Position numbers and translations under genes: made by a program. From positions 1-64,000 of the forward strand of contig JAULBX010025718.1 of NCBI GenBank assembly GCA_032358255.1: 64,000 bases of DNA. The letters run 5' to 3'. The DNA is from Heterotrichella gracilis (Eukaryota; Sar; Xanthophyceae; Tribonematales; Xanthonemataceae). The notes beneath the pieces were generated by a model. It did no database searches. It had not been told where the DNA came from and worked only from the letters and a program-made list of their open reading frames with translations. How positions within the stretch are numbered: the first letter of the stretch is position 1; the number at the start of each line of letters is the position of its first letter. Below, piece after piece: positions 1-64,000 of the stretch.

Positions 1-154
1 TCCACATGCATCCACCATCCACCACCCACCACATGGCACATGGCACCGCTCCCACCTCACACATATGCACACGCTGCACCCCCACCCTCAAACGCGCACC
101 CCCATCCCCCACCCACCACCACACCCCAACCCACCATCCCCCACCACCCCGCAG

Positions 155-855
155 GCCCTGGTCTACCCTTGGTACAAGCACTATTACGCCCACCTGCCCG
201 ATCCCCATGCCGCACGTCCCGGTCCCCACAATTCGCTGTGCATCACCGGGGATGCGTGTGATGAGCTGGTGGCCAAGGGGAACGCGACAGGCGCCACCCA
301 ACTGCAGGAAACACCCGTGGCGTTGGGCCGGCTAAGGGAGTGAGTTGCACTGCATTTCGCTGCTTTCAGGGTGCATGCATATAACCTGCATTGTGTCATT
401 GTGTGTCAGGGGCACATGCCCATGTACCTAATGCAATCTGGATTGTGTCACCAGGGTTAAACACCCCCGCATTATGTCACCTTCAATGTTACGACACAGT
501 GTAGTGTATGCTTACTTGCACAAGGCATCTGTCCCTGCTTGATGCCCAGGCCTGCTTGATGCTCTAGCTCCCAAATAAATTTATCGAGGTCTACTCCTCC
601 TCAGCGTGACTAAATAGGACAAGAAGATGAGTGCCCCTGTCCTCCTCCCCTGTTCCCACCTTTGACCTCCCCGTTCCCCCCTGCAGGCTGCTTGAGCCCA
701 TGTCCCCCTCCCCTGTCATCTACCTCACCTCCCTGGTAACCCTAGAGGGGGGCCAGGAGGAGGGCGATGCGGTCAGGCAGGGGGTGCAGGACATGGCGCA
801 GCAGTGCCTGGGGCGAGCTGAAAGGGACAGCGTGGAGTTGGTGGTGCCGCAATAA
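155..855 (+). CDS. 3'-terminal two exons of an unrecognised gene (5' end outside window)
   Basis: Exon A (155-339) follows a pyrimidine-rich tract ending in CAG and reads ALVYPWYKHYYAHLPDP and onward; it ends at a strong donor (GA|GTGAGT at 340). Exon B (687-855) follows CTGCAG and reads LLEPMSPSPVIYLTSLV through GVQDMAQQCLGR to a stop. Exon A leaves two bases and exon B supplies one, so the frame is continuous. If the donor at 340 is not used, translation stops at 341-343. I do not recognise the family; both exons have GC-rich coding character. The 5' part lies to the left of the window. Confidence 0.45.
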
Positions 856-979
856 CGACCAGTGGTCGGTGATTCAGTGCTACCACCACCCTAGGGTTGA
901 CAGCGGCAGAGGGGATGGAATGTGCTTGCATCGCTAGGCTCAGGGGTTGAAGAAGGCGGGGGTAGAGCCCTTCCTACGA

Positions 980-1062
980 GGTGCATTTAGGCAGGGGGTG
1001 CAGGCAATGGCGCAGCGGTACATGGGGCGGGGTGACGGCGCCAGTGTGGGTGTGGTGTTGGC
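980..1062 (+). repeat. degenerate downstream copy of the exon B end
   Basis: The stretch resembles 765-848: both contain AGGCAGGGGGTGCAGG followed by ATGGCGCAGC, and the translations FRQGVQAMAQRYMGR and VRQGVQDMAQQCLGR align. It lies beyond the stop of the preceding gene and has no downstream partner exon, so it is read as a local partial duplication. Confidence 0.6.
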
Positions 1063-1808
1063 CACAGTGGATCAGATCACGTGTGGCGCATGGAGGCATG
1101 GACCGCGGCTCCAAGACTTGATGCATCCAGCAAAAGACACCATTGTTGAATTGTATCTGGTGACCTGCCGTTGGGAGTGTTTCTTTCCAGTGTCTATATA
1201 AAGACAGTAATTTATTCACGAGACTTTACAGGGAAATTCCTAGACATTCAATTTCAGAAATCTAGGCTAGATGTGTTGTGACAATCAACGGTCATACGAT
1301 ACAGAACACTTAGCTATTATGATATGAGCCACAATCAGAAGCACACTGCAGCACGTGTGACTGTCAGATTGTGATTCCACTGTCACAGTGGAATCACAAT
1401 TCCACTGTCACAGTGGAATCACAATCTTTACTACATAGTATGCCACGGTGGAGGCCCAGTCTGAAGAGACTTGCTTAGCTTCAAGCTTCAGTCTGAGATT
1501 AGCAATCCACTACAGCCCCCATGCACTTTTTTCAAAATTGCCAGGCCTCCTTAGGGTAGTACCACTCACTGTGACAGTGCGAGCGCTGGTAGCCGCTATG
1601 ATAAAGCGCAACACTTGCCCCTCAAGCACTGTTGCTCATATCCCATGTGACCCCAGTCTCACCCGTAACTGTAGTACAGTACTACAGCATCACCCGTAAC
1701 TGTACAGCATCACCCGTAACCTTGCTTGTACTCCCCCTTGAGGCCGCCTTCCAGCTTGCAGCAGTCGCATGAGCAGGGTGTGATGGAATCCCAAACCCTA
1801 GCCAGGTT
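1063..1808. other. intergenic; nested short inverted repeats at 1367-1426
   Basis: No gene seen. Two nested copies of a perfect palindrome-like unit (TTGTGATTCCACTGT / ACAGTGGAATCACAA arms around a single base) occupy 1367-1426, so the segment can fold into one long or two short hairpins. A short direct repeat containing CATCACCCGTAAC lies at about 1687-1722. Confidence 0.6.
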
Positions 1809-4195
1809 TTATGCCGGCAGCAGTCGCGTGAGCAGGGTGTATGTCCCCCCCGCCAGCAGCAGCGCCCCGCTTGCAGGGGTGAGCCACGCAGAGAATTGGC
1901 GCACAGACAGCAGGCGGGCAAGGGCGCCCTGCAGGACCGCAACATTGTGGACAAGATGGTAAAAAGGCTTGCCAAGCTGGGCTTTAACAATAAAGTGGAG
2001 TGGTTACGACAGTAACTACCATACATACTACGAATATACCCATTCATTTGCATATATGTGAATAGTCCGATATATTTAATGTGTATGTTATCCCATCATG
2101 GTTGTTCCACCTAACATGATATGCGTAATATCATTATGCAAACAAAGCGGCACGGCGATTTTGTGGCGAGGGGGTTTCATCTCTGCACATCAGCAGTTGT
2201 GCATCCCATCCCACCCCATGCGCACGCACCGTGAAGGCAGCTGCGCCCAGCAGTGGCGCCACATAACCCGTGGTGTAAGCAAGCAGCAGTCCCCCCCCAA
2301 GGATTGGGTCCTGTGTTGATGACACGTATGCCAGCAGGGTGGCTAGCACAGGGGTGGAACAAGGGGAGGCAGCCAGGGCAAAAGTCAGGCCTGCCAGGTA
2401 CGCCTGCAGGGGGAGGGGGTCCATTAGTGAGTAGGGTTTTGGGTTAATAGGCCTGGCGGGGGGGGGACTCTTCCATTCTAAAGGGCATTTTCCAATGGTC
2501 CCTGCAAGAAGGACCCTCGCGGTAAGAGGGCATGATGGGCAAGAAGGCATTGCCCTGGTTCTTCAAAGCAATGCATCAATGATCAGCGTACAATTTATTA
2601 CTTGTACTTTTTCATCCCGGTGTCCCCACCTTGACCAGTGGCGGCACCCCCCATTGGCGCACATCCAGGTCCAGCGATGGGAACCTCAGTGGCAGCACCT
2701 CAAGCAAATTGAGGCCCATCAGAATGGCAACCAGGCTCACAGCTGCAAGGGGGGGGAAGTGTACATATGGATAGCTGGATCAGGTCACGATAAAAATAAA
2801 AATGAAAGGGTTTATGCTGACGATTTCAGGTTAGAAATGGATTGGGGAGGGGTTTTGTGGGTTTAATTTCAGGGGTAGCACAGCAGCAGGTTGAGGCCCA
2901 TGAGGATAGCAACCAGGCTCACAGCTGCAAAGGGGCAAGGTGTATGCATTGCCAACGTCGATCGGGTCAGGTCAGGCATGGCATGCTAAAGGGTTTTCGT
3001 TGGCCATGTCAGGTCAGAAACAAATCGCGGATTATACGATTGGTTAAAACGCTGATACTAGAGTTTGGCAAGGGCTTACTAGGTTTTGCCTATCGGCAGC
3101 CCCGGACCAATGCTCCCATACGCCCTCCCCACCAGGCTAGACACCACCCCCAGCACAGCCAGGGTGGTGGCCAGGCCAGCAGCAAACGCAGCCGATCGCC
3201 CCGCCAAAAAGTTGGCTTTACTAAGGTTTCACATCCAAATTAGCAGGGTATTATCAAGGGTTTCACCAGGGTTTTGATAGGATTACCGTACCTATCGGTA
3301 GCCCCGACCCAATGCTCCCATACGCCCTCCCCACCAGGCTAGACATCACCCCCAGCACAGCCAGGGTGGTGGCCAGCCCAGCAGCAAAGCCAGCCGACCA
3401 CTCCACCGAACAATTGGCTTTACTAAGGTTTTACATCCAAATTACCAGGGTTTTATCAAGGGTTTCACCAGGGTTTTAATAGGGTTACCGTACCTATCGG
3501 CAGCCCCGACCCAATGCTCCCATACGCCCTCCCCACCAGGCTAGATACCACCCCCAGCACGGCCAGGGTGGTGGCCAGGCCAGCAGCAAAGGCAGCCGAT
3601 CGCCCCGCCAGCGCCACCCCGTTCTGATCGTTGCCCCGATCGTAGCCGCCGATGTATCCGATCGTCAGGGGGAGGACGCTCAAGGTGCAGGGGGAGAGAC
3701 TGGTGGCCAGGCCTGCCCCGGTGACAATAATGAAAGTGACGGGGGTGACACCTGGGGAGGGGGGGTGGGTCAGGTGCTGCACCGGCACATCCACTCACCC
3801 TAAACCTAAAAAGATCCCACGTCAGGTATTAAAGTCGATCCCCCTAAAGCTTGCACCAGGCTAGCAGTACCTGTAGCTAGCTGCCTGTAGCTAGCTGTTG
3901 GCTATCAATAATTTGAAACCCTAAACCCTAGATGGAGATACCTGCCAGCTGCTGCGCCACCAGGGCATCCATCTGCTGGCCCAGGCTGTACAGGGTGTCC
4001 GAAAAGCCCTCTGCTGCCCCAGAGGCCGCCCCCAGCACCAGGCTGTGTGCTACCACCCCTTGGCTGTGCGTCAGGGGGAGGAGGGACAGGGAGTCAACGG
4101 GGAGGGCGGCGCGGGTGGGGGTGCGGGTGGGTGTGCGGGTGGTGGGGCGCGGGAATGGGCGGAGGCGGTCTGTGAAGTGGGGGCCAGGGGGGTGA
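1809..4195 (-). CDS. CCDA: Plastid cytochrome c biogenesis protein CcdA (thiol-disulfide transporter)
   Basis: Family role: a thylakoid polytopic membrane protein that passes reducing power from stroma to lumen for apocytochrome c haem attachment. Exons in gene order: from about 4195 to 3942, then 3751-3494, 2742-2630, 2403-2230 and 1928-1809 (stop TAA at 1811-1809); phases match at every junction. Both catalytic cysteine motifs are visible, [15 protein letters not shown] in exon 2 and [15 protein letters not shown] in exon 4, and the C-terminus ends [20 protein letters not shown]. Exon 1 ends [20 protein letters not shown], as in plant CcdA. Upstream of that the frame is rich in Thr, Arg and Pro, like a transit peptide, but I could not fix the start codon, so the 5' limit is approximate. 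Introns carry partial copies of exons 2 and 3. Confidence 0.93.
2880..2932 (-). repeat. partial copy of the CcdA exon 3 5' end
   Basis: About 45 bp encoding [13 protein letters not shown] with its upstream TTGCAG acceptor repeats the start of functional exon 3 (2742 downward). It breaks off after this point and leads into unrelated intron sequence. Confidence 0.85.
3089..3612 (-). repeat. 202-bp tandem repeat carrying the CcdA exon 2 3' end (three copies)
   Basis: The block beginning CCTATCGG on the plus strand starts at 3089, 3291 and 3493, an exact 202-bp period. Each unit holds about 120 nt of exon 2 coding sequence, its 5' splice-site region and about 75 nt of intron containing AGGGTTT motifs. 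The rightmost copy is part of the functional exon. The middle copy keeps a GTACGG donor; the leftmost has GC instead of GT. Upstream exon sequence is missing in the two extra copies. Confidence 0.9.
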
Positions 4196-6292
4196 TGGTG
4201 TGGGTAAAAATGTGGGGTCCTGGGGAGTATTTGGTGTGCAATACGAGGTTAAATGGTGTGAATGCTGTCAGGCAGAGATAGGTGGCACAGACCATGCTGA
4301 CTGGCTGCACTAACTTGCTGTGCAACCACGCACAGTAGAAGGTGGTCAGAAATTGTACGTCTAAAAGCTGTGCATAGGTTGAAACAAGCCAATCATGCGA
4401 CCTACAAATACATGCATGCATTAATGTGCATGCATGTGCATGCAATGCCATGACACGACGCGACACGACTACCATCCAGCGCCATATAGCCAGATAAAAA
4501 GCATGCTAATCGATCTGCAAGCTCTTTGGGGTTTGACCTCCTGTACCTGGCCATGCCTCCCGCAGTTGTATCCCATATCGCCCTTGGAGTTGCCATCCCA
4601 TCCCGTCCATGCTGCCAGGGACGCTGCTGGGCAGGATACTTGGCCAAATTCCGTGCTCTCTTGCTACCTAGTTCACGAGGTTGTTGGCAACAGGCAGCTG
4701 TGTGCTGACCTCTGCGGAGGCCTCTATAGCATCCCGTTTACAAGCTGGGCACGCCTCCAAGAAGTGTGTTATCTACTACCACTGGTGACTGTGTATTACA
4801 GTGTGACAGTGGCTTCAATAGTTGGATATTTTGGGTGGCAAACTGAGTGCAAACTGCTTGCTACCTCTGCCTGCAGGGTGTGTAGTCATGAGGTGGCTTT
4901 GTAGCTACCTGGCTGGTCCGGTGGTCCCCTGCTGGACTAAGATTGCAGACTTATGACAATGGACAGGGGGCATACAACACCTCAAAAAGTAATCTTAAGG
5001 ACCGTTCAGGGACCGTTCTTATTATAGTGCACATCAATGCAGTTATTTAAATTATTCCCAGCGGCCCATCATAATATGGGCGTTTGAAAAGGGAACAGGT
5101 GGAAGTTCACAGGCCAACTGGTCCAACGCACAGCATGTGTTCGACCTGGCTAAGCTCCCAGAAGCACAGGGCATAGCCAAAGCATAGCCTGATAGCAGTG
5201 GCAGAATATGTGCCTCTGGGTGGGCTAGGCTAGGGTGGTATGAGTTGTTCCATGGCGTGTTCTGCGGGTTGGAGGCTGGGGCTGGGTGCAGGCAGGAATG
5301 CTTGCAACGTGTCTTATTGGGGCAAGCCTACCATGTTTGGCAAGAAAAAGTTCGATTGGAGTTCGGGAAGGCAATGTTGAAGGTATTTGGCAGAGCAGTT
5401 GTGTTGGGGCTGTGATGGGCTGGCAGCGCTATGGCACAGGCCAGTATGGGGTTGCATTGGGTCAGCTGCGGATGGTGTTGAGAAATAGTATTCTCGTGTG
5501 TTTGTTCGGTCAGACATTCTAGACAGTTCTATCTGGGTTTATCTAGTGTTATCTAGATGGCTGTGGAAGTTTCTAGTTGTACTAGAAGTGTGTTGAATGT
5601 TCTAGATTAGTAGACAGTGCTACACTGGGCGCCACTGAAACGAGAACACTTTACTGGCAGTAAAACGGGGGGGGGGGGTTGATGGCACTGATTCACAACA
5701 GGCATGTGGCTAAAAAGTATGTTCTCGTTTGATAGGCAGCAAATGTGGAGCAGCAGCAAGTCGAAGGCGTGTGATGCACACGGTTCAGTGGTAGGAGAGT
5801 GAAAAACAAATCCAACAGGCCGGGCCTGCAGGTGATGCCAGTGGCTCGAACCACAATAGGGTGAGCCTCAAAAGTTTCAACCATTCTACAGGTGGCATTC
5901 AACGATAATCTTGTAAACTTGCAATCTTGTAAAATTTGACAACAACTGCATAGCAAGTAATAAGCTTGATTGCATAAAACCAAAGACGTGAATATCAGCT
6001 TCACAAAGTCAAACTAGTCCGCAACGAGTGGCACAGTGGTGTTGGGCATCAGCCAGTGAATGTTCCTCCTGTATAGCTGCCTAGCTTGGCAGACTTTAAA
6101 GCTCACCGATGCAGAGCTTGGCACAGCCTCTCCATACCATGCTTGCGTGCTTGAGAGCTGCAAGGCCCCATCCCAGGCTGTGGTGGGTAGTATACACCAG
6201 CTATCACCTGTGATGTGCCCAGGTTGCTTTGAGTACAGGTGTCCCTTGAGTCGCACAAGATATAGAGAGGTGACTTGCTACACAGAGAAACC
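4196..6292. other. no supported gene
   Basis: About 2.1 kb between CcdA and the next gene. Open frames are short, lack splice partners and show no recognisable protein similarity. It contains a cluster of ATGCATGC-type palindromes at about 4410-4445 and a G-run at 5668-5680. The right part of the CcdA promoter or transit-peptide exon may extend into the first 200 bp. Confidence 0.6.
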
Positions 6293-7438
6293 CTATAGGA
6301 AATCACCAAAAACAATTGCGCCTGTCATTATATTGTCGTAATTTTTATTTAGTCGTTTCTGAATAGCGGATAATATCTGATCTCTTTCTTCTTTTGCACG
6401 AAGCTTCGACTTCTCCCACAATCTGCGGTTGAGCTCCTCTTCAGAAAGCGCCCAACAGTCGCATCGATATCGCATTGGTTGGTAGCCCAGCCGACCCCAG
6501 CTGCCAAGTCTCGACAAGTGCACTGCTGTTGCACAAACACAGCCCCAACATCAGAATGGGCTCAGTGTATGTAAGGATCATGCGCTGGAGGGGAGAGTGA
6601 CGAACAATAATGTACAACAACGTACAGGTAGTCTTGTCGACATGGCATTTGCAAACCACACTACACAGGGAACACAGGAACCTGGTTTAAGAACACAGAC
6701 TGCCATTGCAGCAAGGTCTGGTCAGACAATCTGGGCCAAGAAAGTGAACACACAGGCATACCTCATCTTTGAGGTTCAACTCTGTTTGCAGACTAGCAAA
6801 CAGATATTCCCGTTGGCAGACCAGCTTCTCTAGTTCAGCCATCTCCTTGTCAAGCGTCAACTGAAGCTTCTCCATATATTGATTGTGCGCTTGTCTGCGT
6901 GCCCACATCTTTCGCCAGTGCCATGGCCACAAAGTGCTTGTCACCTCGCTGTCCACCAATAAGTTCTCCAGCTCCACCTGCTGACCAGGGCATTATTCAG
7001 CTGCATGGATACCGGGTGCATAGCCCAACCGAACCCTTCTTACGTTGGGAATTCTACCTGTCACGAAGAATAAATATCTCTTCTCCAGGCCTATGCGTGC
7101 ACTTGTCAAGGGTGCCCTCGCATACCTAGTCACACCCTTGCAACTTGCCGACCCTCCACCAACGCACACACCAACCACCAACAGTCAGCCAGAGCTTGGG
7201 TATTTGGTTATTGGACATAAAGTACCTCAAATTTCTTCTCCTTGGGCTCCTTGAGGAACGACCACTGGCGCTCGTGCTCAGCCACCTCCTCCCGAAGCTT
7301 CTCCAACCTGGCTGCAAGGTCCAGGATTTGCCCAGCGCCTTCACCTGTGTCTGTGCTTGCGCGCCTGGCTGCGGTGGCGCTGATGGGCCTGAAATGGGCA
7401 GAGGCACGCAGCAGCGAGCCACCTGCGAGCCTCAGCAT
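6293..7438 (-). CDS. Predicted organelle-targeted coiled-coil protein, three exons
   Basis: Exons 7438-7226, 6977-6762 and about 6436-6293 join in phase 0 and give about 190 residues. The N-terminus (MLRLAGGSLLRASAHFRPIS, then AARRAS) is Arg/Ser/Ala-rich with no acidic residues for 30 positions, which suggests a mitochondrial presequence. The rest is strongly charged and heptad-like (LEKLREEVAEHERQW in exon 1, LDKEMAELEKL in exon 2, EKSKLRAKEERDQIL in exon 3), so a coiled coil is likely. The last exon's acceptor is the weakest call. I do not recognise the family; respiratory-complex assembly or scaffolding would be a guess only. Confidence 0.55.
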
Positions 7439-8518
7439 CTTGCAACTACGGAAGCACTACTTTCACGGGAGGGAGACCAACAGGCGGGTTCAAGGGCTAG
7501 GGTTAGGGTTGCCCGCGAAACCGGTGCTACCTGGCCTAAGCAGCCTGGGGGCTTGACCCTGCGGGTATTTGGTGCCTGAGGGTTCGAAGTGTTTTCTGCG
7601 ACCTAGGCAACGAGCGACCTGCTTTCTTTCAAAGGTCTCCGTTGAGCATGCATGCATGTGCCTGAACATTCGCTCCCCGTTTCCTGTCCACTGTTGTCTT
7701 TTTTCTCAAAGGAAAAGCCATGGGCTTGTGCATTTTATGGTATGCAAACAACCACAGCAATCTTGTTCCTACGATGTACAGAAGCCTGTTGCCCATCTCG
7801 TGCATGCATGCATGCATCCGTGGCATGCAAGCATCTGTCGATAACAATTGCTGCACACAAACATAGCCAAGCTGGAAGCCACACCGAAGTGGACTGTAAG
7901 AGCTGCAAATGCCATTTCACAACAATATCTCCGTCTGTGTGTCCCAAAGCTGTAACAGAGCTAGCCAAAGAGGACCATGCCAACCAAGGAAAAAAGGAAA
8001 AGAAAAGAAATGCACTGCGCATCAGCTGCATGCCCTATGATACAAAAGAAAGCCTGTAGACTGGGCGATTTAAGCATGTGCCCACCTGGCTAACGTGCAC
8101 AAAATGGTGGTCTATCTAGCAGTTTCTACAAAAAAGAAAAGCAGTGTAGGATGTAAAGAAAGGGAGCCGGCGCACGTGCCACTTGGCATCCAGGCCAACA
8201 TAAAGTAAACAAAACAGTAGATGGCGGTGGGAGTAAACATCAGGGCGGTTGTATAACCAGTGGGAAGACCAACCATGCCCAACAGCGGTGCCAACACCTG
8301 GCACCACCACCCCCTGCACTTCCCACCTGGCCGCGCCGCAGGCCAGAAACCCTGAACCCTAAACGCTAAACATCTGCCTTGCCGCAGTTCAGCCTATACC
8401 CCAGCCCTGGACCACGATCCAACCCAGCACCAGTGAGCCATGCCACAGACCGCCCTCACCGCTCCTCCGGGTGCGGCAGATACTGCTCCCTGAACCCATG
8501 ACCCTACACCCTAAACCC
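7439..8518. other. no supported gene
   Basis: Contains the upstream region of the coiled-coil gene and the sequence downstream of the GT90 gene. Visible items are an interstitial CTAGGGTTAGGGTT stretch near 7496, ATGCATGCATGC runs at 7800-7818, and a copy of the GT90 exon 4 end at 8455-8490. Confidence 0.55.
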
Positions 8519-10844
8519 TCACCGCTCCTCCGGGTGCGGCAGGTACTGCTCCAGCGCAGGCCCCAGCACCTCGGCCAGGGGTTTAGGGTTTTTGTAGTCG
8601 GACAGCTGGGGAGTGAATTTGAACAGGCTGCCGTACACATCCATCAGGTGGCGCATGTAGCACATCCTGCCCTGCTGCGAAAGCTGGTGGGCGGCAAACT
8701 GCTGGCCCGCCTGGGCAATGGCGTGGGCCACGTGGTCGTTGGCACGCAGCCAGTCAACCACCTGCAGGAAAAGGAAGGAAAGTGAAGCCAATATTTTACC
8801 AACAATTTTGGCCATAAATTGGCCAATATTTTACTCCATATTATGGACTTCAAATGAAGAAAAGGCTATTGACATGGCGGCTACATCAAAGCTGTCTTTG
8901 CTCCAGGTTGAAGGCATGGCAAATTTGAGGCAAGTTACCAAAAGCAGCCCTGGTGCGTTTTGCTTCATAGATAAAACCCAAATGTGCGGTGAGAATGTGC
9001 ATGCAGGCGTGCGCAGGCGCACCTCAAAGATGTCATTGGGGCTGTTGACGTTCACGGGCACGTAGTGCACCCAGGGCTTGAACCCCGCCCAGTAGTAGAG
9101 GTCGGTGGTGCTGGTGTGGCGCAGCACCAGCGTCCCCCCCGCCAGGTACTTTTGGATCTTGGGGGTGACCGTGGTGCCATCCGCCACCAGCACATACTTG
9201 TACTCAAAGTGGTCCATGAAGCTTCGGGTCCAATTTGACATTGAGATGTTAAGGTAGCCGGCGGTGGGCCCGCTGGCCCCCTGGCTCAACTCCTGGTAGA
9301 ACCTGCGCACGTGGGGGATGGACTCGCCCGCCCGGTTGCGCCCCGAGTCCCCATAGTGGTCCTGGTAGCGCGCAAAAGCCACCGGTTTGCGGTTCTCCCA
9401 CAGGAAGCGGGGCTCGGTCCGCAGGCGGTGCATGCGCGCCAGCCACTCGTCGTACTGCCGCAGCTCAAACATGCCGTCCACCATGGCGATGGCGAAGGTC
9501 TGGTCGCGGCCGCGGCAGTACTGGAAGGCGGGCGCCAGCTTGCCGTTGGTGCTGGGCTTGGTGATGGCGGGGGGATCGGTCATGGGGAACAGGATCTCCA
9601 CATCTGGAACCTGGAAAAACAGCCAGTGCAAGTGATGGGTAAGCAGGGCTGCATGCAGTGTTATTTTATTACATAAATTGGGATTACACTTCAATTGGCC
9701 TGCGAGTGTGGACGGGGCTGTGTAAACATGAGGGGCGAGACAATTAAAAGTAAACTAAACATGGGTTTTTTTTTGTATGTATCTGCATTTCAACATATAT
9801 TCCTTTGTTTCTTTATTCACCTTGACGTGCTTGGTGAGCTCAATCAACACGTTGGCTGTGTACAATTTAAAATAAGACAAAAGGAACAACATACCTGAAT
9901 ATAAACCTATATTCCTTTCGTTTCATTCACCTTGACGTGCTTGGTGAGCTCAATGAACACGTTGGCAGTGTACAGCTGCACATCCCCCGCGCTGCGCCAC
10001 CTGCGCTCAAAGGCCTGGTCGTTCATCTTCACCTCCGCCTCATACACCGTGTTGTTGATGATGGCCAGCTTGAACCACAGGAAGTGGGCTGCGCCCTCGG
10101 GGAGCGCAGACATGTCGGTGTGGCTGCGCTCGATGCCCGAGAACCAGGGGGAGAGGTCGGAGTAGATGCCTGCGTGCGGGGGAGGGGAGGGGAGTCAGGG
10201 TGCACAAGCCAAGGCAGTTTGCTAAGGAGCTGCGGCAGGCTTTTGTGGGCCTGATATTTTGTGTAGGTTTCAGATTCAGATGTTCTAGGTCCTGCATGCA
10301 TGGCAGCCAAATGGTGAATGAGTGGAGCATGGATGGCGGGCAAATGGTGCGCGAACAATGCATGCATGGCGACCAAACCTCGCACACATGATGCCCCATG
10401 GTTGTGTGCAGCAAAATTGCCTGCCCATTTGGAACCATACATGAAATCCAAGTAAACTTCCAATTTGTTTTCCGTTGGACTGGGATTGCATTGTGCTTTA
10501 TAAACGGCATGGCGGGGAAAGATCAAGACGTTTGCCTTGGGGCATGGCAGGCTGAACCGCAACCCCTGCACAAGCCCTTGGGCGGTGGTGTGGGGGGTGT
10601 GGGGCACAGGGGTTGTACAGGGTTTGATTACAGGATGCAGGATGCAGGGCTTTGGGTTTAGGGTTTGGTCACAGGGTGTAGGGTTTAGGGTTTGAGCGAT
10701 ACCTGGGAATAGGTCTGTGTACTTGTGGCAGCTGGCGGGGACTGCGATAGGCGCTGGGGACCAGGGGTGGACGGTTGGGATACATACTGATAGGAGCACA
10801 AGCCACGTGGCAGTTGCCAGGTGTCCGGTGTGGCTGCCCCGCAT
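8519..10844 (-). CDS. Glycosyltransferase family 90 (CAP10/POGLUT-like) protein
   Basis: Four exons with consistent phases: 10844-10703, 10169-9931, 9610-9023 and 8761-8519, giving about 403 residues. The N-terminus (MRGSHTGHLATATWLVLLSV) is a likely signal peptide or anchor, placing the enzyme in the ER/Golgi. The GT90 core is clear: VPDVEILFPMTDPP opens exon 3, followed by KYVLVADGTTVTPKIQKYL, LVLRHTSTTDLYYW and PWVHYVPVNVNSPNDIFE, then WLRANDHVAHAIAQAGQQFA in exon 4. This matches the sugar-nucleotide-binding half of CAP10/Rumi-type O-glucosyl- or O-xylosyltransferases. The exact sugar and acceptor cannot be read from sequence. The stop TGA overlaps a possible donor (CG|GTGAGG), so a further 3' exon cannot be excluded. 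Confidence 0.9.
9800..9866 (-). repeat. partial copy of the GT90 exon 2 3' end with its donor
   Basis: About 65 bp repeat the segment at about 9910-9976: both hold TATTCCTTT, then the donor region, CACCTTGACGTGCTTGGTGA and the GTGTAC block. Only the exon end and adjoining intron are copied. A second such copy, of the exon 4 end (CACCGCTCCTCCGGGTGCGG), sits at 8457-8490 next to the functional one at 8519-8552. Confidence 0.85.
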
Positions 10845-13290
10845 TGGCGGGCGGTGGGGTAGGCCTGGATGGGGAAGCCGGGTGGGTCACGGTTTGGGGT
10901 TCAAGGTGAGCAGGTGGTGCGCCCTGGGTGGTGGGAGGTGGGTGGGTGGGGTGGATCAGGGTGGTGGGTGTACAACAGGTGTGAAGGGCTTTGGCACGAG
11001 TGTGGAGGGTGCGGAGCTGAGTAGGCTACCTCCACACATGCGTTGGGGGGTGCCGAGGGCGGACAATGCGAGCAAGGGGGCAGTTTTGCATGCACGTGGG
11101 TCTGGTCATCCATGGCACAGGTGCCAAAAAAACATACGCAACACGCAACGCTGGCAAAGCTGGATCCACCCCCCGATGGCATGATGGGCATGCCCGGGCC
11201 CTGGATGCATGCCGATGGCCATGCATTATCACCCACCCTAAGGTGGAGGGGGCGTAGGCTTTAGGGGTTAGGGAAGATGGCATGGCGAGTGCTGCAGACC
11301 CCACAGTGGCGTGGGATAGCGTGCAGATGCATCAAGGTTTGCGCATTCATGAGCGCCTAGCCCACAGCGAACGGGCAACACACATGCTGGCAGGCACCGT
11401 CCTGGATACAACTACTTACCCACAGGAGTGATGTAATAGGTAGGGCTTGGAGTAGGCACTGCCCAGTCCTTCAAGTAGGACCCCAGAGCCCGGTGCAAGC
11501 TGACCCAGTTGCTGGTGCCAGCGCACCCAGTTGGCTCTGCCTGTGTTGGCACCAAATCTACGCTGCCACCTGGTTACGCGTTGGCCTTGAAGGCAGTCTC
11601 ATTTCAACGTTGGTCACCCCTCGTGCACAAGGCGTGTACTCAAGGCGCTGACACCGGACAACCACCCACGGTGCCACGCAGTGCAGACAAGTTGTTGTTG
11701 TTGCAGACAAGTACTAGGCTCTAAAAGCTGTAATCGAGTGTTTCAGTGTACGCCGTGTGGGTAGCTCCTCAAAAGTGGGCGAAACAACAGCGTGTAAGCC
11801 CCATCCAGTTGCAATATTGTATATAAACGGTTGGCACACTAGCGAATAATATAATGACTAGCGACCCCACCACGCTCTCCTACTGGCCCTTTCCGAAAGT
11901 CATACTTTAAAGCCGGGTCATCTCCCTAAATATGTTTTGCGTGGTCAGCCTACGCCTGTTGCTATTGTGATAGTCCTTGGCTTCTGCACGTCTGAACTTG
12001 ACACCATTCTTGCTTGGGGTCCTAACGCAACCAGGTCGACGGTGACTGGGACAGTGATTGGGACAGCCTTTTCCCGTCTCCGTGCTACCTCAAATTTTAC
12101 TCAGCAAGAGGGCCGATGCGAGCTTCGCCTTGGTGGCAGGTGAGGAAGAATATTGCAGTGGACATCAATTGCCCGCACGCACATGCTTCTGGTCCTAAAG
12201 GAACAGTTTTGGGTCGTGCCTGTTCGTACTATACTGTAGCATCGTAGCCTTATTGCAATTAAGTGGCTGGTGAGTGCCCTCTGGGCGTCTTTGGGGTGGC
12301 GATGTCGCGCTGTTATGCATGCATATGCTACATGCATGCATATACCATGTATGCATATAGGCGCAGAACACCCCACCCACGTCGCACGTACGCTTGCATT
12401 TAATGGGTATCTGGTAACTTCACCCATTTTGCCACCGCACAATCCTTGGTAGCATGGCCCCCAACGGGCATGGTAACAAAACGTCGGTCTCTCACATCCT
12501 TGGCTGCACTGGCGGTGGGTTGTCAGATGCTACGCCACTCAGTAGTTACTATGATATGGTAAACCTTTGGTCCTTGGAGGTTTCAGAGCTCCAAGGAGTG
12601 TGAGGGTTGAGGCACAGGATTTGGTGTTGAAAACCTAACCCTTATTTTCCTTGCACCAATAACACCCTGGGCAAATACCATGTGCTGGCCGTTCACGCCG
12701 TGTACATTATACAATGCTCCAGTCATGGAGGAGGACTTCAAAGGGGAGGCAGGGGAGGTAAAGGACCAGCAGCCGCACCCATCCAAGGGGGCCCGCATCA
12801 CCACCCGCTACACACATGACCAAATATCCATGGGCGAGGGTGCTGGGCGTGTGGGCGCTGCAAATAGGCACACATCTCCAGGGTTTAGGGTGTTAGGCAC
12901 TCAGGCGTTGCATTAAGGTGCTGCTGCCGGGGCTATGCCCGCCATGGTCGCCTGCCTGGATGTGATGGGTGCGTGTGTGCAATGTAAGCTACCTTCGGTA
13001 GCCACAGTTGCATGGCACAGTGTGGCTGAAAGCGTGTGTGGGGGCTGTACCTGCGGGCGGCACATGAACAACCCACTGCCAGCGAGGCGGCGATGGTGCA
13101 GCAGTTTGTCAAATAACTTTGTGTTACAAGTATAAAGCAAGGGCAATATCCTTTCAAACCTAACGCCTGACAGGACTTCCGTGCTATCAAAGGTGCATCT
13201 GCAACAGTTGTTGTCCCCTTGTTTGCTGGGTGTGCCACCCAGGCTGGCCTTAGTACTTTCTTCCTGCCAAAGATACACACACAGCTCACT
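10845..13290. other. about 2.4 kb without a supported gene
   Basis: Upstream region of GT90 and beyond. There are G-rich strings, telomere-like heptamers (about 10652-10695 inside GT90 intron 1, and 12884-12892) and ATGCATGC runs at 12311-12355. A frame at about 12600-12800 (minus strand) has coding-like composition, but I found no splice partners or similarity. Confidence 0.5.
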
Positions 13291-13415
13291 CTACACCCGC
13301 TCTCCTCGACCGTACTCTAGCGACACCGGCTCATTGCCCTATTTGCCCTAGGGCCTATGGCAAATAGGGCAATGAGCCGGTGTCGTTAGAGTACGGTCGA
13401 GTATATCAGGTGTAG
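13291..13415. repeat. Long near-perfect inverted repeat (hairpin)
   Basis: Arms 13306-13347 and 13359-13400 (42 bp each) are complementary except for one position, separated by an 11-bp loop. The stem continues outward imperfectly for about 15 bp to 13291 and 13415. Core sequence: ACCGGCTCATTGCCCTATTT in the left arm and its complement in the right. It lies between genes. It may be a foldback element, a small-RNA precursor or a recent inverted duplication; the sequence alone does not decide. Confidence 0.85.
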
Positions 13416-13690
13416 GCTAGGGTAGACACATGGGGACGTAAGTCCACAGCTAAACCTTGAGCATAGAAAATAGTAACAATAGGAAGCAAGGTGGGGAATG
13501 ACTGACAGCAGCCATGTGGACAGCCCATAGTGCCACAAGGACAAGTATAGCCTGAAGCAGTATCGTACAATGGTGTGTTGCAAAGATTGCTCACTTGACA
13601 CTGAAGAGTAGGCCCCTACGCTTGGGCAAGCCAGTTGAAATGCCAGCGTTGTTGTCTGGACTGATGCAAGCTTTGGTACTGCTCATGAAC

Positions 13691-14266
13691 CTACTGCCCA
13701 CCAAAGAATCTGAAGAAGCCCTTTTTGAAGTCCTGCAACGAAACTTACAAAGGGGTCACAACAACGCCAATAAACTAGCGGTGAATAGCACAAGAGCAAG
13801 CCTGTCTGTACTGTGATACTATACACGAGTCCATTTGGGGTATACCTTGGACAGTGGCTGATCCAGCTTGGTATCCATCTTGGAGAGCATGTTATCCACC
13901 TGGGAGAGCAGCCTCTGGTTGCTGGTGTGGATCTCAGAAGAGACCTCAGAAGTTCGTCGAGTAAGCTCTTCTACAGAGGACCTCAAAGCCTTCACATTGT
14001 CCTGCGTTGTGTCCTGCACAAGTCACAATAGAACGTCTGTGTAATACTCCAAAACAACCTCTGAGGTCACAGGTGGAAGCGTGAACAGGGTACAGCGTGG
14101 AACATACCAGCCCTTTCTCAAGGTGGTTTATTTTCTCAATATGCCTGCCTGAATAGTATGCTGCTGCAAACGCTAGTGGAGCTCCGCCAACCACTGCCAC
14201 AGCTGCAATCACCATTTGCGTGGAAAAGGACTTGGCTGCACTGGCAGCACTGGCAGCCACCTTCAT
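13691..14266 (-). CDS. Small single-pass membrane protein with coiled coil
   Basis: Three exons, 14266-14108, 14013-13846 and 13732-13691, all phase 0, give 122 residues. Start ATG at 14266, stop TAG at 13693-13691. Residues about 17-37 (QMVIAAVAVVGGAPLAFAAA) form one hydrophobic segment. Next come a charged linker (GRHIEKINHLEKGL) and a heptad-like stretch (NVKALRSSVEELTRRTSEV), and the protein ends in DFKKGFFRFFGGQ. The N-terminus MKVAASAASAAKSFST could be a short organelle-targeting sequence. Family not recognised; splice sites and phase agreement support a real gene. Confidence 0.7.
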
Positions 14267-14541
14267 TACTGACCTTTTTCGCGTCAGTTTCCCATATACC
14301 CTCAGCAGTTTGCCGTCAAGAGGGCACTATTCCACGTCGTACGAAAAATGAATGTTGCATGCATTGGCAGGTGCAACTTTCGCTCCCTGTTCGTTCCCGC
14401 CTGTTGTTGACATCACAGATAGGATATATGCAGGGCTACGCAAGCAAACCCTGTTGCGACATTAGGCATTTTAGACTAGTCAGTCACTCTTCTGCGTATC
14501 CCCTGCTACCCCTCTTGCTGCTGCCACCACGCTGTTTCGTC

Positions 14542-14793
14542 TCACGCATGCATGCATCTGCCAGTCCGCGGGCATCTGCTCAGTGGCGGGTAACGGAAGT
14601 CCGCAAAGGCCTCGCTTGGGCCTGCGAGGGCCTGGCGCCAGCGCTTGCACACCAGCTGCAGCTGTGCTAGGCGCTGAACATACTCCTCTGTCCCCAGGAT
14701 GCGCTGCAGCAGGTGGTCAGGGAGGGTGTGTATGGGGGGAGGGTACCCCTCACACTGCTGTTCTGGCACCGCTGGGCTGCTGCTGCTGGCCAT
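14542..14793 (-). pseudogene. Truncated F-box gene copy (N-terminal fragment)
   Basis: The first about 60 codons match the start of the F-box/LRR gene at 20336 downward: MASSSSPAV, then IHTLPDHLLQRI, LAQLQLVCKRWRQAL and GPSEA are shared. Similarity stops just after GPSEA, and a stop follows 19 codons later in unrelated sequence. The leucine-rich repeats are absent. Similarity also extends a few codons upstream of the start Met. This looks like a partial dispersed duplicate 5.5 kb from its source rather than a working gene. Confidence 0.75.
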
Positions 14794-16203
14794 GGCTACC
14801 GAGGACTGTCTCCAACTAGTCTGGCTGGGGACACCTGCAAGGGGCAGTTTGATATCAAGACGTTAACGAAGTCCCTTTCACCAGCGTGTCGGAAGCTCAG
14901 CTACTGAGTGCTGTCAAAGCTCAGCTGGTTGGTGGCACCTGCAGGGCAGTTGGATATTAACAACAACCCTTTTACCTGCGTGTTGGATGCAAAGTGGCTG
15001 TGGTGCGCCAAGGCAGGCGAAGTAACTCTCGTGCACAGCTGTAAACATGCATGTCATATGGACAATCTGAACTCAATCCACGGCAATTGAGGAGATTTCC
15101 CAGCTTGTGCTTGCGCCGTGGCATGCTTTTGACAAATAAAAAGTGGACCACCGAACAACCTTGCCTACTTCCACTGTCATCATGTTTGTCAAGCTTGGAG
15201 CAGGCGCTGTTGGCGTTTGAGGTGTGCCAATTGCCATAGCTATCAGAAAAAATGGAGGCAAGAGGCGCATCCTCCCAACAGGCCCATACCTATGCTCTCT
15301 TGCCAACATCACTGCCCACTGGGCACATGCATGCATGCATAAGTCCACCTTGTCCAAGTGCATGCATCTGCACAGGACTGCATATGCCCACCTTTTAATG
15401 AAGTCCGTCAGTACCATGATGTTGTTCCTTTGCGTCCTACAGCATGCCTCGCTAACGTTGTTATGTGCACAAAGCATCCACGGGGTTGACGCAACTTGCA
15501 AAGTGGTGGCCCCCCCCACCACCCTACTCAGCTGCCTGTTACAGACCGAGCATATACCTTGCTCGATCTGGCCCAAAACGCCTTTTACGGTTGTTTCAAA
15601 CCAGCCCACATGGGCATCAGAACCGCCAGCTCTTATAACTCCAACTGTACAGCGTGTGGGCTGACAGCGAAGGCCTCTTCGCTGCTTCGGCTCGCTCGCT
15701 GCTTGGGCTTTCCTCAGGCATGTGAGGGTTTTGGGTGAAACATCCCACACATATGGCTCCTCGTGGGTTGCCAATAGGTATAAGAGCTGGCGGATCGCTG
15801 CGTTCCCGCCTGGTTTTTGCAGCGATAGGCACTGTGCTGGCTCTGTTGTGCGGAGCAAACGACTCCACAGCAATCAGAGGGGATCGAGTTGGGGTGCAAG
15901 GGGTTCACGAGACTCTGGACAGTTGTAGTATTCTGTCAGCGTCTAGACTACCTCTGGCGCAGCGTAAGTTCCTGGCTCATGTTGTGACACTGAAATATGC
16001 ATGCATGCATATCGAGGCATGCAGCAATGCACTTGGTCTTCTGTCAGCCTGCTTGTTTCCGTTTACATATGGGCTGACACAACTGAAGCTGTGACAAGGC
16101 ATGTTTCCAGTTCCACCTTTGTCCAAACTATCCAAACGAGGTTTGAGGTCAACAAAGCACAAAGCACAGCGCAAGCACAGAGCACAATGTTTGTACTGCA
16201 GGG
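14794..16203. other. no supported gene
   Basis: About 1.4 kb with several medium open frames on both strands, none with recognisable similarity or matching splice partners. ATGCATGC runs at 15325-15340 and 15993-16010. The 5' end of the downstream glycosyltransferase may start inside the last 200 bp. Confidence 0.5.
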
Positions 16204-17872
16204 TTGGACCCTTGCCATGGCGCTAGCGGGGGGCAGCGAGTTACGTGCTTGTGCGCCAACCACGGCATGGGGTCATTCCAGCAGGATCTGCACAAGAAGG
16301 GCTACGCAGGGGCGTGGTGCCATGGTGGGGGCTATGGGGAGTACGTGGACTGTGGCAAACACAAGTTCGACCCAAAGACGGGCACATGCACAAGTAAACA
16401 CGTTAAAGGTGAGTGTTCCCTGCAGCCTTGTACACCACCTGTTGACCTCCGCCAACACACCAGTGGCCCTGCCTGCGCGCTTTCAGTGGCCTGCGCTGTA
16501 CTTGCCGCATGCCATACACCCAGCACCACTGCCATCCACCCGTGGGAAAACCCAAGGGTGCCACAAGTTCACTCCTGCACTCTTGCAGCATGCACCCTAC
16601 CTGTTCCAGAGGCTTCCAATTGGTGTCAACTTATGCAGACCTGTGTGATGCCATGGACTTGGTCCACAGCCTGGTGAGCCAATGCCAGGGGTGCCAGCCG
16701 CGCAACACCCACTTTGGGCGAAACTCGGACCCCATCCCCTACCACCAGTACATCACGGGGTTCACAAAGTGGCAGGACCCCGAGACAGCGCTGGTGGCTG
16801 CTAAGGCTTTCCTGGTCAGCCAAGACCTGAGTGCTGCCCGGCTGTGGGTATGGACAACGCCCAAGGAGGTGCGCAACCCCTTGATGGCTGGCACGCATGG
16901 TCAAGGAAGGAGTACTCTGCGAGGATTTGTGGCTGGCTCAAAACTGCTACGGAAGTTCCTCTCCATTGTTTCAAACTCTAATTTGTTGCACTAGTTGCCT
17001 TGAAGCCTATTGCATGCATCCTGCGGCACGATGGTGATGGATGCCGATGATTCTTACCTGAGCAGCACTGGTCCCTGGGTTTGCGTCACCCTCATACAGT
17101 TTTTTGTTTTTGTTGCAACCAGGTGGAGGCGCTGGCCAGCCTGCCCCTTTTCCGACGCTTCCCAGACCTGCTATCAGCTCGCGCCTTCAACTACACCGAG
17201 CAGAGCCAGGGCACGCCCCTCGAAAGCGACGCGTTCCTGGGTCAGGAGCGGGCGTGGGAGCAGATGCCGATCGGGACCTTCTCCGACGTCGTCCGCGCGC
17301 TGCTGCTGCACAACTACGGCGGGGTGTGGATAGACACCGACTCGCTCCTGCTGCGCGACATGGTGCCGCTGCTGCACACGGGGTTTCAGTTCGTTCCCAG
17401 CTGGCCAAATGGCGGGCTCAACACGCACGTCCTCAGCATGCACAAGGGCTCCCCCCTTGCCAAGCGCGTGCTGGCCTCCATGCTCCTCTTTCCCTACAAT
17501 CGCTGGGACTCGTGGCCAGCCAACAGCACAGCCTACCCTGCCATGCAGCACTGGGCGTACAACGACCCATTGTACGCGTATGTGTACAAGCACAACGGTC
17601 CCGGGGATGGCGCGGACACCCTGGTCAGGCTCCCCATGACCTGGTTTGACCCCACGTGGACGGACTGCGCGGGCGTGAGCATCGACGGCGCGTTTCGCAA
17701 CAACTCTGCCCAGGCGGTGGACTCCCGCCATTTCTACAGCCACTACGTGTACCACGCGCGCTACCCCACCCACCAGGCCAACAAGAAGCGGCACCCCAAG
17801 CGCAACAGCGTGCTGGAGCTGGTGCTCAGCAGGGTGGAGGCGCAGCTGGTGGGGGTGGGGCAAGGGCGGTGA
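16204..17872 (+). CDS. DXD-motif glycosyltransferase (GT32 / alpha-1,4-glycosyltransferase-like)
   Basis: Exon 1 ends at about 16410 (AAAG|GTGAGT) after a Cys/Gly-rich stretch (WCHGGGYGEYVDCG). Exon 2 is 16639-16868 and exon 3 is 17123-17872; phases 1 and 0 match. Exon 2 carries AKAFLVSQDLSAARLWVW and exon 3 carries LLARAFNY-like sequence, SDVVRALLLHNYGGVWIDTD and PAMQHWAYNDPLYAYVY, then WFDPTW. The DTD of GGVWIDTD is the metal/nucleotide-sugar-binding DXD motif of this fold. Family role: transfer of a sugar to a glycan or lipid in the secretory pathway; donor and acceptor unknown. The start codon is not fixed; an upstream exon with a signal anchor is expected. Confidence 0.8.
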
Positions 17873-18984
17873 GGGGGGTGGCAGTCCGGTGCCTGTCATG
17901 TCCTGACCTGTGCCCCCACTTACTATTCGCACGTCATATTTATGATATTGATCAGGGGGCGCTATGCGTAGCTGCTATGCCGCCCCTTTTTTTGTACGCC
18001 TTTTGCCTCCTTGTTAATGTCTTTTCACTTCTTTGAGTTTTTTCATATTATTACATTGATGAGTGTCCAAGCCCCTGATGCAGAGGGTTTAGGGTTCTCT
18101 GTGTGATTTAGAACCAAGTTGCTGTTGCATCAGCTGGTTGCATGGTAGTATTTATTGAGCACCACGAGCTTGCAACGCAGAGAGACTGAGCTTGGAAACT
18201 GATGCTGCTCAAACGCTGCTGAGACAGGAATGATGCTGCTGGGACCTGAGGTGCCTGAAAATATCACGCATGATGTGTACAAGGGCCTGGCTGATGGTGA
18301 GGACATTTGGTACCCTGCCGTGGAATGATGATTTGCTTGATTCAGCGGGACCTGCTGGGTGGTGCGGGCTATGCAGCTGCAAGGTGTTGAAGGTGGGGCC
18401 CCATTTGAAATGATGCGGCATTGATAGAGTATAATATTATTCCAGATTGCCTGCCAGTGGCTGAACATGAAGGGAATGGATCACTGATCTGCCAGGGTAA
18501 CAGGTGATGAGTTGCAAGGAGCATTGCTACTCGCGGCGTAGGCACTGCCGCAGGCATGGTTGTATCATATGGGGCTACGCACAGCCGTTCAGAAGTGGCT
18601 GAACAATGCCGCAAGCAAAATATATTAAATATCCACTGTAACTCATGGAGTAAATCGGGAATTGTTGAAAACATTTTTCCGAATGATAATTGACAATTTT
18701 ACAGTCTGAACCTGTAGCAGCTCCCACGCACTGATTGCAATTCAATTTTTATTTTGATCTGTCTTTCTTTCCTCTGCACTGCCCTCTCGCTCAGATAGAA
18801 ATCAAAGTAGATTGGTAGCACTACCTTGTTCTAGTGTGTCTCTGAGTGGGCAACTCAAGGAGCGTCACCTCCAAACCCCAACCCACGTGGGGTACCCGCC
18901 ACGCAAGGGATATACTATTGCTGGATAGAATCGTGGCAGAGAAAAACATTGTCAACAGCTCATATGCATGGAGCGCATGATATG
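17873..18984. other. no supported gene
   Basis: Convergent 3' regions of the glycosyltransferase (+) and the F-box gene (-). AT-rich relative to the flanks; nothing recognisable apart from an AGGGTTTAGGGTTC motif at about 18085. Confidence 0.6.
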
Positions 18985-20365
18985 CTAGGACCCCCACGCC
19001 GCCGCAGCGTGCAGCAGCGCACTACAGCTATCCTGCTCCTCCCTTGCCCCACGCACCCAGTCTGCATCTGGGGCAGTGCCTGGGGGGAGGCGCTGCGCTG
19101 CATGCACCACAATGCCGCCAGTTGCATCCACAGCCAAGCTGTACCGCCCGTAGCGCCCCTTGATCCTGACCCTCTCGCCGTGAGTGGCTTCGCGCCACCT
19201 ATTCCCGAGCACGATGCGCAGGTTGGGGTTGGTTGGCACCTCCAGCTGCACGCCGCGGTTGTCAAGTGCCGCCAGTGATGTGAGGCTGGGCATGGCAGGC
19301 AGCACCAGCGGCTCCAGAAGATTGCAGACCGACAACTCCCGGAGGTTGGTGAGGCAGGCCAAGGCAGGGGCCAAGCGCTGTGTGCGTATGCTTTCATCAT
19401 CATACCCCATGAGTGAGAGATATGTCAGATTGACAAGGCCTGGGAGGAGCACCATGGCATCCATCGCCTCCTCAACATCGCAATAGATATCAAGGCTTTG
19501 TAGTGCTATGGGGAAGCTGCCAGGAGGTACATCGTCCATGATGCAGCCAAGTCTTCAGCTGGGTGAGCTGCCGCAGGGAGGTGCCCACTGTCGGGCCCCA
19601 TTCCCAATCGTTATCGTGGTCCACTATGCCCAGGGTGGTGAGTGCGGGCTGGTGCGCCAGCATTGGGACGTAGTCTACCCCGTTCCACATCAGCGCTGCC
19701 TTCCGCAGCTTGGGAAGGCATGGCAGCTCTGGCCACCAGTGCTGGCTGTCAAGGGAAGGACTATCAAGGGAAGGGCTCCTGACATCAAAGTCGAGCTCCT
19801 CCAGGTTGACCAGCGCTGACATGGCAGGCATGGAGGTCGCCACTTGCTCCGGGTTGCATTCCAGGCGCAGGTCCAAGGAAGTCAGTGAGGTGAGGCGGAA
19901 GGTGGCCTCAAGCAGCTGCCCCGCCAAGTGCCCATTGTATTCAAGGTCGTGCTCATCGTCTTCAACGTTCAGTCTATTGATAGATGTGAGGCAAGCTGGG
20001 TTGAGGCTGTTGAGCACGCGCAGTATGTGCTGCAGGTCAAGTTCTAGACCGTCAAGACCCTCGATGGCCCTGGTGGCTGCCAGCCTGGGGCACAGCCAGT
20101 CCAGAATCGTCTCGCTGATGGGCACCGGACAACATACTTTTGCCCAGGCCTCACTGGGGCCTGTGAGGGCTTGGCGCCAGCGCCTGCACACCAGCTGCAG
20201 CTGTGCTAGGTCCTTGGGATTAGAGTACTTGGATCCGGACATACCAGAGATGCGCTGCACCAAGTGGTCGGGGAGGGTGTGTATGGGGCACCTTTCACGC
20301 CGCTGGTCTTGCACCGCTGGGCTGCTGCTGCTGGCCATGGCTACTGAGGACTGGTCCATGCTCAT
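18985..20365 (-). CDS. F-box / leucine-rich-repeat protein, frame interrupted
   Basis: Reading from 20365, the N-terminus MSMDQSSVAMASSSSPAV leads to an F-box-like segment (IHTLPDHLVQRI, then LAQLQLVCRRWRQALTGP), as in substrate-recognition subunits of SCF ubiquitin ligases. Leucine-rich repeats follow (LTSLTSLDLRLE, LVNLEELDFDV, LPKLRKAALMWNGV). The frame ends at about 19490, but LRR coding continues in the next frame from about 19540 (LVNLTYLSLMGY, LTNLRELSVCNL, LTSLAALDN) to a stop at 18985. No plausible intron bridges the junction: a GT...AG pair of only 27 nt would not change frame. So either a one-base frameshift has occurred, or the gene is split. Residue count would be about 450 if joined. 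Confidence 0.7.
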
Positions 20366-22189
20366 CTGATTACACCTGCATGGGCAGTGGTAGGGTCAAG
20401 GGGTGCGTGTAAGACACCCCCAGCTACAGGTGCAGTCACAGGAGATATGCATCCTCCAACAGTGTCCACCGTCCTGCACACATGTCCTTCCACCGTGCCA
20501 CTGATAAACAACGTCCTGTCACCACCCACCAAAGTGGCAGTGGTGCGCACACTGGCTGTGGTCCAGTCCTGTCCTGGTTTCTACCTTTCTCGCAGTACAG
20601 GCACCCAGCTTGCACAGTTTTCAAGGCGAAATCTGACCACCCGTCCACTAGTATCCTGAGCTGCTTGAAGTGATGCAACCTTTGTTGAAAATTGGCCTTG
20701 CTGCCGCTATATGCTGTTTTTCCAAATGGGTATCATTGCTATATGTTCGAGTTTAACAAGGGGCTTATATCAACTAGTGAGCAGACCTACGAGCCCAACC
20801 AAAGCAAAGACGCTGTGTACACATGCATGCATGCATAACTGAGGACGCTATAGTGCATGCAAATGCATGCACGAGCACAAACGACACTGTTGACTGCCCA
20901 CCACCTTCCAAACGTATCATAGTGCCACTTGCTTCTTTATAACCCAGATCGCAAGCATCGTCGTGACACCGCCATGGCCTAACGCACCTGCAACAGTACT
21001 CCTGGTGCCCACCACTCCTCTGCTCCAACTTGAATCTTTTGCTTTGCTATACAGTACAATCGTCCGTGTGGCTGTGGGATAGTCGTGGATCAACTGCAGG
21101 TTTATCTGCACAGTGCCAAGCTCAGGTACTTAACTTAATGAGCGCACAACGTTTTGAACTCTATAGTATATGATGGGACCAGAAGTCTTTCAAACAACAC
21201 CCTTTCTGCACAGGCTAAGAAAGACTCCCACTGTTGACATCAGCAAGTATTTCTATAAAGGAGTGTTCGCTCGTGGGCCAGCCACTCTCTTTGCCAGCCC
21301 ACTGGACAACTTGCTGACAAGGCTAGGTACCCCCAACTTGGGGGCCCCAAGACACTTGCCCAAGAGTCGAGTACCAGGTCTTAAAAAGGCAGGAGAACTC
21401 ACGGCCTGCCTATTCCTGGAGCGGATCAAGAAATAGGAACGTGCTGGAAGGGCTTCTGAGCACGAAAGGTACAAGTTTTATCTGCAGTGCCGACACCCTG
21501 AGTGCACAATTATGGGCTATCGCGCTGCATGCTGCCCTATACACCGGCTGAAGCCTAATAGCAGAGCTCGTGGAATGGTACAGACAGCCCAGTTGCCATG
21601 GGAGTTTATGTCAACTGCAAGTTTTGTGTGCTGTGCAGCTTCACGACCCGTCTGGCTGGACCCTCCAAGGACCTGCGTGTAGAGGAGCAACGTTGGGCAC
21701 CATGGTGAGCTTATCTTTGGTGAAAATTGAGTTTGCTAGCCATATCCAACTATTGAAACCACAAGTGCAGAGATGGTGTAGGCATCGCCAAAGACAGCGC
21801 CAGTAGGGCAGGCTGCTAACCTGTATTGCTGTACCACTATGGTTCAGTGCGACGGCAAGCAACCATATAAAGCACATTGATTCCTCCACTGTGTGTGCTG
21901 AAAAATTTGCCGGTGCATTTTGTGTGATGCACTCAGCCATCTCCACTACCTAGCTACCTACCAACACGACTCACCCCAGGTATGCTTGGTGTTGGCATAC
22001 CCGTCTCAGTGCTGAATGCCCTGTGGATTGTCAAGTAACACTTACGCTCTACTGTTACTTTACTGTGGTGCAGTCCATGTGGAACACGTTGGTTCTGTTA
22101 GTCTTCCACTATGGTGAACTAACACCGTTGGTCCAAGCAAACCCTAAACCCTAAACCCAAACCCAAACTCCCTAACGCACACGCAGGCA
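20366..22189. other. no supported gene; divergent promoter region
   Basis: Lies between the starts of the F-box gene (-) and the U-box gene (+). ATGCATGCATGC runs at 20822-20837. A frame at 21170-21436 (+) has mixed composition without similarity. A telomere-like run (AAACCCTAAACCCTAAACCC) at 22140-22159 lies 30 bp upstream of the U-box start. Confidence 0.5.
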
Positions 22190-24788
22190 ATGTTCAATCC
22201 AGGCACTGAATCAATGACTCGTGGTCCCCATGTACAGGAACCTCCAACCCCAGGCCAAGGCTCGCACAGCCAGGCGGACACCTCCCCCATGGCCACCCAG
22301 GAGCCTCCCCGCTGCTGCATCTGCCCCATCACCCTTGCCGTCATGCGCGACCCTGTGATGGTCCTGTCGGGCCACGTGTTTGAACGGGAGGCCATCGTGG
22401 TGTGGTTTGCCAGCCACCCTCCACCCACCTGCCCAGTCAGCCGCACCCCTGTAGACCCCACTGTCCTGGTCACCCCGCACATGGTCAGGGCGATGTGCCA
22501 GGAGTGGCTGGCAAAGGAGGGGTGTGCTGAAGTGGGCGTGTGCCAACCTCTGGGAAGGGAGCAGGCTGTTAGTGGGTCCACTTGGGAGCAGACACCAGCC
22601 ACTGGCACACCAAACCAGCAGGTGATATTTAGCCACTAGCACAATATTGACTTTGCCCGGAACCTGTGACATAGTAGATTTGCAACATATGTCTGCTGCG
22701 TGCATTCACTGCAGCAGTTTCAAATGAGAGGGTTTGAAGCATACTTGCCTGGGCAGCCTGCATGTCTTTGATGTTGGGTTGTCAGACCATTTGCGTACGC
22801 TCTCCCCATGCGTGTAAGTTTTCCTCTGTTGTGTAGCTGCCGATGGCATTAAGATCCAACCATTCATACCTGCAGGTGGTGCTCCCAACACCGCCAGAAG
22901 TAGCGCGGTCTCCTGAACGCCCAGCGGTGTATAATCCAGTGCCGATATCAAGACCAACTGCTGCCATGGCATCCCTGCTTGGGGAGGGGCAGATTGTTGC
23001 AGCAATGGACATGCTGAGGGCACAGGCGCCGGGAGCGCAAGGGGAGTGCCTCGCTGCGGTGGCTGTATGGTGCAATCCACTGGAGAGCATTTTCATGAGC
23101 GTGCAGACGGCCTTGTTGCTGCTGGTGCACCACGGATACTGGTGCAATTTCTTCACAGCAATGGCAGGGCACGACAATCGTGAGTGACAGCAACTATGCA
23201 CTTGCCAACTAGCAGTGGCAGCCAGGCATGCCAGCAGCAGGCGGCACATGTGCTTGGCAACATTGCATGGAGGTCAGATGATTGCACGGATGCCGTGGTG
23301 AATGCTGGTGCCATTCCCCCACTGGTGCGCCTACTGGACAGTGACAGCCAGATGTGCCAGGAATATGCGGCACAGGCGCTTGGCAACATTGCATGGGGGT
23401 CAGACGAACACACGGATACTGTAGTGACTGTTGGCGCCATCATTCCACTGCGGCGCCTATTGGGCAGCGGCAGCCAGGCGTGCCAAGAGCAGGCGGCACG
23501 GGCGCTTTCCTATATTGCATTGGGTCCAGATGAATGCGCGGATGCCATGGTGAGTGCTGGTGCCATACCTCCACTGGTGCGCCTATTGAGCAGCAGCAGC
23601 GAGGGGTGCCAGGAGCAAGCGGCAGCTGCGCTTACCAACATTGCATGGGGGTCCTATCAGCACAGGAATGCAGTGGTGTCTGCTGGCGCCATCCCTCTTC
23701 TGGTGCGCCTGCTGAGCAGCAGCAGCCAGGCATGCCAGGAGGAGGCTTCAGATGCGCTTGGCAGCATGACCTTGGGGTCCAAACAGCACAGCGATGTAGT
23801 GGTGTCTGCTGGTGCCCTTCCCCCACTGGTGCGCCTGCTGGGCAGCAGCAGCCAGACATGCCAAGAGGCGGCGGCAGGGGCGCTTAGAAACATTGCATGG
23901 GGTTTTGAGCAGGGCAGGGATGCAGTGTTTTGTGCTGGTGCTATCCCCCCACTGGTGCGCCTGCTGAGCAGAAGCAGCCAGGCGTGCCAGGAGGAGGCGG
24001 CAGCGGCGCTTATCAACATTGCATGGGGGTCCTATCAGCGCAAGGATGCTGAGGTAACTGCTGGTGCCATCCCACCGTTGGTGCAGCTTTTGGGCAGCAG
24101 CAGCCAGGGGGGCCAGGAGCAAGCGGTACAGGCGCTTGCCATTATTGTGTTCGGGTCAGATGAACGCGCGGATGCCGTGGTGACTGCTGGTGCCATCCCC
24201 CCACTGGTGCGGCTTTTGAGCAGCAGCAGCAGCCAGGCGTGCCAGGAGCAGGCATCGCAGGCACTCAACGACATTGCATTGGGGTCCAATCTGTGCAAGG
24301 ATGCAGTGGTGACTGCTGGTGCCATTCCCCCACTAGTGTGCATACTAAACAGCAGCAGCCAGGCTTGCCAGGAGAAAGCTGCTAGCGCCCTCGCCAACAT
24401 TGTTATGGGGTCCAATCAGCGCAGGAATGCGGTGGTGTCTGCTGGCGCCATCTCCCCACTAGTGCGCCTGTTGGGCAGCAGCAGCCAGGCGTGCAAGGAG
24501 GAGGCTGCGCGGGCGCTCAAAAACATTGTTGCGGGCTCCAATAAACACAGGAGTGCACTGGTGGCTGCTAGCGCGATTACTCCCCTGGTGCGCCTTGTGG
24601 GGAGTGGAAGAAGGGGGGAGGAACATGCTATTGTGACGCTGCAATCCATAATCAGGCAGTCATGTGAGTTCAGGGCCAAGGTCACGGCGGCAATCCTTGA
24701 CGTGCATGCGGAGGCGGAGCAGATGCCCCCTGAAGTTCGAGCTGCGGTTGATCGATTGCTTGTAGAGGGCCTTGTTGTCAAACCCTAG
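22190..24788 (+). CDS. U-box / armadillo-repeat E3 ubiquitin ligase
   Basis: Exon 1 (22190-22621) encodes the U-box: CCICPITLAVMRDPVMVLSG, then FEREAIVVWF, CPVSRTPV and LVTPHMVRAMCQEWL, which recruits E2 enzymes. Exon 2 starts at 22876 (VVLPTPPEVARSPERP) and includes AAMDMLRAQAPGAQGE. The last exon carries eleven near-identical 42-residue armadillo repeats (core AGAIPPLVRLL, then SSSQACQEQAA and ALNNIAWGS-like) up to 24788, giving a substrate-binding solenoid. The join between exon 2 and the repeat exon (about 23160-23220) is not resolved: a good donor (C|GTGAGT at 23180) exists, but no acceptor restores frame, so a missed splice site or a frame error remains possible. Plant PUB-ARM proteins share this architecture. 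Confidence 0.82.
23220..24620 (+). repeat. 126-bp tandem array encoding armadillo repeats
   Basis: Eleven units of about 126 bp (42 codons) with high nucleotide similarity, each containing a GGTGCCATCCCCCCACTGGT-like block and a CAGCAGCAGCCAGGCGTGCC-like block. One unit (near 24220) has an extra Ser codon. The paralogous array at 27,300-28,350 has eight units. Confidence 0.9.
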
Positions 24789-25489
24789 GTTTTTAATTTA
24801 ACTGAAGGCGCCTTTCCTGACAGGCGTTCAGTTTGTTGATGATAATGCCAAAGCACTGCACATGATTTGTCACTCAGCATATAGAGAAGTTCACGTAAGG
24901 GCCTTGACTTGGAGGCTATGCGACGCTGCTATTCCGCCTTATTTACACCTTCCAAATTGGCTTTCTTTTCTTTCTACCATAGTACGGGTCCTTCTCAACA
25001 TGCATGTCTGTTATGGGTGGTCCATTGGATGGATACGGTAGTTACAGCCAACAATGCTCAGCATGGAGGCTCCACATGACAGTGGGTGGGGGCCGGATGG
25101 GTGGTATCGATTATCGTAAGTGATGCCATCCCAAGCCATGAACAAGGCCGAACACACACATTTTTCTCTCCTTTGCAGACTTTTGTGGACCCAAAAACAT
25201 AGCCACAGTTATGGGCGTTCTCCTGCTTTCTTTTCAGTCTGATGCAAGTTGTCGCACACAAGTAAAACGTTTACCAACACGTGTATCGCATATGCACATT
25301 ATTCCCGGACATGAGCCACTCATACCGAGCATGATGCAAATTGCCTGATAAATTCCTGGCTCCTGGGAGCTTAATTGATTATAAAATAAAACATACACAA
25401 ATGTCACCATGGTCAGCAGTTTCTTGTACACACATGTCAGGCCACTTTCGAACACAATCTGTAAAAAACAAAAGCACCCAACATCCCCC
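24789..25489. other. intergenic between armadillo gene and UTP20 3' relic
   Basis: No gene seen. It corresponds positionally to 28532-29244 in the second copy of the segmental duplication, but the two are strongly diverged. Confidence 0.6.
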
Positions 25490-26190
25490 AGCACCCGCTC
25501 AATACTTGCTCCTCCTGCCCTCCTTGGGCCCCCCCTTGCCCCCCTCCTTCCTACCCTTGTCCATGTGCCCCAACTGTCGCCCCCGCCGCATGGTCTCGTT
25601 TTGCCGCTTGTGCCGCTCCCTCTTCTTCCGCTGATTGGGATCTTGCGCCGCGCGTGGCCTCGGGGTTCAGGATGGTCTGGAAATGTAAACAAAGGGACCC
25701 CTTTTTTGACCCGTCAAAAAAGGCATGATTTCTATTGCGCCATGGAGTGGCCTTGGGGTGCACCATGGTCAGCAAATGTGGCCGGCAACAAAGGGCGCAA
25801 GAGTGTTCATGCCGCTTCCTTGGTGGCCAAGGGATGCACATATATGGTCTGCAAGTTTAAGGGGGCGTGGGGGATAGGCGGCAGTGGCAGGAAATGGTAT
25901 TGCGCCGGGCGCCCCATGCATGCCTCTTTTGATGCGATTTACGGGCCACCTTCGGACAAATCCCAAAGCCACAACCATCCCCACCTGCAGCGCTCCGCTT
26001 TTTCCGATCCGCATGCCTCGCCCTGGCAACATCCCGTGCAGCGATATAGGCCGCCAGCAGACCCCATAAAGGTGCGTAAATGTAAAACCACCTCCTTTGC
26101 CAGAGACGAACCTCCTCTGCTGCGTGCGCTCTAGCTGAGTGATGCAGTACAAGGGGAGGTACGGGTCACGGTGGGGCCTGCGCAGCGATG
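25490..26190 (-). pseudogene. Relic of the UTP20 3' end (last two exons)
   Basis: Matches the functional UTP20 exons 43-44 and their intron (29245-29960). Exon 44-like: TILNPEAT is intact, then a one-base deletion (CCACGCGCGG for CCACCGCGCGG) shifts the frame and destroys the basic tail. Exon 43-like: PLYCITQ is recognisable, but a deletion removes the PYLPAIM segment and later changes wreck the frame. The 3' flank (CAGCACCCGCTCAATACTTG) is also shared. It is not joined to any upstream UTP20 exon. Confidence 0.9.
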
Positions 26191-26496
26191 GGGGAAGATG
26201 TTAGGGTTCAAAATCTAGGGTTTGAGGTTTAAGGTTTATGGTAGGGCCTAGGAGGAGGAGGGGAGAAGGGAATCAGTGGGAGGTGGGGTGCTGCCCATTC
26301 TGTATAAATTCTACACAGCACCACCGCGCCCCTCCAAGCCAGGTAACTTTTTGGGTCTAGGCCTAGGATTTGTGTATTATTGTGGATGGGGCGCGGGATA
26401 ATGCCATTTGTAAATCAAGTATATGTAATTAATTTGTTTCATTTTGCACATAGTACCAGTCGTTCATGTAATTATCCATGTTTACTTTGACAAATT

Positions 26497-26675
26497 TCCC
26501 TGAACTTTGCGACGGGATAAAATGGGTAGCACGAAAGTGCGGTAAGCGGCACGACTGGTTGGCCACCATCTGCCACACTGGAAACAGTGTCAGCTAAGCC
26601 TTGGCTCTAGGACTGGGGTGAGGCATACCCAGACTTGCTAACCTGGCTTCAAAGCTGGAATGCATATACTTACTT
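26497..26675 (+). mobile_element. SINE-like element, copy 1
   Basis: Body from CCTGAACTTTGCGACGGGAT to a short TTAC-repeat tail. It is flanked by ACTTTGACAAATT at 26484-26496 and again at 26676-26688, a 13-bp (up to 15-bp) target-site duplication. The body is over 90% identical by eye to 55334-55505. It has no coding capacity. Box A/B-like matches are only loose. It lies in the gap between copies A and B of the segmental duplication. Confidence 0.85.
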
Positions 26676-27032
26676 ACTTTGACAAATTAAATAGTATTAA
26701 ATATTCAAAACAATTCCCGCACACCACTTTTGGGGGGCCTGGGGGCCAGACGCAGATCCTGTGCACTGCACCCTGCCAATGTACCCATACACAAGGGTTG
26801 TCCATGTTGTATTGATAGCTCGCGTGTTCTAGAGGACTATGGCATGCTTTCTATATTCACAGCAGTTGTTGAAGGCGGAAGGCAGATACTGTAGCATTGT
26901 TGAGCAATAGGCTTTGCACAATGCACTATTTTCCTGGCTGTGGGGTCTTTGTATGTTCTGACCCACCGTCTTGTGGATTTGTTTGTGTAGCCCTGGTGGC
27001 AAACCCGCAGTGCTTCACGCAGGTGCACGCAG

Positions 27033-28531
27033 GTGCTGGCAGTGACAACAGCAGCCGCCGTGGCATCCCTACAGCGGCTGCTTGAAGGGGGCCAAATTGG
27101 TGCAGCAATGGATATGCTGAGGGCACAGATACCTGCGTCGCAAGCGAAGTGCCTTGCTGCAGTGGCTGACTGGTGTGGGCCAAGGGGGGAGCACTTTAGT
27201 GAGCGAGCAGACAGTCTCACCGCTGACAACGCACTGTGGACACTGGTGCATGTTCTGCGCTTCCATGACAGCACACCACAAGCGCCATCAACAAGGCCAT
27301 CTGGAATAATGCACCTGGTATTTGACAGCAGCAGCCAACCGTGCCAGCAACATGCGGCATGTGCACTTGCGCACATCGCATTTGGGTCTTGTCAGTGTGC
27401 AAATGCAGTGGCAGCGCCATTCCCCCACTGGTGAGCCTTTTAGACAGCAGCAACAATGTGTGCCGGAAGTGTGCAGTACTGGGGCTTGCAACAATTGCAT
27501 CTGCGACCAATCAGCATGCCAATGCAATGGAGTATGCTGGTGCCATCCCCCGACTGGTGCGCCATTTGGACAACAGCAGCGAGATGTGCCAGGATCACGC
27601 CGCTCTAACAATCGCCAACATTGCGTCTGGGTCCGCCCAGCACAGAAATGCACTAAAGGCTGCTGGTGCCATCCCCTTACTAGTGCGCCTGCTGGACAGC
27701 AGCAGCGAGGCATGCCAGCACCAGGCCGCTTTAGCGCTCAACAAAACTGCGTGCGGGTCCCACTAGCACAAGGATGCAGTGGTGTCCGCTGGCGCCATTC
27801 CCCCACTGGTGCGCCTTTTGGGCAGCAGCAGCCAGGCGTGCCAGGAACGGTTGGCAGCCACGCTCGCCATCATTGCTAACGGGTCCAATGGTCGCAAGGA
27901 TGCAGTAGTGGCGGCTGGCGCCATCCCCCTATTGGTACGCCTGTTGGACAGCAGCAGCCAGGCGTGCCAGCAGGAGGCGGCCCGGGCGCTCGCCAGCATT
28001 GCGCGGGGGTCCACTCAGCGGAGGGATGCAGTGGTGTCTGCTGGTGCCATCCCCCCACTAGTACACCTTTTGAGCAGCAGCAGGCAGGCGTTCCAGGAGC
28101 ATGCGGCAGGGGCGCTCGCCAGCATTGCGGCTGAATCCGCCCAACACGAGGATGCAGTGGTGTCTGTTGGCGCCATTCCCCCACTGGTGCGCCTGTTGAG
28201 CAGCAGCAGCCAGGCGTGCCAGGAGCGAGCAACGGCGCTTAAAAACATTGCCATGGGTGGCAACCAGTGCAGGGATGCAGTGGTGTCCGCTGGCGCTGTC
28301 CGCCCACTGGTCTGCCTTCTGGGGGGTGGTAGCAAGGTTGAGGCGCATGCGATTGTGGCGCTGCAACTCATAAGGAGGCAGTCACCTGACTTCAAGCATG
28401 CAGTCACAGCAGCAATCCTTGACGTTCATGGATGGGCGGAGCAAATGTCCCCTCCAACTCGAGCTGCTGTCGATCGAGTGCTTGCAGATGTTAGTTCTAA
28501 TGATAGATATGGAAAGAGGAAAGAATTTTAG
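27033..28531 (+). pseudogene. Decayed armadillo-repeat paralogue lacking a U-box
   Basis: The leading part (GGQIGAAMDMLRAQIP) matches exon 2 of the U-box gene. Eight armadillo units follow. Two lesions are visible: near 27410 a net 7-nt deletion shifts the frame (GCAGTGGCAGCGCCATT instead of a full VSAGAI codon run), and a TAG at 27764-27766 interrupts the frame that continues on both sides (ACGSH, stop, then KDAVVSAGAIPPLV). The C-terminal part (27779-28531) is open to a stop after KRKEF, so a shortened product is conceivable. No U-box exon lies upstream. Confidence 0.85.
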
Positions 28532-29244
28532 AACTTATTTTCATCAGTTGAGCCCTTGACTCTGCCCAGTGGCCCCGTAACTTTGCCTTTGTGCGTCCTC
28601 ATTCTTTCTTCCTTCTTTCTCAGTTTGTCACATGCCGCATGGCCCATTGACTTTGCCTTTGTGCGTCCCCTTTCATATTGACCACGTTGACACCAATGCT
28701 TTAAAAAATACTTATCTTCACTTATCAGGCAAATTGGCAAGGTTTGGCAGCCGGGCAATGATGTTTAACAAGCCAGAAGTTGTGCCACTTTTTCTTCAGT
28801 GTGCACCAACATCTGCTGGCCAATGCATGTGGACGGGTAGTACGTGAATCCACTCCAAGTTGGACATACCAGAAGAACATTAGCTAGCTGGCAAATCGTA
28901 GGTTGATGCGGCAGGCAGCCTCAAAGCCACACGGAGCAATCATTGTGGCCCTAAGGAGGACATGCATGTGCCACATGATGTATGCCAGTCTACAGACTTC
29001 AGCTTTTTACACGTCCGCTCAAAATTTAATGGCAACGCAAATGCCCAAAATATTGTTGTGGTGCTACTGGTTGTTCCAATGTGACGTCCAGATATAGTGC
29101 CTGCCAGTCACTGACTTGGCAAGGACTTTCATACATCATACGAGCTGCCCACTGGGAGCATAATAAACAAACACACATGACAGGCCCTGAGGTTTCTCAC
29201 ACAATCTGTAAAACAAAAAGCACCCCACACCCCCCAGCACCCGC
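28532..29244. other. convergent intergenic region
   Basis: 3' flanks of the armadillo relic (+) and UTP20 (-). A direct repeat of TGACTTTGCCTTTGTGCGTCC-like sequence (about 28570 and 28650) is the only structure seen. No gene. Confidence 0.6.
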
Positions 29245-32200
29245 TCAATACTTGCTCCTCCTGCCCTCCTTTGGCCCCCCCTTGCCCCCCTCCTTCCTCC
29301 CCTTGCCCGCGTACCCCGACTGCCGCCCCCGCCGCATGGCCTCGTTTTGCCGCTTGTGCCGCTCCCCCTTTTTCCGCTGCTTGCGGATCTTGCGCCGCGC
29401 GGTGGCCTCGGGGTTCAGGATGGTCTGGAAATGTAAACAAGGGGTAAACAATGGAGTAGAATTTACTGGGCAGTGGCCTCGGGGTGCAGCATGGTCTGCA
29501 TTTGTGGGGGACAACAAAGGGCGCAAGAGCGGTTATGCAACTGCCTGGTGGCCCTGGGATGCACTGTGGTCCGCAAAGTTGGCATTGGCCGGCAGCGGTA
29601 ATAAATAGCATTGCGCCGTGCGCACCTGTGAACTCCTTTTGGTACCCCATGCATATGCATGCATGTCCACAATGCATGGTGCGATCCATAGGCCGCCCCC
29701 GAACCCTAACCCAAAAATTCCAAACCCTACCCACCTGCAGCGCGCTCCTCTTTTTCCTATCCGCATGCCTTCCCCTGGCAACCTCCCGTGCGGCGCCATA
29801 AGCCGCCAGCACAGCGTCCGACCCCACAAGGGTGCGTAGATGCGAAACCACCTCCTCTGCCAGAGACGAGACCTCCTCTGCTGCCTGCGCCCCCGGCTGT
29901 GTGATGCGGTACAAGGGGAGCATGATGGCGGGCAAATAGGGGGTCACGGTAGGGCCTGCGCAGCGATGGGGGAAGATCTTAGGGTTGAGGGTTCATGATT
30001 TACAATTTGAGGTTTACGGTAGGGCTTGGGAGGAAGGGGGAAGGGGAGTCAGTGGGAGGGGGTGTCCTGTTCGGTTGAGGCTGTAAAATACAAGGGGGCT
30101 GATTTGCTAGCCCTGTACAAGTGGTGCCCCATTCAATGTGCTGTTTGTTTTTCCTTGTAGACAAGCATGGAACAACCTGCTGCCAAGCTTTACCGTCGCC
30201 ATGCACCAAAAAACACATCGAGAACCCTACACAGCTCCATTGCGTACCTCTGAGTTGGGTATCTGATTAGGTTTCAGAATCTAGGGCTCAGGGTTTGGGG
30301 TTTAGGGTTTCGCACCTCCGAGTCGGGTGGCCAGCGCCGCACAGAACTTGAGCGCCGTTAGCCGCTGCAGGATCCTTGCGGGCCGCTTGTCATCCGCCAG
30401 CCTGGCCATGCGCCGCACCAAACCATGCAAGCTCAGCCCAGCCTCCCCCTCCTCCTCCCCTCCTTCATCCCCACCATCCGCCTCTTCCTCCCCTTGGCTG
30501 TCATCCCCTTCCTCCCCTTCACCCTCCTCCTCCCCGTTTTCTGTGTCAGGGATGGGTCCGGGTTCCTCCCCTTGATCCATTTCAGAGCCGTGGGGAGTGG
30601 CGTCCTCCCCGTTTGCGTGCGTGGTGTCATCGATACCTTGGCGGGTGCGGTTCGGAGGGAGTGTGACGGCCTCTGCACCACACCACCAGGCTGTGTTAGG
30701 GTATGCAATGGACACACCGGTGCGGTGGCGCACACCCTATTCCCTGGCAAGGGATGGGGTGAGTTCACACCAGCATCTTCACACCAGCATCAAGCACATC
30801 TGTAATCTCCAGAAAAATAAAATCCTAAGGCTTTCTCAGCGGCAGGGTCAGGGAACAGCATGGACTCTTTAGACTATCCGCACCCTAGTCCACACCCTGG
30901 GCCACAACCCTAGGCCACACGCTAGCCCAAACCCTACCTGGTACCCTGCCAGTCTCCACGTCTTGCTGGTACAGTGCCGATGCCAGATACAGCATGGACT
31001 TGACCGCCTGCGCGGCCAATTGGTCGTCTGCCGAGGGGGACTCCAGCTGGCAGTAGAGGCGCAGGGCAAGCGACCTCCCCTCCTCATTGACCAAGGAGGG
31101 GCCTGCGGGCAGTACCACCCCTTGGTGAGCAAAGTGAAATAAGTGAAACAGGAGGTAAGGGGTATCGTGTAGACAAAACAGACAACGGATACAGGTGGCA
31201 TGCCCGCCTGCACAGCAGGCGTTGTTTAGGACCCTGAAAGCCCCTAAAACCCTTACCTAGGGTTTCCGCCAGCATGGCCGCGTGCACCAGCCTGCCAGCT
31301 GCCTTGCGCACCCACAGGTGGCGGTGGAGCAGCAAGGATCCGGCTGTGCCTGCCACTTGGCGCATCTCTGACCCGCCACCTGGCGCCACCTGTAGGATCT
31401 TGTCCAACAGGAGCAGGGCATAGTACGCCTCCTGCCAACCAGGTGCTGCCTGCAGACAGTAAAGAGGATGTGTTACTTGTAGTGATATCCAAATGATTAA
31501 ACTACATAATCAGTTACGATTGAAACATGATGTAGGCCAAAGGAGCGAGAACCCAAAAATCAATGGGCTTACCGACTCCTAGGGATGGCAGCCATAGAAT
31601 GGTAACAATGACGCCCTTTCTCCCTCCTTAACACCACCACCACAATGCAGCACACAAGTCAGAGGTCAGTATTGCAAGCCATGCCACCCCCACCCCATCC
31701 GTACCGCTGATTCGTCCTCCCCTACATCCACATCCTCCCCCTGGTCCAGGTGTCGCTCCAGCATTGCCCCGACAGCTGGCAGCAGCGCAGGCACTCGCCG
31801 GGAGAAGCGCAACCCCTCCACCTCAGCGAGCATGCCAAACACCTACGGTAGTTTTTTTGTCAGGATCACGTATGTCGTTGACCACAAAAGCATGCCAGAA
31901 ACAGGGAATGTGGATGGGCTTTGGTAGGGTTTGTGTTAGGGTAATGCGGCAGCAGCGCAGCACATATGGGGAGGGGCGCATGGCCAGGCACATCACTGCC
32001 CTGCCAGTGGCAGCAAACCCTAGAGTATTCTGTAGGGTTTTTGTGCCCCCCACCTGTGCCGCCGCGCGCCTCAGCCGTGCGTCGTTCCCCTTGAGCCAGG
32101 CGGAACAGTACCCTGCCAGCCTGTCAAGGATGGCAGTGGAGACCACCTGCAGCAGGCTCTTGAGTACCTCGCCCACCTGGGATCTGGCAGGGGGGTAAAA

Positions 32201-35190
32201 GGGGGTGTAAGGGTAGGGATTAGAGAGGGGATGAGGAGTAAGAGGTGGCGTGGTGAAGGGCAACAGTGACTGTGTGCATTTCGGGGCGACAGCCAAGGGT
32301 TAAGGGTTTATTGGTTGCTCAACCTGCACGCCGATGACTGGTCGTTGACCAGGCGCGTGACCAGCGGCAGGAACAGCATGTCACCCCACCCCTCCACCAC
32401 CTCCCAAGGAAACTGCCTTAGGGTCCTGCAAAGGGTTTTCCCCACAATCCTATGCCCATCTGCATCCACCAGGGAGGAACATTTCTGCCAATTTCAGGAC
32501 ATATCCACCCACCTGCAGGCCGCCGACTGGTCGTTCACCAGGCGCGTCACCAGGGGGAGGAACAGCATGTCAGCCCACCCCTCCACCACCTCCCCAGGGA
32601 ACTTCGCCACAATGGTCCCCAGCATGCGTATGCACGTCAGCCTCCCGCTCTCATGCTCGTAGCCCAGGTTCGAGATCAGGAACTCCAGGTGCTGCTGCAT
32701 ACGCTTCTCGCCAAGGGGGTAATCGAGAAGGAATTGGAGTAGGGCGGAGGCGCAGAGCTCCTGGAGAGGGATGGCTTGGGATTGGATGAGCAGCTGCTGC
32801 ACCTTGGTCATGAGGTCGTACACCTCGGGAACCACAAGCTTGCGGCTCAGGATGGCCTGCGGGGATGGGTATTATAAGGCCATGGTGGAATATTTGGTGG
32901 GATTGAAGCACGCTTTCACAGGAGTTTTGGGAAGGATTTGTAGGACAAATGCACAGGGCCCTGGGTGTAGCCAACATAACGGGTGGGCATTTGCAAGTCT
33001 GAGCAGGTATCTTGCCCTACTTGTCGGAGAGCGCTTAGGGCATGGTCTTGATAGGGTGCAAACGGGACGGGGTAGGATTTACTCACTTCTCATTAGTGTA
33101 TCGAGGCATGAAAACCCTATCTCAGGGTGTTTGCACCCCCACCCCACACACCTTAAGCAGCGAGAACACCGTCTGTCTGTGGTCCGAGTCCTCCAGGTCA
33201 GCAAACGCCCAGTTCATCAAAAACCGCAGCTGCGCGGTGGATGGCGCGAATCCCGGGCAGTGGCGCAGCATCCCCGCAAGCAACTTGAAGCAGTCCTGGG
33301 CGATGGGGTCCGTAGCCTTGCGCTGCCTCTGCAGCAGTGAGAGTGTTTTAAAGTGAATATAAATTATGCTCAATTATTTTTTCATCCTAAAGTAGATGGA
33401 GTTATGAGTGTTTACACAAGACTTGAAGTAGTGCACATAATCGGTTTTACTACTGTATACAGCAAGGCAATCAAGGCAATCCAATCTTGAATGTGCAGGC
33501 GAGCCATGTTGTCAGCGAGCAACACCCACCTGCAGTAGGGTTGCTAGGGTTTCTCCCGCATCCGGCGCGGCACTCGCCAGGCCCGGCAGGGGGAGCGCCA
33601 CCAAGAATGAGAAAGTGCGCAGGGAGAGCGATACCACATGGGTGTGGCGGGAGGGGAGGGCGCGCAGGAGCAAGGGGAGGAAAGGGTCCAGGCGGCCAAG
33701 ACCCTGGAGGGGTGGAAATTAGATGAGAATCGCATTTCTCACTACTTTTCTGGCATCTTACCGCGCTGTTCTCATCTGCATTTCTAGAGTTTGGTTGTGT
33801 TGAATTTGGGGGGGGAAGGGGGCTGGGGGGGAGGAATTGAATCCAGTGTTGCATTTCTTGCTACGTTTCTGGCATACTTAGCTTTTTGGATTTGTACTTT
33901 GGGGTGGTGCGGGACAAAAGGGGTTGGCCAAAGTGTGGCGGGAGGGGAGGGTGCTCAGCAGCAAGGGAAAGTATATCAGTGTAAAGAGAGGGTTGTACTG
34001 GGGTCCTGCCGCAACGCAGGTACGTCCAGGATACCTAGGGTATATCACAATGAAATGAATGCCTATTTCATAATAAATATAGTTTAATCAAGATAATTAT
34101 TATTGCATGGTTCTGCATTGCTCTCACCTGGGGGGTGCGCGCCTCCAGCGTGCCCTTTTTCAGCCCCGAGTGCAGCAGGGTCAGCGCAAATTCCAGCATC
34201 ATCCCGGAATGGAGGGCCGCAGAGCTGCCGGCAGCAGAGGGGGGGGCTGCAAGGGGAGCAAGGGGAGTATGATTTATGATGTGTATATGAGTGGGAATCC
34301 TTCTGGTGTACGGTGGGCAAGGCGAAGTGGGTCTGTGGAAACGTAATCGGTGAAGGAGGGCACCATGCCAACCACAGAAGTGCCAAATGCAGAAGTGCCA
34401 AATGAACCTAGCCCCTGATAGTACTCTAGTTGGAATAGAGTTCTAAATGCTCCGTGCACCTTCGGGGGCTGATCCCAGTGGGTCATGTGACTCATGTCCA
34501 GCCATGCCTCATGTCCAGCCAAACACCTGTCGAGGGTTTCAGGCTGCGGCTACCCCGACCTGGCTAGGGTTCAGGGTTTACTGCACCCACCTTCACTGGC
34601 CGACCCCACGGCTGCCGCCTTCCTCCCCCTTGCAGCTTCCTCTATCGCTAGCCCCTGGTCAAGCTCAGAGTAGACATACAGCAGTAGGGTTTCCGGGGTA
34701 GTGCTAGGGTTTGCCTGGATGCCGCGCACCGCAGCCTGGGGAGGGTGGATGGCCAGGGTGTTAGTGAGCAACTTGACAGGTTTGGAAGGAAAGGGAGGCA
34801 GTTCATACAACAGAATAGAAAGCCAGTCCGAATGTAGCCAAGCGCAACTGTATAGGCAAGAAAAGGAGCAAAGCCAGTCAGGAGGATAGGTATCTCAGAA
34901 CTGTGGATGAGCGGGTTCAGAAATAACCATCACCTGCAGCAGGAGCTGCAGCTTGCTCTTGATTTTGGGCTGTGTTGCCAGCTCAATCCTAAACCCTAAT
35001 CCACGCTTCCTATCCTAACCCCCACACCCTCACCTGCAGTAGGAGCTGCAGCTTGCTCTTGATCTTGGGCTGTGCTGCTAGCTCCAGCCTGCTCCTGACT
35101 GGCTGCAGCAGCAAGCCTAGCGAGGGTCCCAGGGTAATTCCCTTGGCCAGCAGGCCGTACGTGTCGTAGGAGCGAACCATCTTGGCCTCC
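29245..35190 (-). other. UTP20: UTP20 exons 32-44
   Basis: Exons: 35190-35034, 34735-34591, 34246-34128, 33703-33530, 33328-33152, 32856-32513, 32183-32054, 31842-31705, 31449-31257, 31102-30938, 30672-30316, 29955-29735, 29424-29245. Residues about 2115-2947. Exon 32 reads EAKMVRSYDTYGLLAKGITL, exon 37 VVPEVYDLMTKVQQLLI, exon 40 EAYYALLLLDKILQVAPGGG, exon 42 an acidic linker then LVRRMARLADDKRPARILQR, exon 43 LPAIMLPLYRITQPGAQAAE. Exon 44 is a strongly basic tail (RRKIRKQRKKGERHKRQNEA), probably for nucleolar or RNA contact. Confidence 0.92.
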
Positions 35191-38100
35191 CTGGGTAGGG
35201 TTTTGGATTGTTTGGTTAGGGGTTTATGAGGGCTTTGACTAGGGTAAAGCCCTTGGCCAGCAGGCCGTAGATGTCGTAGGAGCGAACCATCTTGGCCTCC
35301 CTGGGTAGGGTTTTGGAGGCTGGGTTAGGGTTGTGGCCAGGGTTTTGCAACGAGGCCAGGCTCAGTGTGAGGTTTTGTCCAGGGTTATTTGCAAAATAGT
35401 GACACGGGGACCTGAGGGCGTGTAGTCTGGGGGTAATACAGGACATTTAACGCACAAGCAAGTTGCAAAGCACGAAGTATACAGCAAAGTATACAGACAT
35501 GGGGGAATGCACTGGTATATTGTACCAGGCCTAGAAAACAAGAGTCAATGGCCCGCAAACCCTATGGTAGGGTCTTCATGTCGCTGCACAATGCGAGGGC
35601 AGGGCTTTGCTGCCACGTACTTGTATGCGGAAGCTATTTTGGACACCTCCTTGGCCTCTGCAATTTGGCTGAACAGGTCGGCTTCCATGAGGGGCAGAAT
35701 GTGCTCCAGGGAGTCATCAAATGCGCCAGGGGGGGCATTCTGCATGGGGGGCCAAATTCCGTTAGCCACAGGCGCATACCATTACTTTAGTACGGGTATC
35801 ATGGGGAAACCGTATGTGTTTGTCTCACACTCACTCAGTCTACAATACAAGCACGGGACAGGATGATACTTTATCTTCAAATGTGAGAAGTGGGGCATTT
35901 TTGCTGGCATTGGTTCCAGGGTATATTTAGGGTTTCCAATTCCGCCAATGATGCTATCTGCGCCATTCCTAGTACCATATCAGCATGATCCCCACCGGTG
36001 CCCTTACCTTTGCCACCGCAGCCAGCACTGCTTGTAACGTAAACCCCAGCACCTGGGCGGTTTTAGGGTTTAGGGTTTAGGGTTTCCACCCTTACCTTGG
36101 CCACTGCCGCCAGCACTGCGTGTAGGGTGAACCCCAGAACCTGAGCGGTGTAGCCTCGGGGGGGTAATGCAGACTGCAGGGTGTCGCACACGAAGACCAA
36201 ATACGAGGGGCCCAAATCAGCCGCCATGCTGGAAAACACCTGGCGGGCGGGGTCGCGTATGCGCTGCGCGCGATTTGCCAGCAGATTTGCCACCCCCTGC
36301 AGAAAAGGGCACAATGGGTAGTTTGGTCACCATTTTATATACCACTGCAATGCAACCGGACAGTGCTTTGTCTGGTACAACGGGAAGGGGGTTGAGAAAA
36401 GATGTAACGTAAGAAAAAGACACCCGCATGTGACCGGGTAGGCTCAGGAAAACATCGGTTGACCTGAGATAACAAACCTCATAAAACAATCGCGTGCACG
36501 GCCCTGGCAGGCGCTTTGGAAGCATGTTTAGGTCACAACTTCATTCAAACCCTACCTGTAGGGTCTTTGGCAGGTGCCTCTGCAGCAGCTCCTGCGGCAG
36601 CAGCTTGATGAGCTTCACCATGGCCAGGGCCACAGGGGCCTGCACCACATCCCCATTGGCCACTAGCTGGCTCTGGAGGGCGGGGAGCACCCGCTGGGTG
36701 AGGGCGGTCTGGATGGCTGTGGCTGTGGCTGTGGCTGTGACTGTGGCTGTGGCTGTGGCTGTGGCTGTGGCTGTGGTGGTGGTAGTGGTGGCAGCGGTGG
36801 GGGTTGCCTTGGAAGTGGTTGCGGTGGTGGGTGGAGTATCGTCTGCACAAGTAGCGTCGGTGGATGGTTAGTGCGTGTGTGCCAGCGGTGTGACTTGTGT
36901 GTGCATGCCAGTGGTGGTGTGGTGTGATGCAGTATGGTGTGGTGTGGGCATTGCTGTAGCGGGCTGTGCACATTGCAATTACTATGGCGCCAGTGGTGGT
37001 GGGTTTTGGGCTCCATCACAAACCCTAAATATGGCCTTTCATGTGTCCAGAGGCCTCCCCTGTGTTTTCCTCAGAACCACTCCTCCCTGATCCTTACCTT
37101 CTTCCTCCCCTTGCTCCTCATCCACATCCATGTCCTCCCCTGGGCCCCCCTCCCCTCCCTCCCCTGCCTCGATGATCTCCTCCCCCCCTGGCCGCAGGAA
37201 GTGGAATGCATCCAGTATTGCACACACAGACTTCACCACCCCCTGCACAACAAACCATGTCTTACAATGAAATTGATGCTACACATCACATGGGAAAGTA
37301 CATGAGGTAAAATAACCTAGTGACCCGCTGAATGACATAACATCCCCCTGACACTTCTTTGTGGTTCCTGCAAACCTTAATAACCCTACCTTGTGGTTCC
37401 TGCAAAGTGTTGATGCAGAACGTTGAAACGTTAATTTCCTCAGAGCCGGTCAGCAACACACATGCAGCAAGAATATCACCAGTAGAAGCAAGCCTTGCGA
37501 TTCCCACCAGCGTACCCTTGGGGCCTTTCAGACTTTTAAGGCTTTCACCAGCGCACCGTTGGGCCATTTTAGGGTTTAGGGTTTTCACCAGCGCACCTTG
37601 ACCCCAGGGTTCTTCTTCATCAGCCTCAGGAATTGGCCCAGCAGCTGGCTGTATTGGTTCCAGGGCAGGCGCAACGCAGCCGCCGCCAGGGCGCCCACCG
37701 CTGCATCCACAGTGTTTGCCTCCCTGTCTCGATCGGTCTGCTTTAGTCTGTGGCCCGGGCCCGATGCTGCGGGCAAGTGATCGGGTTGGATCAGGTTAAT
37801 TGCAGCATGTGGTTTTAGGTCCATATATTACATGCATGCGCTAGGCTTGGGATATATCCAAGCCATGCATGCCCATTTCTGAACATTACACAAAGCATTC
37901 TGTCTAGAGGGCTGATACAAGCCTGCTCCTAACCTTCTATCTGGGGTACTGTACAAGATGCTAAGCCAACCCCTTACCTGCCTCCTCCCCTGCTTTCCCC
38001 TCCACTATGGCTTGCACCATCAGCGGAAGCACAGCACTCAGGAGGGGGCTCACACGCACCGAACCAGACTCAATGGCCTGCAAACCACAAGGTAGGGTAA

Positions 38101-41100
38101 TCAGGGTTTGAGTAAGGGTTTTAGGGTCACGGACATATCCACCGCACTCAGGGTGAACCAGACTCAATGGCCTAGGCAGATAGCCACAAAAAAAAAAGGG
38201 TTTGCTTAGGGATTTGGAGGGAATAAAAAACGCAGGGTTTGACAAAATCCATGATCGAAATAGTCGTTATCGTTTGCACGGGTTGCAAAGGAATGAAAGC
38301 CATAAAAAAGACTTAAACCAGGATGAAAACATGTGCAATGCAGCATTGGGATGGCAAGCCCTGTAGAGTACCCATTCCCTCCCCGTATCTCTCCCACCCC
38401 ACCACCCACCTTGGTGAGCCGCAAAAAGGCCCTGGTGCGCCTGTGCAGCTGCAAATGCGCCACATTTGAGAAGAAATCCACCTCCACATCCTCACTCGAA
38501 AGGACCCTCAAATCCTGGAAATTCTCCGGGAATGCGCGCACCACCGCCGCCACCAGGGCCAAATGCTCCTGGCGCACCGCCAGATTTGAGGCCGCAATGC
38601 CGCGTTTCAGCTGGGGGTATAATGTTTGGAGCACGGTGGCGTGGAGGGGGTCGGTGGGGGTGGCCAGGGTGGTGGCGGAGGTGGTGGAGGGGGGGGTGGC
38701 CTCGGCAATGAGGTTGGAGAGGCCCTGTGTGAGGTAAGGGCACGAGGCGTGGTCATCATACTGCTTTAGGGTTTAGGATTTAGGGCTTAGGGTTTAGTGT
38801 GAATCACGATCTAGCCCACTCTGCAGCAGTAGCGTGCATGTTTCACACCGCATGCACGTGCTGAAGGGTATACCTGCACGCCATAATTGGGCATGTAACT
38901 GAATAAACATTACTTGCATACTGTGCAACAACATGTCAGGAAGTGTGTTGCAAACGTCAGCAAGTGCAGACACATGTGCTTGTGCATGCACATTAATACG
39001 CAAAAGTGAGCTGTGTATTGTGGCATGTCCCAAGTTCAACCAGAGCCCGCCGCGTAAGGGGAGCGCAGCACGCTCAACTTTCCTCTGGGGGTAAATGTGG
39101 CAGCGGGGGCCAGAGGCGTGTCCAATAGGGGGGACTGCGCCGCTGGTACTGTGGGGGGCCACCCGCTGCTGGTGGGGTTTTGTGAACTGGTTTAGGGTTT
39201 AGAGTTCTATTAGCATGCACCGCAGCCAGTAGTGTCGTGGGCCCCTTGACGGTTTTGGTTTATAAATTCCCTTTATGGTTTCCCCATCAGTGCTCCTGCC
39301 TCATCACTAGGTGTCACCTGTAGGATCCTACAGGATGACATTGACATGCAGTGCAGCAGCAGGGTTTTAGGGTTCCGTTAGGGTTTTGGTAGGGTTTTCC
39401 CCACCTGTGCGGCTGCGTGCCTCAGTGCAAGGTCACCCCCATCCCTCAGGTCTGACATGCAGTGCAGCAGCAGCGGCAGGGCTGCGTAGGGTTTCAGCTG
39501 GCGCCAGGTGGCGGATGACAGCTGGCGGTACCCCGTCAGGCGCCTGCAGGGGTGGAGGGTGTATGTGAGGGTGGGGGGCTGGTGCAAGTTCATACCGCAG
39601 CATGCAAGTCATGCAAATCTAGCTCTCCACCATGAACCTGCATCTACACCCTGCACCCTACACAGCACCATCAACATCAAAACCCTAAGCCCTTGCGCCG
39701 TACAACTCAGCACGCATCACAAAACCCTAAACCCTGCACACCCTGCACCACGCCATACGTCCCCCATCCCAGACCCCACCTGTCATAATCCTTTTCGTCC
39801 ATCTCAAGACGCACCTTACAGCCCTAGACCGTTCAAACCCTTTACATTACTGTACATCCCCCCGCCCCCCGCCCCCCACCTGTCGTAATCCTTTTCATCC
39901 ACCTCGGTGGTTGACATTGCGCTGATGTCAGCATAGATGGCAGCAGAGGCAGCCAGCGGCGGCAGCAGGGGGGCTAGGGCGGAGAGGGCGCCGGATAGCG
40001 CTGACAGGGCCTCGCGGGAGGTCAGCTCGGCAGCCTGCGCAAAAGAGATTTTTGTCCTAAGTTTGGGATTTCTGTTTGATGTTTTGGTCCGATGCAATGG
40101 GAAATGGGAGAGCGTATGGTACACACCGTGGGCCGTGCAAGCCTTTGAAGCACAGGTGGGGATTCAATTGCCAAAAGGTGGGAAATAATCACGCCTCCAC
40201 CACCGCTGACGCCCCCACCCACGGCCAAAACTCTCGCTCCAAAGACCCTTACCTGTGGTGCCAGCGCCAGCACATACCCCTCCAGCCTCTCCTCCTGCGC
40301 AGCCTCCCCCACCCCCCCTGCCGCCCCCAGCTTGCGCCACACAGCCCCAAGGGCCAGCAGGGTGCGGGTAGCCAGGCCCTCATCCCCTCGCAACCTCGCT
40401 CGCCTGCGGTAACACCCATCATGTCATTAGATTTGAAAATATAGGGTGTTAGGGAAGGGCACACAAATTGTGAGCTCTGCAAGGGTGATTCATCCGCCAC
40501 CATAGGGTTTGCCTAGGGCTTTGGTTACGGCTATGCTGCAGCGACATGCGTGCGCCCCATTTGGGGTTTTAGGTAGTGTTATCCACTTGGTTTGACTTAA
40601 GATTTTGGTCAGCGTTATAAGCTAGGGTTTAGGGTATTCCTGCGCACCTAGCAGCCTGCGTCTGCTGCACCAGTGGCATGAGTGCATCCGACAGCTGCAG
40701 TGCTTGATCGGGAGACACCTCACCACCTTGATCACCGCACGCCTCAAGCAGGGCCAGAGCGCGGTAGGCGGTGTCTCTACCAACCTGCACAGAAACATCA
40801 ATAAATGTCAGTAGTAATTGGGGGAATGAGATGGAGGTTTAGTATTGTGAATGCACAACCATGTAGGCGAGCGCGCGGTAGGCGGTGTCGGCAAATCGGC
40901 ACTGCAACACGAGCATGAGTGGTGGAAAGGAAAAGCAAGGTAAGAGTGACACAGCTGTGCATGACGTGACACAATCATGAGACAAATTCACGACATGACC
41001 GTAGTCATGATACAGATTGCTTTATTGGGTGAATTGGACCGATCATCCTTGCGCCATTAATCAATAAAATTGTCCATTTCCCCACATGTTTCGATCGGCC

Positions 41101-44100
41101 GGACTGTCTCCCCCATAACCTCCCACCAAGCCCACACCACCACCGTCCATGCCATACTAACACCCTCCGACACCCAGGAATAGGCCGACAACCCTGACAT
41201 GCCACATCTTCAAAGCCCAAAAACACCCGCCCTTCCATCCCCACCTGCTTTGATCGGCCGGACTGCCTTCCCCCTGACCCCTCCCAAGCCCGCACCACCA
41301 CTGCACGAAGCGCTGCCATCAGCCGCTCATGACCAACCGACAGGACAGCCACCCGGAAAAACTCGCCCCCGTGCTCCAAAAAGTGCTCCAGCAAGGTGAG
41401 TACTGCATCTGCTGAGGCCTCTGAGCACTTTGGGGTTTCCAGGGACAGCACGGCGGCGGCCATTACCCTAAGGAGTGGGGAGGGGAGGGTGTTTAGGGTT
41501 TAGGGTTTCCAGGGACCGGGCGGCGGTGGCCATTATACTAGGGAGTGGGGAGGGAAGGGTATTTATGATTTAGGGATTCCACGGAGGCGGCAATACCTCA
41601 GGAAGCGGGGTGGAGTGGGGGAGGGTGTGCTTTCCGTTAGTGGATGCCAACATGACCTATGTTCAGGGTTTAGGACTTGCACAGCATTGAATAGCAGACA
41701 GCCAATCTCTGAATTGCTGGATGCCGTGTAGCTAATGACTGCAGCAACCATATTCCATGCGCCTCATAAATTCATGTGCTGAATGTTGCTCTGCACACAT
41801 CCCCCTCATACCCCACCCACCTGTGCCCAGTCCCCTGCTCATCTCCCGCTGACTCAGCTGCCCTCTCCTCCAGCTGGCGCACCAGGGGTGGGGGCGACCC
41901 GTGTGCAGCCGCCAGCGCTGCACCCCCCCCGGGTGTGAGGGGGGCGAGCAGTGGGGCGAAAGCAGGGGTTGTGGCTAGGGCTAGCGCCAGTTCCAGCAGG
42001 GGTGGGGGGCGGTCGGCGGTCACCTGGGGATGGGGGGATGTTGGGGATGGGGATGCTCATTTTTCATTTTGGCAATGCATGTTGCATCACAGCAACGGCA
42101 GGGGCAACAGTGGAGATGAGGATGGGGATGGGGATGAAGAACGGTGATGGGTCCCAATCAACGGGGTTTGCCCAAGTATTTCATCAGATTCTAGCCGTAG
42201 GGTTTCCCTAGGGTGTTCCCTACCTCCACCGTCATCCTCTGAACCAGTGGCTCCACCGCCGCCAGCAGTCGCGGCCACAAGGGGGTGTAGTAGATTGGGG
42301 AAAGCACATCAGTATCAAGGCAGGGAAGCACATCACAATCTAGGCAACTTGGTCACCAAGACTTCACAAGGGTCTTTATTAGGCTTTGGGGTTTAGGGTA
42401 ATTCCCTACCTCTACCGTCATCCTCTGCACCAGCGGCTCCACCGCCGCCAGCATGCGCGGCCACATGGGTGTGTAGTCCAAGGCCTCAGGGAAACGCGTC
42501 ACAATCTGTGCCACTAAGCGCAGGCAGTGTGCGCGGATCTCCTTGCCGCGCTCAACAGGGGGCAGGGGAGGAGCCTGAGGAGGGGGCGGGGTGTGGGAGG
42601 TTTAATACAAAATTGGGAATGGTGTTACACCAGCAGTAAGTTTTCCTAAATAAGCCCTTAGAACCATACACATTTATTTTTGTACATCATTGTATCTGAT
42701 ATACATTACAATTCTCAACGGCCATTCCCCATAGAAACACCGATGCATCGTCCACGTGCGGGTTTCATGCACCTGCGGGGTGAGCGTCACAGACAGGAAC
42801 CTTGCATACTGCACGTATTACCGTACTCAGATATTATTTACAATCTACAATCTACAATGAAATAAAATCAGATAATTAGAAGAAAATGGGATTTATTACT
42901 TCATTTCACATTACCTCCGCCGCCTGCGGCCGCAGCTCGCTGGTCCCATGCTCCAGCAGGGCGAGCGTCACTGCCAGGAAAACGGGGAAGAAGGGCTGCA
43001 GGTTGTGCGCAAGGTGCTCAAGCAGGTCCTCTAGGGTGTTCAAAAACCCTAGCTGGCGCCGCAGGGGCTGCTGCGCCATCCCCTGTATGCTAATTGCGCC
43101 CATCCACCATGACAGGTTGTCGCCGCCCAGCTGGGTGGCCCACCAGGGGGGGGGGATGAGCCTGGGGGGGTGAGGGGAGGTGGTGGTGGTGGTGGGGTGG
43201 GTGGGTGGGTAGGTGGGTAGGTGGTGCAGTGAAGGCTGCTGTTCCACATTTGCAAAAGAAACATCCTCAAGCACGACCACAGCCCATTCAATACAAGACA
43301 CATATAATATGAACGGCAAACACAAAAGTCGTGCAATTAGGCTGAGTTGAAGCCTTGTTCTGTGCCTGCAAACCAACTCCCACCCCTCACCTGTGACGCG
43401 TGTACTCGTCCTCCCCTGCACCCCCCACCCCACCTTCCTCCCCCTGGGGCCGCACCACCACCGCACTGATGGGCTGCAGCAGCAGCTCCAGCAGGGGGCG
43501 CATTTCCAGGGGGTCCAGGGCGGAGAAGAAATTCAAAATTGCGGCACGGGCGGACCCCGGCGCCCCCCTGCCCCCCAGCCTGCCGCTTCGCTTGCGCATC
43601 TTGGGGTAGAGGAGTCGGATGACGATGGGGATAAGGCCTGGGAGGAGGTGGAATGGGGATTATTATGGTCACTGCTTTTTAATTTTGTTTTTTTCTTTTC
43701 ACTTCTGCATGGCAGAGGGACGACCGGTTTGAGATGCACAAAACCCATGGCCTGTCCCCCTTCAGAAGCCTGATGCATCCTCAAACCAATCGCAATACAT
43801 GCCTCGGCCGAGATAATAATCCCATGCCCTTCACCTGGCCTGTGCTCCTCCGCAATCCCATCCTGCGCCCCCCTTGCAAGCGGGAAGGACACAAGCTCAC
43901 CCCGCAGGGCAGCATTATCAGCAAGCTTCAGCAGCCGCTCCATGTGACCTCCTGTGTAAGGAAAGAAAGGAAATTCACTTGATTGGTTGAACTGTTACAT
44001 GCGGTTTAGCAACACAGCCAGCTTCAGCAGGCGCTCCACGTAACCCACCCAGTCAGTTTATTATAAGCTTATTAGTCAGTTACAAGCGAGTTAGGGTTTG

Positions 44101-47100
44101 ATTGTAGGGCTAAGGTGGCGTTGTCTGCAAACTCCAGCAGCCGATCCATGTGGCCACCTATGGGTGGTCAGTTATTTGTTAATTAGGTGTTTATTTGTAA
44201 CGGTGATTGTAATTGGTGATTGGTTGCATGTATGTGGTCACTTACCTTGCTGCAATCGTGACTGTGATGGTAAGTGGTGATTGGTCACATGCAGCCAGAT
44301 GAGCAGATTTGCACAGCTGTTGTCCCTCGGCACCATGAGCATAGTGGCCGATTGGTTTATCACGCGTTTCGTACTTATGTAGCTCCGCAAACCCTGTACC
44401 TTTAAAACCTAGATCCGCACCTATGTATGCCAGCTTGAACCCCTTGAGGCACTTGAGCGCAGCCTGCTGGACCAGGGGGTCAGCATCCGACACCTGGCGG
44501 GCAACCCCCTGGCGTACCTCCCCGTTGCGCCTGATATTACCCCACCCCTTGACCACAGCCACCACCGCCAGCCAGTCCTTCATGCGCTGGCGGTACGCTT
44601 TCCCCCCCACGCTCGAGTCCTCCTTTCCACTGTATTTCCCCCCATGGGGGGCGCCTCCCTCCCCCTCCAGGGCCTCCTCTACAGCCGCTCCCCTGCCGGA
44701 GGTGCCGGGGTCGTTTTCCTCCACGTTTTCATCCCCTTGATCCATGGTTTCCACCCCTTGGTCCGTGGTTTCCTCTCCTTGATATGCGTCGTCGTCGTTG
44801 GCTTCCTCCCCTTGCTCCATGTCGGGTGATTTTGCAGCGATGAATGTGAGTAAGAGGGGCACCCAGTCGTTGGCGCAGGCTTCCAGGGGAGGGGAGGGCA
44901 CCTGTGACAGGGCCTGCAAAAAGGGGGAAACAGGGGTGCGAATGAAAAAACAGGGGAGGATATTTGAGGGTATCAGCAGGACAGACAGGGTGGATTTCAG
45001 GAGCAGGGGTACCCAGTCATTGGCACAGGCCTCAAGGGGAGGAGAGGGCACCGCAAAGGGGGAGTGAAAGAGATATATAAACAGCAGGAGAGGGGAGGGG
45101 ATTTAACCACATCCTGAACATTTACAATGCGGTCCTAGCGCCAGTGCAGCCCACTACGTTGGGCATAACGGAGGAGATACGAGCCTATTTATATTTAATA
45201 ATATTCCTGAAGGAAAAAGGAGACGATAATGATGAAACACACCTTGAGGATGTTCCCCAGGCGCGTCTCAGCATCTGTGCAGCCCCCGCTCTTTTCCACA
45301 CTGCCTGCCGCCAACTCCTCCTGGTATCGATCCATCAACTCCTCCCCTGCGACCTCCCCTCCACCCTGACCAGGCGGCGGGATCGCCCCCCTGGGCCCCT
45401 CGCCCCCTAGGAATGCGCGCTGCGCCCCCCCCAGCAGGGGGAGTATTACTGGCCAGGCAAGGGAGGGATGGCACTCGATGGCGGCCGCCAGGCTGTCGCA
45501 GCATGAGGGCCACAGCATGGCGAATCTGTGGAGGGGGCACGTGGAATTGGTATGGCATGGAAGGGTGGGGGCGACCGGGGATGGGTGAAAGTGCAAGGAA
45601 TGTGAGAAAGTAAAGTCGAATGGGAATGGCTGAACCTTCAATCCCTCAATCCCCTCGAAACATTAACCCTCTCAGCATCCCCCTAATAATACGTGCAGCG
45701 CTCCAGCAAGCTGTGCACCAAACCCTACAACCCAAAACCCTGCCACCAAAACCCTATCCCTCCCCCCTCACCATGCATGCAGCGCCCCAGCAAGCTGTGC
45801 ACCAAAACCCTACAACCCAAAACCTTGCCACCAAAACCCTATCCCCCAGCAAGCTGTGCACAGCAATGGGGGAGGAGTATGTGCACAGCATGCTGGGGGC
45901 CCCAGCAATGGGTTTGGGGTTTAGGGTTTAGGGGGCCCCAGCAATGGGTTTGGGGTTTAGGGTTTAGGGGGCCCCAGCGATGGGGTTGGGGTGGAGACCT
46001 GACACTCAATCGCTGGTCCCTCGAACCCCAAGCACCCCCCTCACCATATGTGCATGGCCCCCAGCAAGTTGTGCACCAAAACCTTACAAGCAACAACCCT
46101 GCACCAAAAACCCTGCTACAAAAACCCTACCCCTTCCCCTTCACCATATATGCAGCACCCCTAGCAGGCTATGCACCAAAACCCTGCCACCAAAACCCTA
46201 TCCCTCCTCCCCTCACCGTATGTGCATGGCCCCCATCAGGCTGTGCACCAGCGGTGTGATGAGCACATGTGGCAGCTGCTTGTACTCAAGGTAGGTCTTC
46301 ATGCGGGAGATGCTCACAGAGGCCTGCGCATGGGGTAGGGTTTTGTTTAGGGTTTAGGTTTTAAACTAAGGGGTTCGGACATTTTCAAGGTTTTAAGGGT
46401 TAAAGTCCTTTAAAAGCACCTCACAGAGGCCTGCGCATGCAGGAGGGAGGGGGAAAGGGGGCCGGGGACGTGGAAAGGGTAGGGGATCGTCGAAATTGGA
46501 AACTACAAGGGAGAGGCCAATCAAAGGTGTGCAGGAAGCTTGAGACACACTACCACATTTTCTGGAAACCCTGTCACAAACCGACCACTCACCCTCCTCC
46601 CAGTATCCAGCGTGCATGCCTGCGACTCAATCCCCAGCAGCAGGGGGAGCACGTCACTGCGCTGCACTGGGGAGGAATCCCCACCCCCCGCCCCTGCACC
46701 GATGGCTGCGCCTGTGGGTACTGGCGGCTGTTCAAAACAGCACAGTACCCCCAGGGATGCCCTACGTAGGGCTTGGGAGGGGGAGGACAGGGTGGGCTGA
46801 AGCAAGGGGAGGAACTCCTGCAGTATGGGGGAAGGTAGGGGGAGGTAAGTTGCTGGGTGTGGGTGGGGAATGGGTGTTTGTGACCTCACAGCCCGAGGCA
46901 GATTGGAATGGGTGGGTGGCAAATTGCGCTATATTAACATCGCTGATAATAATAATGATGATAATAATAACAATAACAATAACAATAACAATAATCATAA
47001 TAATTGCGCTACCAGTGCAGCCGGAAGAGCAGACACAGGCTGTGCCACATAACAACATCCCCATTTTTTTTCTAAAAAATATCATTTCAAGTGATAAGGG

Positions 47101-50100
47101 AATTAAATCCAGCGCTGCCTTGTCATGCAACCATGTACAAGGCCCCCGGCACCCAATCACCCCGTACCTCCAGCTGCGAAGCAGGGAAAGAAACCCCACT
47201 CGCCTTGGCCGCCTCCGCTACATGCACCACCGCAGTCAAGAGCTGATATTCCCCTGGGTACAGCCGCAGCAGCGCCAGCGCGCCCATGGCGATGTCCCGC
47301 AACGCTGCGCCGGACTGCGCGCCCCCCACCCCACCCCCCACCGCAGCCACCGCATCCGCCCACAGCCAGCAGGCGGTCGAGTACACCACCAGCAGCTCGC
47401 CAGCTGTCGCCGCGGCGGCGCCCCGGGGATCGAAACCGTCCCCGGCCGCCGAAATCAGCGCCGCCGAAACCGCGGCGGCGACGCTCCTGCAGGTCTCCGC
47501 CACAACCTCGGGGGAGTCGCAGGCGTACGGCAGGCATTGGAGTGCGCACCAGGCTGCGGCGGCCTCCTCGGGAGTGGCGCAGGATGGCGATGTGGCGATG
47601 GATGCTGACGTGGCGCGCACGTGTGCCGCCAGCTGGATGCCCACCCGCTGCGCGGTCAGGATGACGGGCAGCTTTACCGCCAAAACGCCGCCCTGCAGCA
47701 GCAACATGGTGCACGCGTGTTTTAGGGGACAAAACACGCTACATGGTGCATGTACATTTTAAAAAGAAAAGAATTAAATCGCTGCATTCATCCTTCTAGT
47801 CATCCCGCCAGGACGCCGCTCTTCAGCAAAAAGGTGAGAGAAGGAGACAGAAAGAGACACCCAAATGCCTGGAATATCATAATATCATACACAAAATATC
47901 ATTTTTGAGAAATGACCCACTGTTGTTACCCCCACCTCTGGCTGCAGCACCCTGCACAGGTCCACCAGCAGGGGCCAGCAAATGCCGCGCATTTCCCCAC
48001 CCCCAAGCAGCGCGCGCCCCACCGCCCCCAGGGCTGCGGGCCCAAACCCAGCCATTAGCTCGGGTGTGGCTGGCCATGTGATCAAAGCCCTAATCTGGGG
48101 CAAAACCAGGCGGGCGGGGGGGAGGGTGAATGCGGGGACCCACGCGGCGGCGCGGGCGGTGATGACGGATGGGCCTGCACTTGCGCCCACCACCTGCGGG
48201 GGGGGAATGAAATGGGATTGGTGCGATTTGCAACATTTTAAGACAGGGACAGAACAATAGTGACAAGGCAAAGTCACAATGGCTTGGAATGCAACTCTTG
48301 AAATGTTCTGGAATTCCAAAGAAATTAAGACTTGGGTCGGTCCTTTGAAACGATGCGCCATGCTTGATGTATGTTGCTCTGTCTTAGGGTTTAGGGTCTA
48401 GGATGTCGGGTGTAGGGTTTTTACCTTGGCGTGGTTGAGTATGAGCACTTGCATGAAGCGCAGGGTCTGGTCCGTTAGGCAGGGATCAAGAAACTCGTTG
48501 GTTTCCTCCCCGATGCTCTCCTCCATGACAACATCATCCCCTGCTGGGGCTGGGGCCGGGGTGTCGGGGGGTACCAAAATGGTGGGCGAAATGAGGCGGG
48601 TGCACAGGTCCAGCAAGGGGGTGTAATCATCCAGGCGGCTGCCCCTGGATTTGGAGGGAAGAGGGTTTAGATGGAGCGCAATTGCGAATACTGGCATAAA
48701 ATGCATGGCGTATGGCCGTCTCACGAGCTGCACCAGCAGCGCCGCGCCCCCAGCATTCAGGGTTTGTGTTAAGGGATTAGGGTTTTAGATTAGAGTTTCC
48801 ACACCCACCTGTAGTACTCCACCATCTGCGCCAGCAGTGCCACCGCCCTGGCCAGCGCCCCCCTGGCACCCACCGCCTCCTCCCCTCCCATCTCCCGCAC
48901 ACGTTTCTTCCCCTTGGCCCCCACCGCCCCCTCCACCACCACCAGCCGCTCGCTGACGTGGCCAATGACCAGGCTCCACAGGGGGCCAGCTGCGGAAAAG
49001 TAGGGGGTATTTTTTTTTGTCAGCCATATTCAGCAAAACTTCCGCCAGCCAGATTACCAGTTACATTACGACACAGTATGGGGGCAAATGCATAATGCAT
49101 GAAATTATCTTGTCTTAAAGAACTGGCAGGCCTGTGCCTAGAGGCTGCGATTTAGCCCCTTCTGCCGCCACATTTGTCCCCTTCTAAGACCCACATCTTG
49201 CACGTGATGCACACCCCTCACTCCCACCACCACCATCACCACCACCACACAGCATGAGCCCCCTCCGCCCAAACCCACCTGTCTCCCTGCGCACATGGTC
49301 CATCAGGCAGTCGAGTGCAGCTGAGCAGATGGCAGCGGAGTAGGCGCGCAGCTGCTCCTGGGTGGGGGCCAAATCACCCTGCAAATTTAGGGTGTAGGGT
49401 GTAGGGTTAGGCTTTAGGGTTTAGCAGCTGGCAGCGGAGTGGATTGGAGGGGCTCCTCTTCCCAAGTGGGCTGAGGTATGGTTTATGTTTTGCTATTTAG
49501 GGCTCAAGTTTAGGGGTTGCGATAGCGGGCGCGTATGTGCTCTTGGCTTGGGAGCATAATCTCCAAGACCTTGAACCCTTACCTCTTCAAGGGTGTGATG
49601 CATTTTGCATACCCCTTCAGCACCTCACAGGCACGCGAGTGAAAGCCATGCGAAACCCTCTCGGTCGCCTCGGCAACCATTGACCCCAAACCATGCATCC
49701 CTAACTCTCACCATTTTCCCCTTGAAGTCGCTGGGTGTGATGCTATCCCCTTCCAGCAGCAGCGGAGGAACCGCACAGGCCTTCGAGTGCAGGCCGTGCG
49801 AAACCCTCTCGATCGACTCAGCCACTCTAAACCCAAAACTCTTCACGCTTACCATTTTCCCTTGCCAAACCCTACGCCTGCACCCTAAACCCTAAACCCC
49901 TCACCTTGCTCTTCTTGAAGTCCTTAGGTGTGATTGCATCCCCCTCCAGCAGCAGCGAAAGGACCTCACAGGCCTTGGAGTGCAGGCCATGCGAAACCCC
50001 CATGACCGACTCAGCAACCAGCATCCCCGCGGCATCGGCGCTATCCTCCCCCCCCCGCACGGCGTGCTCTGCAACAAGGGGGGTGGGGTTGGAGGGTGTA

Positions 50101-53090
50101 TTCTGCAACCATCCAGGGGAGGGAATGATGACAGTGACCCTAGGAAGGGTAATCAAACAGAGGGTGGGTGAGAGCGTTCCCCGTGATTCAATTCTGTCAG
50201 CATTTTCTTGTATCTTGGGTGGGGTGAGGCCCGCCACTGCTTGAGCGATCTGCCAAGCCATGGCCTTGCAACACAATCGGTGTTGTTATATTGTTCCTCC
50301 TACCTGTCACCTGTTGCCCACCCTTTTTGGCGTGGCGCACCAAATACCCTAGGGCATCCACCATAAACTAGCGCACATGAGGGACGCATCTTAGATTACA
50401 GCCAGTCGAAACGGTGTACCCCCACAGGCGAAACCCCACGTAGCCAAATACAACACAGCCCACAGCCACAGGCGAAAACCCCACCTGCCAGCAGGCGCTG
50501 CACGCCTTTCTTCAGCGCAGCGGGTTTCGCCTGGCGCATTAAATACCATAGGGCCTCCGCCATATAATGGCGCAACGCGAGGATACAGCCAGGTGAAACA
50601 GCGCACCCCCACAGGCCAAACCCCACACTGACAAATGTGAAATAACCCATAAGCAAAACCCCACCTGCCAGCAGGTGCTGCACGCCCTTCTTCAGCGCGG
50701 GGGTTTTCGCCTGGCGCATCAAATACCCTAGGGCTTCGGCGGACAGCTGGCGCACGTGGGGGGCGGCCGCGTGGCGCAGGCGGGCGGTGGCCTTGAGCAC
50801 CCATGGCAGGTCCAGCGCCAGGTGCTTTGCCAGGTGCTTGCATATGGTGCTGAGGGAGGTGAAGAGGTGCTGGAGGGTCTCGGGCTCGCGGTCCAACCCT
50901 AGGCGAGGGTTAGGGTTAGGGTTAGGGTTAGGGCTTGCAAATGGTGCTGAGGGAGGGTGAAGAGGTGCTGGAGGGTCTCGGGCTCGCGGTCCAACCCTAG
51001 GGGTTTCGGGCAGGGGTAAGGGGTAGGGTGAGGGCTAGGCTTAGGGTTAAAGTGAGGGCTCACGGTTCAACCCTGAACCAATCTAGGGCAAGTGTGGTGG
51101 ATTCCAAGATGAGATGGGGTGGGGGTGCAGTGTGGGGAGCTGCTTACATGGATGCCGAATCCTTAAACAGTAAACCCTAGCCCCTTTATAATAAGCTTCT
51201 GCCTACAGCACACCAAAAACCCTAGGCAACTTCCAAATGGCGCGACGCCCCGAACCACACACACCCTCCCACCCTCCAAACCCACGTCCATCCACCCACC
51301 CCTCTCCACCAGGTCCGCAAACGCGGCCGCCACCCGCGGAAAGTAGGGCACATAATCCTTCTGCAAATCCCTGGCCAGCACCGCTGTCAGCTGGAAGAGG
51401 GGCTCCAGCGACAGAATCTCCTCCATTTTCATGGTGTCCAGCAGGCATTGTATTATCTCCCCCTGGTGGTGCAGCAGCTGAGGTAGGGTGGAGCACAGGG
51501 GGGTGACTGTGGCAGACACGCGGTGGAAACCGGCGGCGCTGTTGAGCTCCCGCCAGGTAACCAGGGTCTCCTGCAAGGGGGGGAGTTGAGTAGGGAGAGG
51601 GTGGAAGAGGGTGAAGATGGGGCCCTTGGGCTGTGCCAAAGGGTGTGCATTGCAGGGTGCAGGGTGCAAGGTGTAGAGTATAGGGTTGATCACAGGGGAT
51701 TGACCACACTCGACATGCGGTGGAAACCAGCGGCGCTGTTAAGCTCCTGCGGGGCGGCGAGAGGTGTTCACTGGCATTTACTTGGGAATGGCTTGAAGGG
51801 AGGATGGGATAGGGTCATGAAATACACATGGTGAACCAGAATGTGGCGTGCGGCGTTCGGCATGATGTATCATGCACTGCAGATCCACCATGCATGCAAT
51901 CCATCTGACGGTATGCACATGCTTTGTGGCGCACTCCCCTCACTTGGAAGACTGGCCGCGCACCAACCAGGGTGTTTTAAGGGTTTAGGTTGTAGAATTG
52001 AGAGTGTGCCATAGCGCACTCTTACCTGGAAAAGTGACTGCGCTCACCCTTTTCTAGGGATTAGGGTGTGCCATAGTGCACTCTCACCTGGAAGAATGAC
52101 TGCGCCCCATCCCTAGGCTCAGCGCGCACATCACCCAGGCGCCGGTACACATCCACTTGGATCTGAAAATTGGGGGGGGTACCACTTGTCAGGGTTGAAG
52201 CACTAGGGTATTGGGTGTAAGGGCTCGGGTGTAGGGTGCACATCGAATGTATCTGGGAATGGGGAGGGGTACGCTCGATAGGTTTCAAGGGGTGTAGGGT
52301 TGAAGGTCCGGGTTTACACGTGTAGCAAGCCTTTGCAGTGTGGGCTCCCTGGCGGATATTGTAGGGTTTTCAGATGCGCAATCACCCACGCACATCTGCA
52401 CGTCAATAAGCTGTTGCATTCTGTGCATACTGTGGGCAAGGTGCGAGCTGTGGCGCCTGGTGAACCCTAACCAAGGGTTTGTCAAGACCTCAGCCAGTCC
52501 AACTTTCGTGTGTTCTGAGTGACTGGGTTTACAGCTGCAGGGAGTGAGGTTTTTAGAGCATATTCCAAATGCCCTAGGTGCTGCACCCAAGCTTGGTCTT
52601 GGGCCGGTCTGATAGGTGACACTACTGGGTTGCATAACCATGCATGCAGTAGGTGAGAAGGGGGCAAGCTTAGCAGTGTCCCCTGGGTAAATAGGATCGT
52701 CTATAACGTCACGGCACGAAAGGTTACTGTGTCGGGCAGTCACGCGGCGCGCATGCATATGCACAATACTGTGGCTTCCTTGGCGGCTTTTTGCGACAGC
52801 TGCCGCACACAAAAGTGCTGCGCCAGCGCGACCCAAGGCTGCGCTCCAAACACGTCAAAATTTGCGTTTCTATATCGCAAGTGCGATGCAAGTCTCCCAC
52901 CAACAACAGGTGCCTTACGATGAAGCATTAGCGATCGGTCGTTTGCATATGCATGCATGCATGTTGTGGTTTCCGATTCCGTTGCCAGCTGCGTTTTCCC
53001 CACCTTTCCCACGCGCTGTGCAAGCTTGGCGAAGCGATGTGTGTTCTTCCTGGGCTGTACATCGCCTCGCTCTCCCTCGGAGTCCGACAT
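29245..53090 (-). CDS. UTP20: UTP20 (DRIM), small-subunit processome HEAT-repeat protein, 44 exons
   Basis: Known role: a nucleolar component of the SSU processome/U3 snoRNP needed for 18S rRNA maturation and 40S assembly. Identification rests on many segments that read as UTP20: WRELNSAAGF and EEILSLEPLFQL near the N-terminus, VEVDFFSNVAHLQLHRRTRA mid-protein, RDPARQVFSSMAADLGPSYL, QFLLDYPLGEKRMQQHLEFL, and a Lys/Arg-rich C-terminus ending RRSKY. I place 44 exons whose GT/AG boundaries and phases all agree. They sum to 8844 nt, about 2947 residues, slightly longer than the human protein (about 2,785). Start: MSDSEGERGDVQPRKNTHRF at 53090; stop at 29247-29245. The extra length is in acidic or low-complexity linkers (exons 14, 28, 29, 42). 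Exon coordinates are given in the four block entries. Confidence 0.96.
32310..32420 (-). repeat. Copy of the UTP20 exon 37 3' end
   Basis: About 100 bp repeat 32507-32605 (shared GACTGGTCGTTGACCAGGCG versus GACTGGTCGTTCACCAGGCG, then AGGAACAGCATGTCA and CCCTCCACCACCTCCC). The copy sits in the intron 3' of the exon. Confidence 0.9.
34925..35315 (-). repeat. Copies of both ends of UTP20 exon 32
   Basis: 34931-34985 repeats the exon 3' end (CACCTGCAG...GGAGCTGCAGCTTGCTCTTG, functional at 35031-35090). 35235-35310 repeats the exon 5' end with its acceptor (CTTGGCCAGCAGGCCGTA, then GAGCGAACCATCTTGGCCTC; functional at 35138-35205). One exon thus has flanking copies on both sides. Confidence 0.9.
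36000..36062 (-). repeat. Copy of the UTP20 exon 30 3' end
   Basis: Repeats 36090-36150 (CCCTTACCTTTGCCACCGC versus CCCTTACCTTGGCCACTGC, then CCAGCACTGC and GAACCCCAG-like blocks). Three tandem telomere-like heptamers (36061-36085) lie exactly between the two copies. Confidence 0.85.
36715..36775 (-). repeat. Hexanucleotide repeat inside UTP20 exon 29
   Basis: About ten tandem GGCTGT units (plus strand) with one GACTGT variant. In the gene frame they encode an alternating Thr-Ala run (one Val variant), preceded by a Thr-rich stretch and followed by IQTALTQRVLPALQSQLV. The frame is fixed by the neighbouring exon phases. Confidence 0.8.
41076..41150 (-). repeat. Copy of the UTP20 exon 20 3' end
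   Basis: Repeats about 41238-41310 (CGATCGGCCGGACTG shared). Copies of the same exon's 5' end are at 41500-41535 and 41570-41615 (GGTTTCCAGGGAC and GGCGGTGGCCATTA blocks; functional 41437-41480). Confidence 0.85.
42219..42292 (-). repeat. Copy of the UTP20 exon 18 3' end
   Basis: About 70 bp repeat 42407-42480 (CTACCTCCACCGTCATCCTC versus CTACCTCTACCGTCATCCTC, then CCACCGCCGCCAGCA). The copy keeps GT at the donor position. Confidence 0.9.
44000..44165 (-). repeat. Two degenerate copies of the UTP20 exon 15 5' end
   Basis: 44018-44050 (AGCTTCAGCAGGCGCTCCA) and 44125-44160 (ACTCCAGCAGCCGATCCATG) resemble functional 43922-43955 (AGCTTCAGCAGCCGCTCCAT). Confidence 0.75.
44995..45055 (-). repeat. 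Copy of the UTP20 exon 14 5' end
   Basis: Repeats 44855-44912 (GGGGTACCCAGTCATTGGCA versus GGGGCACCCAGTCGTTGGCG, then GGGGAGGAGAGGGCACC). Confidence 0.85.
45690..46190 (-). repeat. Minisatellite built from the UTP20 exon 12 3' end
   Basis: At least five degenerate copies of the exon end and donor (functional 46211-46250, CCTCACCGTATGTGCATGGC, then GGCTGTGCACCA) occur at about 46139-46180, 46029-46078, 45850-45870, 45768-45806 and 45695-45722. They are separated by ACCAAAACCCTGCCACC-like telomere-related spacers. They fill most of the 691-bp intron 12. Confidence 0.85.
45894..45990. repeat. 36-bp tandem repeat
   Basis: Unit CCCCAGCAATGGGTTTGGGG followed by TTTAGGGTTTAGGGGG starts at 45900 and 45936, with a partial third at 45972. 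It combines a telomere-like pair of heptamers with GGGGCCCC. It lies inside UTP20 intron 12. Confidence 0.85.
46945..47003. repeat. AAT/AAC microsatellite in UTP20 intron 10
   Basis: Imperfect runs of GATAATAATAAT changing to AACAATAACAAT repeats, the only clearly AT-rich simple repeat inside the UTP20 gene. Confidence 0.9.
49590..49835 (-). repeat. Two copies of the UTP20 exon 5 3' end
   Basis: Units at about 49590-49690 and 49712-49830 repeat 49900-50020 (shared CCAGCAGCAGCG, CTTCGAGTGCAGGCCGTGCG versus CTTGGAGTGCAGGCCATGCG, and CGACTCAGC). The left unit is more degenerate. Each is about 100-120 bp. Confidence 0.88.
50315..51000 (-). repeat. Copies of both ends of UTP20 exon 4
   Basis: The 3' end is copied at 50484-50590 and, more degenerate, at 50318-50375 (CACCTGCCAGCAGGCGCTGC, then GCGTGGCGCA/GCCTGGCGCA; functional 50662-50770). 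The 5' end with its acceptor is copied at 50934-51001 (GGTGCTGAGGGAGG, GTGCTGGAGGGTCTCGGGCT; functional 50846-50905). Confidence 0.9.
50907..50933. repeat. TTAGGG hexamer array
   Basis: Four and a half perfect tandem GGGTTA units, directly between the functional exon 4 acceptor and its upstream copy. This is the six-base form, unlike the TTTAGGG heptamer found elsewhere in the window. Confidence 0.9.
51930..52046 (-). repeat. Two copies of the UTP20 exon 2 3' end
   Basis: Functional donor region 52079-52115 (ACTCTCACCTGGAAGAATGA) is echoed at 52016-52045 (ACTCTTACCTGGAAAAGTGA) and 51937-51965 (CCCCTCACTTGGAAGACTGG). Confidence 0.8.
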
Positions 53091-53648
53091 GGTGGCAGTT
53101 GCTGGCGCCTGGCCAATCTATGAGTCAGGTGTGTGGGTGTTTCGGGCGGCGGTGGTGGGGACTGGGCGTTCCCACCGGGGTGCTTAGAGAGTGTGGAGCA
53201 TGGCGGCGGTAAGGCACGGTTATGAAGGCCTTGCAGGGCCGAAAGAGTGTCCAGTGAAAGTGGGAGCAGTGGGTTTTGCACTGCTACAAACAGCACTGTA
53301 AGCAGGTAGTTGGAGGTATGATATTGAAGGAAGAGGGGGCGTTACCTTTTATGCATGCATGCATGCATCTGCTCCACCATATGTTTAGCAGCGCACAATA
53401 TATACGTCTCTTTACTGTTTGTTGCAGCTAACATTCTTTGCACAGTGGATACTGACAAGTTGCTGCGTTACGCCGCCATAGGCCTAACACCCCCACCTAC
53501 CCGTTGTTGCCTCCATCAGCATTCCTCCCCCTCTCCTTCCACACACACAGGCCAACTCCCGGCCCTGTCTCCCTCCAAACACAGTATTGGACCCACCGCC
53601 GCCACGTACTTTCACGCCCACAGCCGCCACTGCTCAGCCACCCCCACC
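53091..53648. promoter_or_regulatory. Bidirectional promoter region between UTP20 and the DUF6737-like gene
   Basis: The two start codons (53090 minus, 53649 plus) face away from each other, 558 bp apart. The interval includes a perfect ATGCATGCATGCATGCAT run (53351-53368) and the 5' untranslated regions. I see no certain TATA box. Head-to-head placement suggests shared control of a ribosome-biogenesis gene and a plastid gene, which is inference. Confidence 0.5.
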
Positions 53649-55820
53649 ATGGCCTGCTCGTTGCATTTGAGAGGGGTGCATATGTGCCCGCCACCTGCGG
53701 CAGTACCGCCACACCACGGCGGCTTCAGGCGGCCGCTACCACAAGCGCGTGGGCTCGCCAGTGGACTGAACCAACGCTGTTCGCATTACCCTTCCAGGGC
53801 CCTCAGAAGGAGACCACAAACGGTGCGCATCTTGGGTGCATGTATGCATGCATATATGCACTATGTGTGTGGGGGGGGTCAGTCCTGCGCTCTGTGGGAA
53901 CCTGCAAACTTCCAGGAGTGCGTGTACATCCACAGACATGTTCTTGAGCATCCACATAGACCTAGCTCTGAGCGCCCGGGTTGCTGAAGTACGCCACACT
54001 GCACTAGGTTTCACCGCCACACACGCGCGCGCTACATTTGATGCAGCCCTTACCTTTATCCCCTGATGGCACACGCCCTCACCCCCACATCATCCACCCC
54101 ACCACCTGCCAACCACCCCGCATCCCCACCCCACCACCCTGCCTCGCCACAGGCCACAGCCACCTCCCAGCAGCCCCCCATCCTCACCAGCACAAATGTC
54201 TGGGACTACAAGCCTCCCTGGTGCCAACCCTACACCATCCTGGGGACCGGGGCAGCGCTGGTTGCAGGCACAAATTACATTTCTGGGGGGTCGTGGGGGT
54301 GGACGGCGTTTGTGGGGATCCCCATCGCGGCATGGTGGTTCCTTTTTTTGGTGCTGTACCCCCGCCAGTTTGCTGAGTATGCTGAGGAGGCAATGGCTGT
54401 GGAGGCGGCTCGGAGGGAGATGCTGGAAGCGAAACGGGAGCAGGTGGGAGAGCGATAGGCGGGGAATGATGGGGAAGTCCATGGGGGATTGTGCTATTTT
54501 GGGAACCGTTAATGTTTGTGGCCAGTGGGGGCACCTAATCATGTTGGCAACTGTGGCTAGACCCTGGCTAATAATTGGTGGCCCAGGGATCCCACCTGGC
54601 TACAGGTAGTCCCAGGGTGTTTATAGGGGGTAAGTTGCTTTGCCTCTTTTTAAATATCAAAGTTTGGCTAATGGATATTTGACCGGGGGTAAGTTGGTTT
54701 GCCTCTTTTCAAATATCAAAGTTTGGCTAATGGTGCGAAGCAGTGTCAGCCATTCCATGCTCCGTGGCAATGCTAGCATGGTGTTCATGGGGTGAGTGTG
54801 CCGTGAGCCCTGCAAACACACACGAACAAATAGCCCTGCAAATACACATGAACAAATACACATAAACACTGTGCCGGCTTTCTCCCTGTGGGCTGCTACC
54901 TGTGGGCGTTTCCTTTCTTGCTTGCTTTCTTCCCACAATTTCCAAGCTCTCATTTGACATGCTTTCCATGCATCCAACCCAGGCGGCCGCCACCATGCCC
55001 TGCAAGTAAAAAGAATACATATAAATTAATTGGAGGGGGGGGGGGGACATGAACAGTGTGCTGGGTCTTGTTCCACAATGCCTCACACTCTCACTTGACA
55101 TTTTTGTGTTATTATCACTTGATGTTATCATTATTGTTATCACTTGACATGCTTTCATGCATCACACCCAGGCGGCCGCCACCAAGCCTGCACAGCAGCA
55201 GGAGGCGCCAATGGTGGGTGCGCACTATTCCATGTGCAATGACCCATGTGACATGGGTATATAACCTGCTGCATGCATTCAAGGGTATACTCATAATACT
55301 TAGTTTTAACTACCACTACATTCAGCTTATGTACCTGAACTTTGCGACGGGATAAAATGGGGAGCACGAAAGTGCGGTAAGCGGCACGACTGGTTGGCCA
55401 CCATCTGCCACACTTGAAAGAGTGTCAGTTAAGCCTTGGCTCTTGGACTGGGGTGAGGCATACCCAGACATGCTAACCTGGCTTCGAAGCTGGAAAGCAA
55501 ATACTTACTTACTTACTTACATTCAGCTTATGAGCTAAGTAGTAGTAGTAGTATGCCCCTGATACATTGCCACGTCGCGTGTGCGCATGCTGCAACGAAT
55601 GAGTGCACTTGTGTGTGTGGATGGTGGCCGCGCATGTATACCCAGCGTGCACGTGCTTGCACAGGCTGTCGAGTCGGTGCAGTGGACTCCTCGGGTCGAG
55701 GAGCAGAGGAGGCCTGCACAGCCAGCCGCTGAGGTGGTTTCAGAGCGCTTTGATGTGGAAGAGCTCCTGAGCTATGCCAGCTATGTGGATGACGATGGGT
55801 CTGACAGCGACGACGAGTGA
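53649..55820 (+). CDS. DUF6737-like chloroplast membrane protein with acidic tail
   Basis: Four exons, all phase 0: 53649-53822, 54153-54443, 55172-55213, 55665-55820, about 220 residues. ATG in good context (CCACCATGG). Exon 1 is a Arg/Pro/Ser-rich transit peptide (MACSLHLRGVHMCPPPAAVP). Exon 2 carries the conserved core NVWDYKPPWCQPYT, two hydrophobic segments (ILGTGAALVAGTNYI; GIPIAAWWFLFLVLYP) and QFAEYAEEAM. This resembles cyanobacterial and plastid proteins of unknown function. Exons 3-4 add AAATKPAQQQEAPM and a tail ending DVEELLSYASYVDDDGSDSD. If the donor at 54444 (CAG|GTGGGA) is skipped, the protein ends six codons on, at 54458. The 3' end overlaps the neighbouring minus-strand exon. 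Confidence 0.78.
54975..55010 (+). repeat. Copy of exon 3 start of the DUF6737-like gene
   Basis: CCCAGGCGGCCGCCACCATG at 54979 repeats the acceptor and exon start at 55167-55190 (CCCAGGCGGCCGCCACCAAG), with similar flanking CATGCTTTCATGCATC-type sequence. Confidence 0.8.
55332..55517 (+). mobile_element. SINE-like element, copy 2
   Basis: Same body as 26499-26670, with a longer tail of four TTAC units. It is flanked by TACATTCAGCTTATG at 55317-55331 and 55518-55532, a perfect 15-bp target-site duplication. It is inserted in intron 3 of the DUF6737-like gene in the sense direction. Confidence 0.9.
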
Positions 55821-57315
55821 GCATTCCACCTACCCCTCCATAGCTCCTCATCTGTTGCCTGTGAAGCCACATACACCACAGCAGCTGTGACGCAGCTATT
55901 GGCCAGGAGGATGCGCTGGCGTGAGTCGAGCAGGAGGATGATGTCCTTGAGGGGTTCTGCCCACACCCAGCATCCTCCACATCCAGACTCCAGCACCTCG
56001 CGAGCCACTGCGGCGCGCATCTCCTCGCCTGCTGCGCCCTGCATGCCCATTTTGGAAAATTCGATTTTTTTGGTAATTGCCTCTAGAGCAGGTCAACATA
56101 GCAATCAGCCACGGTATATGTAATGACACACCTGGGACATGCCAGATCCACACAGACGCTGACCGCAAGGGCCTGCCACAAGCCATGCAACAAATGTGAG
56201 CCCTGGCATTTACAGATGGTGCAGCAAGTATCTCACTTGAGTGCGTACTTACAGAACAAATGTGCTCAAGGTGATATAGTGTAGAAGCTGGCGCCTATCC
56301 CTGAGTGCAGCAATCACCACCCACCTACGCCGTCCCCTGCACCCCTGTGCCTCACCTGCCTGCCCTTCCCTGGTGCAGCTATGACCACCCACCTGCACCT
56401 GCACCTCAGTGGCTTACCTGCCTCACTAGGTGCTGAGCGAACTGGGCAGTCACACGCTTACTGTGGTCTGCATACTCTTCAGGGCTGTGTGCATACTGGA
56501 TCATGCCCTCTTTTGCCTTGGCCAGCACGCTGTACACGTTTGGGAATCGGGAAAGCCTGGCCTCTGGGAGCTGAGGGATAGGGGCAGAAGAATAGAAGTT
56601 AAGGGTTTAGGGTTGGAAAACTAGGATGGCCGAGCCTCTGGGAGCTGTGGGACAGAAGAGCAGGGGACACGCTCAGGGGCTGTCACAATGGTAGCTTACT
56701 AGTTAGCATCCTGATCATATTTCATCACATCTGATTCACCAAATCCCACTACATTCCATTGTGGGAGAGCTGCCAGGGAGGCGATCTGGGTGGGCATTGT
56801 GGTTGCCATGATCATGCGTGCAAACCCTTTGCTAGGGTTGCTGAGCAGCCCTATCCACGTACGGGTCTTGAAGAGGACATGCATTCCAAATTCAGGCATT
56901 CTGACGCGGCAGGCAAGGACCACAGGCCCAGAGATCTGAGCAGCTTTAGCCAGAAATGGTGTGATCCGGGAAATAGGCAGCTTGCTGCCATGCATGCATG
57001 TTCCGCTGAGTGATGTGCTTTAGCTGAGTGACCGCTCAGGCAAGTACATGATGCGTGAGGCTAGCGTAGCTGCGGAGAAACAGCGACTGAGTGACTGTGC
57101 GACCTGGGAATATAAAATTTGCATTGGTGACATCGGTGAAAGGGCCATCCAGCAGCTTCAACTCCCCAAACACGGTGTGAAAACGCGCTGCCGCAGGCAC
57201 CCCTGTGGCTAGCACTGGTCAGTGGGTTGTGTCTGTACAAGGTGTTGGGACCCACCTGTGGCATGAAAGGAAGTGGGACTTTAATCTCTTCATGGGTTGC
57301 TGCTGAACTGCTCAT
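55781..57315 (-). CDS. Unrecognised multi-exon gene
   Basis: Possible start MSSSAATHEEIKVPLPFMPQ at 57315. Coding-like exons follow: about 57204-57106 (VPAAARFHTVFGELKLLDGP, ending at AG|GTCGCA), possibly about 57000-56720 (ISGPVVLACRVRMPEFGMHV), 56571-56419 (LPEARLSRFPNVYSVLAKAK, donor CAG|GTAAGC) and about 56043-55781 (GAAGEEMRAAVAREVLESGC, stop TAG). The exon 1/2 phase is unresolved with the best donor. The last exon either overlaps the convergent DUF6737-like gene by 40 nt or splices out at GG|GTAGGT near 55830. Family not recognised. A copy of the 56571 exon edge lies at about 56623-56660. Confidence 0.5.
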
Positions 57316-59102
57316 CCTGTTGGTGCTGTTGGGTGCCTACAAGCACATATGTTGCACACCACTTTGGCACTTGACACACAATCAAACATGGGTGCGGCAA
57401 GAGCTATCCAACCTACCCAACCTACACGTATGAATCAACCTAGCTCATGAGCAGCCTTCTAATGGTCCCTATACCAGTGCAACTGCTTGAAAGCTGTGTG
57501 GTAGTGCAGTTGGATATCAAGCTGTAGGCACACCTTCCCATCTGACCCTTCCTTGAAAGAAATTTCTGACAACCCATGGCGTGTCTACACTTTGAAGAAT
57601 GCATGCTCGTGCACATGGGTTGCTTTGGGTATGCAAAAGGATGCACACCACCGCGACTCACGCCAAATAATAGGAAGCAGTGTGTGGGGTGGGTACCTGC
57701 TGCTGTTTCAAGCTCATGACCACCACACACCAAGACTTCGATCCAGTGTAGCTATCATAGCAGTGCCTGGCGGGTTCTAGTGCACCGTGTTTACCACTTT
57801 GCAATGACTTTCCCTTCAGCCGTGGTTTGCGTGGGAGGGACTGCCCAGTATATATGTCCAGATATGTCACCACCTCATCACTATACACCAACGCCCAACT
57901 GTTACAGCAGTGCTTGACAATGTATAGTGTTCTTGTACACTGTTTTGTAGACTGTGCTTCAGAAGCACAGCCTAAAACTGTGCTCATTTATAAACTCTAC
58001 ACAAGGACGTTTCAAACTGGCAGTCCCGCACCACGCTCTCCCTCTCACACAAAATCCACCACTGTTATCCCTGCAAGGCATCCCTGGGATCGTCCACGAA
58101 ATCTCCAACACCGCTTACCTCCCTTGAATAGCAAAATTACCTTTTCTGCATGGCCCCAGGCCCTTTCAATGGGTATTAGCCATGCACTATCAGTGGATTC
58201 CTTGTAGCCAGGGCGCCCAGCGGCAATGGGTGGCTGAATTTCGGTGGTAAAATTTTGTTGTGTAGTGCAGCAGCGCACCCCCATGACATTGCTGCTGGCA
58301 GGCCCTGTAACAGTTTTAACTTCAGCTTAGTTACAAGCAATACGATTCATTTAACTTCATCACAAAGTTTACAATTATTAGTAGGTGTAATAGGTGTCTG
58401 AAGGCAAGGGTATACCCTTGCTGAAGGTTAGCTACTGGGTGTCCAGTAAATGGACAATGCTGCCCATAAAAAGAAACTAATAATGATTGCAAATTACATC
58501 CTCAGGATCCTAGGAAATTTTTACTGCTGAAAAAAATTACTTGCATTTGCCTCTATGAACTCTGGTTGGTGACATGATGGTATAATATATTTATGGAGCC
58601 TCCTGGAGTCAGTCGCTATCAGCCAACGGCATGCACAACAACAGATTTGTTCCTGGCCAGTACTGCCATGCAGCATGCATCTCATGGTATCAACATGCAA
58701 GCAGGCTTTGCTGCTGTGCAACCAAATGTGCAATTTATTAAAGGGCGCCCCATCACTGCTACTGACACAGGAGAACCCAAAATTTAACTCTAGGATTTTG
58801 GAGGAACGGCCAGCCTGAAGCCCGCAGGCCTGCCCCCCCCTCACTCTCTCTACCTCAACCAGCGCGTTCGCACTTGCGATGCAGCGTACAAAAAATGACA
58901 ACATGTGTGTGGGTTCCCTACCGCACAGGAAAAATCATCATTTTTACTCAAACTCGATCCGGCAGGACCCTAAGAAGGCGCCCAATGGTCTTATCCCAAG
59001 CACAATCCCGAGCACCACACGGCAAAAATCGCTCACTCCTCCGTTTTAACCTCCGCGCCAGACCATGGACGGACTGCCTAGCTTCCCACCCATCCTACTT
59101 GA
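57316..59102. other. no supported gene
   Basis: About 1.8 kb. Frames such as 57658-57987 (minus) and 58521-58904 (minus) are open but show no recognisable similarity or consistent splice structure. Composition is less GC-rich than the exons around it. Confidence 0.5.
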
Positions 59103-61598
59103 TTATGGCACAACCCCAAAGTAGCGGCCAATGGCCTCATCCCGAGCAGCCTCCCCCACCAGCTCAACCTCCATGACCGCCCCCTTGTCATACACCTTGA
59201 GGCAGTGGTCCAGTATCGTGTTCTTGCCACCTGGCGTCTGCCTGGACATGACCAGGCGCGTGGTGAAGAGGTGCTCCGGGAAGGTGGAGGTGTACCAGTT
59301 AAGGATGTCGAAATCCGCGGGGAGGAACTCGTCTTCCCTGGGATTGCGCGGGTCAGGGGTCAGGAAAACAGGTGGAAGTTGACACTTTGTAATTTTGGGG
59401 ACGATGTGGTGGTCGGAAAGGTCAAAAAAAGACCTGCACTTTTAGGTGGAACATGTGTTCTGGGAAGGTGGAGGGATACCAGTTGAGGATATCGAAATCC
59501 GAGGTGAAGGAACTCGTCTTCCCTGGGACTTGGAGGGGATTTGCAAATCAGGGGACATGACTCTGACCAGCCAGTACTTGTGGTAATTCCTCAAGGTAGT
59601 TGCAAATTCCATTGTCTTACGGAATGTCCTTCCACTGCCACTCGTGCCTGTACCCACAAACCTTTGCCGAGGTTGCAAATTAGGATTTAGGGTGCAGATT
59701 CAACCCTCTCTCTCCCTACCTGAAAAAGTATGTGTCCTTCCATTGGCCCTCGATGCTGTACTGGAGGTACCAGCCCACGCTGTGGGGGTTGGCTGCCTCC
59801 TCCTGGGAACTGGGGATTTTCTTGGATCCCGGTAGGCCGCGGCGCAACCTGAAGGCAGGGTGCCAGCATATTGTCAATTGCACGGGATGTGGATAAATGG
59901 ACCGCAACGTGCGAAATTCAGAAGTGCAACACCTAAATGCTAGTGTGATATATCCTGGTGTCATCCCCACCTGAAGGTATACCAGAAGGGCACCTGGGGC
60001 TCAAACGCATCCCCACCCTGGAAGGCCTGCAGCCGCAGGGGCTGCGCCAAGCCAGTGCCCCCAAACCCCACATCAGCCAGCCACCTTCCCTCATCCAGGT
60101 CAACAAACAGGATCCTGTGGTCGTACCCACCCACGCCAGGGTCGTCACTGGTGGGGTCCTGGGGTGGGGGAAGCGGCAGGGTTTTGGTGCGGTTGGTATG
60201 GGGTTGGGGAATGTGCGCATGGCGGCAGGGGAAAGCTATGCTTCGGTGGCGGGGTGAAGTGCAAGCTGGCGGGCGAATGACCGAGGCGAGCAAATGCATG
60301 GGGCCAATGAGGGCTCACGGCTCCTGGCGCTGTGCTACATATGTGGTCTGTGTTTGTAGAGTGTAGCTATAACTGTATCATGCATCTTTATGTAAAGAAA
60401 ATTGGTAACTAAATAGAAAAAATAAAAGAATATAAATGAAGTTTGTAAGAATGATAAAGTCAAATATGATGCGTGCCCAGATGTGCCCGCAGGTGTGCCT
60501 GGTGAGACCCCGCATGCATGCAACTGTCATTGCCAATACAGTCGCATTTGCACCTTGATGACAGGTTTGATGCATTGTATTGGTAATTAAGAGTGATTTT
60601 GTGCCTGTTGCGTGGTGCGATGGCATGCCCTCACCTGCGAGGCAGACGACACCACACGCGCCGCCCCATCGGTGCACGCAAATCCGCATGCGCGCAGCGC
60701 TGCGCCAAAGAGGCCATTCATCTGCGGGGTTGAGGGAGGGTCAGAGGGGTTGCGTGTGAGTACTTACTGCGAGCGCAAAATAGGTCATCACCTGGGATCC
60801 AGGGATGCAAATTTGGCTGCAATAATAATCAAACGGTAATTATTGAAATGCATCCAATCGTGCCTCGTGACTACCGCGCTATTGTGGTTGAGGGGACATT
60901 ATAAGCCCTAAACCCCGAAATGTTGTGGTGCAGGGGCTGGCGAGTATAGACCCAGGCAGGTTGAAGCTGATTGGTTTCAGAGTAGGTGCGTAGATGGGGT
61001 GGAACCAACGCCTCCTTAGGCAGCGTGGGTGCTCCGCGTGGCAATCGAGCTAGGGCAACGGTTTGTATGGCATGTCCTGCACTCCGCTGAGGACACCCGC
61101 AATAGCCCTCGCCATGAAACTGCTAATCATGGTTCTCCCTCGGTGTGGTACACACTATATGCAATGCATTGAATGGCCTAGTGCACACGCTGAGTGTGCC
61201 TTCCATAAGGTAGATATTAGCGCCACTACATGAACTTGCCGCAGGGCCGTGGGTGGAGGTTGTGGTGACCATATGCATGCATACACACAACCCCACCTTG
61301 CACACACTTGCACATCCCACCGTCACGTGCTGCAAGACCCTACCTCGAAACAATAACCCCCTTGCTTCCGCTCCACTATCTTCTCGTACAGCGTCTCCAC
61401 GTCTAGGCGAATCGGTCCGTGGGTCTGCGCGGCTTTTGGGTGCACGATGCTCAGATTTTCAAACGGGATGTGTCGCACATGTTGTAGGTGGAGGGTTCGT
61501 AGGGTGGCGAGGTTGGGCTTGGGAGGCGCGGAGGCTATCCCTGGGTATTGTATTCGTTGCAGGTAGCCTGAGAGGTGCTCGGGACACAAGGTTGCCAT
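59103..61598 (-). CDS. Arylamine N-acetyltransferase, complete, five exons
   Basis: Known reaction: acetyl-CoA-dependent acetylation of arylamines and hydrazines by a ping-pong mechanism. Exons 61598-61344, 60721-60635, 60158-59971, 59848-59720 and 59337-59103 have agreeing phases (894 nt, 297 residues). The catalytic triad is visible: Cys83 in KQGGYCFE, His128 in GGYDHRILFVD, Asp143 in LADVGFGG; the 15-residue His-Asp spacing is the family's. Other family landmarks: YLQRIQYPG and VRHIPFENLSI near the N-terminus, MNGLFGAALRACGF opening exon 2, DFDILNWYTSTFPEHLF and a C-terminal GRYFGVVP. No targeting peptide is seen, so a cytosolic enzyme is likely. Introns carry a copy of the exon 5 start. 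Confidence 0.95.
59440..59532 (-). repeat. Copy of the NAT exon 5 5' end
   Basis: About 90 bp repeat 59262-59345: GGGAAGGTGGAGG, TACCAGTTGAGGATATCGAA versus TACCAGTTAAGGATGTCGAA, and GGAACTCGTCTTCCCTGGGA with the acceptor. The copy lies in intron 4. Confidence 0.92.
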
Positions 61599-63144
61599 TG
61601 GGGGGCGTGGAGTTTTCTGGGACCTTGCGAGACTGGGTGTACACTTAGGGGAGACCCCCGCACTAACAGCAGGGCAAAACTATAAATGGTATGTGAGATG
61701 AATAGTGGTTCCCAAGCTCTATTAGGGAGCGGATGTTCACTGGGTCACCCACGGTGGCAACATGGGTACCACTGCATGCAAGCGGATGTCGCCCAGCCTC
61801 AGTCACCGAGTCAGTAACCTCGACGGCAACCTGCTCGTAACCTCTATGTTGTCAGCAAGTCTAGTGGGCCATATGGCGCCTTATGGCAGCATGCACAGAA
61901 CTAGCTGACTAGCGGCTAGGCACCAGGTTTCCAGACACCCTAGGTTAGGGTCTTGAAGGTGAGTCGAGGCCCTCGGTGACTGAGTCGGAAAAGGAATTTG
62001 CCTGCTTTGTTAGCCTTCACTGTGATAGGTGATTGAGTGTTGACTGGTGCACTACCGTGCTGTTGCCATATTGACGCTCGTAGGCACTGTCAGCGAACTC
62101 TTTGTGCGAGTGGTGTAACCTGGCGGTTCAGTACAGTGAGTTGGCAGCTTTCGCGTAAATTCGTGCCATCCCGGACCGCTCTCAAATGGTGCAGTAAGTT
62201 TGTGGCTGATAAGTATATTTTACTGCACCCTGGCCAAAATGGTACAGCTTGTAAGTATATTTCGTGACTGATAAGTATATTTTGCTGGTACAGTTAAGTA
62301 ATTCTTACGGGACGAAAGAAATAATCCGAAGAGAGATTGGGATATTGATCAACCACTTTACAGTGCCCGGCAGTAGGGGTCTCAAGAACGGAAGGATGTG
62401 GGCACGCGTTTTCAACGGGAGTAACCTGGTGTATGCATGCTGGGCGAGGTTCGAGCTGGCCAGTTACTCGAACTCACGGGTGCCTTGTGATGTATGTTGA
62501 GGGAGTGGGTTGTTTCCTTTTGTCCTTGTATCGATAACCAAGTCCGGTGTGCACAGCTAAAGCCAAACTACACAAGTGCTTTTGGTCACTATAAGTCGTG
62601 ATGCATGCAAAGTTTAGGGTTTCCACTGGATTTTAGGGTTCAAGCTAGCTAGAGCTCAGCCTGAAGTGCAGCTACGTCACCTTGAGCCAAGTGCCAGGAG
62701 TATAAAGCAAGCCAGTGTTTGTACATACAGCAAGCCATAACCTGCGTTTTCCCTTCGTGTTGCTGCCGACCTCCCATCGCACGCAGGGTGTGCAAGCACC
62801 ACTCCTCGATTGCATAGGTGCATACGCCGGAGGACTAGGGGCGTGGAAGATGGCGCGAGCTGGGTCAGTGTTGGCCAGGGGTTGTGGAGGGTGGCAACAG
62901 ATGTTCGCTGGCCACACCAGTGGCCACATCGGTGGTATGCCGTCAGCGTCCCTCGCAATTGCTGACTGCCTGGGCGCCAATCAGGGTAGGTGCTCGGCAT
63001 GAATTCGTGCTGGGTCGTTGATTCACCTGCACAACACACAATAGTGGTACACAAGACTGTGTGTTTGACTGAGTAAGGGAGCGCATGCTCGTACCAGTGA
63101 CCTTGTTTTAGAGTGCAGGCAGCGCAACGAGCCTGTTAGGTTGC
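61599..63144. other. divergent intergenic region, no supported gene
   Basis: Between the starts of NAT (-) and D-lactate dehydrogenase (+). A short imperfect repeat of GATAAGTATATTTTACTG / GATAAGTATATTTTGCTG occurs at 62209 and 62269. No convincing coding sequence. Confidence 0.55.
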
Positions 63145-63891
63145 TTGCACCATATGCATGCATGTCATCTCTATGCCGGTTCCGCATGCGTGCAGTTGGC
63201 CACACCTTTACAACGTGTTTGCACCCTGACCGTACACTCAAACACCCGCATCCACTCATCCACAGCCACCGCCCCCACCACCCCCTACCACCCCACCACC
63301 CGCCACCTGGCCACCGCCACCCCCTCACCCCCCCTGGACGAGACCCAGCTGCAGCGCCTGCGCGACACCCCCATAGCAGTGTTCTCAGCATCACGATACG
63401 TGCGGGAGTTCATGAAACCACTGGAGCAGGACTTCCACAACATCCACTATTTCGAGGTGCGCCAAGGAAAAACCCTATGGCCAAACCCTTGCCTCTGAGG
63501 ATGCGGATAGAACCCCGATCGCCAAGCCCTACATGGATCAGATGCCTTAGGTAGGGTTGAAACAGCTGGCTCAACAGTACCCTCCGAGGTGGCCTGCCTC
63601 ACCAGTCCTAAACTCTAAAGCCTCTTGAATCCATTGTATGGTGCGTGCAACAGTATGGGCTTGGCATATAATAGGAGATGCTTCACAAGATATAGCTTGT
63701 CATATTGTATTGGCGCAAGGCCGTATGCCATTTAGGTTTGCTATGTGCTTGCCCTAGAGTGTGGCATTAGGGTTTTGCATGATCTAACCCTAGGGTTTTC
63801 CTGCAGGCTCGCCTGGACAAGTTCAACGCCAAGCTGGCGCGTGGCTGCGAGGTGGTCAACCTGTTTGTGAACGACGTATGCGACGCAGAGG
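63145..63891 (+). CDS. D-lactate dehydrogenase (D-2-hydroxyacid dehydrogenase), 5' part
   Basis: Two exons: up to 63456 (FE|GTGCGC) and about 63807-63891 (after CTGCAG, ending AG|GTAAGT). Joined in phase 0 they read IAVFSASRYVREFMKPLEQD, then NIHYFEARLDKFNAKLARGC and NLFVNDVCDAE, the N-terminal substrate-domain segment of LdhA-type D-LDH. The enzyme reduces pyruvate to D-lactate with NADH, an algal fermentation step. The preceding about 65 residues are Thr/Pro/His-rich and resemble a targeting peptide. The start at 63145 is only the first in-frame Met of that exon. The NAD-binding half lies beyond the window. Confidence 0.85.
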
Positions 63892-64000
63892 TAAGTCCAC
63901 AGGTGTAGGGGTTAGAGTTAGTTATTGACTGAGACCACATTGGTACGAGGCCGCAGAGGCGCAGCACCTCATCTGCACGCTACCCACCTCAGGAGTGAGC

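Follow-up and report, generated by a model that had tools for sequence, protein, structure and literature searches.

Inspection of a 64-kb stretch of DNA (hereafter the window, meaning the whole stretch analysed, on contig C320 of a draft assembly that totals 68.5 Mb in 903 contigs) had led to the original prediction that segments spanning an exon end, its splice site and the adjacent intron recur as degenerate copies within that same intron, in several unrelated genes. This raises the question of whether such copies exceed chance expectation in this genome and, if so, what process places them at exon borders and what becomes of them afterwards. Beyond the window, we sampled 25 loci of 10 kb and ten 3-kb loci around telomere-repeat sites. 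Because 43 exon-level matches to light-harvesting proteins were found in the genome, its sequence identifies the source organism as a photosynthetic eukaryote; a search for the RuBisCO large subunit yielded no match. Genes were delineated using a gene-finding hidden Markov model self-trained on the window and 22 host loci, which returned canonical splice sites and 434 introns with a median length of ~255 bp. Three of the 25 loci (L003, L014, L018) are AT-rich (one contig measuring 894 kb), carry no predicted introns and are probably bacterial-like (contaminant) or organelle sequence within the assembly. Pfam matches in the window covered UTP20 domains (the C-terminal match lying just below cut-off), DsbD_TM (CcdA-like), GT90, DUF6737 and N-acetyltransferase (NAT). 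The window also holds a 62-bp stretch (1366-1427) that is 90% identical to its own reverse complement, as well as two genes with tandem 126-bp (42-residue) protein repeats, at 22111-24788 and 26142-28531, which we take to be armadillo-like and which were excluded from the pair counts below, the first self-alignment apart.

Self-alignment of the window and 20 loci yielded 110 direct local pairs versus 11 inverted ones, 14 of the direct pairs being accounted for by the two armadillo-repeat stretches, while a Markov-3 shuffle of the same material, made once per piece, gave none. After masking of telomere repeats, clustering of hits and removal of the armadillo genes, all 25 loci plus the window contained 108 direct pairs versus 33 unclustered inverted hits, six of the latter from the three bacterial-like loci. 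The direct pairs have the short units and direct orientation of small tandem duplications (offset of 83-246 bp in 95 of the 108), they range from 63 to 97% in identity, and at some loci they form three-copy arrays. Rather than adjoining one another, the aligned copies are separated by a spacer of at least 10 bp in 92 of 108 pairs, a length inflated by decay and by masking of the telomere repeat.

We then asked in how many introns one of the bordering exon edges is duplicated, using introns of at least 120 bp with 60 bp of sequence on either side, a score of at least 20 as the definition of a copy, and exon edges borrowed from other introns as the chance level. A degenerate direct copy was present in 79 of 376 tested introns versus ~0.6 by chance (18/45 in UTP20, 6/31 in the rest of the window and 55/300 at other loci), confirming exon-edge duplication within introns. 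Donor edges were copied in 43 of the affected introns, acceptor edges in 45 and both in nine (~0.3 expected per side), hence the two sides are affected alike, both 5' and 3' exon ends having been named in the original prediction. The share in UTP20 is nearly that originally put forward (17 of 44 exons), a correspondence of proportions, our UTP20 model having 51 exons and calling some copies exon. Affected introns are longer (median 370 vs 254 bp).

The copies are anchored at splice junctions. Of the 29 pairs with an identity of 85% or above, 28 involve an exon or junction, none is intron-only and one is intergenic; at 75% identity or above the corresponding numbers are 76, 6 and 7. We considered whether this could be an artefact of circular gene models, an explanation that we rejected as a telomere-blind gene model (with one noncoding model) gave an identical 28, 0 and 1 at 85%, and 77 junction, 8 intron-only and 4 intergenic pairs at 75%. 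Unmasked re-alignment, which covered 91 of the 108 pairs, gave 56 junction, 2 intron-only and 7 intergenic pairs at 75% or above; the one-junction pairs of any identity comprised 27 on the donor side and 25 on the acceptor side. For comparison, duplications were simulated anywhere in and around introns, exon-internal ones were purged and the same detection was applied. The simulated number of junction pairs per intron-only pair was 1.4-1.9 when divergence was moderate and climbed to 6 and 31 when it was highest; with an identity floor of 75 or 85%, three indel settings gave 1.6 to 2.8, the range set against the observed pairs above 85% being 1.7 to 2.8. The observed excess over such uniform tandem duplication with exon-internal loss, together with the 55 affected introns at other loci, bears out the view that a genome-level process acts across unrelated genes.

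The spacers brought an unanticipated feature to light, as neither telomere-repeat spacers nor junction anchoring figured in the original prediction. In the host loci, the strongest enrichment among 7-mers is that of TTTAGGG rotations (up to 13.6-fold), and CCCTAAA arrays open contigs C70 and C140, identifying TTTAGGG/CCCTAAA as the telomere repeat of this genome. Its exact 21-mer occurs 834 times genome-wide (reversed control: 0), and the places listed are spread over many contigs, some in terminal arrays. Between copies, telomere 7-mers account for 13.1% of bases, as against 7-9% in the flanks and 2.45% in other intron sequence. Such 7-mers are present in 55 of 92 spacers, where 200 random sets averaged 19.9 and never exceeded 33, and the other 37 spacers have none; in this coverage and spacer survey the intergenic background includes 30 kb of bacterial-like loci, which the block surveys exclude. 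Copies were found in 59 of 167 introns with the repeat versus 20 of 209 without (odds ratio 5.2, p = 1e-9), an association that holds in three length classes below 450 bp and is absent in introns of at least 450 bp. Direct repeats flank 24 of 46 intronic telomere blocks of at least 21 bp, compared with 6 of 135 control intron sites, and at loci chosen only for the repeat they flank 8 of 21 blocks, or 8 of 19 distinct ones because two loci overlap. Blocks of at least 21 bp are intronic in 46 of 48 cases (39/48 under the telomere-blind model), whilst the 130 blocks of at least 14 bp divide into 120 intronic, 7 intergenic and 3 exonic (103, 12 and 15 under the telomere-blind model, where the intron excess drops to about fourfold).

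Within the window these features are seen in UTP20 (29245..53090, minus strand, as are all features below except that in DUF6737), where the youngest pair, 50836-50894 and 50933-50992 (97% identical), encloses a spacer (50895-50932) in which 27 of 38 bp are telomere 7-mers, telomere-like sequence also lying upstream of the outer copy. In the acceptor-edge pair 35131-35195/35241-35305 (94%) the spacer 35196-35240 holds 15 bp of telomere 7-mers, and in two donor-edge pairs the repeat is confined to the spacer, namely 34926-34984/35026-35084 (92%; spacer 34985-35025, neither flank) and 36001-36061/36089-36149 (75%; 24 of 27 bp in spacer 36062-36088, none in the flank). The donor-edge pair 42216-42291/42402-42477 (91%) has telomere-like sequence behind each copy, the pair 49707-49825/49900-50018 (76%) has 34 bp of telomere 7-mers in its spacer, and intron 45526..46216 combines several exon-edge copies with 103 bp of such 7-mers. 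Both copies of the pair 32322-32414/32511-32603 (89%) are called exon in the gene model. The copies claimed for the CcdA, GT90, NAT and DUF6737 genes were upheld by the intron test or by pair alignment. In the CcdA-like gene these comprise the pair 2686-2787/2869-2969 (76%, spacer telomere-like), an acceptor-edge copy in intron 2743-3089 by the intron test and, in 3089..3609, an exon edge near 3494-3609 with further copies at 3089-3206 and 3291-3409, through which the frame remains open in the gene model. The intron test further identified donor-edge copies in GT90 introns 7389-8522 and 9611-9930. Spacers devoid of telomere 7-mers occur in the GT90 donor-edge pair at 9780..9974 (87%), the DUF6737 acceptor-edge pair at 54950..55192 (plus strand, 89%, intron 54444-55171) and the NAT acceptor-edge pair at 59265..59537 (83%, intron 59338-59719). 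For the 55781-57315 gene, where a copy had been called probable, an acceptor-edge copy in intron 56571..56752 is marginal (score 21).

The position of the repeat relative to the copies was resolved in 60 of the 108 pairs (13 were dropped for an unclear flank and the others for spacer length): it lies in the spacer only in 19, in the intron-side flank only in 4, in both in 20 and in neither in 17. The excess of spacer-only over flank-only pairs supports insertion at the junction (p = 0.0026; several pairs can come from one array and are not independent, thus this and the other p values are too small). Both sides carry the repeat in 11 of 18 young pairs, and the spacer resembles a flank in 24 of 72 pairs, matching neither in the other 48. 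Telomere purity rises weakly with pair identity (rho 0.20, p = 0.088, 74 of the 108 pairs), and the repeat is present in 16 of 21 young versus 28 of 53 older spacers (p = 0.073). Along introns, the repeat is most frequent between 10 and 40 bp downstream of the donor and between 20 and 50 bp upstream of the acceptor, reading mostly CCCTAAA on the sense strand, and this clustering near splice sites is also present in introns without a detected copy. Sense-strand CCCTAAA and TTTAGGG 7-mers number 648 vs 189 in copy introns and 301 vs 169 in others, a bias for which selection on splicing could be an alternative cause. Spacers with both orientations mostly run from C-strand to G-strand in the sense direction, while the order test across all introns leans the opposite way (49 to 33); these results conflict, and repeat order was set aside as evidence on whether telomere repeats are added to both ends.

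Once formed, the copies decay. In the 32 pairs whose exon and intron portions were both of sufficient length, identity is 86.6% for the former and 80.6% for the latter. Differences between exon copies (73 of the 108 pairs) amount to 13.9% at the first codon position, 9.5% at the second and 21.1% at the third. At 19.4%, intron divergence is roughly double the 9.5% of second codon positions, the two values coming from different subsets. This pattern is compatible with one copy under selection and the other free. We rejected the codon-position differences as proof of constrained decoys, because a constrained exon, a free copy and GC-rich third positions predict the same. Translating two UTP20 copies split a domain match in two and lowered it from 197 to 184.7 bits, hence these copies look like intron, and the split match together with the decay pattern suggests that such copies, at least, are spliced out.

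The process varies between regions. Ten host loci (L005, L007, L010, L011, L013, L015, L016, L017, L019, L022), picked after their low counts had been seen, have 1 affected intron in 132 while the remainder has 78 in 244, and across the 34 genes in which four or more introns were tested the copies are over-dispersed, concentrating in certain genes (p = 3e-6). A second organism behind the copy-free loci was rejected, given that codon use and splice motifs match. Pair offsets in the window and loci cluster around 105 bp and around 190 bp, and most pairs lack a hidden middle copy (present in 5/32 of the larger-offset class and 2/37 of the smaller).

Taken together, these observations suggest chromosome-end repair chemistry at work inside genes at exon borders. 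Our main reading, to which we assign a probability of about 0.5, is that short staggered breaks would recur across exon-intron borders, their overhangs would be filled in, telomerase would add telomere repeats to the exposed end and the ends would be joined, giving an exon edge with its splice site, a telomere spacer and a second exon edge with its splice site. Events confined to the exon would damage the protein and be lost, while those reaching the intron would be spliced out from the original splice site and persist, lengthening the intron as the copy decays. A higher break rate in exons combined with loss of exon-internal events would suffice to target the borders. Published work in mammals describes staggered breaks that received telomere repeats and whose flanks were duplicated (PMC7215372, PMC2246262), as well as short tandem duplications produced at 3' overhangs by the chromosome-end fill-in complex (PMC8355091), and combining the two would explain the copy-telomere-copy structure. 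Several results go against this main reading: the pairs with the repeat on both sides (20/60, and 11/18 young), as slippage would give, which could arise by re-duplication of a first event, as the three-copy arrays suggest; the C-strand-then-G-strand order within spacers, opposite to that of telomerase acting on both ends; and the weak purity-identity trend alongside the 37 of 92 spacers without repeat. A further possibility, which we put forward tentatively, is that transcription or splicing marks exon borders for breakage and the chromosome-end machinery heals them, so that introns grow by splice-site duplication with telomere spacers, in which case the sense-strand bias would reflect the exposed strand.

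The both-side pairs are what one would expect if telomere-like repeats already present near splice sites caused slippage or template switching that re-copied the exon edge, the repeat being part of the duplicated unit. This explanation, a serious rival although the less probable of the two, would also account for the 24 of 72 spacers that resemble a flank, the repeat peak in introns without a detected copy and the three-copy arrays, while the spacer-only excess (19 vs 4) and the 48 of 72 spacers matching neither flank argue against it. Ordinary, uniform tandem duplication followed by purifying selection, with the telomere repeat as an incidental passenger, draws on the direct orientation and modest units of the pairs, on slower decay of exon parts favouring detection of exon-anchored pairs and on the simulated ratio climbing at high divergence; it is unlikely in view of the 76 junction versus 6 intron-only pairs at 75% or above, set against simulated ratios of 1.6 to 2.8, and of the telomere association over all introns, though this is gone at 450 bp or more.

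That selection retains the copies as spare splice sites or alternative exons we judge very unlikely: open frames in some copies, as in CcdA, and uneven codon-position differences speak for it, while the twofold intron divergence is as expected for a free copy and the two translated UTP20 copies split their domain match. Still lower we place intron gain, whether through exon sequence duplicated in tandem or through an introner-like element, for although copies adjoin splice sites and introns are abundant, a donor in one copy with an acceptor at the matching place in the other was found in 1 of 97 pairs, on which basis gain by tandem duplication was rejected. No more credible is an assembly artefact through unmerged haplotypes or misjoined reads; the assembly is indeed a draft that includes bacterial-like contigs, but the wide span of pair identity, an anchoring at splice junctions that is invisible to an assembler and the 0 direct pairs in the three bacterial-like loci all oppose it.

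These findings bear on how introns lengthen in compact genomes: a growth process is visible here in about one-fifth of the sampled introns, and the copies it leaves can be dated and bear the signature of chromosome ends. Were this process confirmed, it would tie telomere chemistry to gene structure, provide many natural decoy splice sites and predict mappable break sites at exon borders. Related scars are known elsewhere: patch-mediated break repair in rice and paired nicks in plants reportedly leave short tandem duplications with occasional filler, which share the short tandem unit with our pairs, while to our knowledge neither telomere filler nor splice-junction anchoring is a feature of them.

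The original prediction, which knew of no named mechanism doing this, is not supported as worded; each step has published mammalian precedent, and the exon-edge copies with telomere spacers are best described as a variant of known repair scars. They resemble the short interstitial telomeric sequences of mammals in that the repeat is the organism's own, short and dispersed inside contigs, and the mammalian case of a staggered break with flank duplication resembles our pairs (PMC7215372, PMC2246262). According to the same reports, such duplications are a minority in mammals (horse, 3 of 66 loci, with mixed changes at another 2; rodents, 6 of 130; primates, 4 of 25) and 31% of human interstitial telomeric sequences are intronic, compatible with random placement, whereas here nearly all blocks of at least 21 bp are intronic (46/48; telomere-blind 39/48) and about half are flanked by direct repeats. 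CST-guided Pol alpha-primase fill-in makes small tandem duplications in human and mouse cells that are likewise short, direct and attributed to staggered breaks, by an enzyme also active at telomeres, but, as described in the accessible part of PMC8355091, they lack telomere spacers and splice-junction anchoring. Introners, too, are a recurrent genome-wide change in introns; they create introns, with target duplications of 3-9 bp where described (PMC9860276), whereas the process seen here lengthens introns that already exist and duplicates tens of bp. The literature examined, at the level of titles and abstract openings and with most subscription papers outside its scope, held no report of splice-edge copies with telomere spacers. 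Each ingredient is known in mammals, and the prevalence, the preference for introns and the anchoring at splice junctions are described in none of the papers examined.
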